Virus record (IMG/VR): IMGVR_UViG_3300044846_005229
Coordinates: 1 to 64,000 of that record
DNA from: a virus
Direction: 5' to 3' (one strand)
Length of the DNA stretch: 64,000 bases
Shown here: piece by piece, positions 1-64,000 of the stretch
Numbering within the stretch: the first letter of the stretch is position 1
Layout of the letters: each line of letters opens with the position of its first letter
Made by a program: the position numbers and the translations under genes
Notes under the pieces: model-generated
Databases searched by the model: none
The model's input: only the letters and a program-made list of their open reading frames with translations
What the model was told of the DNA's origin: nothing

Positions 1-2535
1 CCAGTAATCGGAGCGATCAGCGCTTATTGCAGCGTACCCGCAGGTATCCCAGTAGACAGTGCTCCATACATTGTCTGGAGAGAACAAGGCGGTAACACCA
101 TGCTCATGAATGTATTCAATTCTTCCATTAGTGTAGGTATTAGCGGCAGTTCCGCCCCTCATTTGCAGGCCAATTCTTGTGTTGTAGATATAGAAACTCT
201 GCAACCGTGAGTCGAACATATTGTCGGACGATATGCCTACGTCACACGCATTAATAAAGAAGTTTTCAAAAATGTGGACGTTGCTAGGCCCATCAACTTT
301 GACACCTGCAGCACCCCTAAAGTTTCTTACTGTGAAATTGCTCATCTTGACGCTCCATTCACACGCGACCCCATTGGCATATCTGCCGCCAAGAGGAGTG
401 CCTGAAATGAGGCCTTCGGCGGAGATCGCCAGGCCGGAAGGCAATGCCTTTGCGCTAAAGGTGCAACCTGATACAGTAGCCTCAACCTGATAAGAATATG
501 GCTGGCCCTTGACGGCAACAGGAAGATTCCAAATCAAGGATGTCTTCAGCTGTGGTCTTGCTGCCCATGTGTTCCCTAAAAAGCTGATAAGCCCACTTAC
601 CGATTTTCCAGTTGAATCAGTGCCAATAAGGAAGAATGAGAAGTTTCCAGAAGTTGTAGGCGTCCCTGTTATAAGGGCCCTTATGCCATCGGTTGAAAGA
701 TTTAATCCCGGAGCGGGAGAAGTCGTGGTTGGGTACCCGGGCTGATTGTTCCCGGTAGAACGAGCGGGGTCAATTTGCCAGGTGAACGGGCCAACTCCGC
801 CGACAGGGTAAATAGTCCCTTGGTAGGCCACGCCTATAGCCGCGTCTGCAAGGCTGCCATACAATGATGGGTATGCGGTATTTTCAACCGTGAAGTCTAT
901 CAGGATTTCATCAATGAGAGTATTGGCCTCAAAGTTGACCGTACTGGTGGCACTTGTTATTGCTACTTTTAGCGTGTACTGTCCGAACGAGTTGGCAGTG
1001 GGGGTGCCGGTAACCTCTCCGGTAGTAAGGTTCATTACCAGACCTTCAGGTCCATTCACTATCCACCAATAATGGGAAACGCCATCGTTGTTGAGAACAT
1101 TGAAGGTATATTTATAGGCTTGATTTATGGTAGCGGGAGGAATACCAACTAAGGGCAATTCTATGTATTTCCCGGTAACCTCCAGGATGAGGTCTCGCTG
1201 CGCTGTGCTGCCGCTAGCATCAGCTACACGAATCGTTACAAACTGCTTGCCAATTACAGCTGTTGCTGCGTTACAGGTAACCCATCCAGACTCCGATACG
1301 GCAAACCCGGTAGGGATGGTGCCGCTTATAACATCCCACTGGTAGGGGTTGGCGGGTGTGATCTGAGTATAAGTGGAAGTTCCTGGGCCAATGCCGGTAA
1401 CATTGCCACCCATTGCCTTTAGCTGAAAGCCTGCATACCAGGCATCACCATATTGGTGCGATGGTATCACCAGAGTCTCTAGCTCTAGGGGCTTGTTTTG
1501 CTTGGGGTCAGTGGGATCAATGACATATAGCTCACCGTTAAACGCATAAGATCCTCCAACTCCTAAAGGGGAGGTTGCAATTCTGATGATTGGATACCAT
1601 GACCCGAAGGCCATCTCATACCCATCGACCACGATTCCATCCAACTTAGAGGCGTCTCCTCTCAGGGCAACAGCGCAGTTGTAGTCATTTGGCCGGTATA
1701 AGACGCAATCTGGATCCACATAAATGACCGTGGGGACAGCTACGTTGTAATCCCCAGCAAAACTGGAATCTTGGGCAGGATACACTAAAGTATTATTATT
1801 CCCCTGGATTGTTATTCTTGCGCCCACCTCAAGGTATCTTTTAATTCTGCAGTTTCCATTTATCTGGACGACACTGGTTCTTCCGACAAACCATTTACCA
1901 ACCGTTGCTACGCTGTTTATGTTGTAAACTACGTCCAGGGCTTTTTGTATTGATGGGTAGTCGTCGGCAATTCTGTTACCAACACAGCCGAAAAAATCAG
2001 CAGAAATAAAGTCATCCCATACCCTTCTCCACACTCCATTAGTGCCGGGGGCAGTCTCACCAACCCCGTTAAGAAAATTCTCAAGATTTGCCCTGGTCCC
2101 ATTGTACGGAACCGTGGGACTTATGAAAGTTCCGCCATCGTGAAGTGATTTAGGGGTGTCTGCTTCCCACTGAAACCATCCGCTTCCCCGTGTGGTTTCG
2201 TATGGAGATGTTAAGATCAATACCGCTTCCTGATAGGAAACATAAAACCTTTTAACAAACACCATCCCCGACGTTGGGGCGGTTTGAAGATCTGAAATTG
2301 ACCCAATTATACCTGATCCCCCTGTCTTTTCAACGAAGTCAGTATCTAAAATTCCGTTCCAAAACCAATACTCCGTAAGTTGCCCTGAAATGTACACCCC
2401 CGCAGTTAAACCCTGGTAGCGAATAATGGGCTCAATGGCCGATAACGCTTCAGCCGTGCTGTCATAAGGACCATAGCGTTCGTCAGTTGCCTTAGGAGCT
2501 TGAACAATTAGGTTATCATTTAGATTGATTGCCAT
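1..2535 (-). CDS. Tail fibre / receptor-binding protein, partial (C-terminus off the left edge)
   Basis: An open frame runs from an ATG at 2535 to the left edge without a stop, giving at least 845 codons. I translated it directly. The N-terminal ~130 residues look like a virion-attachment segment. The middle (about residues 400-650) holds repeated putative Ig-like modules of the He_PIG type, seen as GLxxxxxGxxTGTPT signatures (for example TGEVTGTPTANSFGQYTL). The flanks resemble a right-handed beta-helix (pectin-lyase fold): RIKRYLEVGARITIQGNNN early and VRNFRGAAGVKVDGPSNVH late. This is the usual build of a phage adhesin or depolymerase-like tail protein. The neighbours downstream of transcription are unseen; upstream are two more probable tail proteins. 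Polysaccharide binding or cleavage is inferred only from the fold. Confidence 0.8.
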   Translation of the reverse strand, partial: MAINLNDNLIVQAPKATDERYGPYDSTAEALSAIEPIIRYQGLTAGVYISGQLTEYWFWNGILDTDFVEKTGGSGIIGSISDLQTAPTSGMVFVKRFYVSYQEAVLILTSPYETTRGSGWFQWEADTPKSLHDGGTFISPTVPYNGTRANLENFLNGVGETAPGTNGVWRRVWDDFISADFFGCVGNRIADDYPSIQKALDVVYNINSVATVGKWFVGRTSVVQINGNCRIKRYLEVGARITIQGNNNTLVYPAQDSSFAGDYNVAVPTVIYVDPDCVLYRPNDYNCAVALRGDASKLDGIVVDGYEMAFGSWYPIIRIATSPLGVGGSYAFNGELYVIDPTDPKQNKPLELETLVIPSHQYGDAWYAGFQLKAMGGNVTGIGPGTSTYTQITPANPYQWDVISGTIPTGFAVSESGWVTCNAATAVIGKQFVTIRVADASGSTAQRDLILEVTGKYIELPLVGIPPATINQAYKYTFNVLNNDGVSHYWWIVNGPEGLVMNLTTGEVTGTPTANSFGQYTLKVAITSATSTVNFEANTLIDEILIDFTVENTAYPSLYGSLADAAIGVAYQGTIYPVGGVGPFTWQIDPARSTGNNQPGYPTTTSPAPGLNLSTDGIRALITGTPTTSGNFSFFLIGTDSTGKSVSGLISFLGNTWAARPQLKTSLIWNLPVAVKGQPYSYQVEATVSGCTFSAKALPSGLAISAEGLISGTPLGGRYANGVACEWSVKMSNFTVRNFRGAAGVKVDGPSNVHIFENFFINACDVGISSDNMFDSRLQSFYIYNTRIGLQMRGGTAANTYTNGRIEYIHEHGVTALFSPDNVWSTVYWDTCGYAAISADRSDYW

Positions 2536-2556
2536 TCTGGTATCTAATCAAGGGTT

Positions 2557-2700
2557 CTAGTTACTTAATCGAGTCAAGCTTTTGCTTTTACGCAACTTGG
2601 CGAGCTTTCCACCGAATATTGAAAATGCATTACAATAAATTCTACCCGCTTTGCTGGTTTGAGTTAGGTGGGGGCACATGGGCACAAGACGTACCCTCAT
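2557..2700 (-). CDS. Possible 47-residue protein
   Basis: A short open frame starts at an ATG overlapping the stop of the upstream gene by 4 nt (ATGA) and ends 21 nt before the start of the tail-fibre gene. The product is basic (many Lys and Arg near the C-terminus) with no recognised domain. The coupling overlap is the only support, so it could be chance. Confidence 0.3.
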   Translation of the reverse strand: MRVRLVPMCPHLTQTSKAGRIYCNAFSIFGGKLAKLRKSKSLTRLSN

Positions 2701-3335
2701 ATTCTCTGAAACTCCATGTTTATAGTGTAAAAACCTTTTTCTAATAGAAAAGAGCTTTCCTCTGGCGCGTAGTATGACTCGCTACTAAGGTCAATGAGCA
2801 TACTAGGCACCGCACCTTGCTGCGTGGAGGCTGTTGTATTCAACTTAAAGCCGCTGGCAATAACGGATACGTTTGCAGTTGGAACTTTTACTGGGGAAAG
2901 TTCATCCCAGGTAGCCGCCACAACATAGTCAACATTCGCATCAAGCTCTGGGCCATTGGTAATGTCAAACCAGCAGTAATACGGCGCTACGGTTGGGGCG
3001 GCATCTGCAATGCAAGTAGCTGAGGCTAGGAAATCCTGCTGCCAAATGAGAACAGGAAGCCCGGGACTAGTAAAGTCCCATATTCCCACTGAATGATCTA
3101 AGGTAGACGGTTGGTTGATTCGGGGCATTGCGGTAGGGTCAGCCTGCGTCGGCTTGTATATCCCAATACGAGTAAGTTGTCGGTTAAAGTCCGTAGTGAA
3201 ATGGTATCCTAGAATATAGGGTCCATCCGCCACTTCACGTTCGCTTACGTTTACGACAGGGGCCGTAGTGAACCCGAATGCCACATCTATAGTGGGTGAT
3301 GGGCTTGTCCAATATGGATTTAGTATGAAGGGCAT
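2697..3335 (-). CDS. DUF4082-like structural or adhesin protein
   Basis: Product of 212 residues. The open frame extends upstream to 3479, but an ATG at 3335 lies one base after the upstream stop at 3337, so I choose that start. Residues ~20-150 carry a pattern I associate with DUF4082: a GYHFTTD strand, an L-x-R-I-G-I-Y segment, HSVGIWD, a PVLIWQQDF strand, then a WFDI...LDANVDYVVAATW closing segment. That beta-sandwich occurs in extracellular and cell-surface proteins. Position among tail-fibre genes suggests a fibre tip or decoration. Domain assignment is by eye. Confidence 0.6.
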   Translation of the reverse strand: MPFILNPYWTSPSPTIDVAFGFTTAPVVNVSEREVADGPYILGYHFTTDFNRQLTRIGIYKPTQADPTAMPRINQPSTLDHSVGIWDFTSPGLPVLIWQQDFLASATCIADAAPTVAPYYCWFDITNGPELDANVDYVVAATWDELSPVKVPTANVSVIASGFKLNTTASTQQGAVPSMLIDLSSESYYAPEESSFLLEKGFYTINMEFQRI

Positions 3336-3336
3336 A

Positions 3337-4464
3337 TTAAGAATTGAGTAGTTGTATAGTGCCGCTTGTATTCGTAGCGTAGTCACTGATATAAATTTTA
3401 TAGTTGATGCCGGACCAATACCCATTCGGGGAATTAACAGCTCGGGTGTTCGGGGGAAGGATGAAATTTCCGGCACCAATCGACCCTTGGTTTAAGGGGG
3501 TATTAAACCACTTTGTCTTTGTGGTATCTGCCGCAGGATGAGCGAACCAAATATATTCTGCTGAAGCGTCAAATGTAGCACCAATCGTCCCGCTTGCCGA
3601 AGCAAGGACTTTCGTAGTCGTGCCCGCTTCGATACTGGTTGCGATTGACTCTGCGGATGGTGCTGCCGAGGATTTACCCCAGAAGTAAGGGTAGATACCG
3701 TTAATAGATGCCGAACTCGAAGTTAGAGCGCCAGAGGATTGGGGGGCATTGGCGGATAGTAATGCTGGGGGGCGAGCATCGGTAGACCCTTTATTAGTTT
3801 TCTTTGCTAGGCCCGATGCGAAACCGCCAGTACCATCCCATGTTGTTGTGCCTGCCGTCACGGTTAGGTTATCGGTGTAATTGTGGGGGTACGAAAAGTT
3901 CGGGTTGTTCGGGTTAGTGTAGCCGAATTGGTCCGGTACATTCGCGTGTGGGGAACCCGATGGACTAGAAACGTTGCTTATCGTAGAGCCATCTTTCCTA
4001 AGGGTTAAAGATCCGAAGGCTCCTGCGTCGTTTTTGATTCCAGTGACTGTTAGTACCTGAGAAAGTGTAGACCCGATCTCTTTGATGCCGGATTGAGAAA
4101 AGGAAAGGGAAATTGTGGGGATTGTGTATGTTGGTTGCAAAGTGGGGAATAAAATCGCATCTAAAACCTGGACAAGGTTTCTCGTCTTCCACACAGATGC
4201 GGGCTGAGCGATTGCACCCCCGACAGGGACACTTTGTTCCGTATCGGGGACTAAGGTATTATATTGCGTTGACAGGTTTTGACCAGTTAAGGTAAGACCA
4301 ACATTGGGGTCGATGGTCACCAGAGTTTCATCACCGCCGCCTTGGGGAACAATTTCCCATGTCAAAGCTGCAGCGTTCCACTTGTATTGATTAACGCCGG
4401 GGACGGGGATTTCCGGGAATAATTGCCCATTGGTGGGGCTATCTGGGAAGACGATCACCGTCAT
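3337..4464 (-). CDS. Probable tail-fibre / virion structural protein
   Basis: Product of 375 residues, rich in Ser, Thr, Asn and Gly, with no cysteine. The first 40 residues (MTVIVFPDSPTNGQLFPEI then YKWNAAALTWEIV) form a type of N-terminal module often seen on phage fibre and structural proteins, where a short FPDSPxNGQ strand precedes a W-containing hairpin. The rest is low-complexity beta-rich sequence typical of fibre shafts. A GGGTAAAA motif lies 27 nt upstream of the start, and the next gene begins one base after the stop. No enzymatic motif is visible. Confidence 0.6.
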   Translation of the reverse strand: MTVIVFPDSPTNGQLFPEIPVPGVNQYKWNAAALTWEIVPQGGGDETLVTIDPNVGLTLTGQNLSTQYNTLVPDTEQSVPVGGAIAQPASVWKTRNLVQVLDAILFPTLQPTYTIPTISLSFSQSGIKEIGSTLSQVLTVTGIKNDAGAFGSLTLRKDGSTISNVSSPSGSPHANVPDQFGYTNPNNPNFSYPHNYTDNLTVTAGTTTWDGTGGFASGLAKKTNKGSTDARPPALLSANAPQSSGALTSSSASINGIYPYFWGKSSAAPSAESIATSIEAGTTTKVLASASGTIGATFDASAEYIWFAHPAADTTKTKWFNTPLNQGSIGAGNFILPPNTRAVNSPNGYWSGINYKIYISDYATNTSGTIQLLNS

Positions 4465-4491
4465 TGCGAACTAGATGGGGGCACTGTCTAG

Positions 4492-4499
4492 TTTTACCC
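4492..4499 (-). promoter_or_regulatory. GGGTAAAA motif, candidate late promoter
   Basis: GGGTAAAA on the minus strand ends 27 nt before the start at 4464. It is one of 13 well-spaced copies in this window. Confidence 0.5.
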
Positions 4500-4649
4500 T
4501 TGTTGCGGTTAGTTTGGATAAAACATGGGGAATAGATGCCGGGTGTAAAAGTCCAGTTGTTGTTGGGCTGCTATAGCGAAATCCTTGGGACTTAGCCCAT
4601 TTGAGCAGGGACTGCTCCTGTCATTGACCCTTGAAACGCCATACCCCTA

Positions 4650-6017
4650 TTAGACTCCTTCATAATACATATTGATATACTTACGTGCGTTCTGATTGCT
4701 GACTTTCTCCCATACCCCCCTTCTAAATGATTCTGCCGAATGTTGAATGCCGAATGTTGCTATATCTTTAGCCTCACTCTTCGTCAGTCCGTCTTTTTCC
4801 ATTTCTGTCATCACTTTATTGAAATTCCTTTCCAACACATCAGCTTGTTTGCCTGTCGGGTAATTTGTCATCGCGAAGTTAGTCCCTGTCCATCCACCTA
4901 AAGCTTCAGATAAGGCTGCTTTCCAGTTTTTCTGAGATAACCCCAAATCAACAAACCTGGCCACCCCCTTATCATCAATAATTAAATTATCGCCCTTAGC
5001 ATCATTGTGGGCATACCCTAGTTTATGCAATTTTCCCATAGTGATATTGTAAGCGTCATCTTTGTCAATGCCATTGATCTTTTGAGGGGCCTTGTAAAGG
5101 GGGACTCCTGGAACAACTTCCATAGCAATCATACCTTTGTGGATGGTACCGTTATCCATGTTGCTATGGGCATTCTTTACGAATCTGGAGGCTATTAATT
5201 TGGGGCCCAAACCGACTTCCCCCAGTTTTTTAATTAAGGTAGCCTCAGTTCTACCGATATCCCCAACCTTAACGCCAATTTCATTAGGCATTCCATCCGA
5301 GTATCCAAGTAACTTCTTCGTGGGTATCTTCAGGAATGCTCCATAGCCCCCTGCACCCAATACCCGGGAGCCTGATCCTTCAACTGCGCTCCACTTTACC
5401 TTATCTGCTTTCTCTGAGCCATCAATGCTTATAGTGCCTTCGGGGCCTAGCCTTTTCATTTTGTCTAATAACTTACTGGCGGCTTCTCTGACTTTTCTTA
5501 CCTTATCTGCAGGGATATCACCATTCTTATGGGTAGTCATTGGGGCTGAGGGCCGAGTCCGTGCCACAGTTTCTTTAGGGGTCTTAGGAACTGGTTGATT
5601 CTTTAGTTTCTTGGCAGCATTTATTCTGCCTATAAGGGTGCGAAACCTTTGAATGGCTTGGCCAAAAAATAGTCCCAAGTTGTGTTCTTTGTCTTGAGTT
5701 TGCTTATTTATTGGTGGTGAATTCTTTCCCGTAGGGGGGTTCTTAATTGGGGGATTTTGGACAGGGGTAAAGGCAACTGGTTTGGTAACACCAAAAATCC
5801 TGTCCCTTACTTTTATCAGAGAACCCACAACAACATCAGGCAACTCGATAAGACAAGTCTTCACCCCTTCGATACAAGTTGCTGAGCAGCTTTTACCGAT
5901 AGAGCACCTTTTACGACCACCCCCGACAGCATTTGATTTGGACTTCAGAATCTCAGAACTCGATGGCGCATTGCCGGAGGGTGCCGCAAAGTTGAATTGT
6001 CCTTCACCATTTACCAC
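4650..6017 (-). CDS. Kinase-like protein A with N-terminal Cys tag
   Basis: Product of 455 residues from a GTG at 6017. Residues ~36-56 carry a four-Cys tag (RCSIGKSCSATCI, then C seven residues on) shared with three other proteins here. After a Pro/Lys-rich linker comes a protein-kinase-like fold: glycine loop GAGGYGAFLKIP, a beta-3 lysine in IGVKVGDIG, the catalytic segment AHNDAKGDNLIIDDKG, and a DLG in place of DFG. The C-terminus ends in a conserved KYINMYYEGV. Homologues are at 45095-46292 and 50180-51379. The motifs needed for phosphotransfer look intact; the substrate is unknown. A 59-residue gene lies 9 nt upstream. Confidence 0.75.
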   Translation of the reverse strand: MVNGEGQFNFAAPSGNAPSSSEILKSKSNAVGGGRKRCSIGKSCSATCIEGVKTCLIELPDVVVGSLIKVRDRIFGVTKPVAFTPVQNPPIKNPPTGKNSPPINKQTQDKEHNLGLFFGQAIQRFRTLIGRINAAKKLKNQPVPKTPKETVARTRPSAPMTTHKNGDIPADKVRKVREAASKLLDKMKRLGPEGTISIDGSEKADKVKWSAVEGSGSRVLGAGGYGAFLKIPTKKLLGYSDGMPNEIGVKVGDIGRTEATLIKKLGEVGLGPKLIASRFVKNAHSNMDNGTIHKGMIAMEVVPGVPLYKAPQKINGIDKDDAYNITMGKLHKLGYAHNDAKGDNLIIDDKGVARFVDLGLSQKNWKAALSEALGGWTGTNFAMTNYPTGKQADVLERNFNKVMTEMEKDGLTKSEAKDIATFGIQHSAESFRRGVWEKVSNQNARKYINMYYEGV

Positions 6018-6026
6018 GCGGTGCCT

Positions 6027-6206
6027 TTAACCCAGATATTGCCAAGCAGTGACTACATCCTCAGATACCAACCCATCAATATCCATCTTTTGAGCAGCGT
6101 CTAGGGCCCTAAGGGATTCAACCCGCTTGGCAGGGTCTCTGCGTAACTTTTTGTAACGCTCCATGAGCTTTTGGTATTTGTCGTCGTTGCTTAGTTGAGA
6201 TGCCAT
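6027..6206 (-). CDS. 59-residue kinase-associated protein (paralogue 1)
   Basis: Encodes 59 residues. It is paralogous to the gene at 50001-50180: both are 59 residues, start MAS, and share KYQKLM, then RRDPA, and a C-terminal VxxDVV or VSPEVI block. Each copy lies directly beside a kinase-like gene with the Cys tag. The predicted form is a small helical basic protein. Partner, chaperone or antitoxin roles are speculative. Confidence 0.65.
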   Translation of the reverse strand: MASQLSNDDKYQKLMERYKKLRRDPAKRVESLRALDAAQKMDIDGLVSEDVVTAWQYLG

Positions 6207-6255
6207 TTGTTATGGGGGAGTTTTGAGTTATCAGGCTGTTAAGCCGCATACACCT

Positions 6256-6285
6256 ATTATACCCCGTGGTCGCTGCCTTTGTCAA
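6256..6285 (-). promoter_or_regulatory. Sigma-70-type promoter
   Basis: On the minus strand TTGACA (6280-6285) and TATAAT (6256-6261) are separated by 18 nt, about 50 nt upstream of the 59-residue gene and kinase A. Both boxes match consensus. Confidence 0.55.
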
Positions 6286-6407
6286 CCTTCCTCTCGGTCT
6301 TCTTCGGATTTGATGAAATCCTTAAGGTCTTTGACATATACGCGAAGATCTTGGGCCTTTTGAAGATGCCAATGTTGTTTAGTTTTCAAGTAAAGCATCA
6401 TGTGGTT

Positions 6408-6560
6408 TTGACTTCCTCCCCGCCGTGAACGGCGGAGATTCCTTCTACGCTGCGCATGGGGATGCCTCAGCGATCGGGTGGGTTGGCGCTTCACAGCCTG
6501 CTGCCACCAAAGCGGTGGACTGATGCGTGGCTCCACGCCCGTTTCGACCCTCCGCCAGTC
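6408..6560 (-). ncRNA. Putative omega-RNA scaffold at the IS right end
   Basis: In IS605-type elements the guide RNA of TnpB overlaps the 3' end of tnpB and the right end, with the guide read from flanking DNA. Here the right-end hairpin (6420-6435) and terminal GTCAA are present, and the guide would begin at 6407 going down in the interrupted phage gene. The RNA itself is inferred from family knowledge; its 5' boundary is a guess. Confidence 0.4.
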
Positions 6561-7653
6561 CGGCGGCGAGAATGTTCAAGGCAGCGTTGATGTCACGGTC
6601 GTGGACCGTTCCGCAGCTCGGGCACTGCCACTCCCGAATCGAAAGATCCTTCTTGCCGTCGTGATGCCCGCAGGTTGAGCACACCTGGCTGGTGGGGGGC
6701 CATCGGTTGATGACCACCACTTCACGCCCGTACTGCTCAGCCTTGGACTCCAGCAGGATCCGCAGCTGACGCCAGCCTGCATCGGCAATCGAGCGGGCCA
6801 GCTTCCTGTTCTTCAGCATCCCCGACACATTCAGGTCTTCCAGCACCACCGTTTGGTTCTCACGGATGAGGCGGGTCGAAAGCTGATGCTGATAGTCGAG
6901 GCGCCGATCGCCAACCTTGGCGTGCAGCTTGGCCACCTTGCGCCTGGCGATTACCAAGCGGTTGGAACCCCGTTGCTTGTGCTTCAGGTTGCGCTGTAGC
7001 CGCCGCAGTCGCTTGAGCGCAGAGCGCAGGAACTTCGGCGGGGCGAGCTTTTCACCGTCAGAAGTGACGGCGAGGGATACCAAGCCTAGGTCGATGCCAA
7101 CCGCCCTGCCATTCGCTGGCAAAGGAGTCGGCTCAATATCCACAACGAAGCTGGCGAAGAATCGCCCACTTGCATCGCGGATGACGGTGACGCTGCTCGG
7201 ATCCGAAGGCAGATCCCGGCTCCACTCAATCGGCACCGGGCCGATCTTGCTGAGCGTCAGCGTCCTCCCCCCTGTGCGGAACACATGGGACATGAAGCAA
7301 ACGGACTGCGCACCACGGCGCTTTTTGAAGCGTGGCGGCTTGACCTTCGCGCCCTTGCGCTTGCCTTTCAGGCTGGCCCACCAGTTGCGGTACGCCTGAT
7401 CGAGGTTGCGCACGGACTGCTGCAGCACCACATTGCTGGGCTCCGCCAGCCACTGCCGCTCTGGCGTCTGCTTGGCCTGCGTGATGCAGAGCTTGGCCAG
7501 GACGGGGTAGCTGGTCTTTTGCCCAGCGGCATACAGCTCACGGCTCTTGGCCAGGGCGTCGTTCCATACCACACGGGCGCAGCCGAACGCACGAGCCAGC
7601 GCCACCTGCTGATGCGGGTGGGGGTAGAGCCGGAAGCGGTAGCGTTGCTTCAT
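6445..7653 (-). CDS. tnpB: TnpB, RNA-guided nuclease of the IS605 element
   Basis: Product of 402 residues from the ATG at 7653; the frame is open to 7695 but MKQRYRFRLYP is the family N-terminus. It has the N-terminal helix-turn-helix (HQQVALARAFGCARVVWNDAL), RuvC-I in AVGIDLGLVSLAV, RuvC-II in VVLEDLNVSGM, a four-Cys zinc finger (CSTC...CPSC) and RuvC-III in HDRDINAALN. The three catalytic acidic residues and the zinc cysteines all appear intact. TnpB proteins cleave DNA next to a TAM under an omega-RNA guide and promote retention of their element. The start lies 29 nt from the divergent tnpA start. Confidence 0.9.
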   Translation of the reverse strand: MKQRYRFRLYPHPHQQVALARAFGCARVVWNDALAKSRELYAAGQKTSYPVLAKLCITQAKQTPERQWLAEPSNVVLQQSVRNLDQAYRNWWASLKGKRKGAKVKPPRFKKRRGAQSVCFMSHVFRTGGRTLTLSKIGPVPIEWSRDLPSDPSSVTVIRDASGRFFASFVVDIEPTPLPANGRAVGIDLGLVSLAVTSDGEKLAPPKFLRSALKRLRRLQRNLKHKQRGSNRLVIARRKVAKLHAKVGDRRLDYQHQLSTRLIRENQTVVLEDLNVSGMLKNRKLARSIADAGWRQLRILLESKAEQYGREVVVINRWPPTSQVCSTCGHHDGKKDLSIREWQCPSCGTVHDRDINAALNILAAGLAEGRNGRGATHQSTALVAAGCEAPTHPIAEASPCAA

Positions 7654-7682
7654 ACCAACCACCATACCAAACTTGGGGTGCA

Positions 7683-7945
7683 ATGGCGCAACCACCGCTT
7701 AGGCGAGGAAGGCACAGCGTTTCTCGGCTTGTCGTTCATTTGGTCTTTGTGGTCAAGTATCGGCGCAAGGCGCTGAGCGGGGCGGCATTGGATCGGATGC
7801 ACGAGGTCTGCCTGGGCATTGCCGAGCGGATGGGCTTCCAGCTGCTTGAGCTGAACGGCGAAGCAGACCATGTGCATCTGCTGGCGGGGCGCCCATCGAG
7901 CGTCTCAGGGAGTATGTGGAGTCTCAGGAAAAGCCGTCCTCAAGG
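7683..7945 (+). pseudogene. tnpA: TnpA (Y1 transposase), internally deleted
   Basis: The first ~69 residues match the start of an IS200/IS605 transposase, including VFVVKYRRKAL and the HUH metal-binding motif in DHVHLL. Immediately afterwards the family C-terminal segment (APIERLREYVESQEK) appears in a different frame. About 50 residues between them, including the region that normally holds the catalytic tyrosine, are missing. The gene is therefore an internal-deletion derivative and the element cannot transpose on its own. A full-length TnpA elsewhere could still mobilise it because both ends remain. Confidence 0.85.
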
Positions 7946-8079
7946 ACGGGGTTTGTGTCCCAGAACAGCCCCGTTATCAATGGCTTTAAGCAAGCTATGA
8001 ATTACTGGGTTCCACGGGCCCCTTATTGGGTTATCCCATTCTCTTTTTGACATTTGACCTACCTACTATTCTATGGGCA

Positions 8080-8811
8080 TCACTTAATAACATTGAGACT
8101 TCTATTGAAGTACATCCTGCGGTCTTCCAACCCATTATAACCACCATTTACTCTGCGGGTAACTTGTTCTACGGTGGGATTCTTATCACATAGGGCATTC
8201 ATCCCATTGTTAAACCACCAAAAACCTGCCGAGGAAAATGGATACTTATCAGCTACATAATTAGCCCCTTGCATAACTTGTGGATCTTTGATAAAATTGG
8301 CAAAGTCCTGATAGTTTGCTCTACCTGTAAGCTGAATGTAACCGGCACCTTTGAAGCGGGGGCCATCCCCCGGTTGGGTATTTCCCAGATCTTTCCTACC
8401 TTCGTAATCCCAACCCGAAGCCAACTCTTTCTTCCAGCGACCACCACCAGATTCATGCGCAGTTTGACTAAGGAAATGACGAATTCTTTGCGGAGTTGTG
8501 ATTGCAAATTCTTCTAGACATCTATTAAGTTCGGTTACTTCAGAATCTAAAATCAAGCTTGGGGCACATTGCCAAATATATGCCAGAGACTCTTTGGAAA
8601 CATACTGCTTTGGGGTTGGTGGCCTAGTGGGAGTTGGTGGTTTGTAGGGTGTACGATATTTCCTTACCCAACTAGCCTCATCTGTAAATAGTTCGGGTTG
8701 TTTAGCAAAAACCGCCTTGGCAAAATCCAAAAAGGCACTTTCTTGAAGGGGGTTGTCTGTTCTACGGTTATTGACAAAATCTAAGAATTTCTCTGCAGTG
8801 AATTGGGGCAT
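8080..8811 (-). CDS. Endolysin, GH19 chitinase/lysozyme-like
   Basis: Product of 243 residues. The frame is open to 8910, but I choose the ATG at 8811 because a GGGTAAAA motif ends exactly 23 nt upstream, as at other late genes. Residues ~1-60 form a helical N-terminal part, followed by a Pro-rich linker ([11 protein letters not shown]). The rest is a GH19-type catalytic domain: [12 protein letters not shown] with the likely catalytic Glu, then [20 protein letters not shown], and the [13 protein letters not shown] and VTRRVNGG blocks. It would cleave peptidoglycan at lysis. No signal peptide is seen, so a holin is needed. Confidence 0.85.
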
Positions 8812-8834
8812 CTTGTTTCGGGTATCTATTGCTA

Positions 8835-8842
8835 TTTTACCC
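8835..8842 (-). promoter_or_regulatory. GGGTAAAA motif, candidate late promoter
   Basis: Minus-strand GGGTAAAA ends 23 nt before the endolysin start at 8811. It lies inside the noncoding gap after the upstream stop at 8865. Confidence 0.55.
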
Positions 8843-8864
8843 GCCTCATCACATCCAGACCTAA

Positions 8865-9557
8865 CTACGTCAACCCTGGTCCTGCCCCTTGCTCCCCAGA
8901 TGGGGTACATTTATTTCGATTATTTTGGGCCATCTGCGTCTCAGACTGCTCAGGTTTAGGGTTCTTTGGCATTTCTTCTTGGGAGTCTACCTTTGGTTGT
9001 GCTGTGGGCACTTTAGAGTCTTCCCTTGGCTTCCTTGGTGGCCATACCTTGCCAGTAGTCAACCCCTGTGGTGGTTCTTCAAATGAACGCAAACCCTTTA
9101 ATTGCAGAGATCTAGGGCCAGGTTGTGGATTTTCGCTAGGGGTAGCTAAAGGCGGCAATTTACCGGACTCATTTTCTTTTAGTTTGCCTTGACTACCTTT
9201 TTGTTTCCCTGGCTTATTATCAATATCCATGGTTGATAAACCTTGGGCTCTGGTAGTTTTGTTTTCTTTGGGGGTTTCCCCACCGGTACTGCCCTTATCG
9301 AATTGCCTATCCCATGCACCGGACTCCAACATCTTAGAAACCCTATTTGCAGATTCCTGGGAGAATCCAATTGATTGTAAGGCCTCAGCATAGTCGCCCC
9401 TTTTGCAAGCAGATAATGAAATCGCAATTGCTTGCTTAGGATTTTCTACCACTGGGCCAGCCTTGCCAGCTTTGCCAAAACCAGAATGAAGTTTGCCAGC
9501 TTTGAACCGGCGCATTTCATCCCTGACGCAATTTTTATCGTCTGGATTGACTGGCAT
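8865..9557 (-). CDS. DUF6496-like protein with long disordered tail
   Basis: Product of 230 residues. Residues ~10-55 ([20 protein letters not shown], then [13 protein letters not shown]) fit the short basic DUF6496 pattern found in phage and bacterial small proteins. Residues ~85-230 are low-complexity and rich in Pro, Lys, Gln and Ser, so probably disordered. A GGGTAAAA motif ends 23 nt upstream of the start, inside the end of the upstream coding region. Function is unknown; late expression is inferred from the motif and the adjacent endolysin gene. Confidence 0.6.
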
Positions 9558-9563
9558 TTTTAA

Positions 9564-9773
9564 CTACCGAATTTCCAAAATTTTACCCTCTAGTTCCTCT
9601 ATGTAGTCTAATAGGGCCGTGGTCTGAGCCGATAGCTTTATTAGTAGACAAGAACTTTCAACAAGGTATTCTTCCAGCTCTTGTCTGGATAGAAGATTAA
9701 TTTTTTCCCTAATTTTGAAAGGAATTAGTTCCTTTTCTAGGGGTAATTCAATTTGTGGCCTTTGGAAGTCCAT
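9564..9773 (-). CDS. nblA: NblA/Ycf18-like small protein
   Basis: Product of 69 residues, all helical. The pattern ELPLEKELIPFKIREKI, LSRQELEEYLVE, then a hydrophobic helix ending in LLDYI, lines up with NblA: a short EL-LE-EF helix, the LSxEELxExL turn, and a C-terminal helix. NblA proteins target phycobilisomes for proteolysis, and freshwater cyanophages are known to carry them. The gene overlaps the 3' end of the sigma-factor gene by 26 nt, so the two are co-transcribed. Other two-helix proteins could look similar, so the name is tentative. Confidence 0.45.
   Translation of the reverse strand: MDFQRPQIELPLEKELIPFKIREKINLLSRQELEEYLVESSCLLIKLSAQTTALLDYIEELEGKILEIR
9581..9588 (-). promoter_or_regulatory. 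GGGTAAAA motif, candidate late promoter
   Basis: Minus-strand GGGTAAAA ends 23 nt before the ATG at 9557. It is embedded in the last codons of the upstream gene. Confidence 0.55.
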
Positions 9774-10428
9774 GGGCTATTTGTTTAAGGGATTGAAATT
9801 TTTCTGATGCCCAGTGGTGTTGGTCTTCCCCCATGACTGCCTCACTGATGTAATCAACCATGAGATCCATCTCTTCGTCTGACAATACACTGAAAGCTTC
9901 AGCTAGATCATCTGATAAGAGCAGCGTCCGAGCCTCATCTGGGCTATAAACAAAGTCGGTATCTACCCAGTCTTCAGGTTGAGAGTCATAGGAGATGTGG
10001 TAGTTGTTTTCTGATAGTTGGCATTCCAGGACTCTAGCCTCGTCAATGTTTAACTTTTTGGCTATGTCGGTGTAGCTCATGTTTTCCTGTAAAAGCCCTA
10101 GGACCTCATTGCGATACTTGGCGATCCATCGGGGGGTTTTCACAAGCCTGGAATAATCTCGAAGAGCATGTTGGATGTATCCTCGGGCATTTTTCCAGGC
10201 GTAGGTGCTGAATTTAACGTGTTTGTCAGGGTCAAACCTGGTAGCAGCTACGCAAAGAGCAAAGTTTGCTATGGACTCTAGATCCTCCCTAGTGAGAGAA
10301 CCTGTATTGCCACCTGTTAAACACTTGGCTCCAAAAGCTAATCGACCAGCAATCCAGCTATGCTCTTCGACTAGTTTCTTTTGGTCTCTGGATAGTCCAG
10401 GGTACGATTTGTACCTCTTTTTTGTCAT
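9748..10428 (-). CDS. Phage sigma factor 1 (sigma-70 family)
   Basis: Product of 226 residues. Residues ~40-110 resemble sigma region 2: LTREDLESIANFALCVAATR, FDPDKHVKFSTYAWKNARGY and IQHALRDYSRLVKTPR, which combine the core-binding and -10 recognition helices. A region-3-like helix-turn-helix follows (MSYTDIAKKLNIDEARVL). I see no clear region 4, so it may recognise a single-element promoter, as T4 gp55 does. It starts 4 nt downstream of nrdA and overlaps the NblA-like gene at its 3' end. It is a candidate reader of the GGGTAAAA motif. Confidence 0.8.
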   Translation of the reverse strand: MTKKRYKSYPGLSRDQKKLVEEHSWIAGRLAFGAKCLTGGNTGSLTREDLESIANFALCVAATRFDPDKHVKFSTYAWKNARGYIQHALRDYSRLVKTPRWIAKYRNEVLGLLQENMSYTDIAKKLNIDEARVLECQLSENNYHISYDSQPEDWVDTDFVYSPDEARTLLLSDDLAEAFSVLSDEEMDLMVDYISEAVMGEDQHHWASEKFQSLKQIAHGLPKATN

Positions 10429-10431
10429 GGG

Positions 10432-12372
10432 TTAAGCCTCGCAAGCTGTGCAATCTGTGTATTCTGGGGTGGTTTCTGTGGGCAGATTAAACTTTAAGAC
10501 ACTGTTTTCTTCTTTGTACTGCATGTACTCGGTATAGCCCCCGATGTGCTTATCGTAAAGCCATAATTGAGGGACGGTTTTCCAGTCGTGGTTCCAGTAA
10601 CCCTTGTCAATAGCCTCTTGTTTGTCCATCTCTTTATAAGTAATACCACAGCGGTAGAGTTCTTGTTTCAGGCTGTCGCACCAAGGGCACCCTTCCTTGG
10701 TAACGATGAGAGCTGGGGCTTTCTTTTTCTTCGTTAGAAGAGAACTCGACTTAAGGTAATAAAGAGATTTGAGACCCATTTTCCAAGCAGACAGGTGAAG
10801 ACGCATAATATAATCTGCATCAGCTTCGGGGTCAACAAACAGGTTTAGGGATTGCCCTTGGCAAATAAAGGGTTGACGATCAGCGGCTTGTTTCACAAGC
10901 TCAAACTGATCAACTTCCCGAGCTGTCTTAAACACCTCTTTTTCCTTGTCCGTCAAGCAAGCAAGTCCTTGAACACTGCCCCTGGCTTCCAGAATCTCGT
11001 CCCACACTTCTGGCCCAACCCCTTTTTTACAAAGTAGGCTCTCAAGAATAGGGTTCTTCCGAACATATGAACCTTTGGCTTGCTTCGCTACGAAATAGTT
11101 CGAGGCAATGGGTTCAATTCCTTCCGACCCCGCTCCGCAAATAACACTATTTGTTTTTGTTGGAGCAACGGCTAACAAATGTGTATGGCGCTTCCCACTA
11201 CCGACACACCACTCAGGTTCCCCCAGCTTGACTGCCAGCTCCCTTGAAGCAGTTTCGGCCTCTTGGAGGATCCATTTGTGAACCTGGGTATTAAGTTCCC
11301 TGGCTTCTTGGGACTTAAAGGGTAAGCCTCTTTTCTGATAGAGGGTATGCAGGCCCATGACCCCTAAGCCCAATGCACGAGACTTCTCAGCGAAACGGAC
11401 CGAACGGCCCATCCCCACTTTGTCCTTAGCCTTGCGAATGAACTCGGAAACAACGGATTCTAGAAGGTGGACAGCAATCTGAGGCACTGAGCGGCCAGAA
11501 ACAGGGGAGCGCCAATCCTTAAACTCGTCGTATTTCGATAAGTTAAGAGAGGAAAGGACACAAACAAAGGAATGGTTTTCGTCGGTATGAAGAAACACTT
11601 CGGAACACAAATTACTCGTCTTCACTGTCAGCCCTCTCTCAACGTAACAGGCAGGGTTCTGATTGTTGGCGTTGTCAATGAAGATAAGGTAAGGGCTACC
11701 TGAAATCATTCTTGTCTTGAGTACCTCTCCAAAAAGCTCTTGTTTTTCCTTGTTACCTGCGATCATGGATTCTATCCATTCGTCTGTGATCGTTAGGGCT
11801 ATGTTACTGTCAATTTTTTGACGAGAGTCCCCGTTAGCATGATCTTTTGCTCTAAGGATTTCTGGCACGTCGGGGTGTGATATGGGCAGATACATCGCAA
11901 AGGATCCGCGACGAACACCCCCTTGGGAGACAACTGAAGCGCATAAGTCGTATTGCCTAGCCCAAGGGACTATGCCTGTAGACTTTCCACCGCCAGAAAT
12001 TGGAGTTCCTGCGGGCCTCACATCCCCAAAGTACACACCAACTCCTCCACCATTCTTACTCAAAGAAGCCACCTCCTTTAGATGGGAATAGATCGAGGAT
12101 ATACTATCGGTAAGATGTATAGAAAAACAACTTATAGGTTGCCCACGATTGGTACCAAAGTTGGAACAAACTGGACTTGCAGGTCCGATAAAACCATTCC
12201 ACAAACAGTGAAAGAGATCTTCTTCTAGGGTCGGATCTTGATTGAGTTTGGCTGCTGTTGAGGACAATCTCGTCATCATATCACGAGGTGTCTCACCAGG
12301 TAGTAAGTACCCTGCAGACAATGTGTGCAAAGCCTCTTCAGACATCCATTCGGGGTGAGGTGTATTGGTCAT
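10432..12372 (-). CDS. nrdA: Ribonucleotide reductase class I alpha subunit with inserted glutaredoxin domain
   Basis: Product of 646 residues that reduces ribonucleotides to deoxyribonucleotides with NrdB. It lacks the N-terminal ATP cone. Catalytic features are visible: first active Cys in PISCFSI, the N-x-C-x-E motif in TSNLCSEVFL, the second Cys in SFVCVLSSLNL, the radical-path YY in LKSLYYLKSSS, and the C-terminal DCTACEA redox tail. Between the barrel and the tail (about residues 555-630) lies a complete glutaredoxin fold: CPWC active site, the cis-Pro loop TVPQLW, and the GGYTEY motif. Enzyme and reductant are thus on one chain. Its start overlaps the stop of the homing endonuclease gene by 4 nt. 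Confidence 0.9.
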   Translation of the reverse strand: MTNTPHPEWMSEEALHTLSAGYLLPGETPRDMMTRLSSTAAKLNQDPTLEEDLFHCLWNGFIGPASPVCSNFGTNRGQPISCFSIHLTDSISSIYSHLKEVASLSKNGGGVGVYFGDVRPAGTPISGGGKSTGIVPWARQYDLCASVVSQGGVRRGSFAMYLPISHPDVPEILRAKDHANGDSRQKIDSNIALTITDEWIESMIAGNKEKQELFGEVLKTRMISGSPYLIFIDNANNQNPACYVERGLTVKTSNLCSEVFLHTDENHSFVCVLSSLNLSKYDEFKDWRSPVSGRSVPQIAVHLLESVVSEFIRKAKDKVGMGRSVRFAEKSRALGLGVMGLHTLYQKRGLPFKSQEARELNTQVHKWILQEAETASRELAVKLGEPEWCVGSGKRHTHLLAVAPTKTNSVICGAGSEGIEPIASNYFVAKQAKGSYVRKNPILESLLCKKGVGPEVWDEILEARGSVQGLACLTDKEKEVFKTAREVDQFELVKQAADRQPFICQGQSLNLFVDPEADADYIMRLHLSAWKMGLKSLYYLKSSSLLTKKKKAPALIVTKEGCPWCDSLKQELYRCGITYKEMDKQEAIDKGYWNHDWKTVPQLWLYDKHIGGYTEYMQYKEENSVLKFNLPTETTPEYTDCTACEA

Positions 12373-13130
12373 TTTATTGAGTTCAGGAAAGTTGTCAAGG
12401 CTTGTAAGCTAGTTAGATTTAAATTTAACTCTGAATTGCAGGCCTTAGGCCCAACTATTCTACCATTTGGACTTTTTCTGTTTTTGTTAAGACTCCACCA
12501 CTCACGAATCCTACCGGAGTTGTCCGAAACGATAGCATAGTTGGGGTACCTTTTGCGAAGGAGTTCTTCAGACTCTTTTTTACCTTTTTTGTACTGGTTC
12601 CCCATTCTAGATAAAGACATTTTACGCTTGGCTTCGTCTGAAGCTTGTTTACCTTTTCTAGATTCTGACATTTTGCTCCTAGCTTCTGAGCTGTGTGTCC
12701 TGCCAAAAGAGGGATGGTCCTTCCCTCTACGCCCGTACATGGGATTTTTTTCCCCTTTATTATCAAACCCCATCTCTTTTAGAGCCTTTTTAACCCCCTC
12801 GGAGATAGCTAGTCTTTCTTTCTCTGTTCTAGGTCTACCCTTGTTATAGGCTTTAAGCCCAGTGGTGTCAAACTTGGTAGAAGTTTGGCAGGATCTGTTG
12901 ACGAACTCAGGGTTAGAAACAACTTCAAACACGTTCTGCCATTGTATTTCTGCTTTAGTTGCTGCTTCAGGTGAGTTAAATATTCCTAAAATAATCCTAG
13001 AGTCAGGGTTGAAAGTTTTATCAGAGAAGGACCCTAAATACTGGTCATAAAGGTCGTTAGTGCTGTGTTTTCCTATGTAATTTCGGCCATTATGGCTACC
13101 CTCATAGCTCAGATAAACTAAATGCCACAT
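12369..13130 (-). CDS. Free-standing GIY-YIG homing endonuclease with NUMOD3 repeats
   Basis: Product of 253 residues. The N-terminus has the GIY-YIG core as HLVYLSYEG followed by NYIGKHS, then LYDQYLGS as in SegE-like phage endonucleases. Residues ~120-190 hold NUMOD3-type DNA-binding repeats (KNPMYGRRGKDHPSFGRTHS, SKMSESRKGK, RKMSLSRMGN). It lies exactly between nrdB and nrdA, overlapping their ends by 1 and 4 nt, which matches mobile endonucleases known between nrdA and nrdB in T-even phages. It would cut related genomes lacking the insertion. It appears intact. Confidence 0.85.
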   Translation of the reverse strand: MWHLVYLSYEGSHNGRNYIGKHSTNDLYDQYLGSFSDKTFNPDSRIILGIFNSPEAATKAEIQWQNVFEVVSNPEFVNRSCQTSTKFDTTGLKAYNKGRPRTEKERLAISEGVKKALKEMGFDNKGEKNPMYGRRGKDHPSFGRTHSSEARSKMSESRKGKQASDEAKRKMSLSRMGNQYKKGKKESEELLRKRYPNYAIVSDNSGRIREWWSLNKNRKSPNGRIVGPKACNSELNLNLTSLQALTTFLNSIK

Positions 13131-14107
13131 TAGATTAGCTCCAAATCCAGTGTTTTTAGATTTACCATGGAGTAGTCCTGTAGGGGTTTGGCCACATAGG
13201 AATCTCCTGACTTGGACTGACTAAAGAAATCATTATTGGTGGCCCCAGCGGCGATAGGCTCGAACCACTTTCTTATTACATTGGCTCTTTCTTTATTGAA
13301 GTCTAACTTTTGTTCTAATCCCAGTGCCCGGAGGCGATTATTGGCCCGGAAAAGAATGTATTGTCTTAGGTTTTCTGGGTCAATGGTATCAAGGTGGCGG
13401 TCATCAAAGATTGTCTCAATGAAGGCAAATTCGTTCTTGATGACAGCCTCAAAGCCCTTGAAGATGTTATCCGCCTCTTCTTCAGTCAAGGGGTCTTCTT
13501 TTATAAGGGCCTTGAAAAGCTCAATGCCTGTGTCACTATGCTGTTGCTCGTCGTTAATTGACCAGGAGATCAGTTGAGAAAGTCCTCTGTATTTCCCCTG
13601 GAGATTAAGAGAAAGCAATACAGAAAAGCTGCTAAATAATGAAACCCCCTCACCTGCACCACTGAAGATAGCAAGGGATTCTTTAATGTTACGGTCTTCT
13701 AAGAAAAAACTAATCTTCTTTTGGGCAACAGGGTCGCCAAGAAAGGCTTCGAACTCATCTAGGCCAAGTGTGTCTGACAGGAGATTATATGCGTGGGCAT
13801 GGACCACTTCCGATAGGGAAAACATTCTTGCTGCTGCTGCAATCTCATGTTTAGGAAACCAGTCTGGGATCTTGGACCAGTATTCCCCGATGTGCGTCTC
13901 AAGAATGGTGAACCCCCTTAGGATTCCCCCAACAATTTCTCTCTCATCTTGAGAGGCGCTCTGCCAATCCCGGATATCACTTTCGAGTGGAACTTCCTCG
14001 GGGCGCCACACGGATCCAAGTGCTTTCTGATATTGCTCGAAGAAGTAAGGAAACTCGAAGGTTCCGTTAATTTTGTAGGGTTCTCTGTATTCTCTGATGC
14101 TAGGCAT
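13130..14107 (-). CDS. nrdB: Ribonucleotide reductase class I beta subunit
   Basis: Product of 325 residues. The diiron ligands can be picked out: Glu in TILETHIGEYW, Glu and His in SEVVHAHAY, Glu in AGEGVSLF, and Glu and His in NDEQQHSD. A tyrosine sits seven residues after the second Glu, the right spacing for the radical Tyr. It supplies the radical to NrdA. The gene runs nrdB, endonuclease, nrdA in one unit; its stop codon overlaps the endonuclease start as TAATG. The length is ordinary for cyanophage NrdB. Confidence 0.9.
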   Translation of the reverse strand: MPSIREYREPYKINGTFEFPYFFEQYQKALGSVWRPEEVPLESDIRDWQSASQDEREIVGGILRGFTILETHIGEYWSKIPDWFPKHEIAAAARMFSLSEVVHAHAYNLLSDTLGLDEFEAFLGDPVAQKKISFFLEDRNIKESLAIFSGAGEGVSLFSSFSVLLSLNLQGKYRGLSQLISWSINDEQQHSDTGIELFKALIKEDPLTEEEADNIFKGFEAVIKNEFAFIETIFDDRHLDTIDPENLRQYILFRANNRLRALGLEQKLDFNKERANVIRKWFEPIAAGATNNDFFSQSKSGDSYVAKPLQDYSMVNLKTLDLELI

Positions 14108-14173
14108 TGTGCTATGCTGTCATTTGGTCATGGAAATTGTTTGGTATTTGTTTGTTTTAAGGATAGTCAACTG

Positions 14174-14395
14174 TTAGTTGCTATAACCTTCGAGTTTGGC
14201 ATACTTGGCCATCCGATCATTTTCTTTTACTGTCGCTTCGGTAAGCTCAATTTGAGCTTTTTGAAGCTGTTCGATGATTTGTTTGTTTTTCTTGTACTCC
14301 CCATACATAGCAATTCTACCGAGGATGTAAATCAGCGATAAATTACCGAGGACACTCCCTAACGCTACTGCCAGGGTCATTGTTAAGAACGTCAT
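14174..14395 (-). CDS. Small single-pass membrane protein
   Basis: Product of 73 residues. One N-terminal transmembrane segment (about residues 5-27, TMTLAVALGSVLGNLSLIYI) is followed by a charged helix that may form a coiled coil. It overlaps the 3' end of the upstream gene by 53 nt; a slightly later start is possible. No function can be assigned. It lies upstream of nrdB in the same direction. Confidence 0.5.
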   Translation of the reverse strand: MTFLTMTLAVALGSVLGNLSLIYILGRIAMYGEYKKNKQIIEQLQKAQIELTEATVKENDRMAKYAKLEGYSN

Positions 14396-14582
14396 TTCTT
14401 CCGATAGAGAAATTTGTTGTGATTTTTACTTGTGGATTAGGAAACGTCCAGCAATCCCCATTACCGTCTAAAAAGACTACCCAGAGGAGATCATGTTCCT
14501 GTGAGTAGTCAATAAGGAAGTGAGCCCAACCCTTACCTTTAGGTGTTTCCATAGGCAACGCAGGGTTAAGTTGTAAAATCAC
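14343..14582 (-). CDS. Conserved small phage protein
   Basis: Product of 79 residues from a GTG that overlaps the previous stop by 4 nt (GTGA). The core, HFLIDYSQEHDLLWVVFLDG followed by DCWTFPNPQVK, is of a kind I recall from other cyanophages, where it has no assigned function. It sits in the hli gene cluster. The last ~17 residues overlap the next gene and may not be selected. Confidence 0.6.
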   Translation of the reverse strand: MILQLNPALPMETPKGKGWAHFLIDYSQEHDLLWVVFLDGNGDCWTFPNPQVKITTNFSIGRNDVLNNDPGSSVRECPR

Positions 14583-14725
14583 TTACCTTGCCCGCGATAT
14601 TTCTTTTTAGGGTTTGGGTTAGCAGAGGTTGCAGAGAATTTCGTTCTTTTTGAGTTTCCCTGGTATGTCTTCTTTTCAGAGGGGACGATTTCCCGTTGAT
14701 TGGTTAGTGATTTGACTTTTGCCAT
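14579..14725 (-). CDS. 48-residue basic protein
   Basis: A short gene of 48 residues ending KKKYRGQGK. It is basic and low in complexity, rich in Lys, Ser and Asn. Its ATG is at 14725 and its stop overlaps the next start by 4 nt, which supports translation. The Lys-rich tail suggests nucleic-acid contact, but nothing more can be said. Confidence 0.55.
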   Translation of the reverse strand: MAKVKSLTNQREIVPSEKKTYQGNSKRTKFSATSANPNPKKKYRGQGK

Positions 14726-14769
14726 TTTGAGTTGGTATTAGTTTGATTTGGTATGCGTCTAGGTGGAAA

Positions 14770-14973
14770 TCACCAAATACCGGGAATAATTTGCCCAGTA
14801 ACAGCATAAGAGCCAAGAGCTGCGATAATTCCAATCATAGCCAATCTCCCATTTAGGGCTTCACCGGCCTTATCCCACGCAACCATTGGCCTATAGCCTT
14901 CATCAACTAGGGTCATTTCGGGTTCGATGGCAAAATGGTTAAGGACACCTTGGTCGTCTTTTGTGGTTGTCAT
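14770..14973 (-). CDS. hli: High-light-inducible protein
   Basis: Product of 67 residues with the Hli/chlorophyll-binding helix ALNGRLAMIGIIAALGSYAV followed by TGQIIPGI. The ExxNGRxAM chlorophyll-binding signature is present. Cyanophages carry hli to protect the host photosystems during infection. It acts in the thylakoid membrane. A strong sigma-70-type promoter lies 49-76 nt upstream, so early expression by the host polymerase is likely. It is the clearest marker that this is a cyanophage. Confidence 0.92.
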   Translation of the reverse strand: MTTTKDDQGVLNHFAIEPEMTLVDEGYRPMVAWDKAGEALNGRLAMIGIIAALGSYAVTGQIIPGIW

Positions 14974-14985
14974 TGTTGGTTGGTT

Positions 14986-15001
14986 AGTCAGTCAGTCAGT
15001 C
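14986..15001. repeat. AGTC tetranucleotide repeat in the hli leader
   Basis: Four tandem AGTC units, with a further partial copy after a short interruption and a GGTT doublet beside it. They lie between the hli promoter and the hli start, so within the probable 5' untranslated leader. Confidence 0.6.
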
Positions 15002-15021
15002 ACTTAGTCAGTAACACTGCC

Positions 15022-15049
15022 ATTATAGCAAGTCCTTAATGAAAGTCAA
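15022..15049 (-). promoter_or_regulatory. Sigma-70-type promoter upstream of hli
   Basis: Minus strand: TTGACT (15044-15049), 16 nt, TATAAT (15022-15027). The -10 box is perfect. The flanks (TTGACTTTC and CTTGCTATAATGG) recur nearly unchanged at two other sites (23480-23507, 34281-34308). The -35 box overlaps the end of the gene at 15036. Confidence 0.75.
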
Positions 15050-15221
15050 CGGGTGGGTTGCTCTCGGGCGTGCTATCTTCAAGTTGGGCACGTTTCTTGA
15101 GGGCCTTCATTCTCTTATGTTCCTGCAACCATTTGGCAAAATAAGACAGCTCCCCTTCTGTATAGAGGGAAGGGTTCTTTAAGGCTCTCTTTACTAGTTT
15201 TGTTTTTTTTTTTTTAGTCAT
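15036..15221 (-). CDS. Conserved small basic cyanophage protein
   Basis: Product of 61 residues. It begins MTKKKKTKLVKRALKNP and has a central helix (YTEGELSYFAKWLQEHKRM) of a type common in cyanophage small proteins. It overlaps the speD stop by 4 nt, so is co-transcribed with it. The acidic, Pro-containing C-terminus may be disordered. Function unknown. Confidence 0.6.
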   Translation of the reverse strand: MTKKKKTKLVKRALKNPSLYTEGELSYFAKWLQEHKRMKALKKRAQLEDSTPESNPPVDFH

Positions 15222-15544
15222 CGTGATAGTTCCTGTAATCTAATTTCTATGGGCTTGAAGTAATCAATGAGAATTTGCATCCCTGACTTAGGATCCATAC
15301 TGCCGCAAGTATAGCAATCTAGCGCCACAGAACCCATTTCAGGGAAAGTGTGACAAGATATATGGCTTTCAGCCAATGCGTACACTATGGTAACACCTTG
15401 GGGTGTGAATTTATGGGAAAATTTATTTAAGACCGTGGCACCCATCGTAGCTACGGCTTTATCAAAAGCCAACTGAATGGCTAGTATGTTGTCCAAACGG
15501 GAAAATGAAATCCCGTACAAAGAGCAAATAACATGTGTTCCCAA
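15218..15544 (-). CDS. speD: S-adenosylmethionine decarboxylase proenzyme
   Basis: Product of 108 residues, the short prokaryotic class. The self-processing site is in ALAESHISCHTFPEMG, with cleavage expected between Glu and Ser to give the pyruvoyl group. The VALDCYTCG segment holds the conserved cysteine. The enzyme makes decarboxylated SAM for polyamine synthesis; cyanophages are known to carry it as an auxiliary gene. The gene lies one nucleotide after the stop of the thioredoxin-like gene and overlaps the next gene by 4 nt. Confidence 0.88.
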   Translation of the reverse strand: MGTHVICSLYGISFSRLDNILAIQLAFDKAVATMGATVLNKFSHKFTPQGVTIVYALAESHISCHTFPEMGSVALDCYTCGSMDPKSGMQILIDYFKPIEIRLQELSR

Positions 15545-15545
15545 T

Positions 15546-15884
15546 TCACGGTACCTCCTTTGCCGCTAAAATTTGTTTGACCTTTTCACGAAATTCAGAT
15601 AAAGTAGCAGCACCAACATGGTGCCCAAGGAATTTGCCATTACTCCTTAGAAATACATAAACTGGCAGGTCTATGGTATAATCTGCATTGATTGCATGTC
15701 TCTCTAGGCACTGGTAGACTCTAATTTTTGTTAGGTCGTTTCCATGACTGATAATGTCATCTAAGTCCGTTTCCTGATAAGCAATCTCTGGAAAGCCCTC
15801 GATAACAGACTTATCATGTCTGCTCATATGCTTGCAAATTTCGCAGTTTTTATCAAAAACTTTAGTGGCAATAACTGTGGTCAT
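15546..15884 (-). CDS. Thioredoxin-like protein
   Basis: Product of 112 residues. An N-terminal strand leads to a CEIC active-site pair (residues ~14-17, KNCEICKHM), and the later LPVYVFL strand carries the proline expected in a thioredoxin fold. A C-terminal helix follows. This resembles small cyanophage thioredoxins. It could reduce the phage ribonucleotide reductase or a regulator, although NrdA already has its own glutaredoxin domain. Confidence 0.65.
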   Translation of the reverse strand: MTTVIATKVFDKNCEICKHMSRHDKSVIEGFPEIAYQETDLDDIISHGNDLTKIRVYQCLERHAINADYTIDLPVYVFLRSNGKFLGHHVGAATLSEFREKVKQILAAKEVP

Positions 15885-15916
15885 TATCCCAAGGGGGTTT
15901 GTAGGATTTAAGGTAA

Positions 15917-15924
15917 ATTTACCC
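15917..15924 (-). promoter_or_regulatory. GGGTAAAT motif, poorly spaced copy
   Basis: Minus-strand GGGTAAAT lies 32 nt before the start at 15884, outside the usual 21-27 nt window. It is part of a palindrome GGTAAATTTACC. It may not be functional. Confidence 0.25.
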
Positions 15925-15926
15925 TA

Positions 15927-16502
15927 TCATCGAAAAAGATCGATAAGCTCAGGGTGCTTCTTCCGGAAAGATGTCGTGAACCTGGCCACGCAGCTACTTA
16001 CCGCTTGTTTGGTTACTCCAAACTCCTTTGCGATTTCGGATTGGGTCAACTTGGTGTGATTAAATAGGCCATACTTCGAGCAAATGATTTTGAACCCTTG
16101 CGTATCGGGTCCGCCGTAACGATCCAATAAAATTTTCTTAATTTGTGGAACATCGATTTTAGGGTTTATTTCACCCTCGTAGCCGACATCAACTTCATCA
16201 ATACTTTCTGTGTACTTAGGGTGCTTGTTTTCTTTCCTAGCAGCCCCCTGGATGGCCTCACGGACCTTCCAAAACATCCAAGTCTTGGGAACTACATTAC
16301 GGCTCAAATCAAAGGTTCTGATGCCATTGACGATGCCGATTCTCCCCTCTTGGACAAGGTCTTTCTCCATGTGTTTGGGCACCATGAATAAATACATATT
16401 CACAAGTTTGTGAACCAATGGTGTGAATTGAACGATAGTTTCCTCAATGGACTTCTCATCACCATTTACGGCTTTGCGGAAGGTTTCAATTGTGTAATCC
16501 AT
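15927..16502 (-). CDS. Phage sigma factor 2 (sigma-70 family)
   Basis: Product of 191 residues. Region 2 spans residues ~25-95 (FTPLVHKLVNMYLFMVPKH, DLVQEGRIGIVNGIRTFDLS, then KTWMFWKVREAIQGAARKE). A region-4 helix-turn-helix is near the C-terminus (LTQSEIAKEFGVTKQAVSSC). It is compact and lacks region 1. Since a second sigma factor is encoded at 9748-10428, the phage may switch promoters in two steps. The start is preceded by a purine run (AGAGAGAG). Confidence 0.8.
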   Translation of the reverse strand: MDYTIETFRKAVNGDEKSIEETIVQFTPLVHKLVNMYLFMVPKHMEKDLVQEGRIGIVNGIRTFDLSRNVVPKTWMFWKVREAIQGAARKENKHPKYTESIDEVDVGYEGEINPKIDVPQIKKILLDRYGGPDTQGFKIICSKYGLFNHTKLTQSEIAKEFGVTKQAVSSCVARFTTSFRKKHPELIDLFR

Positions 16503-16623
16503 TTTTCTCTCTCTTTGCTTGGTGTTTGGTCTTTTAGTGTCAATTTAGGGCATAGGTTAAACCCCTAGAGTCCTCCTGCCCAGCAATCAAATCAAGCTGA
16601 TCCTTGAATAACTGCGTTTAATT

Positions 16624-16845
16624 TCAATCGTTATTTGACGAATAGTTAGGGGGACCCGGTAGATTCTCCCGCATTACCCAAGCTGTGGCTGCTTTCTGGG
16701 ACATCCATGCCTGTAGCAATTGCTTGCACAGACCTTGAAGGACTTTTAGATCAGTAGTGGAGTCTATAACTCTACCCATCCTCTCTAGTTCAAATTTTTG
16801 CCCCATAGTTAATTCCAAGGGGTTAACAATTCCGTCAGGATTCAT
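16624..16845 (-). CDS. Small helical protein, distantly NblA-like
   Basis: Product of 73 residues, mostly two helices: LELTMGQKFELERMGRVID and LQGLCKQLLQAWMSQKAATA. The opening L-x-x-x-Q-x-F-x-L and the second hydrophobic helix recall NblA/Ycf18, but the similarity is weaker than in the protein at 9564-9773. The start overlaps the dCMP deaminase stop by 4 nt. Confidence 0.5.
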   Translation of the reverse strand: MNPDGIVNPLELTMGQKFELERMGRVIDSTTDLKVLQGLCKQLLQAWMSQKAATAWVMRENLPGPPNYSSNND

Positions 16846-17318
16846 AGTGATTCATAGTATAAAACAGGTATTCCGGCCTCATAGAGGATGTCACTTGCTG
16901 TAGTTAGGCTATCTTTCCAGCTTCCGTGGTAGGAGTTCAAGTTAGGGCAGACGATTCTTTTGATCCCTGCACCAATGAGCACACTAGCACATCCGCTGCA
17001 TGGCGGGAAAGTGATGAAAGCCGAACAGCCGTCAGTGGACACACCTTCTTTGGCCGCCCATACAATGGCATTTTTCTCAGCGTGAATGATTACATTATTT
17101 TTGAAATACTTGTCATTCAACCTTATCGCAGTATCTGCTATTCCATTTGGGAAGCCATTGTACCCAGTAGAAACTATGCGATTTTCCTTGACCAAGACGC
17201 AACCGACTTTTTTGTAAGGGTCTTTGCTCCAGAGTTTAATGTCTTCAGCTAGCTGAATCCAGCGGAGATCCCATTTTGTAAGATGGGGGCTCTGATGATT
17301 CAATCTCTCGGTAGTCAC
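16842..17318 (-). CDS. dCMP deaminase
   Basis: Product of 158 residues from a GTG at 17318. The zinc site is complete: HAEKNAI supplies the His and catalytic Glu, and PPCSGC supplies two cysteines. The N-terminal WSKDPYKKVGCVLV is typical of phage dCMP deaminases. It makes dUMP, the substrate of ThyX (32785-33630). The 5' end overlaps the upstream gene by 74 nt, so a later start such as the TTG six codons in is possible. Confidence 0.88.
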   Translation of the reverse strand: MTTERLNHQSPHLTKWDLRWIQLAEDIKLWSKDPYKKVGCVLVKENRIVSTGYNGFPNGIADTAIRLNDKYFKNNVIIHAEKNAIVWAAKEGVSTDGCSAFITFPPCSGCASVLIGAGIKRIVCPNLNSYHGSWKDSLTTASDILYEAGIPVLYYESL

Positions 17319-17586
17319 TTAAGGCTTCACTGAATTGTTTGCAAATGTGTTTCTTCGTTGTAAAGACTTCTTCATCACAATTTGCTATTTCTGTATAGAT
17401 ATTCCACAGGGATTCCGTATGTGCCAAACCATATTCCACTTGGAAGTAGGATAGAAGAATAGCAAGGTCAGGAAGGGAGCATGAGATGGTTCTCATCTCT
17501 TGGAAGGAGCAATCAGATGCCTTTAGTACGGGTCTATTTTTGGGTGGAATTGCCACTTTGTTGGGAGTACGGTCAGGGGCACTCAT
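17245..17586 (-). CDS. Unknown protein between mazG and dCMP deaminase
   Basis: Product of 113 residues. Its start overlaps the mazG stop by 4 nt, which supports it, and its last ~24 codons overlap the deaminase gene. The middle is helical (LPDLAILLSYFQVEYGLAHT). No family recognised. Operon position suggests a link with nucleotide metabolism. Confidence 0.55.
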   Translation of the reverse strand: MSAPDRTPNKVAIPPKNRPVLKASDCSFQEMRTISCSLPDLAILLSYFQVEYGLAHTESLWNIYTEIANCDEEVFTTKKHICKQFSEALSDYREIESSEPPSYKMGSPLDSAS

Positions 17587-17912
17587 CGGTTATCTCCACT
17601 TCCTGCGATGACCCCTCTCTCCTTTCTAGATGCAAGTTTGTCAATGTTTTGCTGTGCGATTGCATTAAGATCGGTTCCCATTTCTGTGGCCAATTGGGCA
17701 ACATACCAAAGCACATCCCCAAGCTCATCAGAAACAGATTTTCGGACCTCGTCTGAAAGAATGCCGGAATTATCCCGGATAACCTTCTTAAGTTTATTTG
17801 CGATTTCGCCAGCTTCACCAACGAGGCCAAGAGCAGGGTAGGTGAATTCTGAGCCCATATTGGGGTAGATGGCGGTTTCCCGGGCTCGATTTTGATAATA
17901 GTTAAAATCCAT
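17583..17912 (-). CDS. mazG: MazG nucleotide pyrophosphohydrolase
   Basis: Product of 109 residues with the MazG metal-binding signatures LGLVGEAGEIANKLKK and SDELGDVLWYVAQLA. It hydrolyses nucleoside triphosphates to monophosphates and is a typical cyanophage auxiliary gene thought to affect dNTP pools or ppGpp. It heads the operon mazG, unknown, dCMP deaminase, NblA-like. A sigma-70-like promoter lies 60-90 nt upstream. Confidence 0.88.
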   Translation of the reverse strand: MDFNYYQNRARETAIYPNMGSEFTYPALGLVGEAGEIANKLKKVIRDNSGILSDEVRKSVSDELGDVLWYVAQLATEMGTDLNAIAQQNIDKLASRKERGVIAGSGDNR

Positions 17913-17973
17913 AGACGGTGTGTGGAGCGAAATTGTAACTGTTTTGGTGTCAAACCCTTGGTTTAACGATGAG

Positions 17974-18003
17974 ACCTTAGCACAGATGGCACGTAGCTGT
18001 CAA
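17974..18003 (-). promoter_or_regulatory. Sigma-70-like promoter upstream of mazG
   Basis: Minus strand: TTGACA (17998-18003), 18 nt, TAAGGT (17974-17979). The -35 box is perfect and the -10 is weak. It falls in a 127-nt gap that otherwise holds nothing I recognise. Confidence 0.45.
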
Positions 18004-18039
18004 CACGAGCCCAGTCAGACCGATAGCAACCGATGGCAA

Positions 18040-18543
18040 TCAGAACCCAACATCAATCTCCTGCGCATCACCAGATTCTACCATCTCAGACCATGAAATG
18101 CAAGCGACCCCAATCGTGAATCTAACTTGAGTAGGGGTACTTCCTGCAAATTGTGCAACTTTTTTAAGCAAAGTCTGGTAGTATCTCACTTCACCTTCGA
18201 AATCACTCACTTGGAGAGACGGAATAATGACGCAAAGCGATAGGTCGTGGCCCTCCGTAATGAACTCTAGTAAATGACTTTCCCTGTGGATGATGGATTG
18301 AATAATGTCATTTTTATCCCTTCTTAACCTAACTAGGATTTCATTCCATTCGGGGCTCGATTGGTTAAAATCACTAATGGCGTCATCACTAGCTGCAAAA
18401 TTTCCAAAAGTTACTTGAGGTTCATCCGAAATCAACGTGGTAACCACAATGTGAGTTAGGTAGACACCGTCTGCTGAGGATTTCCCCCTTTTCTGAACAG
18501 AATTCTGGAGGTAAATTGCCGGGTCAATGTGTTTGTTTGTCAT
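18040..18543 (-). CDS. Unknown protein
   Basis: Product of 167 residues, mixed alpha/beta, with no motif I recognise. Residues ~20-60 contain short beta strands (YLTHIVVTTLI) and ~95-135 a charged helical region. It is the last gene of the series running from the split ATPase gene (22355) to 18040, separated from its neighbour by 6 nt, so it may serve DNA replication. This is inferred from position only. Confidence 0.5.
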   Translation of the reverse strand: MTNKHIDPAIYLQNSVQKRGKSSADGVYLTHIVVTTLISDEPQVTFGNFAASDDAISDFNQSSPEWNEILVRLRRDKNDIIQSIIHRESHLLEFITEGHDLSLCVIIPSLQVSDFEGEVRYYQTLLKKVAQFAGSTPTQVRFTIGVACISWSEMVESGDAQEIDVGF

Positions 18544-18549
18544 TTTGTT

Positions 18550-18987
18550 TCAGGGTTTTTCGTAAGTTATGCTTCCACCATTGTTGATGATTTTGATGGG
18601 GTCATTGTGAAGGACGGCTCTGGTGTTGTTTTCAGTCCTATTGAGTCTGACGTTACCCTCTTTGCCGAATAGGGGGTGTTTAGCCAACAGGTCCCTAACA
18701 TGGCGTTTGGATTCAATGCTGAATGCCCCGAAATAACGGTCAACTGCGTTGTTTTCTGAGCCAGACGTTGTTGTTAGAGGGTTGTTGGGTCTAGGTTTTT
18801 CCGATTGGTTGCCTTTGGGGTATTCCTCCTTTAGGTCACCTTTTGGTTGGCTTAGGTCATCCCTGGATTTTACCTTTCTTTGAAGACTCTTACCAATTGG
18901 AAAAGAACCAGCAGCATTTTTATAGCCACCTGTTGAATTCAACGGTGTTGGAGTATCCGGTAAGTTAGACTCAAATAGTTCCTTCAT
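18550..18987 (-). CDS. Unknown, partly disordered protein
   Basis: Product of 145 residues. Residues 1-85 are Pro-, Asn- and Ser-rich and probably disordered; residues ~85-145 form a compact charged domain (VDRYFGAFSIESKRHVRDLL). No family recognised. It lies between two genes of similar direction with short gaps (6 and 22 nt). Confidence 0.5.
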   Translation of the reverse strand: MKELFESNLPDTPTPLNSTGGYKNAAGSFPIGKSLQRKVKSRDDLSQPKGDLKEEYPKGNQSEKPRPNNPLTTTSGSENNAVDRYFGAFSIESKRHVRDLLAKHPLFGKEGNVRLNRTENNTRAVLHNDPIKIINNGGSITYEKP

Positions 18988-19009
18988 TGTGGGATACCAC
19001 CAATGGACA

Positions 19010-19411
19010 TCAGGTTAAAGGTAACCGCAAGCTAGGCAAGAATCCGAGGCATAGCCCCGAAACTTTATCATTCACTCTCCTGACACCAACAATATAGTTG
19101 GAAGAAAAATACTCACCGGGTTGTGGGATAACGTAGTTATACTTGACAATCTGCCAAATTGGAACCAGAAAAAATGCATGTTCCAGGTCTTCGATGCCCT
19201 TTACACACAATTTAGCCAGGAGTCTAGGGGTATAGAGCTGGCAGTAGGTTTCTACTTCTTGTACAGTCCCGACTTTATCGTAAAGATTAGCGGGGTCATC
19301 GATGCAACTGAGACCTTCCGATTCTAGTTGTTCTTTAAGTCTTAGTTGCTTTTGGCATTCGTATGTAAATGAGTCCACGAAAGTATCCTGGTCGTTTGTA
19401 TGTAAGTTCAT
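19010..19411 (-). CDS. Unknown protein downstream of the split ATPase gene
   Basis: Product of 133 residues. The start overlaps the stop of the split gene by 4 nt, so the two are translationally coupled. It has a helical N-terminal half (FTYECQKQLRLKEQLESEGL) and a hydrophobic C-terminal half, with no known motif. Partnership with the ATPase is a position-based inference. Confidence 0.55.
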   Translation of the reverse strand: MNLHTNDQDTFVDSFTYECQKQLRLKEQLESEGLSCIDDPANLYDKVGTVQEVETYCQLYTPRLLAKLCVKGIEDLEHAFFLVPIWQIVKYNYVIPQPGEYFSSNYIVGVRRVNDKVSGLCLGFLPSLRLPLT

Positions 19412-22355
19412 ACTTTTACCCCCTTCGCTTCAAACATTTTTTCGCAAGCTTCTTTCCTAAGAATTTCAGCCCTATCTGGTGAATAGCCCTCGTTTGCCAT
19501 CCATTTGTCTTGGCATTTAGCTTTGGGATCAAGGATCCTATTTTTGTAGACACCTTCGACTTCACCCAATAGCCCGATTGCCTCGCGGACTAGGTCCTCT
19601 TGGGCATAGCGGCAGTTTTCCCAGTTTTCGATGATGTAGGAAGCTTCGCCACCAATTTTAAAGCCATCCCTAAGGACTAACTTTTCAATCATCTCCTTGA
19701 TGATCATCAGGGAAGTTTTTTCTTTAGTTTCTTTCCTGGCGCCAGTAGTCTCATCAAAGAGCATTTCCCGGCCAAGTGAAATTGACTTCTTGACTGATTC
19801 CCACCTTAGCTCCCTGAATCCCTGATAGTAGTGAGTAGATGGCCTACCTACATTGCACCAGTTATCTTTAAGTAAAGGCATTAAGTGTTGGCAACTGGGG
19901 TCAACCCCCACAAAATAGAGGCTCTCTAAGTAATCATAGAGGACGTTGGGTGTCAATTCTGGCATTCTTTCATCTATGTTTCCTGTGCGGATAAAATGAG
20001 CAAACGCCATAGCATTGACTAGGGCCTGGGTAACATCAGCCTTGAATCGAATTCTTTGCCGAGTCGTCCAATAACGGACTTCAACTTGGAGGCGATTGAT
20101 GGTGGGATCGGAGTCGTCGTTGATGATGTCTAGGAACCTATCAGTACAAAGCCTTAAGCACCATAGATACAAAGCATCTTTGCTTACCCCTAGTTTTTCT
20201 TCGAGGAACGGTATATGAGACTTTGGCCTGAGGTCAGGGGTGCCTTCAGATACGGTGCCTTCCAGATTTTCCTTGTTTTTTGCTACCTCATATTCTCTGA
20301 ATGTGCTGATTAGCTTGATGCGGTCAATACCTTGTATTAAAGAAAGGTCGTTAATCTTTCCCCAGGGGTTTACCCTGCTGAATGTTACCATTCAGAGTAG
20401 ACTATATCTTCACCCTTCGTTTCCTTTAGGTTGGAAGGGGACACTCGTTTCGAGTCACTTGACCCTACTCCCTCTCGGGATAGCCGTTCGGCGTTTAGTA
20501 ATTTATCCAACTGGTAACTATACTTGAGACCTATTGAATAAATTCCATTTAGCACGGGATTGTCCTTATAGCAAGGAGTTCCCCCGTTTAGAGTGTGTTT
20601 TTTACTGAGCGTTACCGCCCAGGGGAACTAGAGAGTTAATCCCCGGATCGAGGTCATAAGCAAACTTACTATTCCAATCATTGGAGTTCAGGAGCATGAC
20701 GGTTTTTGGCCAGATTTGCTCTGAAGTTTGGAACTTGTCTTCTACTTGTAATACCATGTGTTCAAACGGTTTCGCTAATTCCGTCCCGGGATTTAACCCA
20801 GCTAAATGTTACCATTTAGAGCAGACTATATCATATTCCCTTAGGAATCTTCCCGTTTCGGATCGCTTGATCCTACTCTCTTTCGAGATAGTCGTTAGGC
20901 TTCGTATCCCCATGGTTTCATGCCTTTACAGCAGAAAACTCTGAAGATACCTTAGCACGGTAGGTTGCCCTTAAGTATCAAAGGGTATTCCCCGTTTAGA
21001 GAAGTTTTCTCTAGGACATTACTGACCTAGGGGGCTACTAGTTAACCCATTCGTAATCATAATCTTAGTCTCCTCAGCAGAAAGGAATTTCTTAAGAGAA
21101 GATAAGGATGTGTCGTCTTTATCCTATTGTTCGGTCAAACTTCGTTACAGTTCAACCCGAGGTTTCCCTCAGCTACAGGTTTCCCAGTAGAGCAGACTAT
21201 ATCTTCATCCCTACTTTCATAGGGAGCTTCGCGTTTCCCCTCACTTGAGGGTACGGAGTAAACTCCTAGTCGTTGAGCCTCTTTAACATGTTGGTACCAT
21301 ATTGAAGTTGGCTGCTGATTGCCCATTGTTTCATCCTCTAGGATTATTAGTTAGTGTTGAGCCAACTACCCGAGGCTCTTAGGGGTTTCCAGCAAATAGC
21401 GAAGTTTTACTTGCGCAAAAGTCTACGCAATGTCACTCATCGCAAAGGACTTAACACCAAATCGTTCTTCAGTGGACTTAAAAGTCCAGATCGAAAATCC
21501 GCATTTGGAAAAAGCAGCAGTCATACTGTTAAAGCATTCGGATTTCCCAAGTCCAGGGTCCTTACCAACTACAACCCCTGCCATACGGGCAGTATGTTGA
21601 ACTGCCTTGTCCTTACCTGGTGGGAGGTGATTAGATCTACCTACCCCAATCCTCCCAATAATTAGCTTGAGAATTTCTAACTCAGCTTCTGGAAAAATCG
21701 TAAATACATCCGACAATTTAACCTGACGAAGCACAGGATCGAACCAATCCCTGTCCGGGACCCAAATCCGGGGATTAGTTACAACAGTTCCCCCCAACCT
21801 GGCCATCGGATCAAACGTATGGGCAAAATCAAACTCTGGGTAGAAATTTTTCGATTGGCTGATTTTTTGCATCTTCAACAGACGGGCCGTAAAAGAAGCT
21901 AGATCGCTATCGCCTGGTTTCGGACGGTGTAGCGGCTCCCAGAAAGTTCGAACTTCATCTTCGCACAACCCAGGATAAAACACCTTCTCAATGTCTTCAA
22001 AATCTGCCATTTCGGTGATGTCTTGAAGTGGTTTGAAGGTATGGGGATACTTAATCCCTTTGACTTCCGGGGGGGCCGCAGGTTTTAGGATCCGGTGATT
22101 AACGTGGGGTGCCCCTTCTACGAGGTCTAGGATGTAACCCTTCGCCTTTAGTAGGGCAATACCCTTATTATACAACTCACTTACCCTGACAGGCTCTTTT
22201 TTCTTCTTACCTTTCTTGTCTTCGGAGTCTTTTGGATTCTCCCCCTCGTCTTTTTCTGAGGAAAAAACCCTAGCCTTCTTCAATTCTTGGGCTTGATTGA
22301 AAATGGCGATTTCTTGTTTGGTACTCCCTGTACCACCTGAATAGGGGTCTGGCAT
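19408..22355 (-). CDS. Primase/helicase-like P-loop ATPase, split by three group I introns
   Basis: Four exons join to 2136 nt (711 residues): 22355-21425, 21122-21045, 20798-20639 and 20374-19408 (3' ends of introns 2 and 3 uncertain by 3 nt). Exon 1 holds a Walker A motif, GKDPGLGKS; exon junctions restore SDIA-YKDDTSLSSL and KIMITNG, and exon 3 ends near a sensor-like VMLLNSND. This arrangement resembles SF3/D5-type helicases of primase-helicase proteins, though I cannot place it firmly. Read as unspliced DNA, every exon runs into a stop within its intron. The protein is very likely essential for replication. Confidence 0.75.
20375..20638 (-). other. Group I intron 3
   Basis: A 264-nt intron starting TAACT like intron 2. 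Core elements are P7 (ACGGCTATCCC with GATATAGTC) and a P9 hairpin GAATGGTAACATTC. Exon GGGGAU pairs with GUUCCCC for the 5' site. The 3' site may be 3 nt earlier. No internal reading frame. Confidence 0.72.
20799..21044 (-). other. Group I intron 2
   Basis: A 246-nt intron starting TAACT. P7 pairs ACGACTATC with GATATAGTC; a P9 hairpin with a GUAA loop (TAAATGGTAACATTTA) precedes the 3' end. The 5' splice site is set by exon GGGU pairing with GCCC. The 3' site could be 3 nt earlier. It closely resembles intron 3. Confidence 0.72.
21123..21424 (-). other. Group I intron 1
   Basis: A 302-nt intron follows an exon end (UUGCGU) that can pair with an internal guide sequence (GCGCAA) including the required U-G wobble. 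It contains the group I core, including GCTGGAAACCCC, the P7 5' strand in ACGACTAGG, and the S element GATATAGTC. It ends in G and restores the frame as A-Y-K-D-D. It carries no reading frame. Confidence 0.75.
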
Positions 22356-22387
22356 TTGGTTTCTAAAGTAGTTTAGTGGTCGGACAA

Positions 22388-22412
22388 AGAAAGACCCCGG
22401 TTGATGCCGGGG
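22388..22412 (-). terminator. Rho-independent terminator
   Basis: Minus strand: stem CCCCGG, loop CATCAA, stem CCGGGG, then TCTTTCTTT. It lies 35 nt after the stop at 22447 and before the split ATPase gene. Confidence 0.7.
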
Positions 22413-22446
22413 CTAGTTTTAATCCGGGTCAGTTCCCTCGTGGAGA

Positions 22447-23421
22447 TCAGAAAGCGAGAGAGAAGCTTTCGGGGTCTTCCACGAATGTTTGGCATCTCAG
22501 GACGCATTTTGCGGTTGGGAAGCCATTGTAGTCCCCATGCTCAGTGACTTTGAGCACAGCAGGAGAGTCAGGAGTAATAACTGGATCAGCAGCTAATGTC
22601 TTCTTGAGGGCATTGTTAGGTTCAACGATAGCCCAATCAGAGACCTCCCTTTCTTCGGTGACCCATTCACCTTCAACTTGAGTGCGAATCGGAGCAACAA
22701 AGGGCTCGGAAACTTGCACTTGCATGAAGTACTTGGTCCCGTATTGACCACCTTCTTTGGCACGGTAAGTCGTTACGTTGTACTCACCAAGGGGCAAATG
22801 TGCTACCTTAAGAAAAGGTCCAACCATGCGCTCGCCGGTACCGAGAGATTCACCGCGCTTGCTGAGGTCACTTGCGATTTGGACTTTTTCAGCAATTGCT
22901 TCGGGATTCTCACCGAGGAGCAGATCCAGTAGTTCTACTGAGATTTTATCTTCGTAGTCAGCGGAACGGATGGGAATTGGCAGCGTGTACAGGGTACCAT
23001 CAGCGGTTGCTGAAACTGCGAGAGCAGGTTCTTTGTATTTGCCAATTTGTTCTTCCTTGAAGGAAAGTTTGGTTCCCTTCCCGATGTTTTCGGTGGTGAT
23101 TTTATCTGTGCTTACTAGCAGGGGGATGTCACGATCACCCCAACGGATGACTAGTCCTCTTTCTTCCGTAGAGAAGACAGTAGGAGAGTAAAGGCGCTTG
23201 AATACACCGTTTGCATCCGCACGAACAGTAAATGTGTTGGACTCCATGTCAAAATCTTCGCCAGTCAATGCTTTGAAGATAGTGGCAAGGCCCAGACGGT
23301 ATGTCTCAGGGAGAGCTTTGTTCGGGATGTCGGTGTATGCCTTGACGTAGGTTTTAGACTCAAGGCGAGCGCGATTTTTGTCGTCGAGTTGAGGATTGAT
23401 TTTAAGTGTTGTTACGGCCAT
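22447..23421 (-). CDS. Unknown abundant protein, monocistronic; possible DNA-binding protein
   Basis: Product of 324 residues from the ATG at 23421 (the frame is open to 23475, but residues upstream look noncoding). It is a beta-rich, soluble protein with short strands such as ERGLVIRWGDRDIPLLV and DGTLYTLPIPI. It has its own strong sigma-70-type promoter 59-86 nt upstream and its own terminator, so it should be made early and in quantity. It lies just upstream of the ATPase gene. A single-strand DNA-binding or other replication role fits this context, but no known motif supports it. Confidence 0.6.
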   Translation of the reverse strand: MAVTTLKINPQLDDKNRARLESKTYVKAYTDIPNKALPETYRLGLATIFKALTGEDFDMESNTFTVRADANGVFKRLYSPTVFSTEERGLVIRWGDRDIPLLVSTDKITTENIGKGTKLSFKEEQIGKYKEPALAVSATADGTLYTLPIPIRSADYEDKISVELLDLLLGENPEAIAEKVQIASDLSKRGESLGTGERMVGPFLKVAHLPLGEYNVTTYRAKEGGQYGTKYFMQVQVSEPFVAPIRTQVEGEWVTEEREVSDWAIVEPNNALKKTLAADPVITPDSPAVLKVTEHGDYNGFPTAKCVLRCQTFVEDPESFSLAF

Positions 23422-23479
23422 TTTGTTCTTTGAGTAGAATGTGTGGTCCCATGCTCTATTGCTTGGCACATTCATCTCT

Positions 23480-23507
23480 ATTGTAGTAAGGTGCCCCCGA
23501 AAGTCAA
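23480..23507 (-). promoter_or_regulatory. Sigma-70-type promoter
   Basis: Minus strand: TTGACT (23502-23507), 16 nt, TACAAT (23480-23485), about 60 nt upstream of the start at 23421. It has the same flanks as the hli promoter. Confidence 0.7.
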
Positions 23508-23516
23508 CGGGCCTAA

Positions 23517-25418
23517 TCAGAAGAGCCTGTTTGCCACAAAATACTCAAACCACTGATTTGCAATTACCATGCCCCCCAAGCCAAAAGTAGCGTATGCGGA
23601 ATTTGAGTCACTTTTTGGTTTCTGCCCATAGGAAGTCAAGTACCGATAAAAATCCGACTTTGTTGAAACTTTGACTAACGAGCTATTGCCTGGATATTGT
23701 ATGACCGCCGAGTTGAACTCCCTTTGTTCTGCTGCTGTAAGGGCCCTACCTAGGGGTTTTGCAGCAAGGTTAGGGTTGGGGTTGGGGTTGGGGGGAGGGT
23801 TGGTTAAAAATGTTGAGGGTTGGTTGGGTGGCCGGTTGAGGGTTGGTTGGGCGGGAGCCGGTTGAGTGGTCGGTTGTGATTGAGATATGGACTTGGCAGT
23901 TGCTGCCTCCTGAGAATTCAACTTAAACGAACCAGGACCCGTTGCAGCGTAGGCAAATACGTCATCCAATGACCAAGCATACCTGACCCAATTTTCTATA
24001 GAACCATACTTACCAACTAACCCCAGGGTATTAACAGCAACATCCAACCAATTTTTACCAATTTGTGGGTTCATAAAAGTGCCGAGGCCATTCGTCCTTG
24101 AGGCTTGGATAGAAAGATTCACTCCGCCATCGCTTTGTTCGTACTCAACTGAGTTAACAATCCAATCTTCCATGGACCCCCCAGAGAACCCAGGAATAAA
24201 TATTATGTCGCATGGTTTAATGCCAGTCAAAGCAGGGCACATAAACAAATTTGCAGAAAGTTTAGCAGTTCGTTCTCTTTGTAGAAGGTGCTTTTTAAAT
24301 TCCCCCTCCTCATTACCTTCTAACCTCATTCCTGGTCTAGACATGGAGCCAAAGGTTCCACCTGCACCGTTTGTGTTTTTAGCGTTTTGTGTTACTTGAT
24401 TTTTTAAGTCTTGGGTTGATTTAAAGGTAAATCCAGTTTCGCCCAGTGTTATATCAAATCTTTGAACTTTGGGGTTAGTGCTCCTGGTGTTTCGTCTGGT
24501 TTTTTGTCCGGGGGACCATTCTGAAGTTTTTGTCATAGAGTCTATCATAGCAGGCCCTAAGAAATATCCAAACCGTATAGCCGGGTATGTATAAGATCGC
24601 TGGCCAGGTGGTCTATAGCCAACTAGCCTGGAGTAGTCGTCTTTAGTATAACCCATTTCCACTAACTTACCGTTTTCTAATTTTTTACCGAGCCAAGAAT
24701 ACGGAGGAAATATAACTACTCCAGGTAAATCACTAGACACATACCCACTATTTCCCGATGGCAATCTGCTCATTAAATTGTGGAAAAAAGCTATGTTTCC
24801 ATTCTGTCCTACAATATTTTCAACCGACTGGGAGAATGTGGTTCCTTCGGAGTAATTTGACAGGACTTTAACTTTTCCTAGCTCCTCACCCACTTTGTCT
24901 GCGAAAGAAATTAAGGTTTTAGGAGTTGTATTATTAGGGTAGAGACTATTAAGTGCCTCTTTTATGCCAAAAAGTTGTTCAACGCTATCTAATGCCCTAA
25001 GGAGGGTTACACCATTTTCAACAGTGACAAAGCTCTTTATGTAACCTTCACAGAGGCCATCCAACTCAGAGTAAAGGCGAACGGTGATGTCCATGTTGCG
25101 CCCATAGCTCTCTGTCTGTCCAGCCCACACAAAGGAAAACGCAATGGCAGGGCCACTCGGATAGTAGTACTTAACGACGATGGTCTTATCATATTTATCC
25201 CTAACGAGACGCTCATATTCCCTATAGGCTAATGCGCTAGGATTCCAACTCATGGACCCTGACGGTGTTTGGCCCTCCTCATGGATGTTGACTTTTACAT
25301 TATAAACCAATGGTTGCGGCCCATCAGACCCTGGCCATTTCTCTGCGCCTTTAAAGAAGGTGATATTCTCGTCTCCCCAATAAACTTCGCAGCGTGGTAT
25401 CAGTAAATCTCCGCCCAT
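23517..25418 (-). CDS. Baseplate/tail hub protein (gpD-like)
   Basis: Product of 633 residues. The order of beta domains and the segment PALTGIKPCDIIFIPGFSGG, followed by IVNSVEYEQSDGGVNLSIQA, recall late-control gpD/gp44-type hub proteins, which cap the tail tube end above the spike. Residues ~520-560 form a proline-rich hinge with a PNPNPNPN repeat, encoded by a run of GGGTTG units. The C-terminal ~75 residues form a separate small domain. It is encoded directly downstream of the tape measure gene, as expected for a hub. Assignment is by position and strand pattern. Confidence 0.6.
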   Translation of the reverse strand: MGGDLLIPRCEVYWGDENITFFKGAEKWPGSDGPQPLVYNVKVNIHEEGQTPSGSMSWNPSALAYREYERLVRDKYDKTIVVKYYYPSGPAIAFSFVWAGQTESYGRNMDITVRLYSELDGLCEGYIKSFVTVENGVTLLRALDSVEQLFGIKEALNSLYPNNTTPKTLISFADKVGEELGKVKVLSNYSEGTTFSQSVENIVGQNGNIAFFHNLMSRLPSGNSGYVSSDLPGVVIFPPYSWLGKKLENGKLVEMGYTKDDYSRLVGYRPPGQRSYTYPAIRFGYFLGPAMIDSMTKTSEWSPGQKTRRNTRSTNPKVQRFDITLGETGFTFKSTQDLKNQVTQNAKNTNGAGGTFGSMSRPGMRLEGNEEGEFKKHLLQRERTAKLSANLFMCPALTGIKPCDIIFIPGFSGGSMEDWIVNSVEYEQSDGGVNLSIQASRTNGLGTFMNPQIGKNWLDVAVNTLGLVGKYGSIENWVRYAWSLDDVFAYAATGPGSFKLNSQEAATAKSISQSQPTTQPAPAQPTLNRPPNQPSTFLTNPPPNPNPNPNLAAKPLGRALTAAEQREFNSAVIQYPGNSSLVKVSTKSDFYRYLTSYGQKPKSDSNSAYATFGLGGMVIANQWFEYFVANRLF

Positions 25419-25435
25419 TTTATCCCCCCCCTTGG

Positions 25436-28400
25436 TTATGCGTAATGGTTTCTCATTTGTTCAACTGCCATGCTAAGCCTCGTTACGACAATAGTTGCCA
25501 GTTCTTCTGGGTCTTGGCCCGGTTGTTGATAGATGGTGATAGGGGCATTTATATTCATTCCTCCAAATCCCTCTGAGGAGTTCATGGTGTAGGTAGCTAC
25601 CTTAGCCCCGGCAGGCATCATTTTTTTCTCCCAGGCTTCTGCTTGTTGGCGGGTAGAGAAAAACGCAGGATTTGACGAACCTGGGGCCATGGCCACGCTA
25701 CCTTTGCCGGATAAGTCCTGTTGGGTGTACTGCCGTAGATACTGGTCATACATTTTTTTCAGTGTGTCATAGGACTTCACTGGTTGATTATAATAGCTTT
25801 TACCGGATAAAGTTGGGAATGATGCCCACTCCGGTGCTAATTTATTAATGGATGAGGGAGAAAAATCAAATGAAGATAAATTTATACCTCTGCGGGCTAT
25901 TAATTGCAAAGCCATTCTATCTTGATCAACTTCTGTAAAGCGACCACCACCTAAACTCTTGTATGTGTCTGGCATTATCTGGTAAGCCCCAGCCGCAGCA
26001 GATGCGTACCCCCCCGACCTTATAACTTTGTCTGGGTGCCTAGACATGTCGGAAAACATACTTCCTCCAAATAAAGTTTGATAGCCCCTTGGGCCGGACG
26101 TTCCTTCCGCAAATCTAATTACCGATAATAGGGCTTTAAGTTTGGGGGACAATGACCCCATTGCTATGGTGCCAGATGATCCGGCCAGCAAATCCAGACC
26201 CATTAGACTACGGGATGAACTACTAGCCTGTTCATTCTTCAGGGTGGTGCTAATCTGCTCCAAAGCAAATAACATACTATTTAGAATATCCATCTTGTTG
26301 CTAATTACAAAGAGGGCCGACTTTAGATTGCCTAAGGTAGTTGCGGATGTTTGGGTATTTTTTGCGGTTCTGGCGGTTTCAGTTGCGGTTCTGGCGGTGT
26401 TGGGGTTGATTTTGGCTATGTTTGTTGCTGTCTGGACATTGGATGTTGCGGCAGCAGTTATTTGAGCTGGAGACGGCCCCCCGGTGGCAGAAGTAGTTGA
26501 GCCACTTGGTTTTCCACCTAATATGGCCTTGGCTTCTTCTATGTAAGCCTTCAGTTCAACAATTCTATAAATGTCTAAGTTCTTTTTGGTATTAATTTCT
26601 GCTTGGGCCCCCGTAATACCTGATTTCAGGACACCAGACCCCCTTAAACTATCGTTATAGGCATTGATTCTGGCCCTACTTGACATTTCCCCACGTTTGG
26701 CTTCATCAAAATCTTTCCAAGCCCCTGGCTGATTGAATTTCATTCTAACCCAAGCCAAAAGGGTAGCTAACCCCTTGAGTCCCATCTCTAGTGCCTGGAA
26801 AGCCAAAGTAAAAGGGGCCATGGCTATCCCCATAGCATTTATTCCAGGAACTGCTTTACCAAGAGCCCTACTCAAATCTCCGAATAATTTAAAAACGATC
26901 TCAACAGATTTCATCAACCCCTGGAAAGAACCCCAAATGTTCTTAAAAATTTCTGACAGTGGTTTCTCCAACAGTTGCCCAAATTTAGCACCTAATACAG
27001 CACCAAGCAAAGGTCCTACAATGGGAATCCACCCCAACAGCACTGACCCAATTGCAGCGCCAATCGCCGGACCAGCGCCAGATGCCAAAGAGTCAAATAC
27101 ATTCTTCCCTTGAAACAAAGAAATTATAGTCTGCAACGCAGCCCCAAATAAAAGGAGTCTCCCTGAAAGCCCTCTGAAGGTTTCTCCGATTTTAGCTATG
27201 TTGGTGGCCGCTACACCCCGAGCTAATCCCCCTATATTAGCAGCCCCCCCCATAGCTAACCCTGATACCGACCGGGCCAACCCCAAACCAACCGACCGTG
27301 GTGCGCCGGAAATAACCCCCGGTAAACCCCTGACAGTAGCCGAAGCCCTGGCCATTAACCTAGGGGCTGCACCCAAACCCCTCTCAATAAAGGTTCCAAG
27401 CCTACCAAATAATGATAACAATCCGAAAGTAATAATCTGCTGAATGATGGGCATACCGACAGTTAATGCTGCCAATATGGACATTTGCATCGGGGCAGCT
27501 TGGAACAAGGTTTGTATCGTATTGCCAATTACCTTAAAGAGGGACTCAAATACTAACTTAACTCCTTCAGACCCTTTAGTCGCTTTCCAACCTTCAGCCA
27601 AACCTTCGGCGAATGGCCCTGTCGCCACAATATTTGTAGCTCCGGACATAATGTCGCCTAGCATTTTGATGGTTGATCCAATGGCACCGCCAATGGTTTT
27701 ACCGATGAAATAGGGGAAATCTGTCTGGAATAGTTTTGCGAATAGGTCTTTAGTGATTCCCGCCAAATCCGCATTTGGCCTCATTAATTTTTCCCTGACG
27801 CCGTAGAATCCCTTTAAACCAAACTTATCGTCGAGGACCCTAATAAAATTAGTTAAGGCCAGAACAAAACCTCTTGCACCAGCCGTCTTCTTAATTGCTT
27901 GCCCTGCGGGGGAATTTAAACCCATACTATTGGCAATATTTTCGAATCCCTTGGTGTAGTAAATAAAGTTCCTATAAAAATCTTGAGCCGCATTCATCAT
28001 GGGCATCATCAACTCAGCAATACTCCTCAATGGGTCCCAAATTTGGGGCAGTATCGCCGTCAACTCACTAAGTGGCAAACCGAAACCCTTTATGATTTTA
28101 GAAATTATTTCAAATAAACTATAGTCTTCTTCTGCTGCTAGTGCCGCATCTTTAACCACTTGCCCTTGTTTATTTAGGTAACGACCATACTCATCAATTG
28201 ACTTGCCAATTTTACCAAATTTTCTACCAAGACCAAATAGACCTACCTCCGGGTCTAAGAAGGAAGATCTAAACGCTTCGAGGAAACCACTTGTCGAGTT
28301 TTTATATGCCTGAATGACCTCATTTGGTAGGATCATGTCAAGCAATTCCATGACGACTCTAACCCGGTCAGGCCCCCCTGCTTTTGTGGCCGCTAGTTTC

Positions 28401-29422
28401 TTCTGCATCTCCGGGTCTTGGAATGCGCCTGTAAAGATAGGGTTGTTCCTAAAGGCTACATATTTTTGGAACATCTTCGGACCAATAGCCGGGGCATTAA
28501 TCAATTGTTCGATGAGCTGGGGGGTTCCCAAAGGTGATTTAGTTGGGTTGCCCATACCAATCAATACGGACTTCTCTGTTAACTTCTGGATTAGAACTCC
28601 CAAAGAATCCATCTTATCGCCAACTTTAGCCCCAAACTCCTGGCCCAATTTTGTGAACCCCTTTGGGTCATTTCCCATTGCGGTCATTACCGTGTCAGAG
28701 AGCAACTTCCCCTGCTTAACGTAATCTTCAGTGGCCCCTGGTAAAGCAGCAGCAGATTGTGCGAGCTTGTAGTTAATTCTCTGCAGTTCTCTCATTGCTG
28801 AAGAGAAGTTTGGGAACATGTTCAGCCCCTTACGTTGACTGATGGCAAACAAACCCCCAGCAGCCTGGATATCTGACATTTCATCTTTAATTCGTTCCCC
28901 AAATGCGCTTGCAAAATACTGGAAGGGTTTCTCCATTAGGTTGACACCCATTTGGAAGCCGCTCAGTATGGCCCCGGAAATTGTGTTGGCAATCTGGTAG
29001 CCCACGATCTGTGAGGCGAACCCATCACCACCATATCCACCACGGCCATAGCCCCTTCTACCATATCCACCACCGCCCCCGGTAGAGCGACCACCACCAC
29101 CATAACCACCACCACCACTGCTACGTTGAGTCTGATTCAATCTTTGGGCAGCAGCATTGGCAGCATTGAGGGCCCTGGTATAGCTATTCATTGCTGTAGT
29201 AGCTGCCCTTAGTTGAGGTGCCCTAGACGACAATGAGTTGTTGAAGTTCCTACTATTGGTTGTCAATTGAGCCATCTGAGTATTCAGTGGCGCCACAGCT
29301 TGACCCAGGGTTTGGAAGTTTGTCCGTAGTTGGTTTAAGGCACTGTTAATCCGGTTTAACTCGGGAGTAATATTATCAGTAAAATTCCCGATTAAGGTAA
29401 ATTGTCTTTGTGTATTACTCAT
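25436..29422 (-). CDS. Tape measure protein with C-terminal muramidase domain
   Basis: Product of 1328 residues. The N-terminal 150 residues are helical with a Gly/Tyr/Arg-rich stretch. The middle (about residues 630-900) holds hydrophobic segments, including AIGAAIGSVLLGWIPIVGPL, that resemble membrane-inserting tape measure regions. The C-terminus (~1120-1260) is a lysozyme-like domain: AVIRFAEGT-type start (SVIRFAEGTSG, likely catalytic Glu), YQTLFGGSMF, and AAAGAYQIMPDTY, as in GH104-type lysozymes. It would set tail length (roughly 200 nm at 0.15 nm per residue) and digest peptidoglycan at DNA entry. It overlaps the next gene by 4 nt. Confidence 0.85.
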   Translation of the reverse strand: MSNTQRQFTLIGNFTDNITPELNRINSALNQLRTNFQTLGQAVAPLNTQMAQLTTNSRNFNNSLSSRAPQLRAATTAMNSYTRALNAANAAAQRLNQTQRSSGGGGYGGGGRSTGGGGGYGRRGYGRGGYGGDGFASQIVGYQIANTISGAILSGFQMGVNLMEKPFQYFASAFGERIKDEMSDIQAAGGLFAISQRKGLNMFPNFSSAMRELQRINYKLAQSAAALPGATEDYVKQGKLLSDTVMTAMGNDPKGFTKLGQEFGAKVGDKMDSLGVLIQKLTEKSVLIGMGNPTKSPLGTPQLIEQLINAPAIGPKMFQKYVAFRNNPIFTGAFQDPEMQKKLAATKAGGPDRVRVVMELLDMILPNEVIQAYKNSTSGFLEAFRSSFLDPEVGLFGLGRKFGKIGKSIDEYGRYLNKQGQVVKDAALAAEEDYSLFEIISKIIKGFGLPLSELTAILPQIWDPLRSIAELMMPMMNAAQDFYRNFIYYTKGFENIANSMGLNSPAGQAIKKTAGARGFVLALTNFIRVLDDKFGLKGFYGVREKLMRPNADLAGITKDLFAKLFQTDFPYFIGKTIGGAIGSTIKMLGDIMSGATNIVATGPFAEGLAEGWKATKGSEGVKLVFESLFKVIGNTIQTLFQAAPMQMSILAALTVGMPIIQQIITFGLLSLFGRLGTFIERGLGAAPRLMARASATVRGLPGVISGAPRSVGLGLARSVSGLAMGGAANIGGLARGVAATNIAKIGETFRGLSGRLLLFGAALQTIISLFQGKNVFDSLASGAGPAIGAAIGSVLLGWIPIVGPLLGAVLGAKFGQLLEKPLSEIFKNIWGSFQGLMKSVEIVFKLFGDLSRALGKAVPGINAMGIAMAPFTLAFQALEMGLKGLATLLAWVRMKFNQPGAWKDFDEAKRGEMSSRARINAYNDSLRGSGVLKSGITGAQAEINTKKNLDIYRIVELKAYIEEAKAILGGKPSGSTTSATGGPSPAQITAAATSNVQTATNIAKINPNTARTATETARTAKNTQTSATTLGNLKSALFVISNKMDILNSMLFALEQISTTLKNEQASSSSRSLMGLDLLAGSSGTIAMGSLSPKLKALLSVIRFAEGTSGPRGYQTLFGGSMFSDMSRHPDKVIRSGGYASAAAGAYQIMPDTYKSLGGGRFTEVDQDRMALQLIARRGINLSSFDFSPSSINKLAPEWASFPTLSGKSYYNQPVKSYDTLKKMYDQYLRQYTQQDLSGKGSVAMAPGSSNPAFFSTRQQAEAWEKKMMPAGAKVATYTMNSSEGFGGMNINAPITIYQQPGQDPEELATIVVTRLSMAVEQMRNHYA

Positions 29423-30840
29423 CTATTTCCCCCTTGTCTTTGATCCTGAGGGTCTATACCCCCCCTAACATTTGGGTTAGATGCCGGTGTTTGTACGCCC
29501 GCAACCTGTCGGGCAGTTTCATTATTACTGGAAAGTAATTTAGAGACAGCATCAGACACAGCAGGCAAAATCGACGTTCGCCCAATTAACGCAATATTGG
29601 CAAGATCCCTGCCACTAGTAACCTGATAAGGTGGCACCTGAACAAATGAAACGTCAACCGTAGCCCTCGTTGTACTTCCCGATAAATCCCTCATCAATTC
29701 CTTTACATTAACGCTCTTAATCACAAAGTACCCGCCATCAGCACCGTTCAACCCATTTCCATACAGTTTATTATTTGCCTGGACGTAATAGACTGGGACT
29801 TTAATGTATTTGTTTTTGGTATCTAGGGCGAAATTCATTAAATTTTCTAATCTAGCAATTTTATCCTCAACTGACCTGCCCCTTGAAAAACCCTCCACAA
29901 GGGCATCTGACAGTGTAAGGTCTCTCATGCTTTTTGACCCCGAGATAACGGGCGGCTGATTAGTACCAAACATAGGGACACGCTCGACTTGGGCTTCACT
30001 GTTCCATGAGATACTTTCCGGAGCACAAATGAAATTCCAACCACCAGAGAGTGACTCCGCGAGAGACACACTAAGGTCAGAATTTGCAAAAAGATCCCCT
30101 AAAGGTAACCCCCCAGAACCTGACAAGTAATTAAAAAATTCTTCACTCCCTACTAAGGAAAACTTACCTTTAAAATCAGGCAGAGACAAGGCAAGATCCA
30201 TCTCCTTAGAGAAAGCGGCAGCCGTGTCAAAATTTGATGCCGCTATATAACCCCCTGACGTTTCAGCAAAGGCCTCCCTAGCATTTAAACTTGCTTTTGA
30301 TTTTGGATTAACTAACCAAGATGCAGATTCCCTAGCAGCCCCTGAAAGAGCTGGTATAATAGAAAAAGTTACATCAGGTCCATTTAACCCCTTTGTGAAA
30401 ATTGTAGACCCATAATTAGCTACTGGTTCATTGGATGCGCCTGGAAACCACCTGCTGGATTTCCCGCTACCTACTGCTACTCCACTTATGTCCCCCAATA
30501 GATTCTGAAATACGTTACTAGCTGCAGTCTGAGCTAAATTTATTCCAATATTCCCTAAAACTCCCCCTTCCCCTGATGGTGATAAAGTATCAGTCAAAAA
30601 TTGATTGAAAAGTTGTCCCCCAGCAGAAAGAGCGCTCCTCTCGATTGATGGCAGAATATTATCGAATGCTGTAGGCTCCACCCCGAGAATCTGTCTCCAT
30701 TCCTCTGGAGTTACTTGATTCAATGCGACGTTAATAACAGACCCGCCTAAAGTTTGAACTATGCTATTCCCTAAGCTATTAATGGCCCCATTAGCCGTAA
30801 TGGGGAATGTAGGGATCACCCCACCAGAAAAATTAGCCAT
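29419..30840 (-). CDS. Tail tip / baseplate protein
   Basis: Product of 473 residues from the ATG at 30840; the frame is open to 30849, but TGATG coupling with the upstream stop favours 30840. The N-terminal half is low in charge and Ser/Gly-rich; the C-terminal half (~residues 280-410) contains FICAPESISWNSEAQVERVP and a strand-rich domain with VYYVQANNKLY, as in tail-tube-adaptor or LysM-linked baseplate proteins. It lies between the upstream gene at 31496 and the tape measure gene. The exact family is not certain. Confidence 0.55.
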   Translation of the reverse strand: MANFSGGVIPTFPITANGAINSLGNSIVQTLGGSVINVALNQVTPEEWRQILGVEPTAFDNILPSIERSALSAGGQLFNQFLTDTLSPSGEGGVLGNIGINLAQTAASNVFQNLLGDISGVAVGSGKSSRWFPGASNEPVANYGSTIFTKGLNGPDVTFSIIPALSGAARESASWLVNPKSKASLNAREAFAETSGGYIAASNFDTAAAFSKEMDLALSLPDFKGKFSLVGSEEFFNYLSGSGGLPLGDLFANSDLSVSLAESLSGGWNFICAPESISWNSEAQVERVPMFGTNQPPVISGSKSMRDLTLSDALVEGFSRGRSVEDKIARLENLMNFALDTKNKYIKVPVYYVQANNKLYGNGLNGADGGYFVIKSVNVKELMRDLSGSTTRATVDVSFVQVPPYQVTSGRDLANIALIGRTSILPAVSDAVSKLLSSNNETARQVAGVQTPASNPNVRGGIDPQDQRQGGNR

Positions 30841-31496
30841 CAGGACCACCCCCTATTGCGTACTTTTCGGTGTTGGGGCGCCTTCTTCTTATTTTTTATG
30901 TCGGTGTTCTTTTCTAAGGAATCCAACGATTTCTCGTCCATCCTATAGGTACACACCCAGCCCTGCTCAGTAGGTAAGATCTCAAATAGGAACTTGTATT
31001 TATCAAATTTAAATGAACCAGAAAAGGTTCCGTCCTCGTCCTGTAGGAAATTATTCTTTGGAGACGGAAAATTCCCGGACCTATCCCTTATCGTATCCAC
31101 CTTCTCACCAAACACACTATAAATCACCGCTGACAGAACCTTCTGGGCTCTTTCAGACGAACTCAAATTATCTTCAACAAAGTCTAATGATTCCTCTTGT
31201 CCATTAGAAAAAATACCACCCAAGTCAAGGTGCTCTATGGATTCAGGATCAGGCCAAAAATCAGGCTCTACTTTACTTAGCAATTCGATGGCTTCATCTA
31301 GCTCCCAATTTTCTAACTCACCATCTATAGAAAACTTAGAAAAAGCCGACAGCAACGATACATCCCCATCCTGGAAGCAATGGCTAAAATGCTCAGAGTA
31401 AGTCTCAGGAACGCATTCAAAATCCCCACGACTAGCTTCGTAAAGAAGACGAGCCATAGGGAGTGCTTTTGCTAGGTATGCTGAATCGGGATTCAT
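30840..31496 (-). CDS. Unknown acidic protein at the head of the tail operon
   Basis: Product of 218 residues, acidic in the first 130 residues and basic at the C-terminus (KNKKKAPQHRKVRNRG). No family recognised. It lies directly upstream of the baseplate and tape measure genes and carries a GGGTAAAA motif 23 nt upstream, so it heads a late operon. This is where a tail assembly chaperone is often found, but I see no frameshift signal. Confidence 0.5.
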   Translation of the reverse strand: MNPDSAYLAKALPMARLLYEASRGDFECVPETYSEHFSHCFQDGDVSLLSAFSKFSIDGELENWELDEAIELLSKVEPDFWPDPESIEHLDLGGIFSNGQEESLDFVEDNLSSSERAQKVLSAVIYSVFGEKVDTIRDRSGNFPSPKNNFLQDEDGTFSGSFKFDKYKFLFEILPTEQGWVCTYRMDEKSLDSLEKNTDIKNKKKAPQHRKVRNRGWS

Positions 31497-31519
31497 TCAT
31501 TGATGTTTATCTAAAGGAG

Positions 31520-31527
31520 TTTTACCC
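31520..31527 (-). promoter_or_regulatory. GGGTAAAA motif, candidate late promoter
   Basis: Minus-strand GGGTAAAA, 23 nt before the ATG at 31496. It heads the operon 31496-23517 with the tail proteins. Confidence 0.6.
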
Positions 31528-31595
31528 CCCCTACCCATGGTTACCAGAACAAAATACCAAGAGTCAAATACCCAATGTCAAATACCAGACACCAA

Positions 31596-32564
31596 TCAAG
31601 TAGAAACCGGAATTTCCAAACAAATCTTAGCAAAGGCCTTTACTGCCTGGTCGTAATGGTCGTTCCTAGTATTATGCTCAGGATTGTTGATTTCGGAATA
31701 AAAAGCTTTGTCCCATAGCAACTCATCGATGTTCCATTTAGGGTTTGGTTCACACAAGTCAAACAACTCGATAGGGCTACCCTTAACAGCATTATCGCAC
31801 ATGTCACCGGCAGCAGCTTTATGTTTAGCTAGTTCCCTAGGGTGCCCAATGTCAACTTTCATCCTATGTTTAGCCCACTCAGCAACGCCAATTTCCCCGT
31901 TAAGTTGCTCTTGGATTTTTTCATTGGGGCGACATGCTCGTGTGTTTGAGAAGTAAATTTGGTTCTTATCATCGCACAACTGAGTCCAATCTCTATCAAC
32001 AGTGTGAAGCAAGATTTGGCGTTTGTGAATAACGTCGTTGGGTTCCCCCTTGTGGGATGCCCTACAGATACTGCCTGCTATGTCATCAGCTTCATAACCA
32101 AGACGCCAAAACCACGGAAAATACATTTGGCAGTAATTCCTACCTTCATTGTAGACAAACCAGAATGCATCTGATTTCTCACTCCGTGTCCCTTTATAGT
32201 GAGTGGCAAGTTCTTTGACATCGACTCCCCCAGCTGCCGCATAATCGACCCATGCTTGTTGAACTACTTCGGATTCTTTCATGAAATCGTCCCTCCAGTA
32301 GTTATTTGTTTCTGGATTGCGATAATCTGCAGCAAACACAATACGGTAAGGGTGTCTCTTCATGAACTGTGGACCGCGATTTACGAAAAGTGCCCAAGCT
32401 CCACGAACCAGCTTCTTTTCGACTTCTTTGCTGAAGGATCCTTCAATTTTTGATTCATACCAACCCAAAACGGCAAAGCACATGACGTTAAAGTCAATGA
32501 CTAGAAGGGGGCTAGGGGAAGTCTTTAAGACGATAGTTTTTTCGAGTTTGGGCCTGTCCGTCAT
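31596..32564 (-). CDS. 5'-3' exonuclease / flap nuclease
   Basis: Product of 322 residues in the FEN/RNase H (PIN-like) family. Metal-binding and helical-arch residues are visible: LLVIDFNVM, YEADDIAG with paired acidic residues, HTVDRDWTQL, and AGDMCDNAVKG (a GDxxDN-type H3TH motif). It would remove RNA primers or flaps during replication. It lies at the end of the operon 34259 to 31596 after ThyX and a small gene; start and stop overlap by 4 nt with the upstream gene. Confidence 0.8.
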   Translation of the reverse strand: MTDRPKLEKTIVLKTSPSPLLVIDFNVMCFAVLGWYESKIEGSFSKEVEKKLVRGAWALFVNRGPQFMKRHPYRIVFAADYRNPETNNYWRDDFMKESEVVQQAWVDYAAAGGVDVKELATHYKGTRSEKSDAFWFVYNEGRNYCQMYFPWFWRLGYEADDIAGSICRASHKGEPNDVIHKRQILLHTVDRDWTQLCDDKNQIYFSNTRACRPNEKIQEQLNGEIGVAEWAKHRMKVDIGHPRELAKHKAAAGDMCDNAVKGSPIELFDLCEPNPKWNIDELLWDKAFYSEINNPEHNTRNDHYDQAVKAFAKICLEIPVST

Positions 32565-32788
32565 CTTGGCATGGGGAGATCAATGTAGTGTGTTGGAAGT
32601 CCGACTTCCTGCTCTTGGAATCTGGAGTCTGGGAGGCTTAGCCATTCCCCGGACCTGAATTCCCACACATCACAATCTACCATGGAGAAAGTTCCGTCAT
32701 TGGCAGGGAATGCTACGATGTAGTCTTTGTCTGTTGTGGGATAATCTTCGGCGATTTTCCAAAATCCTTTTACGATCTGATTGTTCAT
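32561..32788 (-). CDS. Small unknown protein
   Basis: Product of 75 residues, coupled by ATGA-type overlaps to ThyX upstream and the flap nuclease downstream. It has a W-rich, beta-type sequence (DCDVWEFRSGEWLSLPD). A similar motif occurs in small cyanophage proteins of unknown function. Confidence 0.55.
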   Translation of the reverse strand: MNNQIVKGFWKIAEDYPTTDKDYIVAFPANDGTFSMVDCDVWEFRSGEWLSLPDSRFQEQEVGLPTHYIDLPMPR

Positions 32789-33630
32789 TGATTTGAGAGT
32801 TGACTTTGAAGCGTAGTTACTATGGACTTGAGGTCTTCAATTTCCTCGTGCAGGATGGAGATTTCCCCCTTAAGCTTGGCAATTTGCTCATCGTGTTCCT
32901 TATCCTTGTAGAGAAGGCTGCCTGTTTGGGGATCAAACAACGAATCGTAAATCGTAGGGAATTGAGTCGCAAACACCGAACGTACAGCTCTGGCAAGTTC
33001 TACGTGTTCCCACTGAGCTACCCCTTGATCGTCCCTTACGTTGATGTAATGGATGAAAGAACGAACGTTACCGGTGATATAGAGACGGGTATATACACCT
33101 TCAGGGAGAACAAAACGTGCTAGTTCTTTGGCGATACCCCGATCAAGAAGATTATTGTAAGCAGTGATAGCAGCTTTGTAAGCAAACTCAAACTCAGCCC
33201 ACATGAAGTCAGTTAGACTATTATCTTCGGCGACAAAACTATTTTGCCGGTTCTTGGTATCCTGAACTCTCGCTTCTTCGGGCATGTAGAATAGGTCCTT
33301 GTAGGTAGGGAGACCATTGGTGTAGTTCCCCATGAAACCTTGATCTTCATACCTCCCAGAAAATTGCTGAAAGCAAAAAGACCGGTGCCTTAGTGCCTGA
33401 ATTGAGATAGCCAGAGGGGTGATGACTTCGACTGACATTGTCGCATTTTCAAACACACTCCAATGTCCATGTTTAGCGCAATGCTTTAGTAGACCCGAGA
33501 TTTTAGGGTTGCTTTGATCTTTGCTTGTCACCCTCGCAATGTATGCAATGTGCTCCTCAGCATTGGGGGTAACGGTAACGAGACGGGACTTGCTAGACCC
33601 CTCAATAAACCAGGGATTGTTATTTTCCAT
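32785..33630 (-). CDS. thyX: Flavin-dependent thymidylate synthase
   Basis: Product of 281 residues from the ATG at 33630; a TTG four codons upstream overlaps the previous stop. The ThyX signature is RHRSFCFQQFSGRYE, diverged from the canonical RHRxxSxNExSxR. The rest matches ThyX, for example ARFVLPEGVYTRLYITGNVR. It methylates dUMP, made by dCMP deaminase at 16842-17318, to dTMP. A ~45-residue coiled coil is appended at the C-terminus. It is co-transcribed with the exonuclease upstream. Confidence 0.85.
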   Translation of the reverse strand: MENNNPWFIEGSSKSRLVTVTPNAEEHIAYIARVTSKDQSNPKISGLLKHCAKHGHWSVFENATMSVEVITPLAISIQALRHRSFCFQQFSGRYEDQGFMGNYTNGLPTYKDLFYMPEEARVQDTKNRQNSFVAEDNSLTDFMWAEFEFAYKAAITAYNNLLDRGIAKELARFVLPEGVYTRLYITGNVRSFIHYINVRDDQGVAQWEHVELARAVRSVFATQFPTIYDSLFDPQTGSLLYKDKEHDEQIAKLKGEISILHEEIEDLKSIVTTLQSQLSNQ

Positions 33631-33638
33631 TAGTAAAT

Positions 33639-34259
33639 TCAAAAATTCAAATCAATTTCATCTGCGCTGGCTTTAGCCGGATCGTACAAACCAGACATTA
33701 ATTCCAGTACTTTTAAGGTGGAAAGACAGTCGGACATGGCATCGTGCGCCGGAAGTGCTGAGAGATTTGGCAACCTTTGCCACTTAAATCCATCCTTCTT
33801 ATCGCTCCACTCACCACTCCACTCCGAGTATCTATCCATGGCACAGGATACTCCTGAAGTCTTAGGGGGTTCGAGATTGTACTTCTTGTACAGGTGCCAT
33901 AAAAGCTTCAAGTCAAAATCCGCGTTATAGGCAATAAGGTGCTTGCCATCGAGGATAAACGACAGCATTTTGGCGATTTGCGGAAAAATCGGGGCATCCA
34001 TAACCATTTCATTGGTGATTCCGTGGATGTCGATTAGCTCTTGTGATAGTGGCTTACTCGGCTTCACAAGCATAGAAAAGGTTGGGCGACCCTGCATGTT
34101 GACGACAGAGATTTGCACGACTTCCGTATCAGGGCCCTTGCTGAGGATGCCAGTGGTCTCAACGTCCAGGATTAGGGATTTTCTGTCCCCTAGGCGCTCG
34201 TTAGCCCAATTTTCTGAGTTTTTCTTAAACTCTGCTAGTTTTTCTTCTGATGGTTTCAT
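33639..34259 (-). CDS. DnaQ-like 3'-5' exonuclease
   Basis: Product of 206 residues of the DEDDh family: Exo I in LILDVETTG, Exo II in IAYNADFDLKLLW, and Exo III with HDAMSDCLSTL (His and Asp). It would serve proofreading or processing of DNA or RNA. It heads the operon with thyX, a small gene and the flap nuclease; the promoter lies 22-49 nt upstream. Confidence 0.82.
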   Translation of the reverse strand: MKPSEEKLAEFKKNSENWANERLGDRKSLILDVETTGILSKGPDTEVVQISVVNMQGRPTFSMLVKPSKPLSQELIDIHGITNEMVMDAPIFPQIAKMLSFILDGKHLIAYNADFDLKLLWHLYKKYNLEPPKTSGVSCAMDRYSEWSGEWSDKKDGFKWQRLPNLSALPAHDAMSDCLSTLKVLELMSGLYDPAKASADEIDLNF

Positions 34260-34280
34260 TTTTGAGGTTTACTCATTGCT

Positions 34281-34308
34281 ATTGTAGCAAGTTGCCATGG
34301 AAAGTCAA
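34281..34308 (-). promoter_or_regulatory. Sigma-70-type promoter
   Basis: Minus strand: TTGACT (34303-34308), 16 nt, TACAAT (34281-34286). Same flanks as the hli promoter. It precedes the exonuclease/thyX/flap nuclease operon, and its -35 box overlaps the stop codon of the gene at 34305. Confidence 0.72.
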
Positions 34309-34484
34309 TGCTCTTCCTCGTACTCCCTGCCGATTCGCTCTCTCCACTCTAAAACCTTAGTGAAAGCATTGATTAGATCCGTAGAGAAACCTCTTACGTG
34401 CTCTATTTCCTCGGGGCCATCCCAAAGCTCAAACTCATAGTATTCTTTGCCGTTGGAGAAGCCGTTTTTAATTTCGATTTTCAT
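34305..34484 (-). CDS. Small conserved protein
   Basis: Product of 59 residues from the ATG at 34484 (MKIEIKNG); the frame is open to 34538 but overlaps the upstream gene. It has a beta strand then helix with ELWDGPEEIEHVRGF and VLEWRERIGREY, a pattern I associate with small cyanobacterial and phage proteins of unknown role. Confidence 0.5.
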   Translation of the reverse strand: MKIEIKNGFSNGKEYYEFELWDGPEEIEHVRGFSTDLINAFTKVLEWRERIGREYEEEH

Positions 34485-34845
34485 GATTAACTTTTGGTAG
34501 AATTCCGTAATCAGTTGACCCAAATAATCCCCTATCAATTGATTTACCCCCCATCCTTCTGTAAGGGTAGACCAACCCGGTGAATCTTATTCGTTCGTTT
34601 TGGCTAGGTAACTTACCTATTTGCTGTAATTGCTTTTTAAGTATCCACATGTGGTCAATAGCTATAGATTCCCCAAATGGCACTGGGGTGACAATGAGAT
34701 TAACAAGTAAGATGGAATCAAGATCTTTCCTCTTCTCATGACATTTGAATTCTTTCACCCTACCAGAGCATTCCACGGTGGTCCCATTTAAGAACTCAAG
34801 GTCGGTTCTTTGTCGGATTACGGAGTTTGACATAGTACCACTCAC
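34468..34845 (-). CDS. Possible OB-fold nucleic-acid-binding protein
   Basis: Product of 125 residues; the first 30 may be unstructured. Strands VECSGRVKEFKC, LDSILLVNLIVTPV, and RIRFTGLVYPYRRM suggest a compact beta barrel such as an OB fold, but the match is loose. It overlaps the next gene by 17 nt. It is divergent from the HNH-like gene at 34906. Confidence 0.4.
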   Translation of the reverse strand: MSGTMSNSVIRQRTDLEFLNGTTVECSGRVKEFKCHEKRKDLDSILLVNLIVTPVPFGESIAIDHMWILKKQLQQIGKLPSQNERIRFTGLVYPYRRMGGKSIDRGLFGSTDYGILPKVNHENRN

Positions 34846-34873
34846 TACAGTAGTTATAGCACATACGACTAAG

Positions 34874-34881
34874 GGGTAAAA
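34874..34881 (+). promoter_or_regulatory. GGGTAAAA motif on the plus strand
   Basis: Plus-strand GGGTAAAA ends 24 nt before the ATG at 34906, the only gene on this strand. The same spacing as on the minus strand argues the motif is oriented and functional. Confidence 0.55.
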
Positions 34882-34905
34882 GTATTGTTAGCAAACCAAG
34901 AAACC

Positions 34906-35658
34906 ATGACGATAGGTAAAACCACTTTTGGCCTCAATAAAGGTGAGTATTCCGATAAAATAACTAGGATCATTGATAACCATAGGACCAATAGCCGCTT
35001 GATTGGGGTTCCGAAAGATTTTGTTCTCCGTTCATGCCGACTGACGGAACAGTGGATGAAGCTATCGAATGAGAACGATGTAGAAGTTTACATCCGTAGC
35101 ATCGACATTGCTGGCGGAAGAAAAATTAAAATGATTTCCCTAGAAAGAGGGACAACCAAACAGCCGGTTGGCAAACTAAAGCTGATAGACATGTTGTACC
35201 CACCTAAAAAAATCGGAACCGCCCCATCTCCGGAAGAGAAACATTATAATGCCGTTCGAGCATCAATGAGGCTAGCGGTCAATGATCAGTTAAAGGGATT
35301 TAGATCGTCTATTTCACTGCCAATTACCTGCATGATAACTGGAAAGACCATTAGGAATGGGGTCAAGACAGACGTTGATCACGTTCTGTTGAGTTTCTCT
35401 GAAATTGCAGACTCTTTCATGGCTTCTAGAGGTTTGGTTTATGCTGATGTGCCCCTAGTGGGCCCTCCCACGGCTAAAAAGTTTAAAGACCAGCAACTAT
35501 GGAAAGATTGGCAAGAGTTTCATAGGGGTGCTGCCAAATACGCATTGGTCTTAGCTAGTGCTAACCGAAGCAAAGGATGTGGAACTTATTGCACGCCCAT
35601 GTCCCTAATTGGTTCATTTTCAAAACAAGGTCCTGAGGATTTGTCCTTAGATTTTTAA
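34906..35658 (+). CDS. HNH-like nuclease (only plus-strand phage gene)
   Basis: Product of 250 residues from the ATG at 34906 (a TTG at 34885 is a possible earlier start). Residues ~140-240 resemble an HNH or related betabetaalpha-metal nuclease: a C-x2-(T)G pair (ITCMITGKTI), DVDHVLLSF, WKDWQEFHRGAAKYALV and the NRSKGCGTY end. A single free-standing gene against the direction of the window suggests recent gain, possibly a homing nuclease. Its late-type motif is well placed. Confidence 0.6.
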   Translation: MTIGKTTFGLNKGEYSDKITRIIDNHRTNSRLIGVPKDFVLRSCRLTEQWMKLSNENDVEVYIRSIDIAGGRKIKMISLERGTTKQPVGKLKLIDMLYPPKKIGTAPSPEEKHYNAVRASMRLAVNDQLKGFRSSISLPITCMITGKTIRNGVKTDVDHVLLSFSEIADSFMASRGLVYADVPLVGPPTAKKFKDQQLWKDWQEFHRGAAKYALVLASANRSKGCGTYCTPMSLIGSFSKQGPEDLSLDF

Positions 35659-35982
35659 TCATGGACCAGGGGCAACATAAGTCTCAGTTAAGGGGACGCC
35701 CCTCCAGTCTTCTCCATCGAACAACCAGAGCATGGGTACACCGGGATCAGCACCGTCTGGTTGAACCCAAGATTCACCTAAGCAAGGGTCCGGAGTTGGG
35801 GGATTTTCACCCACTGCGGTGGGGCCAATTTTTATAAGTTCAGTGCCAGCAGAGTCTGCAAAAAACAAACCAGGCTGTTCTATGTTCGTATTAACGGCAG
35901 GTTGTCCCTGCAGCAGAAGGGTTGGATCGGGTCGAACACCGAGGGTGCTCTTCCTGAGGATTTGAATAGGGGTGAAGGTCAT
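35659..35982 (-). CDS. Short protein sharing the fibre N-terminal module
   Basis: Product of 107 residues. It matches the N-terminus of the 1607-residue fibre protein at 40223-45046: EQPGLFFADSAG, IKIGPTAVG, then PxPxxGESW against QEPGLFFGTTDG, IKVGPTAVL and GESWLN. The shared module probably anchors fibre proteins to the tail. The rest is a short acidic tail. Its 3' end abuts the HNH-like gene stop on the other strand. Confidence 0.6.
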   Translation of the reverse strand: MTFTPIQILRKSTLGVRPDPTLLLQGQPAVNTNIEQPGLFFADSAGTELIKIGPTAVGENPPTPDPCLGESWVQPDGADPGVPMLWLFDGEDWRGVPLTETYVAPGP

Positions 35983-36038
35983 TATAAGGGGTCAGTGTTT
36001 TTGTCTAAATGTTTTTGTAATTTCAAAGTAACATATAA

Positions 36039-39000
36039 TCATACTTTCGCTATTAAGATCATACCGTGATTTAGGTGTTCATTTATGATGGAGTTTCCTA
36101 TTTGTGCGTATAAATAATACAAATCGTGAGCACCTGGGTCTAGTGCTCTTGCCCATTGGGATCCTGTAGTTTGGTTATCAACTTGGGTCTCCCCGTAAAA
36201 AGCATCATCTACTGGAAAGGGAGTATTAGCCAAATTTAAATCCAACCCTGGTGCAACGTATGCCGTAGCCACGTTCGGCGGTGACTGAAAATTATTGTAT
36301 ATGTCTAGGAAACATGTTACAAGGGTATTTCCTGCTTGAATAAAGCTAATACGGGGAGCCACAGGGTAGACGCTACCTGGCACTAGCGCCCAATTATTCG
36401 CTGTTGGCGAGTTCCAACTGCTGCCGAAAAAGTACACAGCTCTAGCATCATACAAGTTATAATAGTTAGCCAAGTATAATCTTGGGTAATCAGCAGAGTT
36501 CACATCGTATATGGCCCCACCGAGACGCATCGTCGAAGTGCCAGCCGTAGTTGTGCGGACTAATCCGACAAATCTTCTGGAAAGATCGCCTAATTTACAA
36601 ATAATACCGTTTTGGCTGGACCGTGAAGGGGGGGACTGGGGGTTCGCCCATGCCACGAAATCGACTAAAAGGTTGGGGGCCAACAAAGGGTTAGAAGCAT
36701 TTCCGTTGTACACATAGATATCGTAAACTGTGTCAGGAGACGATGCAGGGGCTAAACTTCTCGTTAATACCCCTGAGAAAGGCACGATTTGCCAAACTTG
36801 TTCGGTAGTGTTGTATAGGGCTATTTCACTACCATTGTAAGGGTGAATGTAAAGGTTGGTACTATTAAGCTGGTTGCTACTTGGGACAGGAGAGGATCCA
36901 GATAGGCTGAGTCTTAAATTTACAACGCTCTTGATAGCAGAACTAACAGCATATGATAAACTATAAGGGGTGATAGCCGTGTCGGTAGACAGGAGTTGTT
37001 GAGATTCCTGGGTAGTGGACAATCGGATAATGCCCTGATCGGTTTCAGTTGCAGATCTGAAATTCGTATACCACTCTGGTGAGAAAATTGGGGCCCCGTC
37101 GATTTGACACCCAGACGAAAACTCCATGTTGGTTGTCACATTAAGAGAGTCTACGGTCAAAGCCGGGTAGTAAGTCGGCAAATCTACCCCCGAGAACGGA
37201 TTTCCAATGTCGGAAATTCCTATGGTTGATCCCGTGCTCAAGTCAGTCAGTCCAGCAGGTGTTACAAAGAAACCTTCTTGGTTGAAACCGGTTGCATAAA
37301 CTCGGCCACCAAGTTCATTAGTGAAATAATATGTGAACTGGTTTTGTGGGGACAAATCACCTTGATAACGGGGGAGAGCCTTCGTATAGTTTAAGAAACC
37401 AGCCCACTCCCAAGCATGGCCGAACATGCGTAAAACTGATGGCCGCCTGAACTCAATGGGCCAGTTCGACAATAAGTTGGCTGCCCCATTAGGGACATAG
37501 CCTTTCATATCCACATTAGAAGCCGGGTTTAATTCCCTGGAGGCAGTTGGTACCGGCAGCAAAATGCTGGTAACTTGCGGGGCAGTGAAGCCGATGCCAA
37601 TTAAAAATTGGTAAACACCCCTATAGTCGGTTGCCGTGGTGTACTGGGAAATAATCTTAGGGTCAGTGGACCAACAAGTAGTTAGATTATAGCCACAATT
37701 TGTAGTGGGTTGATTCCCATCTGTATCATTATCGAAATAAATTACGGGGGCTGTGTTGATGAAAAAGTCGTAAGCATTATAGTCAGATCGCATATGAACA
37801 TAGGACTGACTCCACTTTTCGGTGTCAAAAGCAGCGTCCGAGTTTTTAACTACACATGTGAAGTGCTTATTTTGATATTTAACTGTTTCACCTGGCCTGT
37901 AGTAATTACCTGCAGTCCAGACATTAGAAGGGTTCGCTCTTTCCAGAATAACTTGGGCTTTCCTGACAACAGGGTCAGTTCCGATTGGGATGGGGCCCGA
38001 TTTATTGACAATCACCATGTCAGAATCAGGAAGCAAGCCTATGATACCGCCACCAGAACCTAAAGTAGTTTGAATTACATAGTCTCTTAGGGGGGTGCGA
38101 GTGTTGCTATCAGTGTTGGTGGCATTAATACTATAGCGTCTTTGGCTCAAAGAGCGACTATCTGTAAGGCGTCGGACATAGACCTTGCTGCCCACCAAAT
38201 TAGGGGCACCGTCAACCCCCGGGAAATCCCCTCTCTGGTTCCCCATTGGAACGGTAATTTGGATGTTTTCAGGGTTTGAGGAACTCCAAGCCGCTGAGGA
38301 TAAAGGTGCCCTCCAATCGGGTCCGCTTGAGTTCTCAATCCACAAGTAACTACCACTTGCAAAAGTATAATTCTTAGACGCAAGAACCTGTGGAACACCG
38401 GGGTAAACCTCCGAGTCAATTAATGGTTGAGCTAGAGTGATGTTAATGGCATTATTTGCTACACCGGCACTTACAACCCCTAAAGAAATGTTATTTACTA
38501 CAGTAGTTTGATCCGTCATGTTTGTTGCCAGGTTTATTGTGGCAACGTTCCAGTTTGTATCTTGAGGGAATGCGTCTGTTTTATAACCCTCTGCCAAAGC
38601 AGCGCAACCTCCAAAAGAACTGTTAGAGTTTGTTGTAGAAATTTCACCGCCAGATTTCACCCAGTGGTGTATGCCTTGGCCAATGGCAAATACGGAAACC
38701 TCCTGAATGAACGCTTCATTGATGGCCTTAATGTGGAAGCTTCTCTTCGTAGGATCCATCCTAACATTATTAGGATCTAACGCAATATATGAGTCGTAAT
38801 TGGCAATTGTATTGGTCCAAGTTTTAGGGCCTGAATTATACTTCTGCCAACAGCTTAAGTCCCTCTGCAAACTAACTCCAGTAAACTGAGCTGTAACCAT
38901 GGATTTAAATCCAGTCACATCATTACCGTCAGCATTGATACCGCAAAGACCATAGGCCGACCGTACAGAGCAGTTGAAGATGTACGGAGACGCCCCCATG

Positions 39001-40178
39001 ATGCCATCTGTATCTTGTTCTGGAGTGCCTGGTGGTTGAGGTGCAACAATCTCTGTTTCCCCGGGATTGACAGGAACGTCAGGGTAGGACTGAGCGAAAA
39101 TTGTCTGAACTTTTGCATAGTAATCGTCCAAATCCGTATCAGAAACGAACGAAAAACAATCTAGGAGGTGATGACTATCGGAAAGACCTTCCTGGTCCTT
39201 GAAAGTGAAGTTAAAGAAGAATCCCCCACCAGTAATCCTTAGGATAGACCCCCGATCGGTATCAATATCCCCCGTCTTTGGCGGGACGTATAGGGGTCTG
39301 ATCACAGTTTTCCTCAGATCTTCACCGATGACTGATACGCCCCTAGGAAGAATAACACCGGGGTAATTCACGCTATTCATGGCCCTTAATTGGGCGTCAG
39401 ACGGAATGGTATCGTTTACCCAGGCTGAAACGGACGCGCTACCAATGGCATTATCAATCAATGCAACCCCTGCAGCACACTTAATCACAAAACGATCGAA
39501 TGACTGAGAATCCTGACCTAGGCCATTTTGAATTCTAGCTACTTCTAACGCAGCTCTTTGGAGGGTTTTGAAGGGTTTTTGAGCAGTGTAGCCAGCCTGC
39601 GTCATTTGGTTGGTGACAACTGGTGTTGCAGTACCGTCGTAAATTCCGGTTACATAGATATCACTCCCGATTTGAGAGTTCACGTAGAGAGTATAAGTTC
39701 CTGTGAGAAGGGCTTCGTTTAGGTCAGCAGGGCCATAGGATGTCTGGGTCCAATTGCCACCGTAATTTATAAATAGATTACCATTCTCACTGTTCCAATA
39801 TAAACCACCTTCTGGGGCTCCCCCTAAGCTTGTTCCGATAACCGGGTTAGTAATGGAAATAGGCAATGCGGCTTTGAGGTTAGAAGCGTTAGTACCGTCC
39901 TCCACTAAGCCAAAGCCAGGGACCCTGCCCCAGGATAAATTATTGCCACTCCTAAAAACTAGTTGGCCATTGACCAGTGGGGAATTGGGCCATTTATATG
40001 AATTAAATGCCGTAAGACTATTGGTCTTCACAACTCCCACGGACGAATCAGATGAGAAATTTATGGTACCATCAGGTAAAATCTCAACTCCTACGCCTGC
40101 TTTAACACCTTGGACTTGGTCCTCAAGAACCTCACCCTGGCTTGCATCCCCAGCTATGTATTGGGCTCTGGTTAACAT
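36039..40178 (-). CDS. Large tail-fibre-like structural protein
   Basis: Product of 1379 residues. It contains TAQKPFKTLQRAALEVARIQ, a segment found in large cyanophage fibre/structural proteins, followed by a glycine-rich region and long beta-rich stretches (right-handed beta-helix-like). Residues ~1-60 carry a small N-terminal domain. A GGGTAAAA motif ends 25 nt upstream. The C-terminal ~190 residues resemble a fibre head. It is a paralogue of the next protein by architecture. Confidence 0.65.
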   Translation of the reverse strand: MLTRAQYIAGDASQGEVLEDQVQGVKAGVGVEILPDGTINFSSDSSVGVVKTNSLTAFNSYKWPNSPLVNGQLVFRSGNNLSWGRVPGFGLVEDGTNASNLKAALPISITNPVIGTSLGGAPEGGLYWNSENGNLFINYGGNWTQTSYGPADLNEALLTGTYTLYVNSQIGSDIYVTGIYDGTATPVVTNQMTQAGYTAQKPFKTLQRAALEVARIQNGLGQDSQSFDRFVIKCAAGVALIDNAIGSASVSAWVNDTIPSDAQLRAMNSVNYPGVILPRGVSVIGEDLRKTVIRPLYVPPKTGDIDTDRGSILRITGGGFFFNFTFKDQEGLSDSHHLLDCFSFVSDTDLDDYYAKVQTIFAQSYPDVPVNPGETEIVAPQPPGTPEQDTDGIMGASPYIFNCSVRSAYGLCGINADGNDVTGFKSMVTAQFTGVSLQRDLSCWQKYNSGPKTWTNTIANYDSYIALDPNNVRMDPTKRSFHIKAINEAFIQEVSVFAIGQGIHHWVKSGGEISTTNSNSSFGGCAALAEGYKTDAFPQDTNWNVATINLATNMTDQTTVVNNISLGVVSAGVANNAINITLAQPLIDSEVYPGVPQVLASKNYTFASGSYLWIENSSGPDWRAPLSSAAWSSSNPENIQITVPMGNQRGDFPGVDGAPNLVGSKVYVRRLTDSRSLSQRRYSINATNTDSNTRTPLRDYVIQTTLGSGGGIIGLLPDSDMVIVNKSGPIPIGTDPVVRKAQVILERANPSNVWTAGNYYRPGETVKYQNKHFTCVVKNSDAAFDTEKWSQSYVHMRSDYNAYDFFINTAPVIYFDNDTDGNQPTTNCGYNLTTCWSTDPKIISQYTTATDYRGVYQFLIGIGFTAPQVTSILLPVPTASRELNPASNVDMKGYVPNGAANLLSNWPIEFRRPSVLRMFGHAWEWAGFLNYTKALPRYQGDLSPQNQFTYYFTNELGGRVYATGFNQEGFFVTPAGLTDLSTGSTIGISDIGNPFSGVDLPTYYPALTVDSLNVTTNMEFSSGCQIDGAPIFSPEWYTNFRSATETDQGIIRLSTTQESQQLLSTDTAITPYSLSYAVSSAIKSVVNLRLSLSGSSPVPSSNQLNSTNLYIHPYNGSEIALYNTTEQVWQIVPFSGVLTRSLAPASSPDTVYDIYVYNGNASNPLLAPNLLVDFVAWANPQSPPSRSSQNGIICKLGDLSRRFVGLVRTTTAGTSTMRLGGAIYDVNSADYPRLYLANYYNLYDARAVYFFGSSWNSPTANNWALVPGSVYPVAPRISFIQAGNTLVTCFLDIYNNFQSPPNVATAYVAPGLDLNLANTPFPVDDAFYGETQVDNQTTGSQWARALDPGAHDLYYLYAQIGNSIINEHLNHGMILIAKV

Positions 40179-40203
40179 CTGATTTTTTCATCTAGTATGG
40201 TTA

Positions 40204-40211
40204 TTTTACCC
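40204..40211 (-). promoter_or_regulatory. GGGTAAAA motif, candidate late promoter
   Basis: Minus-strand GGGTAAAA, 25 nt before the ATG at 40178, in a 44-nt gap between the two giant genes. Confidence 0.55.
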
Positions 40212-40222
40212 GCACCGGGTGT

Positions 40223-43200
40223 TTACTGTATGATACCAGCACCATCAGCAAGTTCTAGAACAATGCTGGGACCCCATTTCAAGAACGAGGGAGCACCATA
40301 TTTACCTGACGGGCAAGTTATAAACTCAGCGTTAGTTATGACCCTGATGTTTATTGTGGTGCCTTCTGCGGGGCCTTCGGTGAATATTATTTTAGATCCC
40401 TCCACCCGGTATGAGTAGGCACTTTCGGGCGCACCTGGGAAATAAGGTATCTGCATAGCCCCACCTAAACTCACCATGATACCCTGAGAACTCACCGAAG
40501 CAGCATTAACGGGTCTTGGCAAAGTTTCCCCAACATCAAAATATCCATAAGTCAAGTCAAACTCGGTTTTTACACCATTGAATTGACTAGAGATTGAATT
40601 TAAAGAATATACTTGAACGGGGTAAACCGATTGAATAGCCCAGAAAGAGGAGGTACAAACAGTTCTAACATCGAATATAGTACCAACTGCAAGAGCCTCA
40701 GAGAAGGTAATCTCCATCTCCGAACCAGAAAGCCTGGTCATGGTGTAGGAATAGGGCTCCAAGGGGCCAACAGTCGTAAGAGGCAATTGCTCGGTACCAC
40801 CTAAGAATACAAAAGTATTATTGGCATTGATGTCAAATGGGGTCAAATTAATTGTAGGATCTTTTGATACCAGAGTAAAGGAGAACCTGACGCCATCAAT
40901 TTGTTGACCATCTTTAATCTTCAGGGGCACCATTTGCAAGGTTCTATTGTCGTCATCAGATGTAATGATTCTGATGTCACTTACTGCCCCCGGTAAAGGG
41001 GCTTCACTGAAGGTTATTTGATTACCATTAACTGTATAGTTATTGCCGGGCACTTGGGTGACAGCACCCAGGATTGCAAAAATAGAGTTAGCCGAAAGCT
41101 GAGATGGGGGAATAGGTACTCCACCTTTAGTTAAAGTGAAGGTTGTTGTTGTACCGTTGAATAGAGACGTAATCGAATCCGCTGAATATACGGTAACTTG
41201 CCCAGGAAACTCCACGAATGGCTGTTGCTCGTAAATCTGTTGATTTATTGGGTTTGCGGAAGGATTGATTTGTTCGAAGTAGTTGGCTGTGAGGGCCTGT
41301 CTTTGGGGGCCAAAAATGATGATCTCACCCTTATCGTTAACACCCGTAATTGTCAACCTGCCACTCCACAAAGTAGTTGCTTGAAAGTCAGCCGCTAATT
41401 TTCTTGAGATGTCATTTGTTTGGAATTTAGGTAAGCCACGGGAATAGTTATAGTGCCCAGTGTATGCCCACGTATGGGTATTAGCTATGACTATAGAGGG
41501 TTGATTGAACTCTACAGGCCACCTGCTGGTAGTTAGAGCGTATCCACCGGCTTCAGGGGTCAACGGTAGAGACCCAATACGCAAGAGCCTTTCTCCCCAA
41601 TATTTAGGTTGGAGATAAGTCAGCAAAGACTCCGAGGAATACCCCATAATCTGAAAGAACCTTAGTATTGCCCTCTTGGTGTTGGACCAATTGGGGTCAT
41701 ACAACCCAGGTTCAGGGATTGGATTAGTGCTGCAAACTCTAACAGAAGTTTGAATGGGCCAAGGATTTGGAATGGTACCGGAAGTAAAGTAGAAACTATT
41801 ACCAGAGTTAAGTCTGATGGCCCTGATTATAGACCCGGAGATGCCTACTACTCGGACAAATTCATGATTGGTGTCATTTCCGATTCTAACGATGGAAACG
41901 GTTTGCCTTGGGTTCTGCAAAACACTGGCAGATAAGACAGAAAATTCAACTATTTCAGGTCCGTATCTTTGTGTGGGGCCGGGTAATTGTTCAGTTTGTA
42001 TGACTTCCAATGGGCTTACTAGGAAAGTTTCTGGCCCGGTAATAGAGTCCTTGAGGCAAATGCCAAGAGACTCGGACCCATCATCATCGTCGTACTGATT
42101 ATTAACTGGGTAGGTGGTGTAAGGATTGGTAGACCCACGGAAGTAAGTAGAATTTGTATAAATGGACGAGTATTCATCAGCAGCATATGACCCCTGGAAA
42201 GTCTGACTGACCAAGTCCTGTCTTTCTAAGGTACTAGTATCGACAAATGGAGAATTGGTTGATGTTGGGGATAGTTTCTCTGGGCCAGATGTGGGCTGGA
42301 AGTTACTAGCTTCCCCATAGTAAACTGAAGTCCAATAATTATTTTCCGCAGCATACCAGTTTCTATTGGCATATGTGGTGTAGGTTCCCGATGGGTTATC
42401 AAAGGTAAGATAACTACCGCTATCAGGGTCATAATTCTGCACCCAGGGCCTATCATAATCGGATGCTGTTATTGTAACGTAATATTCTATGTCCTGATTA
42501 CCGTCCCCAATCAAATAATTAAACTGAGGTGAGGACCCTAAAATTCCAGTCTCTACTGCATCAACAGTAAATATGCGGCCCCATCCCCCCAGTACCCCTG
42601 GGTCAAATTGGACATTTGGCCTTAAACTCGATGACCCGAGAATCTGACTGCTTTGGTTGAGACGTAGAACATCACCTATTTGAGGGGAGATGGCATTAGA
42701 TGATGTATTACTTAGCACCATACTGTAGGACTTCTCAATGTCACTACGTGGGTCATGGAATCGTCTAATATAGGGTACTCCTAAAACGGGAATCAAATTA
42801 ACATCAGTCGGTATGGTACTATCTGATGACCTAATTCTTAACTGGGCAAATCTAGCTGGGTCGTCCTGACCGGTATTAACTGTGGGACCACCGTCTGTGG
42901 CCAGGAAACCACGGTATGTGCATTCCTCCGTCTCCACCCAAATTGCACTGCCCGGCTTCAAAGAATAAGGTAGTAAATACCGTGGATCAAAATCCGCACT
43001 CAACTCGACTAGCTGAATTTCGGTATTAGTTGGATCGATGTAGGAGCTTACTACTCTGGATCCTAGAGAAAGAATCTTTTTGTTTTCTGACTTCTCAACT
43101 TGACCGATAGTTAAAGCTAGGGGCCTCTGGATGCCCTCGAAGACAAATCCTTGAGCGTTATTTTGTGCCCCACTTATTGTATTAATACCAAGGAAACCCT

Positions 43201-45046
43201 CAGCTTTAAAAGCTACGGACCCGAAGTTACTTGTGCTGTTAGTTAGGCTGGTGATTCCCCCATTTAGTGACCATACACCAATTGCTGGACCAACGGTGTA
43301 CACAGATTGTAGTTGAGCATAGGCTCCGTTCCTCACTCTGAACCCAAAATGTCTAAAGTCTGTGTCTATGTCTACTATCCCCAGGCTAAGATTATCAGCT
43401 GTTTTCAGGTTCTGGTAGTAATAGCGTATGTTATTAATGGGTACTGAGTTTAATTCCTGAAGTTGGTCTTCAATGGTAACATCTACTATAGATGCGGGCC
43501 TTTGCGATAGGGGCTTGGATAGATATGTATACTCAGTTAACGACCACCACTTCTGTTCAGACTCTAGAGTTGTATAAACCTCGTATGCCGTTGGGTCATT
43601 TTGTAAACTGACAGATGTGCAAGAATTAACAATGACGGACTTAAACCCAAGGATGTTAGATCCGTTAAAATCATTAAAGCACATTCCGTAATCGGACTTT
43701 AAATTTACTTGATTGACATAGGAGGATGAATTTTTTGTAGTATTTGAATTGATATTGTTCGGGAAAGCCGTATCTGTGGGGCCCACGATGACAAAATCAC
43801 CTGAATTAACCAATAAATTGCCGTCAGTGACTTTACCACCGAAGAATACAGGGAAAGCCCTTTGAACCTTAGTGTAATACTCGGCTAAGTCATTTTTAGA
43901 TGCCTCTTCAACTACTCTTAGTCTGTGGGCTGACCTCAAGGTGAGAGAACAGTTGAAAATTACTGCCCTGGAATTAACATTAAGTGGAATTGATGTAAAT
44001 GCAACACTGGGTGCCCCACCAAATGGCAATTGCTTTTCTGTGGATAACTGAAAAGTATATGTTGTTATGGGGATGGCATAGTATTCACCAGCAGAAAAGG
44101 ATCCGGTGCTTTGGTCTATGCCAGTCGAGTACTGGGTGTCAACTAAATCATTCAATTCTAACCCATGCGGCCTCTTAGATCTAAATAACGCATAGGAATC
44201 CTGGTTGGTAACTTCGACCACTTCGATGTAGTTTACTTTGTCATTAATTGAGAAGTTGGAAAGGGACGAGTTGCCTGATAGTTTAAAAATAGAAGTTGCA
44301 GGTTGATTAACTCCTGCCAATGCAGTGGGGAAAGTATGATTACGGTATGATGGTACATATGAAGGGCAAACTACGCACTTTCTCAAATCCAAGCCGACAA
44401 TAGAGATGCCGGATGGCACTATAATGGACCCGCTCTCAGTGTTAAATTTGCTTAAATCAGATGTGGAAATATCTCCCGTTCCATAATTTGACAGGTTAAG
44501 AGAAAAATCCGATAGGCTTTGCCCAGGGCCATTATTGGCAGTGAATCTTGACGACGCCAAAAAGATTGTGTACCTATTAGATTCACTCTTCTGGGATAAA
44601 CCAGCCAGTACGTTGCTGATATAAATTTTCGATAGCTCCAGGATAGCCCTTGTTAATGTCTGGTAGGGCAATGCTTGTCCATCATTGGCAATGGCATCCG
44701 AGGAGAACTGAAATTCCGGGGCTACAAATACCACGTTACCATTACCCCCAAGAAAAGGCGCTGCGATAGACCTCCATGACCTTACAGCATCGCCTACATT
44801 CAAAGTACCGTCAACGGTATTCAACCAGGATTCACCCCTCTCTGGGGTGCTTGTAGGGGCATCTGGTAGAACTGCCGTAGGACCAACTTTAATTACTCTT
44901 CCATCTGTTGTTCCAAAGAATAATCCCGGTTCTTGGCTATTGGTGTTCAAACCGATTTCGCCGGGTTGCAGTTGGTTGGTAGGACGCTTACCCAGGAGAC
45001 TGGATTTTGCGAAAATAATTTTGTTTGCTGATTGTTCTCTGGTCAT
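40223..45046 (-). CDS. Very large tail-fibre-like structural protein
   Basis: Product of 1607 residues, the largest in the window. The N-terminal ~80 residues (QLQPGEIGLNTNSQEPGLFF, then IKVGPTAV and GESWLN) are shared with the 107-residue protein at 35659. It also has the module AYQTLTRAILELSKIYIS-like sequence (QALPYQTLTRAILELSKI) seen in cyanophage fibre proteins, then long strand-rich regions. It is probably a trimeric fibre or a tail-collar component. A GGGTAAGA-like motif 40 nt upstream is poorly spaced. Confidence 0.65.
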   Translation of the reverse strand: MTREQSANKIIFAKSSLLGKRPTNQLQPGEIGLNTNSQEPGLFFGTTDGRVIKVGPTAVLPDAPTSTPERGESWLNTVDGTLNVGDAVRSWRSIAAPFLGGNGNVVFVAPEFQFSSDAIANDGQALPYQTLTRAILELSKIYISNVLAGLSQKSESNRYTIFLASSRFTANNGPGQSLSDFSLNLSNYGTGDISTSDLSKFNTESGSIIVPSGISIVGLDLRKCVVCPSYVPSYRNHTFPTALAGVNQPATSIFKLSGNSSLSNFSINDKVNYIEVVEVTNQDSYALFRSKRPHGLELNDLVDTQYSTGIDQSTGSFSAGEYYAIPITTYTFQLSTEKQLPFGGAPSVAFTSIPLNVNSRAVIFNCSLTLRSAHRLRVVEEASKNDLAEYYTKVQRAFPVFFGGKVTDGNLLVNSGDFVIVGPTDTAFPNNINSNTTKNSSSYVNQVNLKSDYGMCFNDFNGSNILGFKSVIVNSCTSVSLQNDPTAYEVYTTLESEQKWWSLTEYTYLSKPLSQRPASIVDVTIEDQLQELNSVPINNIRYYYQNLKTADNLSLGIVDIDTDFRHFGFRVRNGAYAQLQSVYTVGPAIGVWSLNGGITSLTNSTSNFGSVAFKAEGFLGINTISGAQNNAQGFVFEGIQRPLALTIGQVEKSENKKILSLGSRVVSSYIDPTNTEIQLVELSADFDPRYLLPYSLKPGSAIWVETEECTYRGFLATDGGPTVNTGQDDPARFAQLRIRSSDSTIPTDVNLIPVLGVPYIRRFHDPRSDIEKSYSMVLSNTSSNAISPQIGDVLRLNQSSQILGSSSLRPNVQFDPGVLGGWGRIFTVDAVETGILGSSPQFNYLIGDGNQDIEYYVTITASDYDRPWVQNYDPDSGSYLTFDNPSGTYTTYANRNWYAAENNYWTSVYYGEASNFQPTSGPEKLSPTSTNSPFVDTSTLERQDLVSQTFQGSYAADEYSSIYTNSTYFRGSTNPYTTYPVNNQYDDDDGSESLGICLKDSITGPETFLVSPLEVIQTEQLPGPTQRYGPEIVEFSVLSASVLQNPRQTVSIVRIGNDTNHEFVRVVGISGSIIRAIRLNSGNSFYFTSGTIPNPWPIQTSVRVCSTNPIPEPGLYDPNWSNTKRAILRFFQIMGYSSESLLTYLQPKYWGERLLRIGSLPLTPEAGGYALTTSRWPVEFNQPSIVIANTHTWAYTGHYNYSRGLPKFQTNDISRKLAADFQATTLWSGRLTITGVNDKGEIIIFGPQRQALTANYFEQINPSANPINQQIYEQQPFVEFPGQVTVYSADSITSLFNGTTTTFTLTKGGVPIPPSQLSANSIFAILGAVTQVPGNNYTVNGNQITFSEAPLPGAVSDIRIITSDDDNRTLQMVPLKIKDGQQIDGVRFSFTLVSKDPTINLTPFDINANNTFVFLGGTEQLPLTTVGPLEPYSYTMTRLSGSEMEITFSEALAVGTIFDVRTVCTSSFWAIQSVYPVQVYSLNSISSQFNGVKTEFDLTYGYFDVGETLPRPVNAASVSSQGIMVSLGGAMQIPYFPGAPESAYSYRVEGSKIIFTEGPAEGTTINIRVITNAEFITCPSGKYGAPSFLKWGPSIVLELADGAGIIQ

Positions 45047-45086
45047 TGCTAAAGAGCTTTCTATTTGAGCGCAAAGGCGCCCCTAT

Positions 45087-45094
45087 TCTTACCC
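45087..45094 (-). promoter_or_regulatory. GGGTAAGA, weak copy of the late motif
   Basis: Minus-strand GGGTAAGA lies 40 nt before the start at 45046. Sequence and spacing both deviate, so it may not act. Confidence 0.25.
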
Positions 45095-46292
45095 TTAATC
45101 CTTAGAGTAGTCTTTGACTCCGTCATACAAAATGTCGATAACTTTGGCAGCGTCCTTGTTTGATAGCTTGGCCCATGGGCCTTTCTCGTATGACTTCAGG
45201 GGCTGCCCAACCCGGGACACAATCATCTGGGTAATTTCGTTGTTAGAGATGCCGTGACTCCTGAGCGCGTCGTAGACTTTGGGTAAATTATCTCTCATTT
45301 TTAATAGATTTTGAGGGGCATCTCTCTTGATTGACCCTTTATACGTCCCCATTTGGGGGTCTGTTTTTGATCTATGGTCCCCAGAAGTCAAGGGATCGGT
45401 TTTTCTAAGGTCGAAAGTCGAACTTTTTGGCAAAAACGCTTTATTAGTAAAAACCCCTAGTGCTTCAGATAACGCGGCTTTAACGCTTTGCTGAGATAAG
45501 CCCATATCAACAAACCTGGACTTACCGTTTTTATCGATTAAGACATTATCTCTATGGGCATCATTGTGGGCTATTCCGAGTTTATGAATCCGTGATCTCA
45601 GGAACCAGTAAGCGTCCCCTATAGTGGTTTTTCCAACTTTGTCTGAAGACTTACTAAAGTTACCATAACTCTCACCTGGCACCAGGCCCATAACTATACG
45701 ACCATTTATGATGTAAACACCACCCTCTGCCTTTGGTTTGCCTTTGGCTATTTCCCCCATATATCAGTTTAGGGCCTAGACCGGCTTTCCCTAAGATTTG
45801 AGTTATTTCCGCTTCCGTTGTACTTACCTGGCCACGTTTAACGGCATAGCTCGGGTTTCCCTTTATCAAGAGCACAGTACCAAACCCACCTTCCCCTAAT
45901 TTGGTTCCTTTACTTAGGGACCCCGACCAGTCAAATTGATCCTTAGTACCATTAATGACCCTGCCTACCTTGAAACTAGAGTCAAAATCAGAAGCATCAT
46001 CTCTGGCCCATTGTGTGTTGCCAGTAATTATTTTTCCTGGCTTCTTGATTGACTCTTGATTTACTTTGGGTACAGATTTTGTGCTTGCTTTTGTGTTTGG
46101 TTCCACCCTCGCCAAGTAGTCTTCCAGACTTTCCTTGGCATCATCGATGAAACTAGCATCAATAGACCCGGATATACGGTCAATAGATTTAGATATGTCA
46201 TCCCCAAAATCAACCCTACAAACCTTTAGTCGGGCTATACATGTTGACCCGCATGATTTTCCTATATCACACCTATCCCCTTTACCAAACAC
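45095..46292 (-). CDS. Kinase-like protein B, apparent frameshift
   Basis: Two overlapping frames (46292-45672 and 45760-45095) encode the two halves of one kinase-like protein. Removing one base from the C5/G5 run at 45754-45758 joins them into 398 residues, nearly the length of homologue C (399). The N-terminal half has the Cys tag (RCDIGKSCGSTCI), glycine loop LGEGGFGTVLLI and lysine YAVKRGQ; the second half has AHNDAHRDNVLID and the DMG in RFVDMGLSQ. It starts at a GTG. Whether the shift is a sequencing error or a true break is undecided. It is 4 nt from the upstream gene. Confidence 0.75.
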
Positions 46293-46296
46293 GGAC

Positions 46297-46731
46297 TCAG
46301 CCCCCGTTTAGTAAAGTCTCTAGTCTAGCGATTCGGTTTGATACTGTGTCTATCTTTTCGGAATACGACAATTCTTCACCCGTGGCGATTCGGTGATCAT
46401 CGGTATTCTTTCTGGCTAGGTCCAAGGTAGCCATCTTGGCATCAATGTCTTCGCGCTTCTTGACTAGTTCCTTAACTTGCTTCATTTGTTCTTGCAAGGA
46501 TTGAAACGCACCCCTCTGACGGGAGATTTTCATTTTCTCGTTTAGGGACTCTATTTGGCTGGTTAAATCCGTATGCTTTTTCCCAAGGTCTCCATACTCG
46601 CTATAACTAGGTCGAAGGCCCAGGACTACTGTAGGCTCCATTACGGTACCTTTGGCATAATCTGTGGGCTTATGGGAATAAGCTTGGATCGCCTTATCGT
46701 ATGCTTCTTTTGAGATTTTATCTTTTCTCAT
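46297..46731 (-). CDS. Coiled-coil protein upstream of kinase B
   Basis: Product of 144 residues, largely heptad-patterned (LTSQIESLNEKMKI, MKQVKELVKKREDIDAKMAT). No enzymatic motif. A GGGTAAAA motif ends 22 nt upstream. It is followed after 4 nt by kinase-like protein B and may be its partner. Confidence 0.6.
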   Translation of the reverse strand: MRKDKISKEAYDKAIQAYSHKPTDYAKGTVMEPTVVLGLRPSYSEYGDLGKKHTDLTSQIESLNEKMKISRQRGAFQSLQEQMKQVKELVKKREDIDAKMATLDLARKNTDDHRIATGEELSYSEKIDTVSNRIARLETLLNGG

Positions 46732-46753
46732 TTTAAGAGTCCATTATGTTTTC

Positions 46754-46761
46754 TTTTACCC
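46754..46761 (-). promoter_or_regulatory. GGGTAAAA motif, candidate late promoter
   Basis: Minus-strand GGGTAAAA, 22 nt before the ATG at 46731. It overlaps the stop of the upstream gene by one base. Confidence 0.55.
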
Positions 46762-47151
46762 TAATTGAAGTCGATGTTTTTTCTGGCCATAATGTCCATG
46801 GCTTCATTCCATTTAAATCGATTCGACCACCAGGAAGACGATGATGGTCCTTTAGCAATATTTTTTGCGTGACGGGCTTTGAATTTTTTACGCTTCATCT
46901 TCATGCGTTCAGATTCACCTTCTTTAGGTGACCCAGCGGTTTCTGCGCCCTTTTGGCCAAATTTTTTTCAATTCTTCCTCACCATCATGGCACCATTTGA
47001 CCACATGGCTTTTATCATCGCCAGGTTTTGTGGGGCGAGGTTTATTACAAGCCATTTTAGACTTATCGTAAGTCTCCCCAAACTGCTCAGCAAACATGTT
47101 ATAGAATGCCTCTAGGGCTTCATCGCTGAAATTTGCACTACCGTAAAGCAT
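46761..47151 (-). CDS. Small basic protein, apparent frameshift
   Basis: From the ATG at 47151 the frame runs to residue ~63 (HDGEEELKK) and then terminates 46 bases after an A7 run (46962-46968). Dropping one A continues the frame to a stop at 46761, giving 129 residues ending in a basic, Trp-containing tail (KFKARHAKNIAKGP, then WWSNRFKWNEAMDI). The alternative continuation is far more protein-like than the premature end. Function unknown; basic character suggests DNA or capsid contact. Confidence 0.6.
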
Positions 47152-47567
47152 TACTCTTTCTCTCCATGTTTCAAATAGTCTGCAATTGCTGTTAAACTGT
47201 GGGAAGCTTCTGAAATTTTTGATGCTATCCAGGGGTCTGAGTTGCTATTGGGGGTGATCATTCCTAAGGAAGTGGCGATACTATCCTGCATTGATTTTAA
47301 CTGGGCAATTAGCATACCGCCATTAGGTTCGAAATCAGCGTCCCCTTCCCCCATGGTAAAAGTCGATGGTTTTGTGATGGGTTCTTTTTCCATACCAGGG
47401 GCAATGGCCATCTTATCCATTGGGGTAAGGTTGGGCTTTTGACCCCCTGATGCTTCACCAGATCTAGTCGCCCTGGAACCTTTAGCACCTTTGGCAGCAT
47501 TCTCCACAAAATTCAAGTCAAAGCCCAAACCTTGGAGACGTTTCCAATCGTACTCAGAAATAGTCAT
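47151..47567 (-). CDS. Unknown protein with EYDW N-terminal tag
   Basis: Product of 138 residues. The first 20 residues (SEYDWKRLQGLGFDLNFVE) match the start of the protein at 48391-48888. The rest is partly disordered. Its stop and the next start share one base. GGGTAACA, close to the late motif, lies 21 nt upstream. Confidence 0.6.
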   Translation of the reverse strand: MTISEYDWKRLQGLGFDLNFVENAAKGAKGSRATRSGEASGGQKPNLTPMDKMAIAPGMEKEPITKPSTFTMGEGDADFEPNGGMLIAQLKSMQDSIATSLGMITPNSNSDPWIASKISEASHSLTAIADYLKHGEKE

Positions 47568-47588
47568 TTTATCTCAGGAAGTAATTAA

Positions 47589-47596
47589 TGTTACCC
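47589..47596 (-). promoter_or_regulatory. GGGTAACA motif, candidate late promoter
   Basis: Minus-strand GGGTAACA, 21 nt before the ATG at 47567; one base differs from the main motif. Confidence 0.45.
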
Positions 47597-47657
47597 TGTG
47601 CGCGACAAGGATGCAATGCCAGGGGGCTCAATTAACATAAAAAATACCGTGGGTCAC

Positions 47658-48377
47658 CTAGCGAGGCCACCATTTAAATAATTTCCGGAGCGGTGATGGC
47701 TGAATGAACCGTGTCCTCATAATTTCAGAAATCTCTAAGTATAGGCCCTCCAATGTGTCCTTATTGCTTTTTATTGTTAAATCAAATTTATTCCTCTCTT
47801 CAGTACCATACTGAACTGACAAGATTCCAATTGGCAAATTACCCACTTTAACCATCCTATTATAGAAACAGTCAATCCCATTCCTAGACAGATAGTCCTT
47901 ACAAGCTTGGGGCAACTCCTCACTAAATTTCACAGTCAACCAATCATTTTCCTTAATCATGGCTTCAATTTCCCTTATGAAACTGCCTATTTGAATATCC
48001 TTTACCGGAGAAGCCATAGCAGCGCTATCTTTAGCTGTGTAGGTATTGGTGGTGGACATTTTTTGGAGGTGGTACCCCGTAAAATCAACTTGTCCATTAT
48101 GGAAGGAACACAAAATAACCCTAGAAGCATTAGTTATGATACCAATTTGAGCCAAACAAGTGTTGATTTCCTTTTCTTTCTCGATATGATTTAGAAAGAC
48201 ATCCAGTTTATTTATAGTCCTAGGGGCAATCACCTTAGTAACAAGGGCCCAAAGGGCAAACCCAAGGAACAACACGGAATCGCCGGTAAAAGTGAAATTG
48301 ACTGGGGCTTGGGGGGCAGGTTGAGGAGCAGGTTGCGGAGCAGGGGCTCCTTGTCTGATATTGGTTAGAGTGGTCAT
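47658..48377 (-). CDS. Membrane-anchored protein with a cytoplasmic domain
   Basis: Product of 239 residues from the ATG at 48377. A PAPQ repeat near residues 12-26 precedes one hydrophobic segment (~residues 32-50, VLFLGFALWALVTKVIAP). The remaining ~180 residues form an alpha/beta domain resembling a GAF/PAS-like sensory fold (ASRVILCSFHNGQ, LPIGILSVQYG). The role is unknown; it could be a lysis regulator or membrane anchor. The late gene cluster around it suggests late expression, though no motif is seen directly upstream. Confidence 0.45.
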   Translation of the reverse strand: MTTLTNIRQGAPAPQPAPQPAPQAPVNFTFTGDSVLFLGFALWALVTKVIAPRTINKLDVFLNHIEKEKEINTCLAQIGIITNASRVILCSFHNGQVDFTGYHLQKMSTTNTYTAKDSAAMASPVKDIQIGSFIREIEAMIKENDWLTVKFSEELPQACKDYLSRNGIDCFYNRMVKVGNLPIGILSVQYGTEERNKFDLTIKSNKDTLEGLYLEISEIMRTRFIQPSPLRKLFKWWPR

Positions 48378-48390
48378 AGAATTTGGTAAA

Positions 48391-48888
48391 TTATTTGGTT
48401 TGAGAGTGCTTTTTCCAAAGGTCGTTATCAGCCTGGCGAGCCTTACCAACTCCTGTAATAAATGAATTCACTCTGGCTAATGCCCATTGCTGCGGGGATA
48501 CTCCGGGTCGGTGGCCGGAACGCCATGCTGCGATCCCCCTACTGTATACTTCTCCCAGAATACTAGTAGAAATGCCAGACTTTTCCGATTTTGCTTTTAG
48601 TGCTTTGCTAGACCCCTCTGAATACTTATCATCGAAGGCTTTAGTTGCGGGGGATTCAGGGATTTTTTTGTTTCTTTTTCTGAACTTATCGTCAGATTCC
48701 CAATCTTTGTATAGGTCTTTGGGTGATACTCTAGGGTCTTTAGCCTTTTGCATTGTATCTTTGGCTTCTTCCTTGGCGATTGTTTGTTCCTTAGGGGTCA
48801 ATCCTTTTTTATACCTGGCGGGTAGGGCCATCTCTACAAACTGCAAATCAAAGCCAAGACCTTGTAGGCGGTTCCAGTCGTATTCCAT
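48391..48888 (-). CDS. DUF5824-type protein with EYDW tag
   Basis: Product of 165 residues; ATG at 48888, whose A also ends the upstream stop (TGATG). The N-terminus (MEYDWNRLQGLGFDLQFVE) matches the protein at 47151. The C-terminal half, STSILGEVYSRGIAAWRSGH followed by PGVSPQQWALARVNSFI, fits the DUF5824 pattern found in phage proteins. Function unknown. Confidence 0.65.
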   Translation of the reverse strand: MEYDWNRLQGLGFDLQFVEMALPARYKKGLTPKEQTIAKEEAKDTMQKAKDPRVSPKDLYKDWESDDKFRKRNKKIPESPATKAFDDKYSEGSSKALKAKSEKSGISTSILGEVYSRGIAAWRSGHRPGVSPQQWALARVNSFITGVGKARQADNDLWKKHSQTK

Positions 48889-49604
48889 CAATTGCCATCC
48901 GGTAAACCACTACCACCATTTTCAAGCCTTTGCCTGACAGTTTCCGGTAAACCAGATTCCCATTTGTTTTTGATCGCGATGCGGATGATAGCAGCCATGA
49001 CTTTACGTGGATCAGCAGTGCGACCTACGGATGACCATGCAGCAGCGACATCTTGGGGACTGGCAATTGGGAAAGACATTCCGGGGCCTGCGAATTCCCC
49101 CTTTGTTTTTTCTGCCTTTAGTTTTTCCCTGGACTCAGCATCCCATTCCCTGAATTTTGCTGAATTGCCTGATTTCGCGTTACATGAGCTACATTTACAA
49201 TTACCCGATTGGCAAGACTTGCATCCGCCTTCTTTGAACGGTTGGGGGATTGACATCAGTTCAGTATCGTCTGCAAAATTATATTCTTTTCTTTTAAGTT
49301 CTTTGAAAGAATCCATTCTAGCTTTGCGGCGACCCATGATTTCCTTCATGGCATCAGCTCCGTCAGCGTGGCTATCATAGTCCCTATTGACTAGGTTGGC
49401 CCTCCGTTCTCTGATGGCCTTATTGCCCTTTAGAATAGCCTCCTTGTGCATCGACAAGCCACCTTCAGGAGTGGGGGACCATTTACGGCCGATTTTATTC
49501 CTTTTCATCAACTGATCAGTAGAAATGGCATTACTGGCATTTAACTGTCCCCCGACACCCGGCAAGAGTACAGAGGAGAAATCCATGTGTTCTCCGTAAG
49601 GCAT
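48888..49604 (-). CDS. Unknown phage protein with Cys cluster and DUF6582-like end
   Basis: Product of 238 residues. Residues ~125-140 form a Cys cluster (CKSCQSGNCKCSSC). The C-terminus, SFPIASPQDVAAAWSSVGRT followed by ADPRKVMAAIIRIA, resembles DUF6582, a phage structural-region domain. A GGGTAAAA motif ends 23 nt before the ATG at 49604, fixing the start. Possibly a scaffold or capsid-associated protein. Confidence 0.6.
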   Translation of the reverse strand: MPYGEHMDFSSVLLPGVGGQLNASNAISTDQLMKRNKIGRKWSPTPEGGLSMHKEAILKGNKAIRERRANLVNRDYDSHADGADAMKEIMGRRKARMDSFKELKRKEYNFADDTELMSIPQPFKEGGCKSCQSGNCKCSSCNAKSGNSAKFREWDAESREKLKAEKTKGEFAGPGMSFPIASPQDVAAAWSSVGRTADPRKVMAAIIRIAIKNKWESGLPETVRQRLENGGSGLPDGN

Positions 49605-49627
49605 AAGAGTAGTTAGAAACTTATTTC

Positions 49628-49635
49628 TTTTACCC
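49628..49635 (-). promoter_or_regulatory. GGGTAAAA motif, candidate late promoter
   Basis: Minus-strand GGGTAAAA, 23 nt before the ATG at 49604. It overlaps the end of the holin-like gene. Confidence 0.6.
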
Positions 49636-49950
49636 TTTGCCTTCGGTATTTGTATCTGAGTTGCTATCTAAACTATTGTCCTTATTGTTTGACTTACCGG
49701 AACTCCCCCTGGCAGCCATTCCCAAAGCAGCAGCGGGTACTAGCAACGCTAAAAAGACATTGGCTGCGGATTTGGCAGTTTCGGAGAAACTATCGGATAT
49801 TCCTAAGCAAAAAGCTGAGTAGGAGTCATTTGGTGATTTCCTTAGGTTATTGCGGCACGATATATTTTCATACCCTATCATGGCAATTTGTGCTACAAAA
49901 ATAGCCACCAAAGCTTTAACTAAAAATGCCCTCTCGTTGAATTCTTTCAT
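49630..49950 (-). CDS. Small membrane protein, holin-like
   Basis: Product of 106 residues with two transmembrane segments (KALVAIFVAQIAMIG near residue 15 and NVFLALLVPAAALGMAA near residue 70) and a polar Asn/Ser-rich C-terminal tail. Size and topology fit a class II holin, though the sequence shows no known family. The late motif lies 23 nt upstream. Confidence 0.45.
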   Translation of the reverse strand: MKEFNERAFLVKALVAIFVAQIAMIGYENISCRNNLRKSPNDSYSAFCLGISDSFSETAKSAANVFLALLVPAAALGMAARGSSGKSNNKDNSLDSNSDTNTEGKG

Positions 49951-49973
49951 TGCCCTACAGCGAATCTACTTAG

Positions 49974-49981
49974 ATTTACCC
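49974..49981 (-). promoter_or_regulatory. GGGTAAAT motif, candidate late promoter
   Basis: Minus-strand GGGTAAAT, 23 nt before the ATG at 49950. Confidence 0.55.
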
Positions 49982-50000
49982 TTTGCTGACTGGTTAATTC

Positions 50001-50180
50001 TCAAAGATAGCGCATCCCTTCGATTACTTCGGGTGATACTTTACCTGAACTCTTTAATTCTTGGGCTGCCTTAAGGAGGGTTTGAGCCTTTCCTAAATCA
50101 GCAGGGTCTCTGCGGGCGACTTTATAAGCCCCCATTAATTTTTGGTATTTTTTATCGGATTCAGACATTTTACTTGCCAT
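50001..50180 (-). CDS. 59-residue kinase-associated protein (paralogue 2)
   Basis: Encodes 59 residues starting MASKMSESDKKYQKLM, paralogous to 6027-6206 (59 residues). Its start overlaps the stop of kinase C by one base (TGATG). The two small genes each accompany a Cys-tagged kinase, on opposite sides of it. Confidence 0.65.
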   Translation of the reverse strand: MASKMSESDKKYQKLMGAYKVARRDPADLGKAQTLLKAAQELKSSGKVSPEVIEGMRYL

Positions 50181-51379
50181 CAGACCCCATCATATAGAAG
50201 GTCAATGTATTTCTTAGCCTGTATGTCAGAGATTTTTGACCAGGATGAGTTGGTATTGAAATACTCATCTTTTTGCCTAATGTTGGTATTTTGAAATTTT
50301 CTAACGTCAGAATCTGACAAACTATCGGCTTTCATGGCTTCTACTACTGTTCTGATATTTGAACTAATTAAGTTAAAAATTTTTCCCCTACCATAGGCAT
50401 CCAATTGTCGTTCAGCTTCAAAGTCTGCCCCCGTCCTACTAGCACCACCTAAAGCCTCTGCAAGAGCTGCTTTACGGGAAACCTGGGCTAGCCCTAAGTC
50501 AACGAATCTTGCCACACCCTTACTATCAATCATCGTATTACCACCGTGGGTATCATTATGGGCTACACCCAACCTGTGAATTTTAGCCCTAGCTGTCCAG
50601 TAAGCGTCCCTTGTCTCTATGCCATTGACGACGTTGGGGGACTTGCCAAGCCGGGTCCCTTGTACCACCCCCATCGCGATTCTGCCTGTGGCCACCATGT
50701 ATTTTCCAGCCCCGAACTCTCCGTGCTGGGCAGCAATAAATTTAGGTCCCATGTTAGCTTTGCCGACAATCTTGAGAGCTTCTGCTTCATGGAGACCTAT
50801 TTCCCCAGCCTTAATACCTACATTCCTACCTAACGCACCGTTCGGAACTTTGAAGAACGCTCCAAACATGCCCTCACCCATTTGAACTGCATTAGGGTTA
50901 CCTACGGCGTTCCAATCAATGGATTTAGCTGCTTTACTACCGTCAACGTCCCTAAGTTTGAAACCAGGGGCGTCTATTACGTCGTAGACTTCTTTAGCTT
51001 TTGCGGGGAGGTTAACTACGGGGGCCTTAGCCGTGGGTTTTGCTACTTGGACTTCTGCTGCGGGCTTTGCCATGGGGGCCTTAGCCGCCGGAACCTTCGC
51101 TACCGGTTTTGCTACTTGGACTTCTGCTGCGGGGGGGCCCACTAGTGGTAACTTACGTTGGGCCAATATCTGATTAGCAACCTTAGTAATCACGGGGTTT
51201 AAAGCCCAAGGGATATCAACCATACAAACATGGTAGCCAGGGATACAGGACGCCCCGCAAGATTTACCCATCTTGCACTTTTTTTTCTTTAATTTAGGCA
51301 AATCAGAGCCACCTAGCCTAGCTATTTGGCCCCTCTTAGCGGCATTAATTTGAGCTTCTGTTCTTCCTAGGACTGCCAT
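50180..51379 (-). CDS. Kinase-like protein C with Cys tag
   Basis: Product of 399 residues. Tag: KCKMGKSCGASCI near residue 35, with a fourth Cys at ~50. A repetitive Ala/Pro/Lys linker (VQVAKPVAKVPAAKAPMAK) follows. The kinase fold has MGEGMFGAFFKV, lysine in NVGIKAGEIG, catalytic HNDTHGGNTMID and DLG (RFVDLGLAQ), and ends KKYIDLLYDGV. It lacks obvious regulatory domains. A GGGTAAAT motif ends 25 nt upstream. Confidence 0.75.
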   Translation of the reverse strand: MAVLGRTEAQINAAKRGQIARLGGSDLPKLKKKKCKMGKSCGASCIPGYHVCMVDIPWALNPVITKVANQILAQRKLPLVGPPAAEVQVAKPVAKVPAAKAPMAKPAAEVQVAKPTAKAPVVNLPAKAKEVYDVIDAPGFKLRDVDGSKAAKSIDWNAVGNPNAVQMGEGMFGAFFKVPNGALGRNVGIKAGEIGLHEAEALKIVGKANMGPKFIAAQHGEFGAGKYMVATGRIAMGVVQGTRLGKSPNVVNGIETRDAYWTARAKIHRLGVAHNDTHGGNTMIDSKGVARFVDLGLAQVSRKAALAEALGGASRTGADFEAERQLDAYGRGKIFNLISSNIRTVVEAMKADSLSDSDVRKFQNTNIRQKDEYFNTNSSWSKISDIQAKKYIDLLYDGV

Positions 51380-51404
51380 TGAAATTAGGGTATTTATGCT
51401 TTAA

Positions 51405-51412
51405 ATTTACCC
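51405..51412 (-). promoter_or_regulatory. GGGTAAAT motif, candidate late promoter
   Basis: Minus-strand GGGTAAAT, 25 nt before the ATG at 51379. It overlaps the stop of the acidic gene. Confidence 0.5.
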
Positions 51413-52039
51413 AATTTGCTCTTTGTCGTTGTATTCCCCGTCTTCATCTTCATCATCTTCATCATCATCGTCGTCCTCATCATCATTACCGTCTTCATCA
51501 CTACCTTCGCTAAGGATCTCATCGATTAGGGTATCAATTTCATCTTCATTTAGTTCTTCTTCCCCTTCGACTTCGGACTCCCCATAAGGGTCTTCTTCGT
51601 ATTGAGTTTCGTTGTCGTTGTCGTCAGAGTCACTTTCTGCGTCATCGTCAGAATCGCCCTCATCCGAACCCCAAATCTCTTCAGAAAGGCGTTCAAATTC
51701 TTCATCGGTTAGGAATGTTGAGTTTTCATCTGAATCTTTAATATCATCGGCATCTTCGGCATCGTCATCAACTTCACCGGCACCATCGTCTGGGCTAGCC
51801 GGAAAATAATCGTCGGGATTGAATGGCTGGTTGGGTTTAAAGTCACGGGACATACCATCATTAGCCTTCCAAAGCCCGGTATGCTGAATCCAGGGAGAGG
51901 TATTATGGACTACGTTAGTTGGCAACCCATTAATAGGGTCAATTTCGTGATCTTCAGGGTTTGACAATTGAGCTGCATAAGCTGCGCGGAAAGCTTCAAT
52001 GGCATCCTGTTCAAAATCGCCGTTGATTCTATTCGTCAT
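51407..52039 (-). CDS. Highly acidic protein
   Basis: Product of 210 residues. Residues ~85-200 are dominated by Asp and Glu, with an all-acidic run near the C-terminus. The N-terminal ~80 residues are a more ordinary helical domain (DAIEAFRAAYAAQLS). Such proteins can be DNA mimics, scaffolds or anti-restriction factors; none is shown here. A G9 run lies in the gap upstream of its start. Confidence 0.6.
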   Translation of the reverse strand: MTNRINGDFEQDAIEAFRAAYAAQLSNPEDHEIDPINGLPTNVVHNTSPWIQHTGLWKANDGMSRDFKPNQPFNPDDYFPASPDDGAGEVDDDAEDADDIKDSDENSTFLTDEEFERLSEEIWGSDEGDSDDDAESDSDDNDNETQYEEDPYGESEVEGEEELNEDEIDTLIDEILSEGSDEDGNDDEDDDDDEDDEDEDGEYNDKEQIG

Positions 52040-52210
52040 TTGTTTGAGGGGGTCGGTATTGGGGAGTTTAAGTGTTGGGGGGGGGTGTTGGGGGTGTTGG
52101 GCCCTGGTCCATTCAGCTTTCAGTTTTTAGGCTTATTTCAGCAAATGTTGAAAGTGTACCCCGAGACATACTTAGACCAATGATTATTACCCATCGTGCT
52201 GGCGGTGGGG

Positions 52211-52570
52211 TCACCACTTTTCAATTTTACCAGAGATATCTTGCAATAACTTGCTATTGCCTTGGAGTTTCTCTTCATATTGCCTTATGGTGGCCTTGAC
52301 TTCGGCCTTTAATTTACCCTCTTTAATGAGACGTTCCTTTCTCTCATCGTCGGTTTCTTCCTTTTCAGCATGATTTCCGTCAGCATCATGATTTCCGTCG
52401 GCATTGTCAGCATCATCAATAACCACGGGGTGAATCTCATGAGTTAACCTATCTAGGAGTTTATCCATAGAGTCTTTCAAGCCTTTCCTACATACGGAAT
52501 CGGCAGAAATTTCCATGGGGCCGCAAGGAATCCTGTATAAGTCTCTAATTTTAGCCTCAGTTTTGTCCAT
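52211..52570 (-). CDS. Unknown protein
   Basis: Product of 119 residues: a helical N-terminal part, an acidic, repeated segment (DDADNADGNHDADGNH) and a helical C-terminus (KATIRQYEEKLQGNSKL). No known family. It starts right after the stop of the upstream gene. A 171-nt gap follows before the acidic gene, containing G-rich runs and nothing I recognise. Confidence 0.5.
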   Translation of the reverse strand: MDKTEAKIRDLYRIPCGPMEISADSVCRKGLKDSMDKLLDRLTHEIHPVVIDDADNADGNHDADGNHAEKEETDDERKERLIKEGKLKAEVKATIRQYEEKLQGNSKLLQDISGKIEKW

Positions 52571-52571
52571 G

Positions 52572-52907
52572 TCAAGCCCCTTCTCTAGGTTTTAAAATCC
52601 ATTCATTTTCGTAATCCGTGTAATGGATACCTTTTCTTTTTTCTAATCTCCTGGCAGGGTCTTTCTTGTTGGCTTCCCTCATACCGTTTACCATGGTGTC
52701 CCTCATGGCCCTAAGTTTTTCCTTAGGCACTTCACAGTGTGGGCTGTCCCTGTAGCTTCTATACCATTTACAAACTTCTGAGGGGTCATCAGATTGCAAC
52801 ATCATGTTCCAGATTCCCATTTCTTGATTGCCCGATAATGTATTGGGAGGTAGTTTTCCTTCTAGGTCTTCACGGGGCGGTCTATTAAATCTTGTGTCTC
52901 TTCTCAT
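52572..52907 (-). CDS. Unknown basic protein
   Basis: Product of 111 residues with a helical, basic middle (MRDTMVNGMREANKKDPARR). It overlaps the upstream gene by 4 nt. No family recognised. Confidence 0.5.
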   Translation of the reverse strand: MRRDTRFNRPPREDLEGKLPPNTLSGNQEMGIWNMMLQSDDPSEVCKWYRSYRDSPHCEVPKEKLRAMRDTMVNGMREANKKDPARRLEKRKGIHYTDYENEWILKPREGA

Positions 52908-53086
52908 TGGGTAGCTACCAGTAGGGCTTCCATTAGTTCATTTTTGATAAACTCAGATGATTCCATGTCCCCTCTTTTTCTCTCTAAATCGGATAAGGCA
53001 GACAGGGCTTTTGCATATTTATCGAAGTTTTCTTTATCGGAAGGTGCCTTACGAATTAAGACCTGGGCTTTTTCGATGCTATCCAT
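52904..53086 (-). CDS. Small helical protein
   Basis: Product of 60 residues, helical and charged (LIRKAPSDKENFDKYAKAL). It lies 3 nt downstream of the metalloprotease stop and overlaps the following gene by 4 nt. Confidence 0.55.
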   Translation of the reverse strand: MDSIEKAQVLIRKAPSDKENFDKYAKALSALSDLERKRGDMESSEFIKNELMEALLVATQ

Positions 53087-53089
53087 AGT

Positions 53090-53971
53090 TTATCTCAGTA
53101 AGTTCCCTTCCCTTAGAACAGACTCCACCAGTTCATATTCTGCTGGAAAAAGTTTTTTCATTTTGGGTCCAGCGAATATGTAACTTGAGAATAGCTCAGC
53201 ATAGTGCTCTAGTTGATTTGTTTTACTGTACGTGCTAACTCTTTTGAAGCTATCGGGAATTCCAACTTCTTTCGCTTTGAAGTGGGCGTGGTGCCCTAGT
53301 TCGTGAACTAATGTCACCAGTGTATTATTGCTGGCTGACCCTGGAGCTTTACCCATAGTATGTGGCAGTTCTTTACCTTGGGCGGCACTGGATAAATGCT
53401 TTTCGGCAGTGGCCTTGATTTTCTTTACTTGTGGGGTAAACCCTGGAGCTGACCGAATAACTGTGACCCCTTCTTTATACGCTAACCCGCCCCAAGTCTT
53501 ATTGTAGATTTTCTGCGAGATGGTGAAATCTGGGTTTTTGAAGTACCCCGAAAATGCGCTTCTGAAGGCTTCTTTGTTGCCTGCAATGTCCTTCCAGTCC
53601 ATGAATAGGGTCTTAGTCTTATTGAAAATCCTCTGGAGAACTTCTACTCTGCGAGGGGCGTCTGGGTCCAGGTTTTTTAAATCCCGGATGGCGCCCATGA
53701 TGGAGTTCCTGTTAAAGTCTATCTTTAGGTCGGGGTGAGCTTTTACTTCGCCACTTCTCATTAGCTTGATGAATTTCCCAAGGGAATCTGCAATATATGG
53801 GCTTAATTCAACTCTGCAAACTAAACCCCGTTGAATGCAAGTTGAGCGACAAGATTTCCCTAAAGAACATCTTTTCTTCCCGGACCCCCCCCATCTCTGG
53901 GGTGCGCCTAGGTGCTGAATAGTTCCAGCAATTGCAAAATCAAATTCTTTAGGGTTATCTATTTCGATCAT
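53090..53971 (-). CDS. Metalloprotease-like protein with Cys tag
   Basis: Product of 293 residues. Residues ~33-50 carry the same tag as the kinases (RCSLGKSCRSTCI, then VC), after which the middle is helical. Near residue 225 lies a zinc-binding HExxH motif in LVHELGHHAHF. A further Glu ~30 residues on (LEHYAELFSSYIF) could be the third ligand. The enzyme would cut a protein substrate, unknown. It shares only the N-terminal tag with the kinases, so the tag is a separate module. Confidence 0.65.
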   Translation of the reverse strand: MIEIDNPKEFDFAIAGTIQHLGAPQRWGGSGKKRCSLGKSCRSTCIQRGLVCRVELSPYIADSLGKFIKLMRSGEVKAHPDLKIDFNRNSIMGAIRDLKNLDPDAPRRVEVLQRIFNKTKTLFMDWKDIAGNKEAFRSAFSGYFKNPDFTISQKIYNKTWGGLAYKEGVTVIRSAPGFTPQVKKIKATAEKHLSSAAQGKELPHTMGKAPGSASNNTLVTLVHELGHHAHFKAKEVGIPDSFKRVSTYSKTNQLEHYAELFSSYIFAGPKMKKLFPAEYELVESVLREGNLLR

Positions 53972-54036
53972 TAGTCCTCGTACCTGCCTATGGGGAATTT
54001 AATAGATGACGGGGTATATAGTAGTCTATGAATAAG

Positions 54037-54044
54037 ATTTACCC
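54037..54044 (-). promoter_or_regulatory. GGGTAAAT, distant copy of the late motif
   Basis: Minus-strand GGGTAAAT, 65 nt before the ATG at 53971. Spacing is far outside the usual range. Confidence 0.25.
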
Positions 54045-54070
54045 AGAGTCACACTAACTCCCCCCACCCA

Positions 54071-54892
54071 TTAAGCTTCGTATGCCTCCAAGATTTCTGC
54101 TATGATGCCGTTCCTGACGATGTCCCCTCTTTCAAATTTAACTCTCCCCACCCCTCTAATGGAGGAAAGCCGGTGATAGCAATCTAAAAGTCCATTTTCA
54201 GGTTTAAATACATCTAAGTCAATTTGCCTTGTGTCACCTGTAATGACAACTTTCGAGTCTTTTCCAACCCTACTGAGGACGGTTTTAACATTTTCTGGTA
54301 ATGAGTTTTGGGCCTCATCAAAAAGAATTAGGCACTCATTTAGTGATCTCCCCCTCAAATCCTCTAGGAGTGTGGGTTCTACAATCTTTTTATCTACAAG
54401 GTAATCCGCAGCCCCCTTGCTTCTAGTCATTACAACCAAATTGTCATAAACAGGTCCCACCAGTGGCTTCATTTTTTCTTCCAGGGTTCCAGGAAGAGCC
54501 CCCCTATTTCTTTGGTGAGAACAGCCTACGTCACTTCTAATGTAATAAATTTTTTGAATGTTACCCTTAGAAATTTCACTTAATCCCCACCATAGCGCCA
54601 CTAAGGTTTTTCCAACTCCTGATGGGCCTATAGCAATGGTGACTGTATTCTTATTTAAAGAAGACCACAAGTCCTCCTGATGGTTTGTTTTCGGGTAAAA
54701 GGGTAGAACATCCATTCCCCTATAAGAGTGCTCAACCATTTGGGCGGACTCTGCGCGGCGCGATTTGCGCTTGTCTTTTGATCTCAACATTTGGTAAAGA
54801 GGGTTAATGACAACTGTGGATAACGTGTATGCTTCGTTGCTAATTTGGATTACATGGTCCTCACCCCCTTCTAAACTAATAGGCAGAGTCAT
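54071..54892 (-). CDS. phoH: PhoH-like ATPase
   Basis: Product of 273 residues with Walker A in GPSGVGKT, Walker B in ILFDEAQN, and TGDTRQID and RNGIIAEIL motifs of the PhoH family. PhoH is widespread in marine and freshwater phages, with unclear function in RNA or phosphate metabolism. The GGGTAAAA motif ends 26 nt upstream, giving a late-type promoter. Confidence 0.88.
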   Translation of the reverse strand: MTLPISLEGGEDHVIQISNEAYTLSTVVINPLYQMLRSKDKRKSRRAESAQMVEHSYRGMDVLPFYPKTNHQEDLWSSLNKNTVTIAIGPSGVGKTLVALWWGLSEISKGNIQKIYYIRSDVGCSHQRNRGALPGTLEEKMKPLVGPVYDNLVVMTRSKGAADYLVDKKIVEPTLLEDLRGRSLNECLILFDEAQNSLPENVKTVLSRVGKDSKVVITGDTRQIDLDVFKPENGLLDCYHRLSSIRGVGRVKFERGDIVRNGIIAEILEAYEA

Positions 54893-54918
54893 TTGTGAAA
54901 GGGAACTCTACGACCTTA

Positions 54919-54926
54919 TTTTACCC
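54919..54926 (-). promoter_or_regulatory. GGGTAAAA motif, candidate late promoter
   Basis: Minus-strand GGGTAAAA, 26 nt before the ATG at 54892. Confidence 0.55.
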
Positions 54927-54936
54927 TGCCCCCTGG

Positions 54937-54959
54937 CAAAAAGCCCCCGTTAGAGGGCT
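54937..54959 (-). terminator. Rho-independent terminator
   Basis: Minus strand: stem AGCCC, 8-nt loop, stem GGGCT, then T5. It follows the stop at 54966 and precedes the phoH late motif, so it separates two units. Confidence 0.6.
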
Positions 54960-54965
54960 AATGCA

Positions 54966-55215
54966 TCAGAGAGACCACCATTTATCGTGGTTGAGCAACC
55001 ACTCTATGTACTCATTCATGGACCCTTTCGACGAATAAGTCAAATCCATTAGCGCCACCACACCATCGGGAGTAGGAGTCTTTCGGGATTGTGTATTGGG
55101 GTCTTTTTTTCGCTTGATCAAGGTACTTATCCGAGGCAAGGTCTGTAATGAGGCAACGAGTGCCGTGAAGCTCCTGCATGATAGCAGGGTTTTTGTCAGT
55201 TGGTGAAATAGCCAT
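54966..55215 (-). CDS. Small unknown protein, apparent frameshift
   Basis: From the ATG at 55215 the frame stops at 55012. Removing one A from the A7 run at 55104-55110 instead gives an 82-residue product ending EYIEWLLNHDKWWSL, with the stop just before the terminator. The extended version has better codon and residue composition. It follows the second terminase gene by 58 nt. Function unknown. Confidence 0.55.
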
Positions 55216-55273
55216 TTTGATACTGTTGGTAACAACAGCAACTTTTTATGCGGTTGCGAATCGCAATTTGCCA

Positions 55274-56692
55274 TCATGTGACGGTGGGTAGTAGTTGACT
55301 GTAGCTAACTAAGATTGCACATAGGGTGTCGGACGGGGGCCCCAATGGAATCTGGGGGTCATCACATCTATTCAAAGTGCTTTGGATATTGGGATTGGAA
55401 GATTTCACTCTCCCTGAGTCTAGCATATGGGAGATAGCGTTTAATGTGGGTTGCCTCGGCTTGCTACCTACGCAAACCTCTAACCCCAAACCCCGTAGGT
55501 ACACAGTCCAAGCTGCACTTGCCATGGCGGATTCAAGTACAATTTCTTCCGCTCCGTATGCCTTAACTGCTAGACTTAGGATTACTCCGACAGTTTTCAA
55601 GTCCCAATTGCCTTCGTAAGTGTCAAGAACATACATGTAGTCTCTTCCCCTTGTAACCCCTGCGATGCAAATACCCGTTTTATCAATGTTGTCGGCACTG
55701 AAAGCAGGATCAACAGAAATAATTACTTTATCTAATGGAGGGATTTCTGGTGTCGGTGAGCATCCCTTATAGAGCCAGGAGAACTTTTCATCTCCTATGT
55801 TTCTTTTGAGGTCTTTCAAATTTTCGGGGGACTGGTATTGGTTGGCATTTCCTAAGGTTCCCCCAATGGGCCTGCCCAGAATGTCAGCCTCTGCCTCTTC
55901 TTTACTTTCAATAATTGCTGACAGATTAATGTGGACGGCTCCTTTTGGGTTTGATACGGGGTCAAAGACACCGAATTTATCTAAGAAGTAGCCGAAAATG
56001 TCTTCATCACCCCATCTTGACCCAAGAACAACAATGGCACTGTTTTGGTGGCGCCGGGTCATAATTTCCTCTTCTATCCAATCTTTATTCACTGTTATAT
56101 CCGAGGACTTGTGATAGTCATCGATCAACCAGACCCCAGGCACTTTAGAATCGGGATTGATGTTCCCATAAGCAAACCCACATACAGAGCCCCCAGGAGC
56201 AGACGGCACGACATGATAAGGATCCAGGTCAATTTTAGAAAAAATTTCCTCAAAAAGTGGATTATTAACCTCTTGCTTCACCCTATTTGCCGTCACCTTT
56301 GCAAGACTTTGGTTGTAAGAAGTTACGAAATTATTAGTATAAGGATCTTTCCCCAGGAGCCAAGACAGAAATAGGGAGCCCAATGTAGACTTCCCAGTAC
56401 GAGGAGGCATCGATACTAAGAGGATTGGGTACCTGCCTTCGGCAATGTCTTCAAAGGCGGACCCCAAGACTTCATAAGTTTCCCAGTTCAGCAGGGAGCC
56501 AAACTTTACTTGAGCGGAACGAGACAAATAGGCAGGAAAACTATATTGGGCGCACTCTTTAATGTAGTCATTAATTATTTCCTTAGTCGCGCCTCTCATT
56601 ACAAGTTCAAGAAGTCCCCTCCTATACTTTCTCCAGCTTGAATGTTCCGATAGCTGGGAAGAGTGTGTTATTTTTGGGTGTTTTGGTGTCAT
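55274..56692 (-). CDS. Second terminase large subunit-like protein
   Basis: Product of 472 residues, homologous to the neighbour at 56748-58478 but shorter. ATPase motifs: Walker A SMPPRTGKST, Walker B VWLIDDYHK. The nuclease half carries acidic residues in IISVDPAFS and VLESAMASAAW, with a final Asp in GPPSDTLCAI. Both ATPase and nuclease motifs look intact. Tandem paralogous TerL genes are unusual; one may serve a specialised packaging step or be an ancient duplicate. A CAACACAAGC-type direct repeat lies in its 55-nt upstream gap. Confidence 0.7.
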   Translation of the reverse strand: MTPKHPKITHSSQLSEHSSWRKYRRGLLELVMRGATKEIINDYIKECAQYSFPAYLSRSAQVKFGSLLNWETYEVLGSAFEDIAEGRYPILLVSMPPRTGKSTLGSLFLSWLLGKDPYTNNFVTSYNQSLAKVTANRVKQEVNNPLFEEIFSKIDLDPYHVVPSAPGGSVCGFAYGNINPDSKVPGVWLIDDYHKSSDITVNKDWIEEEIMTRRHQNSAIVVLGSRWGDEDIFGYFLDKFGVFDPVSNPKGAVHINLSAIIESKEEAEADILGRPIGGTLGNANQYQSPENLKDLKRNIGDEKFSWLYKGCSPTPEIPPLDKVIISVDPAFSADNIDKTGICIAGVTRGRDYMYVLDTYEGNWDLKTVGVILSLAVKAYGAEEIVLESAMASAAWTVYLRGLGLEVCVGSKPRQPTLNAISHMLDSGRVKSSNPNIQSTLNRCDDPQIPLGPPSDTLCAILVSYSQLLPTVT

Positions 56693-56747
56693 TTTAGTTA
56701 AGATTTTGTTGGCTTGTGTTGGCTTGTGTTGATTTTTTTACCGGGGG

Positions 56748-58478
56748 TCAGAGCGATAACCCATAACCAGTGTCATCCCTGTTGAGGCGAGGTCTGGAAA
56801 AAGAGTCTGGACCGATAAAACCAGAACCAGAATCTAAATTATTGTAAAGTCCAGCCGAGGGTAAATTCCTCCCTACTCTACCAGTAGGTAAATTCGAATC
56901 ACCCAGGAATGGCCTTCTGTTTCCTCCGTTCCACCTCCTCGCTTGTATTATAGCATCTTGTACCCCACGGTCAACGGTGTCTAGCTTCATCGCATAGTAC
57001 GTCAGGGACCACACAAACGCATCCACCGAGTCATCGTGCTTAACGAAGGGGAATCCTGTTAGCTCCTTAATAAAACTATCCACCCATAACCCCTCAACGA
57101 GTTTAACCCTATCATTCTCTAGAAGTGGACAAACAGCTTCGAGTCTAACCGTTTTTGACCTAAGGGGTCTCATTTCTTCTACAGGTATTTTTGTTTCCCG
57201 TCTCAACATTTGTATCAAAGATTGGCCGGATGCTGCCTTTTCGATACAGATTACTTTTGGTTTGTAGAAGGAATGTAGTTGCTTAATAGATGCAATCAAA
57301 TCAGGGAAGCCCCATCTCCCTTTAACGATTTCCCTAATGTAAACAGTTCGGGGGTCCCTAGTTGAAATGCCAGCCACACAGACCGCAGTTTCGTCTGCAC
57401 CTTCTTTTTCAGAAAATGCACAGTCTACACCTAGCCATACTACATCTAGTGGTGGGCACTTTTCTTCTTCTATCCTAACTATCCACCCAGCCTTTACAAT
57501 TTGACCTTCTGCTGCAGTTGGAGTCCCTTGATAAAGGGCCGCAAATTTGGAACTGCCCATAGTTTTCTTTTGGGCTTCCAGCATATCAACCGAGAATGCC
57601 GGGTTATCAGGCCAATGGGACTCACCGATTTGCCTGCCTAAGGGGTCATCGACAGGGTCTTCACACAGGCCCGCAATATTCACCCATCTCCAACCTTCTG
57701 GGTTTTCTTCCTCATCATAGCTACCGTCCGATTCTAAAACCTGGCCATGCAAATCATTGGCATGAAACCTGGTCGCAATAATTAGACGGCAATAATTGTT
57801 AGTTTTACGTGTCGATGCCTCTTCTTGCCACCACGTTTGGAGACTCTCAAAAGCCCTGGCAGAAGCTGAGCTTTTCAGTGGGTCGTCGATTACCATGGCC
57901 CCCACACCTGGGCTAATAATGTTTACAGACCCTGCCGTATGGCCAGTCAACACACCACCGACAGAAGTAGGCAGGATGTATCCGCCACTAAGCATCTCAA
58001 ATTTAGAGTCCCTAGCAAAACCTTTCCAATCAGGGAAGATTTTCTTAAAGACAGGTGTCTTCAACATGCCGATAACTTCCTTATGGAACTTATTGGACAG
58101 TGATAAACCATAAGAGGCAATAACGTGTTGAGTTTCTTGATCTCTTCCTAGTAACCAAGCCACAAACATCGACGCCAGCATTGATTTACCAGATCGAGGG
58201 GGACAGGATACGATCAAGTTATGGTAGCGTTTATTTGCTAGATCCTCAAAACCACTGGCAATAATTTCATGGAAATCCGCGACTTTTAACGCACCACCCT
58301 TCATCAAGTCTGCAAAGGCCAGGAAACAATACCTGGAAGACTCAAACATGTAGTTCTGAATGACAGAGTTTGGTGCTTCTAAGACATTAAGATGATGTAA
58401 ACCCCTAATGTAATGGCGCCATGAGCTGTGTTCATCTAGTTGACTAGCGTGGTTTATTATCGGCCGTGGGAGTGTCAT
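56748..58478 (-). CDS. terL: Terminase large subunit
   Basis: Product of 576 residues. Walker A is VSCPPRSGKSM, Walker B VMVIDDPLK-type (GAMVIDDPLK). The nuclease half has acidic residues in WLGVDCAFS and a late Asp pair (VKHDDSVDAFV). It is the packaging motor ATPase and headful nuclease. Its ATG overlaps the stop of the upstream small gene by 4 nt. The second copy follows 55 nt downstream. Confidence 0.88.
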   Translation of the reverse strand: MTLPRPIINHASQLDEHSSWRHYIRGLHHLNVLEAPNSVIQNYMFESSRYCFLAFADLMKGGALKVADFHEIIASGFEDLANKRYHNLIVSCPPRSGKSMLASMFVAWLLGRDQETQHVIASYGLSLSNKFHKEVIGMLKTPVFKKIFPDWKGFARDSKFEMLSGGYILPTSVGGVLTGHTAGSVNIISPGVGAMVIDDPLKSSASARAFESLQTWWQEEASTRKTNNYCRLIIATRFHANDLHGQVLESDGSYDEEENPEGWRWVNIAGLCEDPVDDPLGRQIGESHWPDNPAFSVDMLEAQKKTMGSSKFAALYQGTPTAAEGQIVKAGWIVRIEEEKCPPLDVVWLGVDCAFSEKEGADETAVCVAGISTRDPRTVYIREIVKGRWGFPDLIASIKQLHSFYKPKVICIEKAASGQSLIQMLRRETKIPVEEMRPLRSKTVRLEAVCPLLENDRVKLVEGLWVDSFIKELTGFPFVKHDDSVDAFVWSLTYYAMKLDTVDRGVQDAIIQARRWNGGNRRPFLGDSNLPTGRVGRNLPSAGLYNNLDSGSGFIGPDSFSRPRLNRDDTGYGLSL

Positions 58479-58756
58479 ACTTGAGGTTTAAACTTCTTAA
58501 TGAGTTCAGCCGCAGTACCTATATACTCCTTAGTGAGTTCCTTCTCAGACTTACTTTCACCTTCTGTCAAAGCAGCCGTATCGGAAATGAAATCCCTATG
58601 GGCTTTAACGGAAAAGTTAAAAATTTTCACTAAATCGTCAGTACTACACTCCTCCAAAGAAGCCTGGATAATGGTCAAGGAGTCCTCAGCTACTTGTAAA
58701 GTCCTGAGAGCTAGCTTTTCCTTTTGACGTAGAATTTTTTCATTTTGATTCATCAT
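58475..58756 (-). CDS. Small helical protein before terL, candidate small terminase
   Basis: Product of 93 residues (ATG at 58756, or 58753). It is entirely helical, with a charged N-terminus. Its stop overlaps the terL start by 4 nt. Small terminases are usually encoded just upstream of terL, and the size fits a short one, but I see no helix-turn-helix that would confirm it. Confidence 0.4.
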   Translation of the reverse strand: MMNQNEKILRQKEKLALRTLQVAEDSLTIIQASLEECSTDDLVKIFNFSVKAHRDFISDTAALTEGESKSEKELTKEYIGTAAELIKKFKPQV

Positions 58757-58905
58757 CTGAATCTCCTATTACAACTTGAGCAACCCTGTGGTTTAGGGGT
58801 AGATTTGTAAGAGTGCAATCTTCTTAGCAGGGTTTCAGCTAGTTTGTTATCGCCGGATTTAACTGCCGTATGGTACTGAGCCCATAGGGATCTTGGAGTT
58901 TCCAT
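58753..58905 (-). CDS. 50-residue CxxC protein
   Basis: Encodes 50 residues ending in a CSSCNRRFR metal-binding-like pair. Its ATG directly follows the TAA of the upstream gene with no gap, and its stop overlaps the next start by 4 nt, so translation is coupled on both sides. Helical N-terminal part. Function unknown. Confidence 0.6.
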   Translation of the reverse strand: METPRSLWAQYHTAVKSGDNKLAETLLRRLHSYKSTPKPQGCSSCNRRFR

Positions 58906-60241
58906 TTAACAATTAGCAAAGTTGACAAGGTGTAGAGTTTCCTGCCTGCACATCAGATTGGGAGTTGCCACTTGGATCCCATTTTTACGGAGGCAATCAT
59001 GGCAATCTTCAACACAGGGCCGTAGGTTCTGGCCCACCCTGGCAAACCCCACACCCAAGTTTCCACAGGGAATTCATGGAAGCAAGTTCAAATGTACCTT
59101 CTAGTAACCAACCTTTCCCTTGAGGGGATTGACCCACGAAGTAAAATCTTCCCTTAGGCGCTTGAATGAATATATCTGGTTTTACCCCAATTAATGAACC
59201 TCCCGCCAGGGTTTGGGTTTTTGCCTCTGGATTTAGGGGATCTGAGTAGAAAATTTGAAAAGCCCCTTTAACAACTGCAAATTCACCGGTATTCATACCT
59301 TGGAAGAAAATAGCCTCTTTGACAGAATCGGATGCAATGCCGCTATTGCCATCGGTTGCCCCTTCCAGTGTATTTCTCCATAATTCAACGGCATATCTAG
59401 CTAGTTTTTTCCCAGAATCTACATAGAAAACTTCCCTCAGTGGCTGCCTAGTTTGAGCGTCCCAAACGGTAACCACTAGGCGACCATCTTCGGTATAGCT
59501 ATTGTTACTAAGCAAGTAAATAGGTTGCCCCAGGGGGTCTTCTATGTATACTTCGCTAGGATCGCAGATAAAGACCCAGTCTCCACTTTGGGTTACTTCA
59601 TTACTCCATCTGATGCCAGATTGGTTGGAAAACTCATATTCTGACGGATTAGCGCCAGGGTACCATGGGACATAAATACTACCGGAAGCCTCGTCTACTA
59701 CTCCGCCTAGGGGTAATGTGGTAGCTACATTAAGTCCTGGGAACAACTGCCTGCAATCTCCCCTTTGGACACAAGGGTCTAATGCGACGTATGGGTAGAC
59801 TTCCTGGACTGTTACTGTATATAGTTGGGTGTATGTGTATTGAGATTGATTGGTTACTCCTGTAAATTGGGTCGATGCACAGTGGAACGGCTCAGTAACT
59901 TGTACGAAAGAGCCCGACGGCACCCCACCTGAAATTGTAATTTCTGAACCCATTAACAACTGGGTGGCAAAATCATGGCCAGAACTGGTTAGGTAATTTT
60001 GGCAGGAGAAATTCAATTCGAATTGCATCCTCTTATCGTAAATAAGGGGAATTTTATTTGTCACATTAGACGATGCCCCCACAAATCTAACCACAATGTT
60101 GTTAGTCTGATTAACCACACCCTCGTTATCCATGGCATCTGCCAGCCGTAGGACATTGACATTAAGTGGAATTAAAGGTGATGCTATCAAGGAGTCGCAT
60201 AAGTATTGCTCTATGCGGGTTATAGTAGAAAGTTCAGCCAT
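58906..60241 (-). CDS. Mu gp37-like (DUF1834) neck/tail protein, apparent frameshift
   Basis: From 60241 the frame ends at 59009, but one base removed in or near the C4 run at 59047-59050 extends it to a TAA at 58906, directly in front of the next ATG. The extension is protein-like (VGQNLRPCVEDCHDCLRKNG). The corrected product has 444 residues. The N-terminal ~130 residues (RIEQYLCDSLIAS, VVRFVGASSN) resemble Mu gp37, a tail terminator or neck component. The rest is a beta-rich domain of unknown role. Confidence 0.65.
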
Positions 60242-60249
60242 TGTTTACC

Positions 60250-61329
60250 TCATGGGAATATTGTATTTGACCCGCCGATATCGTAACCACCCGCATCATT
60301 AGGTTGTATGACTTGTGGGGTGCCCCCTAGGTCTTCATAATTACTATCTGTTATCCAGTTGGAGTTGGTATTATTTTGTCCCGTGGCGCCATAACCCAAT
60401 CGGTAATCTGGGGATTGATCCCCGGCTGGGTCATTATTCCAACCACTCAGACCTTTCCCAGATACACCATTATACCTTTGTGGAATACGCCATGTCCGCA
60501 TTATGCCGCGTTTAGTATCAATAGCAGAGTCCCCGTGTCCTGCCCGAATAGCAGTCATTTGCCGTTCGGCATCTAGTTGCTTAAGGGCCTCTACATAATC
60601 ACTTTTGATGTCATCTCTTTTACGGACTGTATCAAGGTAGTATCTAGCAATAATTAATGCGGTCCTTCTGCGACTACTGGTAATTAGTACCTTGCCAGCC
60701 TTCCCAGACTGCTCAATGTAAGAGTCAATTAGAGAATTAGCGTCTTCGATTGCCATCCTAAGTTTGACTATGTTGACACTAGTTGCAGAAGCATCATCGA
60801 TATTTGTCAGTTGAACGGCTTCCTTAAGGCCGAAGGCTGTGATGAAATCATCCGGGGATGCGCTACGTGGGTCTGAGCGGTTGGGTGTTAAAACTCCTGA
60901 GCGATCCTGATAAGGGAAGCCATAGCCGCCGATGGTTTGCCCTAGGTTAGACCCTTTTTGGGTGCCGTCGGTCTTTTCGTCAGGGGCTAACGTATTTTTA
61001 ACCGCAAACCTATAAAAGGCCCTGACGGCATTCCTCTTTTTGATTACATCATTTGAACCCGGTGGTATGGGCCCCCTGAGGCATACATTTAGGTCTAGTG
61101 GTGGCTCATACGAAACAAAGACTTCATCCCAAGGGGACAATGCAGAATCTAACCCCAGTGAAATCATCGTATCTGAGGAATACACTATGGTGTTCACCCC
61201 GTATTGACCGAAGCATACTGTGAAGCTGGAGACGGGGACCGGTATGGTGATGTCTAATGGCCCATCAAAGAATAGGACGACATTATTTGGGGTCGTTAAA
61301 GTGGATTCCTTTAATTTGGGTATTGCCAT
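60250..61329 (-). CDS. Mu gp36-like (DUF1320) head-tail connector
   Basis: Product of 359 residues. Residues ~195-265 match the DUF1320 pattern: DANSLIDSYIEQSGK, RRRTALIIARYYLDTVR, SDYVEALKQLDAER, as in Mu gp36. The first ~110 residues are an extra beta domain. It would sit at the head-tail interface. It lies directly between the gp37-like gene and a small gene with short gaps. Confidence 0.6.
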   Translation of the reverse strand: MAIPKLKESTLTTPNNVVLFFDGPLDITIPVPVSSFTVCFGQYGVNTIVYSSDTMISLGLDSALSPWDEVFVSYEPPLDLNVCLRGPIPPGSNDVIKKRNAVRAFYRFAVKNTLAPDEKTDGTQKGSNLGQTIGGYGFPYQDRSGVLTPNRSDPRSASPDDFITAFGLKEAVQLTNIDDASATSVNIVKLRMAIEDANSLIDSYIEQSGKAGKVLITSSRRRTALIIARYYLDTVRKRDDIKSDYVEALKQLDAERQMTAIRAGHGDSAIDTKRGIMRTWRIPQRYNGVSGKGLSGWNNDPAGDQSPDYRLGYGATGQNNTNSNWITDSNYEDLGGTPQVIQPNDAGGYDIGGSNTIFP

Positions 61330-61331
61330 GA

Positions 61332-61745
61332 TTATCTATGGATTAAGAAATCGTCAGGTTCATTGGTTACGGGGAAGAAATTCTCTGATACCCAAAATGG
61401 ATAGGCATCTCTATTGACTCTGACTAGGAAGCCTTTCCCCTCCGGGTACAAGCAATTGACCAATACCTGGGCAGCAAGTCTCAGGGGCCATTCATCTCTC
61501 CAGTTAATCTCCCAATGCTCTACTGTAATAAGATTACCCACAAGAGTGTAATCGATTCTGGACACAATATAGCCGCCCCCGAAATCAGGTGCAGGGTAGT
61601 CAAAAGTTTGCTGCAATGACTCATAGGGTTCTCCGTCATATTTACCGAGGATATATCTTCCTTGTTCTGAGCCATTTTCATAGTATAGAAAATCTTGAAA
61701 GGCAAATAGGTCTTGACGATAAATTGAAGGTCGGCGGATAGCCAT
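61332..61745 (-). CDS. Small structural protein
   Basis: Product of 137 residues, beta-rich with aromatic residues (IVSRIDYTLVGNLITVEHWE) and a W/R-containing segment. Found between connector and baseplate genes; likely a virion component. No family recognised. Confidence 0.55.
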   Translation of the reverse strand: MAIRRPSIYRQDLFAFQDFLYYENGSEQGRYILGKYDGEPYESLQQTFDYPAPDFGGGYIVSRIDYTLVGNLITVEHWEINWRDEWPLRLAAQVLVNCLYPEGKGFLVRVNRDAYPFWVSENFFPVTNEPDDFLIHR

Positions 61746-61747
61746 TG

Positions 61748-62149
61748 TTAAATCGCAGCGAGTACTGTGAATGTGCCATTCTGGGTTACAATTCTAGTCG
61801 GCCTAAACTCTATACCAGCGACAATCAGGCGGTCGGTATTTGTAATGTCATTTACCCTAAGGGTTTTTTCGCAGTTTACGGGTTGTTCGCAATTTACTGC
61901 CTTAAGAAAGTTAGTTTGGACCCCGACGCTGAACAAGTCCTTACTAAGCAAGCTATCACCTACAGAAAATGATACATCGGCAAATATGCTTCGAGACGCA
62001 TAGATTGAATCATAAACCGACAGATTATTAACTACACCAAGGGACTGATAAAAAACTGGAGCCAACGGGTTTGTGGCACTTTGGCCGAACCCTTGATAGA
62101 TTGGGAACCCTGGGTCATAATCAGCGTTGTAGTTACTTTCGAATGCCAT
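61748..62149 (-). CDS. Small structural protein
   Basis: Product of 133 residues, Asn/Ser/Tyr-rich with two cysteines (VNCEQPVNCEK). It starts one base into the next gene's stop region and is tightly linked to the spike gene. Probably a baseplate or tail component; no family recognised. Confidence 0.55.
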   Translation of the reverse strand: MAFESNYNADYDPGFPIYQGFGQSATNPLAPVFYQSLGVVNNLSVYDSIYASRSIFADVSFSVGDSLLSKDLFSVGVQTNFLKAVNCEQPVNCEKTLRVNDITNTDRLIVAGIEFRPTRIVTQNGTFTVLAAI

Positions 62150-63342
62150 TATTTAAAGGGATTTAGTGCGGAAGTCAAGGATGAGTAAACAGTGTTTATA
62201 GTACCTTGGGGATTTTGTAGCGTTTTTAGTATAAAATTAGTTTGAGGGGAATACGATTGTAGGGCCGCCAATGCAGTTGACTGAATAAATGTCGTGGGAT
62301 CTGATATGATGTTCCTTGCAGCCTCAGTGATAGAAAGGGCTTTTTGTGCTGTTTTTAAAGCGGTCTCCGCAAAGTTAATGCCAGGTATTGCCGGTAGGGT
62401 CGCTGGAATTTGTGGGGTCCATGCAGTAGTAAAAGAGCCTTTAATTTGGCCTTCTATGTACCCAGCATCCTTCCTCACAAAATCCATCGCAGCACCCATG
62501 TCTAGGAGCTTAGGGTCTTCGAAAGGGAATGGTTGTTTATCGCTCATCGGTGGGGGATTCCAATTAGCATCGACCCCAAATGGGTTACCAGTGGGCGCAG
62601 TCCCGAAAGCTGAGTATCTTTTGCACTGGCCATTGGATGTTGGAAAAGTACAATCACTTACCGTCCCGGCTTGAATGGGGTTTTGCCTATTTCCGGAAGA
62701 GTCTGGTGGCTGAATAGAGTCATTAGCCCCTGCGTGTCCATGTTGCAAGTCACAATGTCGTACCCAGATGTACTCGCCGTTTCTTTTCAGACAGACGCAT
62801 ACCCAGTCAGAACTCATGGGGCCATCTTCTTCTATGACAGAGCAACCACGGTTTTCCTTGCAAGGTGGGGGTAGACCCCCTGAGGGGTAAACTGGGAGGC
62901 GAGTCATGGAAGAGTTGTTAGGAATTGTCAACCCCCCTGCCGCTTGTTCTGTTAGGTTTTGTGGGTCGTAAAGGGTATCACTCAAGATGGCATAGTGGTA
63001 TTGGCCATTACTTAGTATGACATTTACTCTGGACCCTACCAAGTCCGGGGGCTGCTTACCGACAAATGCAGGAGAAGCGTCAATCCAATGTGAATATGAA
63101 TTTCCTTTACCGTCCCTTGGACCCGAAAATAAACCGGCCCCTTCAACCTCAGGTATATCATCCGGGTTCATAGCATCAAATAGTACCCTAACCCTACCGA
63201 GATTCTCAGGGTCATCGACATCGACTATTTTCCCCCTAACCATCCCCCTAGGTAAACCAGCATACTTAGCATTGGATTCTGCAAATAGCATCAACCTGGC
63301 TAAATTGTGAGTTAGCGGTATGCAACTGAGACTTTGTGCCAT
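62149..63342 (-). CDS. Baseplate spike protein (gp5/gpV-like)
   Basis: Product of 397 residues. Residues ~33-130 form an OB-fold spike base: MVRGKIVDVDDPENLGRVRV, HWIDASPAFVGKQPP-type loop, and ILSNGQYHYAILSDTL. Ahead of a Pro/Cys-rich linker (PPPCKENRGCSV, VCVCLKRNG) the pattern is typical of tail-tip spikes that puncture the outer membrane. It shares one base with the upstream stop (TAATG). Confidence 0.75.
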   Translation of the reverse strand: MAQSLSCIPLTHNLARLMLFAESNAKYAGLPRGMVRGKIVDVDDPENLGRVRVLFDAMNPDDIPEVEGAGLFSGPRDGKGNSYSHWIDASPAFVGKQPPDLVGSRVNVILSNGQYHYAILSDTLYDPQNLTEQAAGGLTIPNNSSMTRLPVYPSGGLPPPCKENRGCSVIEEDGPMSSDWVCVCLKRNGEYIWVRHCDLQHGHAGANDSIQPPDSSGNRQNPIQAGTVSDCTFPTSNGQCKRYSAFGTAPTGNPFGVDANWNPPPMSDKQPFPFEDPKLLDMGAAMDFVRKDAGYIEGQIKGSFTTAWTPQIPATLPAIPGINFAETALKTAQKALSITEAARNIISDPTTFIQSTALAALQSYSPQTNFILKTLQNPQGTINTVYSSLTSALNPFK

Positions 63343-63689
63343 TACTTATGCGCTGAGAATCTAGGGGTATTTCTAAGTTGGGTGCGCTTTGGCCGGGGTT
63401 TGACTATCTTTTGTTCCTCTTGTGCCACTTGTGCCACTTGTGTGTCACTAATCGGAAATTGAGTTAATTCATTTTTGTCTAACTCTGCAGTTTCCTCAGG
63501 CACTTTTGGTTTAGAGAGGGCTTTAAGAATTGGGCTTAGTTGCTTGGGGCTTACTTCCAAAATTGGTTCAGGGCTTTCGGGGGTAGCGGGGTTCCCAAGG
63601 TTCCCAAGGCCCTCAGCGCTATCGGAGGTAGCGGGGGTAGCGGGGGTTAAATCCTGAGTCTCATCCAAGTTTTTTCTTTTGGTGGTCAT
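63342..63689 (-). CDS. Small proline-rich unknown protein
   Basis: Product of 115 residues, low complexity: Pro, Thr, Ala and Glu repeats in the first half, basic at the end (KPRPKRTQLRNTPR). A GGGTAAAA motif 23 nt upstream makes it the first gene of the spike operon, running towards the terminase genes. Confidence 0.55.
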   Translation of the reverse strand: MTTKRKNLDETQDLTPATPATSDSAEGLGNLGNPATPESPEPILEVSPKQLSPILKALSKPKVPEETAELDKNELTQFPISDTQVAQVAQEEQKIVKPRPKRTQLRNTPRFSAHK

Positions 63690-63712
63690 AATAATTTGTT
63701 TGTATGATAGAT

Positions 63713-63720
63713 TTTTACCC
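63713..63720 (-). promoter_or_regulatory. GGGTAAAA motif, candidate late promoter
   Basis: Minus-strand GGGTAAAA, 23 nt before the ATG at 63689; it heads the operon reaching down to the terminases. Confidence 0.6.
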
Positions 63721-63742
63721 TGACTTTAGTGTTACCGGCCAA

Positions 63743-64000
63743 TTATGGACAGTCCGGACATGGGGTCAAATAGAGGGGGGTTCTTTGCGTACATTTTTTC
63801 CAAGACGCGGGATTAAATGGGTCGAAGAAAGTTTCATCAGCGGCCGACAAATCAGCAGCAAAATACGCATAGCCGACCTTATAGTGATTGGCGTCTACTC
63901 TGTAAGATTCTTCGTTTATGACACAAGTAGTAGGGATCTTATAGATACTGGAATCCCAAAGTGGGGCGTCTATACTTTCGATAATTGAATCCCCCAAGTC
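63743..64000 (-). CDS. Unknown protein, partial (N-terminus off the right edge)
   Basis: The reading frame is open from the right edge to a stop at 63743; a TTG at 63997 is present but upstream codons are also open, so the start is probably outside. The visible part (~85 residues) has a Trp/Cys-rich C-terminus (ASWKKCTQRTPLYLTPCPDC). No family recognised. Confidence 0.5.
   Translation of the reverse strand, partial: DLGDSIIESIDAPLWDSSIYKIPTTCVINEESYRVDANHYKVGYAYFAADLSAADETFFDPFNPASWKKCTQRTPLYLTPCPDCP

Follow-up and report, generated by a model that had tools for sequence, protein, structure and literature searches.

The DNA analysed here, referred to as the window, comprises the first 64,000 nt of a circular contig of 279,339 bp with 411 called starts. 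A recurring octamer precedes many of its genes. On the minus strand, GGGTAAAA occurs at 4492..4499 (ATG at 4464), 8835..8842 (ATG at 8811, endolysin family), 9581..9588 (ATG at 9557, DUF6496), 31520..31527 (ATG at 31496), 40204..40211 (ATG at 40178, tail fibre), 46754..46761 (ATG at 46731), 49628..49635 (ATG at 49604), 54919..54926 (ATG at 54892, PhoH) and 63713..63720 (ATG at 63689), while GGGTAAAT is found at 49974..49981 (ATG at 49950) and 51405..51412 (ATG at 51379), and the variant GGGTAACA at 47589..47596 (ATG at 47567). The copy at 34874..34881, again GGGTAAAA, lies on the plus strand and serves the region's one reversed gene (start 34906), so that it is turned together with its gene, as had been claimed. 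All 13 of these copies were listed in the original prediction, with strand and letters as found here (twelve GGGTAAAA or GGGTAAAT, one GGGTAACA at 47589); the gap to the ATG, given there as 21–27 nt and mostly 23, indeed spans 21–27 nt and amounts to 23 in 6 of 13 cases. One additional GGGTAAAT element not included in that list is located at 15917..15924 on the minus strand, 40 nt before the ATG at 15884.

The same region encodes two phage sigma factors on the minus strand. P0001 (9748..10428) resembles SigF and SigB and possesses regions 2–3, but not the region 4 helix-turn-helix, and P0002 (15927..16502) harbors region 2 and a region 4 helix-turn-helix. Directly upstream of P0001 and probably co-transcribed with it is a minus-strand gene for the large subunit of ribonucleotide reductase with a C-terminal thioredoxin-like domain (10432..12372). 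A sigma70-like promoter, TTGACT...TGCTATAAT (15022..15049, minus strand), precedes a series of genes on the same strand that extends to P0001, and we infer that this series constitutes an operon.

Enrichment and architecture of the motif

Genome-wide, 22 of the 411 called starts have GGGTAAA beginning 28–40 nt upstream, compared with a mean of 0.97 and a maximum of 5 when the gene starts were moved along the genome in 400 shifts. The window contains 25 copies of GGGTAAAW against 7.9 expected from dinucleotide shuffles, a count that none of 100 shuffles reached. Across the 279 kb contig, GGGTAAA shows the strongest enrichment of all 7-mers in the 60 nt preceding called starts (27 vs 4.6 expected), as does GGGTAAAA among 8-mers (20 vs 2.3 expected). 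GGGTAAAA reaches 33.5 copies per 10 kb at 28–40 nt before starts, as opposed to 0.29 in sense coding sequence, 0.05 antisense to coding sequence and 0.72 in other noncoding DNA. The motif is hence far from equally common inside genes; equal frequency there is what the original prediction had named as fatal to itself. The shuffle, density and shifted-start controls together rule out chance or base composition as its source.

In an alignment of 108 sites, no upstream position is conserved except for a weak A at -1, i.e. there is no -35 element, and downstream an A is found at motif+14 in 58% of cases. Host SigA acting with a -35 TTGAC was rejected as the reader of the motif because this upstream element is missing at the sites. 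A Shine-Dalgarno function, already discounted in the original prediction on grounds of distance, was likewise discarded: the spacing to the ATG is too large, and SD-like words in this genome, at 9.0%, do not exceed the 9.7% background. Conceivably, the motif might instead act at the RNA level, with a leader function in translation or mRNA stability, for which its fixed position before the ATG and the lack of Shine-Dalgarno enrichment could speak. Yet, some copies are located within the preceding gene or at its end, the letters agree with a known class of -10 elements, the distance to the ATG fluctuates by about 10 nt, and an excess of A marks the position downstream of the motif where transcription would be expected to start, all of which renders a role in RNA very unlikely. 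Intrinsic terminators directly upstream of the sites are few by eye (before 71515 and 54892); since the detector count was 1/29 here vs 4/382 in controls, terminators were dropped as proof of re-initiation. A de novo search of this genome for a third promoter class, with the two known ones removed, returned mainly AC-rich leader words.

Conservation in related cyanophages

The relatives of this genome are cyanophages, among them the isolate S-CBWM1, whose TerL is 54% identical and which has the same motif. At the fixed position, 18 copies vs 0.60 expected were counted in S-CBWM1, and the relatives G001, G005 and G008 gave 21 vs 0.99, 16 vs 0.35 and 18 vs 0.37, respectively. The pattern GGGTAAAA-N16-24-ATG matched 32 times in five relatives, compared with two matches for a reversed-pattern control. 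Other phages carry variants at the same position, namely GGGTAAG in relatives with 65% GC (11 vs 0.36 expected in G002) and GTTTAAAG in the distant isolate S-TIM5 (15 vs 0.25 expected). G003, whose P0001-type sigma factor stands at 44%, shows hardly any enrichment of the motif (3 vs 0.27 expected).

Conservation can also be followed at individual genes. The octamer upstream of phoH (ATG at 54892) is retained in about 18 relatives, down to 54% protein identity, with flanks that cannot be aligned; the element before 46731 persists in relatives at 33–37% protein identity, and the GGGTAACA variant before 47567 in close relatives with a different upstream flank. The distant S-CBWM1 homologue of the gene starting at 31496 is preceded by GGGTAAA as well, and the S-CBWM1 orthologue of the 34906 gene (52% identical) is also reversed, with AGGTAAAA upstream.

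Virion genes preferentially carry the motif, as seen in S-TIM5 (18/47 vs 1/31 metabolic or regulatory genes, p=2e-4) and S-CBWM1 (10/21 vs 2/23, p=5e-3). The earlier statement that nearly all motif genes in the window are structural, lysis or late-type holds where a function is assignable (endolysin, tail fibre), but roughly half of the motif genes have no assignable function. Outside the window, the sheath and head protease genes carry the motif at atypical distances. As the majority of virion genes have no motif copy of their own, operons must be assumed.

Candidate sigma factors

The best NCBIfam models for P0001 are SigF (NF005644) and SigB/F/G (TIGR02980), with scores far below the curated cut-offs, and its best cyanobacterial BLAST hits are SigF. 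Its region 2.4 segment, ARGYIQHALRDYSRLVKTPRW, agrees with VRGEIQHFLRDKSNCVRIPRRW of SigF, unlike that of SigA, and S. aureus SigB (8x6g) and a sporulation-type sigma factor (1l0o) are among its best PDB matches. A whole-chain fold search retrieved generic sigma factors with TM-scores that are low owing to domain flexibility, and did not separate SigF from SigA. With an SH-aLRT of 82, the kinship with SigF is modest, and regions 2–3 of P0001 accordingly appear closest, at a modest level, to cyanobacterial SigF and SigB. P0001 hence has the region 2/2.4 type of these group 3 sigma factors. At the C-terminus of the P0001 family, there is no match to Pfam region 4; Sigma70_r4_2 matches weakly in 7 of 21 family members, and in P0001 and the S-CBWM1 sigma factor this match sits on the region 3 helix-turn-helix. 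The predicted structure of P0001 (pTM 0.46) shows no helix-turn-helix after the linker. A sigma factor lacking this domain fits motif sites that lack a -35 element.

The GGTAA core of the motif corresponds to the -12 element of SigF (PMC2758279). Hence, the phage might merely provide SigF-type promoters that are read by the host's own SigF. However, SigF also requires TAGGC at -32 (PMC2758279), and TAGG[ACT] was found at the matching distance in none of 148 GGTAAA-type sites from five genomes; in addition, the late sites of S-TIM5 read GTTTAAAG, which is not a SigF element. Reading by host SigF is therefore highly improbable.

A more serious candidate is P0002, which is sigma70-like and could read the element as the -10 of a late promoter, leaving P0001 to another promoter class. 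P0002-type sigma factors occur alongside P0001 in this genome (G000), G001, G005 and S-CBWM1, each of which has GGGTAAA, and both types were present together in every examined genome with GGGTAAA and a searchable sigma region. Because of this co-occurrence, assignment of the motif to P0001 has to be based on kinship, domain structure and the case of S-TIM5. The only sigma type of this phage is that of P0001 (gp108, which shares just about 29% identity with P0001 across 98 residues and is placed on a long branch in the tree); no P0002 homologue was found there, although the equivalent motif GTTTAAAG is present. Furthermore, P0002 is predicted to have retained the region 4 helix-turn-helix, yet the motif sites have no -35 element, and the region 2.4 of P0002 differs from that of SigF. 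The P0002-type gene of S-CBWM1 carries a GGTAAAA element of its own, which suggests that this type acts downstream in a cascade. P0002 thus is an unlikely reader of the motif.

T4-type late transcription, with a gp55 homologue, gp33 and the gp45 sliding clamp acting at a drifted TATAAATA, shares the single-element architecture and the use at virion genes, and a DnaN-like clamp is encoded in this genome at about 171.4–172.1 kb. Against this, T4 gp55 belongs to phrog_234, while P0001 and P0002 match phrog_351 and phrog_1740, never phrog_234, and hhalign gave probabilities of 0.3–0.6% with T4 gp55 (0.3% for P0001). Models for gp45 (PF02916) and gp33 (PF16805) had no match at E<=0.1 in this genome, S-CBWM1 or S-TIM5, and TATAAATA is not enriched in this genome, with 0 copies at 28–40 nt before starts. 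Membership in the T4 system was rejected and is extremely improbable; a single-element promoter without a -35 is shared with it.

A model for late transcription

Taken together, GGGTAAA(A/T) is probably a -10-like single-element late promoter of a cyanomyovirus lineage outside the T4 group, read by P0001. A single-element phage late promoter with one of the phage's two sigma factors as its reader, as originally proposed, is the reading that the sequence data support best, given the missing -35 element, the fixed position, the conservation, the enrichment at virion genes and a sigma factor without a -35-reading domain. From these features we infer the promoter role, the timing, the start site and the sigma factor that reads GGGTAAA. 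Host RNA polymerase with host SigA would at first serve TTGAC...TGCTATAAT promoters to express the early genes, and would likewise transcribe the nrd operon, whose last gene encodes P0001. This sigma factor, equipped with regions 2 and 3 but no region 4 helix-turn-helix, could then bring the host core polymerase to GGGTAAA and read it via regions 2.4/3, with no need for a -35 contact. Transcription might start about 6–7 nt past the octamer, where A is enriched, to give leaders of about 15–20 nt that would be devoid of a Shine-Dalgarno sequence. In this giant freshwater cyanobacterial virus and its relatives, the late (virion) genes thus seem to be turned on through a single short DNA word, whose reader is probably a virus sigma factor like host SigF minus its second DNA-reading domain.

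In evolutionary terms, prospects are evenly balanced for the idea that this cyanomyovirus lineage, which includes jumbo phages, arrived independently at T4-style late transcription through capture of a host SigF-type sigma factor that lost its -35-reading domain and kept the -10 reader, with sigma factor and element co-diverging (GGGTAAAA, GGGTAAG, GTTTAAAG). If true, this co-divergence would offer a natural series for how a sigma factor reads the -10, and the paired changes across relatives would make -10 recognition by group 3 sigma factors directly testable. The motif may further provide a regulatory code for the late genes of a widespread freshwater and marine cyanophage group that, as far as the open-access literature shows, is transcriptionally uncharacterised, so that late genes could be called from sequence alone. 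The model is addressable in the cultured phages S-CBWM1 and S-TIM5.

Comparison with known systems

The Microcystis phage Ma-LMM01 is likewise a freshwater cyanomyovirus without T4 late-transcription genes, lacking a gp55 or gp33 homologue, but its late promoters are SigA-like (PMC5780444). Bacillus and Staphylococcus SigB promoters, with a -10 of GGGTAT (PMC2758279), share GGGTA at this position, and the P0001 family matches S. aureus SigB; in contrast, a -35 element is part of SigB promoters, and region 4 of SigB is complete. Cyanobacterial SigF promoters such as that of pilA1 (TAGGC at -32, GGTAA at -12) have the GGTAA core in common with the phage element, and SigF is nearest to P0001 in regions 2–3. 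Unlike them, the phage element has no -32 part, shows a conserved AA(A/T) extension and stands at virion genes, and P0001 lacks the region 4 helix-turn-helix of the SigF system. The original view that the motif is not a known one therefore stands insofar as no description was found in the open-access papers searched, but has to be qualified by this resemblance to SigF/SigB-class -10 elements.

The T4 late promoter (TATAAATA; gp55-gp33-gp45) is similarly a single short element before virion genes without a -35, read by a small phage sigma factor that has no -35-binding domain and works with the host core polymerase, the role proposed here for P0001. It differs in the letters of the motif, in the family of the sigma factor, regions 2.4 and 3 being intact in P0001, and in gp33 and gp45, homologues of which were not found here. 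The analogy to T4 drawn in the original prediction hence applies to function and not to membership. If the sigma assignment is correct, a SigF-like sigma factor with no detected gp33/gp45 equivalent would represent a second way of achieving single-element late transcription, and what emerges looks like a T4-like strategy reached by a different path.

Genome and Kinship

The virus record (G000) whose first 64,000 bases form the window comprises 279,339 bases and is circular, as its ends share a 124-base overlap. Its terminase shares 54% identity with the one from Synechococcus phage S-CBWM1 and 34% with the one from cyanophage S-TIM5, which identifies the virus as a cyanophage. The gene starts come from a simple script; of the 390 genes called, 378 are on the minus strand. 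Two adjoining window genes (55274-56692 and 56748-58478) each match terminase large subunit families; the latter is the TerL of relatives and the former looks like a diverged paralogue. Elsewhere, 15 tRNA genes are clustered at 254-262 kb (L013), and HMM searches revealed DnaN-like clamp domains at 171361-172125, with none found in S-CBWM1 or S-TIM5. Shine-Dalgarno enrichment is absent across the whole genome, and ACCAACC repeats are abundant in many leaders.

A Positioned Motif Upstream of Virion Genes

All 13 copies of the GGGTAAA(A/T) motif, one of them a variant, that the original prediction placed 21-27 nt before ATG codons were found there. Genome-wide, GGGTAAA is the top enriched 7-mer upstream of genes; of 411 called starts, 22 have it beginning 28-40 nt upstream, against 0.97 for shifted starts. 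Nor is the motif equally common inside genes: GGGTAAAA reaches 33.5 copies per 10 kb at the upstream position versus 0.29 within genes, a roughly 100-fold difference.

The same octamer is the top enriched upstream 8-mer in S-CBWM1 (annotated starts), and in five relatives the pattern GGGTAAAA-N16-24-ATG gave 32 matches versus 2 for a reversed-pattern control. At the same position, two relatives of 65% GC use GGGTAAG and S-TIM5 uses GTTTAAAG; G003, a relative of 37% GC, shows a weak signal (3 vs 0.27). Upstream of phoH, the octamer is kept in IMG/VR relatives amid unalignable surrounding bases.

Based on published annotations, the motif precedes 18 of 47 genes with virion or packaging roles in S-TIM5 versus 1 of 31 metabolic or regulatory ones, and 10 of 21 versus 2 of 23 in S-CBWM1. 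The assertion that nearly all motif genes are of late type holds for those with an assignable function: endolysin and tail fibre genes fit and, together with phoH, make up the window motif genes of this kind, but about half have no such function. Beyond the window, the tail sheath and head protease genes also have copies nearby, though at atypical distances from their called starts (106 and 15 nt).

A profile of 108 distinct sites from five genomes contains no -35 element, in line with the single-element architecture initially proposed. Conserved columns are restricted to the motif, a weak preceding A, a weak lean towards A/T in the columns that follow immediately, and, at motif+14, an A in 58% of sites, about where predicted transcription would begin. 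In S-CBWM1, a repeated stretch of ~25-30 bases, GATGTGAAAGATTATTCACTGTCCCA, lies directly 5' of several putative late elements (upstream of 26693, 65933, 126669 and 132375).

Sigma Factors and a Possible Cascade

Two sigma-like proteins are encoded by G000. P0002 (15927-16502) combines region 2 with a region 4 helix-turn-helix, while P0001 (9748-10428) has regions 2 and 3 and a helical C-terminus that has lost the helix-turn-helix. AlphaFold models gave low pTM values (0.46-0.47), which is to be expected when domains are joined by flexible linkers. The best-scoring models for P0001 and its homologues are SigF and SigB/F/G, and the best-scoring cyanobacterial sigma is SigF; their region 2.4 helix is of the SigF rather than the SigA kind. 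SH-aLRT support for the SigF grouping of P0001 is modest (82), the S-TIM5 sigma forming a long branch. This protein, the only annotated sigma of S-TIM5, is related to P0001 (29% over 98 residues); a P0002 homologue was not found there. A GGTAAAATA element occurs at the P0002-type sigma gene of S-CBWM1 (101633; L055:1633), and SigA-like -10 words replace it in several relatives.

A separate class, TGCTATAAT, is concentrated at small genes (G000 ~110-197 kb) and carries TTGAY upstream in 19 of 56 sites. The TGCTATAAT/TGCTATACT sites, often 32-38 nt before small genes and also present at window position 15030, are probably host SigA early promoters. In relative G001 (L150-L163), early promoters harbor an inverted repeat, TTTCTGC...GCAGAAA, between -35 TTG and -10 CGGTATA, as if an operator were placed in the spacer.

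The P0001 gene overlaps the nrdA end, a gene order common to G000 and S-CBWM1, within a run headed by the SigA-like promoter near 15030; hence, P0001 can be produced ahead of the late genes. The most economical reading of the motif is a two-step cascade: host SigA would transcribe early genes and the nrd-sigma operon, and P0001 would then direct the host's core polymerase to GGGTAAA as a single-element promoter. Of this picture, the computation shows the motif with its position, conservation, bias to virion genes and missing -35, as well as the kind of sigma and its domain loss; promoter function, timing, start site and the pairing of sigma with motif are inferred.

Comparison with Known Systems

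By the tests made, which gave no gp55, gp33 or gp45 family matches, this is not a member of T4-type late transcription. No description of the motif was found in the open-access literature searched, which does not include the papers on the S-CBWM1 and S-TIM5 genomes. Unlike the single-element GGGTAAA, late promoters of the Microcystis myophage Ma-LMM01 are SigA-like (PMC5780444). SigF has a GGTAA -12 element and SigB reads GGGTAT (PMC2758279). TAGGC and TTGAC were not found at the proper distance from the motif in GGGTAAA genomes. Although it is devoid of the -35 half of both, the GGGTAAA system resembles SigF and SigB in its element and its sigma.

What the first reader, a model, noticed from the sequence alone, without database searches (positions are those of the whole stretch)
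6282..8053. IS605 element inserted in a small gene, tnpA deleted, tnpB intact
Exact excision of 6408-7975 restores a 67-residue phage frame. TnpA has lost ~50 central residues including the expected catalytic Tyr region, while TnpB keeps all catalytic residues. The TAM/target TTGAT precedes the insertion, so the guide read from the flank would match the uninterrupted allele. TnpB could then cut empty alleles in co-infecting phages and act as a homing-like drive without transposition. The element's high GC indicates a recent donor.
Basis: partly seen in the sequence, partly recalled or inferred. Interest (0 to 1): 0.8.

Follow-up and report, generated by a model that had tools for sequence, protein, structure and literature searches.

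The report
Broken jumping gene in a cyanophage
A small jumping gene from cyanobacteria has landed inside a minor gene of a giant cyanobacterial virus and lost its own jumping enzyme while keeping an RNA-guided DNA cutter aimed at the uninterrupted gene; a related cutter in another virus sits beside a rewritten copy of its own target, which looks like a natural gene drive.

Summary
A 1,568-bp IS605-type element (window 6408-7975, minus strand) interrupts a 67-codon gene of a 279-kb cyanophage. Empty sites in related viruses match its ends exactly. tnpA has a ~145-bp frameshifting deletion; the HUH motif stays and the Tyr motif YVESQ survives only out of frame. tnpB is open with catalytic residues. 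The flank-derived guide matches the empty allele 20/20 after TTGAT in one relative (L010), and after TCGAT in two others.

The drive interpretation is only partly supported. The sole carriers are two identical assemblies of one virus, and the window TnpB shows relaxed constraint (11-13 amino-acid versus 8 silent changes, against 1 versus 11 in its closest relative; p = 0.004-0.008). Most likely this is a recent, non-autonomous, possibly decaying insertion from a picocyanobacterium.

The same TnpB clade holds something better. In another virus (L003/L004/L006) a TnpB with no tnpA and no left end follows a large structural gene whose last eight codons, stop included, are synonymously recoded. 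The native gene end lies directly after the TnpB right end, where the guide is read. This looks like natural RNA-guided homing with a protected copy, seen once among about 55 viral TnpB loci.

The parts
6282..8053 (-). 67-codon phage gene split by the element (5' part 8053-7976, 3' part 6407-6282)
   Evidence: Joined frame reads 67 residues; uninterrupted homologues in L008-L013
7976..7980 (-). TTGAT target / TAM directly 5' of the left end
   Evidence: Sequence; same motif before L005, L015, L016 copies
6408..7975 (-). Complete 1,568-bp IS605-type element
   Evidence: Exact empty site in L010; ends agree with family copies
7934..7949 (-). Left-end hairpin CCGTCC-TTGA-GGACGG
   Evidence: Sequence; the region is shared with family copies
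7683..8000 (+). Broken tnpA: HUH motif 7866-7883; ~145-bp deletion between about 7884 and 7912; YVESQ at 7913-7927 out of frame. The open frame runs past the element end
   Evidence: PF01797 positions 1-63 only; comparison with intact L110 TnpA
6445..7695 (-). tnpB, 416 codons (possible inner ATG start at 7653)
   Evidence: Pfam matches; alignment to ISDra2 TnpB structures
6408..6567 (-). Right end / presumed omega-RNA scaffold; terminal hairpin 6417-6438
   Evidence: Hairpin z = -4.0; weak Rfam matches HgcC and sot0042, below gathering score; conserved right end
6388..6407 (-). Presumed 20-nt guide AACCACATGATGCTTTACTT read from the phage flank
   Evidence: Identical to empty alleles of L008, L009, L010; guide production itself is inferred

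Best explanation
A recent single insertion of an IS200/IS605 element, from a family abundant in a picocyanobacterial MAG, into one lineage of a large cyanophage. Steps shown: exact insertion after TTGAT without target duplication; a tnpA-inactivating ~145-bp deletion; an open tnpB with catalytic residues; a right end whose flank equals the empty allele. Steps inferred: insertion used a TnpA, supplied before the deletion arose or in trans; tnpB transcripts yield an omega-RNA; TnpB could cut the empty allele. In this virus the element is best read as a non-autonomous remnant whose TnpB is already under relaxed constraint, with at most a residual ability to cut empty alleles of co-infecting relatives.
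For: Exact empty sites; ends match the family; tnpA deletion; no other TnpA in the record; cyanobacterial copies; 11-13 N to 8 S on the window branch against 1 to 11 on the L005 branch and branch lengths 0.041 vs 0; only carriers are two identical assemblies.
Against: The frame of 416 codons is open and RuvC residues are kept; overall dN/dS between window and L005 is still 0.15. Excess amino-acid change could be adaptation, and part of it may predate arrival in the phage. The exact donor is not sampled (best cellular copy 86% protein identity).
Confidence: 0.6

Rival explanations
1. Active homing-like drive in this phage: TnpB with its flank-derived guide cuts empty alleles of co-infecting phages, and repair copies the element in.
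For: Guide and TTGAT match L010 exactly; catalytic residues kept; TnpB homing proposed in PMC8612924 and a TnpB drive shown in plasmids in PMC11870625; a clade member shows a homing-like locus.
Against: One carrier lineage only; no homing tract in the flanks; relaxed constraint on TnpB; TCGAT in L008 and L009.
Confidence: 0.2
2. Non-autonomous but still mobile element: intact ends let a TnpA from the host or another element move it in trans; TnpB serves ordinary retention at excision.
For: Left and right ends conserved; L005 with no tnpA has the same ends at another TTGAT site in another virus.
Against: No intact family TnpA was found in the UBA5018 MAG; the exact deletion junction was found only in the same virus; the left tip differs from other copies (AACGG instead of CAGT/CACT).
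Confidence: 0.17
3. Assembly or binning artefact joining bacterial and viral DNA.
For: GC jump at the borders.
Against: Second assembly identical across the element and its flanks; ends coincide exactly with a TTGAT site that is empty in relatives.
Confidence: 0.02

Closest known systems
ISDra2 (IS200/IS605) of Deinococcus radiodurans, TnpB PDB 8bf8/8h1j
   Same: TTGAT target/TAM, tnpA + tnpB with left and right ends, no target duplication, RuvC and zinc-ribbon TnpB
   Different: tnpA broken here; some TAM-contacting positions appear to differ in the alignment; host is a phage gene
TnpB gene drive of IS200/605 elements in plasmids (Mears et al. 2025, PMC11870625)
   Same: Insertion reprogrammes TnpB against the empty allele of a multicopy replicon
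   Different: Shown experimentally in plasmids with working elements; here a phage, a broken tnpA and no functional data
Cyanophage Mic1 gp49 (TnpB-like) and its interruption by a host IsrB element (PMC11237433)
   Same: IS200/IS605 DNA of a cyanobacterial host moving into a cyanophage
   Different: There a host isrB inserted into phage tnpB; here an IS605-type element inserted into a small phage gene
Intron endonuclease interference between co-infecting jumbo phages PhiPA3 (PMC11620839)
   Same: A mobile-element nuclease could act against a related co-infecting virus
   Different: Protein-guided endonuclease in an intron, shown experimentally; here RNA-guided and untested
Synthetic Cleave-and-Rescue (ClvR) gene drives (PMC7951863)
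   Same: The relative L003 combines a nuclease aimed at the native gene end with a recoded, still coding copy
   Different: Natural, TnpB-based, only the last codons recoded; activity untested; not the window element itself

Membership tests
IS200/IS605 (IS605 organisation) | Divergent Y1/HUH tnpA and tnpB genes | tested here: met
   Both families matched, divergent strands; tnpA truncated
IS200/IS605 (IS605 organisation) | Insertion 3' of a short target without target duplication | tested here: met
   Exact empty site after TTGAT in L010; same for L005 against L055
IS200/IS605 (IS605 organisation) | Subterminal hairpins at both ends | tested here: met
   Left-end region shared with family copies; right-end hairpin z = -4.0
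IS200/IS605 (IS605 organisation) | Autonomous transposition by own TnpA | tested here: not met
   ~145-bp frameshifting deletion in tnpA; hence a non-autonomous derivative
TnpB RNA-guided nuclease | RuvC catalytic residues and zinc ribbon | tested here: met
   Conserved in alignment with ISDra2 TnpB
TnpB RNA-guided nuclease | Flank-derived guide matches the empty allele next to the TAM | tested here: met
   20/20 with TTGAT in L010; 20/20 with TCGAT in L008 and L009
TnpB RNA-guided nuclease | omega-RNA production and DNA cleavage | not testable with these tools
   Needs RNA and cleavage assays
Homing-type drive (window element) | Spread into several backgrounds, co-converted flanks | tested here: not met
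   One carrier lineage in two identical assemblies; flat flank identity
Homing with recoded protected target (relative L003-type) | Nuclease gene beside a recoded functional copy of its own target, native allele in relatives | tested here: met
   8/8 last codons synonymous-different vs 24/135 upstream, p = 3e-6; native allele in L040-L045
Homing with recoded protected target (relative L003-type) | Cleavage of the native allele and sparing of the recoded one | not testable with these tools
   Inferred from the ISDra2 rule that about 12 TAM-proximal bp matter (PMC10097598); here the first 11 guide positions still match the recoded copy, so protection rests on positions 12-18

The most novel reading that the evidence does not exclude
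TnpBs of this cyanobacterial clade repeatedly become RNA-guided homing genes in phages. They shed part of tnpA (window), then the whole tnpA region (L005), then the transposon left end (L003). In the L003 stage the phage carries a natural cleave-and-rescue drive: TnpB reads its guide from the native 3' end of a structural gene, while a synonymously recoded copy of that gene end, placed before TnpB, keeps the gene working and escapes cutting. The window element would be an early stage.
Probability: 0.35. Interest if true: 0.8.

Novelty: new member of a known kind. Interest (0 to 1): 0.5.

Why it matters
The window element alone is one more IS605 derivative, but with matched empty alleles in close relatives it gives a direct natural test of TnpB targeting between viruses. 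Its clade matters more: if the L003 arrangement works as read, it is a natural RNA-guided counterpart of an engineered cleave-and-rescue drive, and it would show how a transposon nuclease becomes a standalone homing gene.

Tried and rejected
Assembly artefact: rejected by a second identical assembly. Another TnpA or TnpB in the same virus: none. A spare copy of the disrupted gene: none. The same tnpA deletion junction elsewhere: exact match in viral contigs only in the second assembly. Direct search of phage and plasmid records: no close relative, only partial matches at low identity. Generality of the recoded-gene-end arrangement: sought in two overlapping sets of viral TnpB loci; only the L003-type loci show it; other shared peptides were short or low-complexity. 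Literature for a recoded TnpB homing locus: none found in the open-access library, which is not proof of novelty. The fold of the whole 123-nt right end is not better than shuffles (z = -0.4); only the terminal hairpin is. Structure prediction was not run because sequence already identifies TnpB.

Full report
WHAT IS THERE. The window is the first 64 kb of a 279,339-bp virus record. Its large terminase is closest to Synechococcus phage S-CBWM1 at 54% identity, so it is a large cyanophage. On the minus strand, 7975 to 6408, lies a 1,568-bp element with GC 62.4% in a ~45% GC background. Removing it joins TTGAT to AACCACATG and restores a 67-codon gene. Related viral contigs have that gene uninterrupted. 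L010, about 96% identical in the flanks, has the exact empty site GCCATTGAT|AACCACATGATG. L008 and L009 are also empty but read TCGAT, a silent change; L011 reads TCGAT with three guide mismatches. No spare copy of the gene exists in the record. A second assembly, IMGVR_UViG_3300042569_002782, is identical over all compared stretches: the insertion is real, but it is the same virus.

THE ELEMENT. TnpB (416 codons) matches all three Pfam TnpB domains, keeps the RuvC and zinc-ribbon residues, and aligns with ISDra2 TnpB. tnpA is divergent and truncated: Pfam Y1_Tnp matches only positions 1-63. Against an intact relative in viral contig L110 about 145 bp are missing, a frameshift. The HUH motif is at 7866-7883; the Tyr motif YVESQ is present at 7913-7927 in another frame. 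The right end GTCAA and the left-end hairpin region match family copies. The terminal right-end hairpin is strong (z = -4.0). Two weak Rfam matches at the right end, HgcC and sot0042, are below gathering score.

SOURCE. The closest copies are another virus, L005 (96%), and many copies in a cyanobacterial MAG, UBA5018 (best 86% protein identity). In the UBA5018 copies examined tnpA is also degraded. So the donor family is cyanobacterial, the exact donor is not sampled, and tnpA decay with tnpB kept recurs in this family. Of 27 viral records searched, 26 of them holding related TnpBs, 11 have a Y1 transposase.

IS TnpB KEPT FOR A FUNCTION HERE? Since the split from L005, the window TnpB has 11 (strict) to 13 amino-acid changes against 8 silent ones; L005 has 1 against 11 (Fisher p = 0.008 to 0.004). 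The protein tree puts the change on the window branch (0.041 vs 0). Changes include R133C, L269Q and L333P, where the closest relatives agree on the other residue. This is relaxed constraint, or less likely adaptation, and it weakens the claim that an active drive maintains this copy. Part of it may predate arrival in the phage. Flank identity to L008 and L010 is flat at the insertion, so no homing tract is visible.

WHAT IT MOST LIKELY DOES. Insertion 3' of TTGAT without duplication is the IS200/IS605 reaction (established; PMC8612924). By ISDra2 rules, TnpB with the guide AACCACATGATGCTTTACTT would cut the L010 allele. TCGAT alleles may be weaker or resistant; an archaeal TnpB is relaxed at -5 and -4 (PMC11043419), so this cannot be called. 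TnpB homing was proposed by Karvelis et al. (PMC8612924), and a TnpB drive was shown for plasmids (PMC11870625). For this element the drive is possible but unshown. The best-supported account is a recent, non-autonomous insertion whose TnpB is beginning to decay.

A STRONGER CASE IN THE SAME CLADE. L003 and L004 (two contigs identical over the 9.2 kb compared) and L006 (identical over 4.27 kb) carry a TnpB 80% identical to the window's. No left end or tnpA was seen beside it, and the L004 record has no Y1 transposase at all. It follows a 1,244-codon structural gene, tape-measure-like by length and motif but with no clear family match. The gene ends ...SMKTRKRLGL* before TnpB, and the same ten residues plus stop are encoded again directly after the right end GTCAA, where the guide is read. 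Six uninterrupted relatives, L040-L045, have one copy, followed at once by the next gene. The copy after TnpB resembles the native allele (2 of 11 codons differ from L040). The copy before TnpB differs from L040 at all 8 last codons including the stop, against 24 of 135 upstream, all synonymous (p = 3e-6). The recoded copy mismatches the guide at positions 12, 13, 15 and 18; L040, L042 and L045 mismatch only at 15. The right-end hairpin keeps its 9 bp although, relative to the window, 6 pairs changed on both sides and 2 on one. This is what a homing nuclease with a protected, still coding target copy should look like. Caveats: the first 11 guide positions still match the recoded copy; the native TAM there is CTGAT or CCGAT; the recoded end may have arrived with the cassette from a divergent virus; three assemblies may stem from related samples; and the arrangement appears once among the roughly 55 loci tested (also only once). 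L005 is a possible intermediate: tnpA wholly gone, left and right ends kept, inserted just after a stop codon at a TTGAT that is empty in L055. The order of these stages is inference.

VERDICT. Observation confirmed; interpretation partly supported. The window element is a new member of a known kind. Interest comes mainly from its clade.

Noticed in passing
L003:3838-5278 (also L004, L006 in part): TnpB without tnpA or left end after a structural gene with a synonymously recoded 3' end, with the native 3' end duplicated right after the TnpB right end; reads like RNA-guided homing with a protected copy.
   Followed up: yes
window 12369-13130 (-), block about 10500-13500: Homing endonuclease gene (PHROG homing endonuclease, NUMOD3 motif) exactly between an nrdA-glutaredoxin fusion and nrdB. 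Relatives are 95-96% identical outside but 68-78% in the nrd block, and nothing matches the endonuclease gene itself, as expected for classical homing with co-converted flanks.
   Followed up: partly
window 4650-6017, 45672-46292, 50180-51379, 53090-53971 (all -): Several otherwise different proteins share an N-terminal motif like RCSIGKSC.(A/S)TCI, some followed by a kinase-like part; possibly a family of packaged or injected proteins.
   Followed up: no
window 7971-7975 and 6405-6407: The left tip of the element reads AACGG where other copies have CAGT or CACT, and AAC is also the first flank triplet on the right, so AAC occurs at both junctions; chance or an imprecise event.
   Followed up: partly
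L016, L020, L022, L029: tnpA copies in the cyanobacterial MAG UBA5018 are all damaged, three of them by the same altered stretch at the HUH motif, yet the family is multicopy; the active TnpA source is unknown.
   Followed up: partly
L172 about 2922 and 4297: A direct repeat of about 27 bp flanks a more distant viral TnpB.
   Followed up: no
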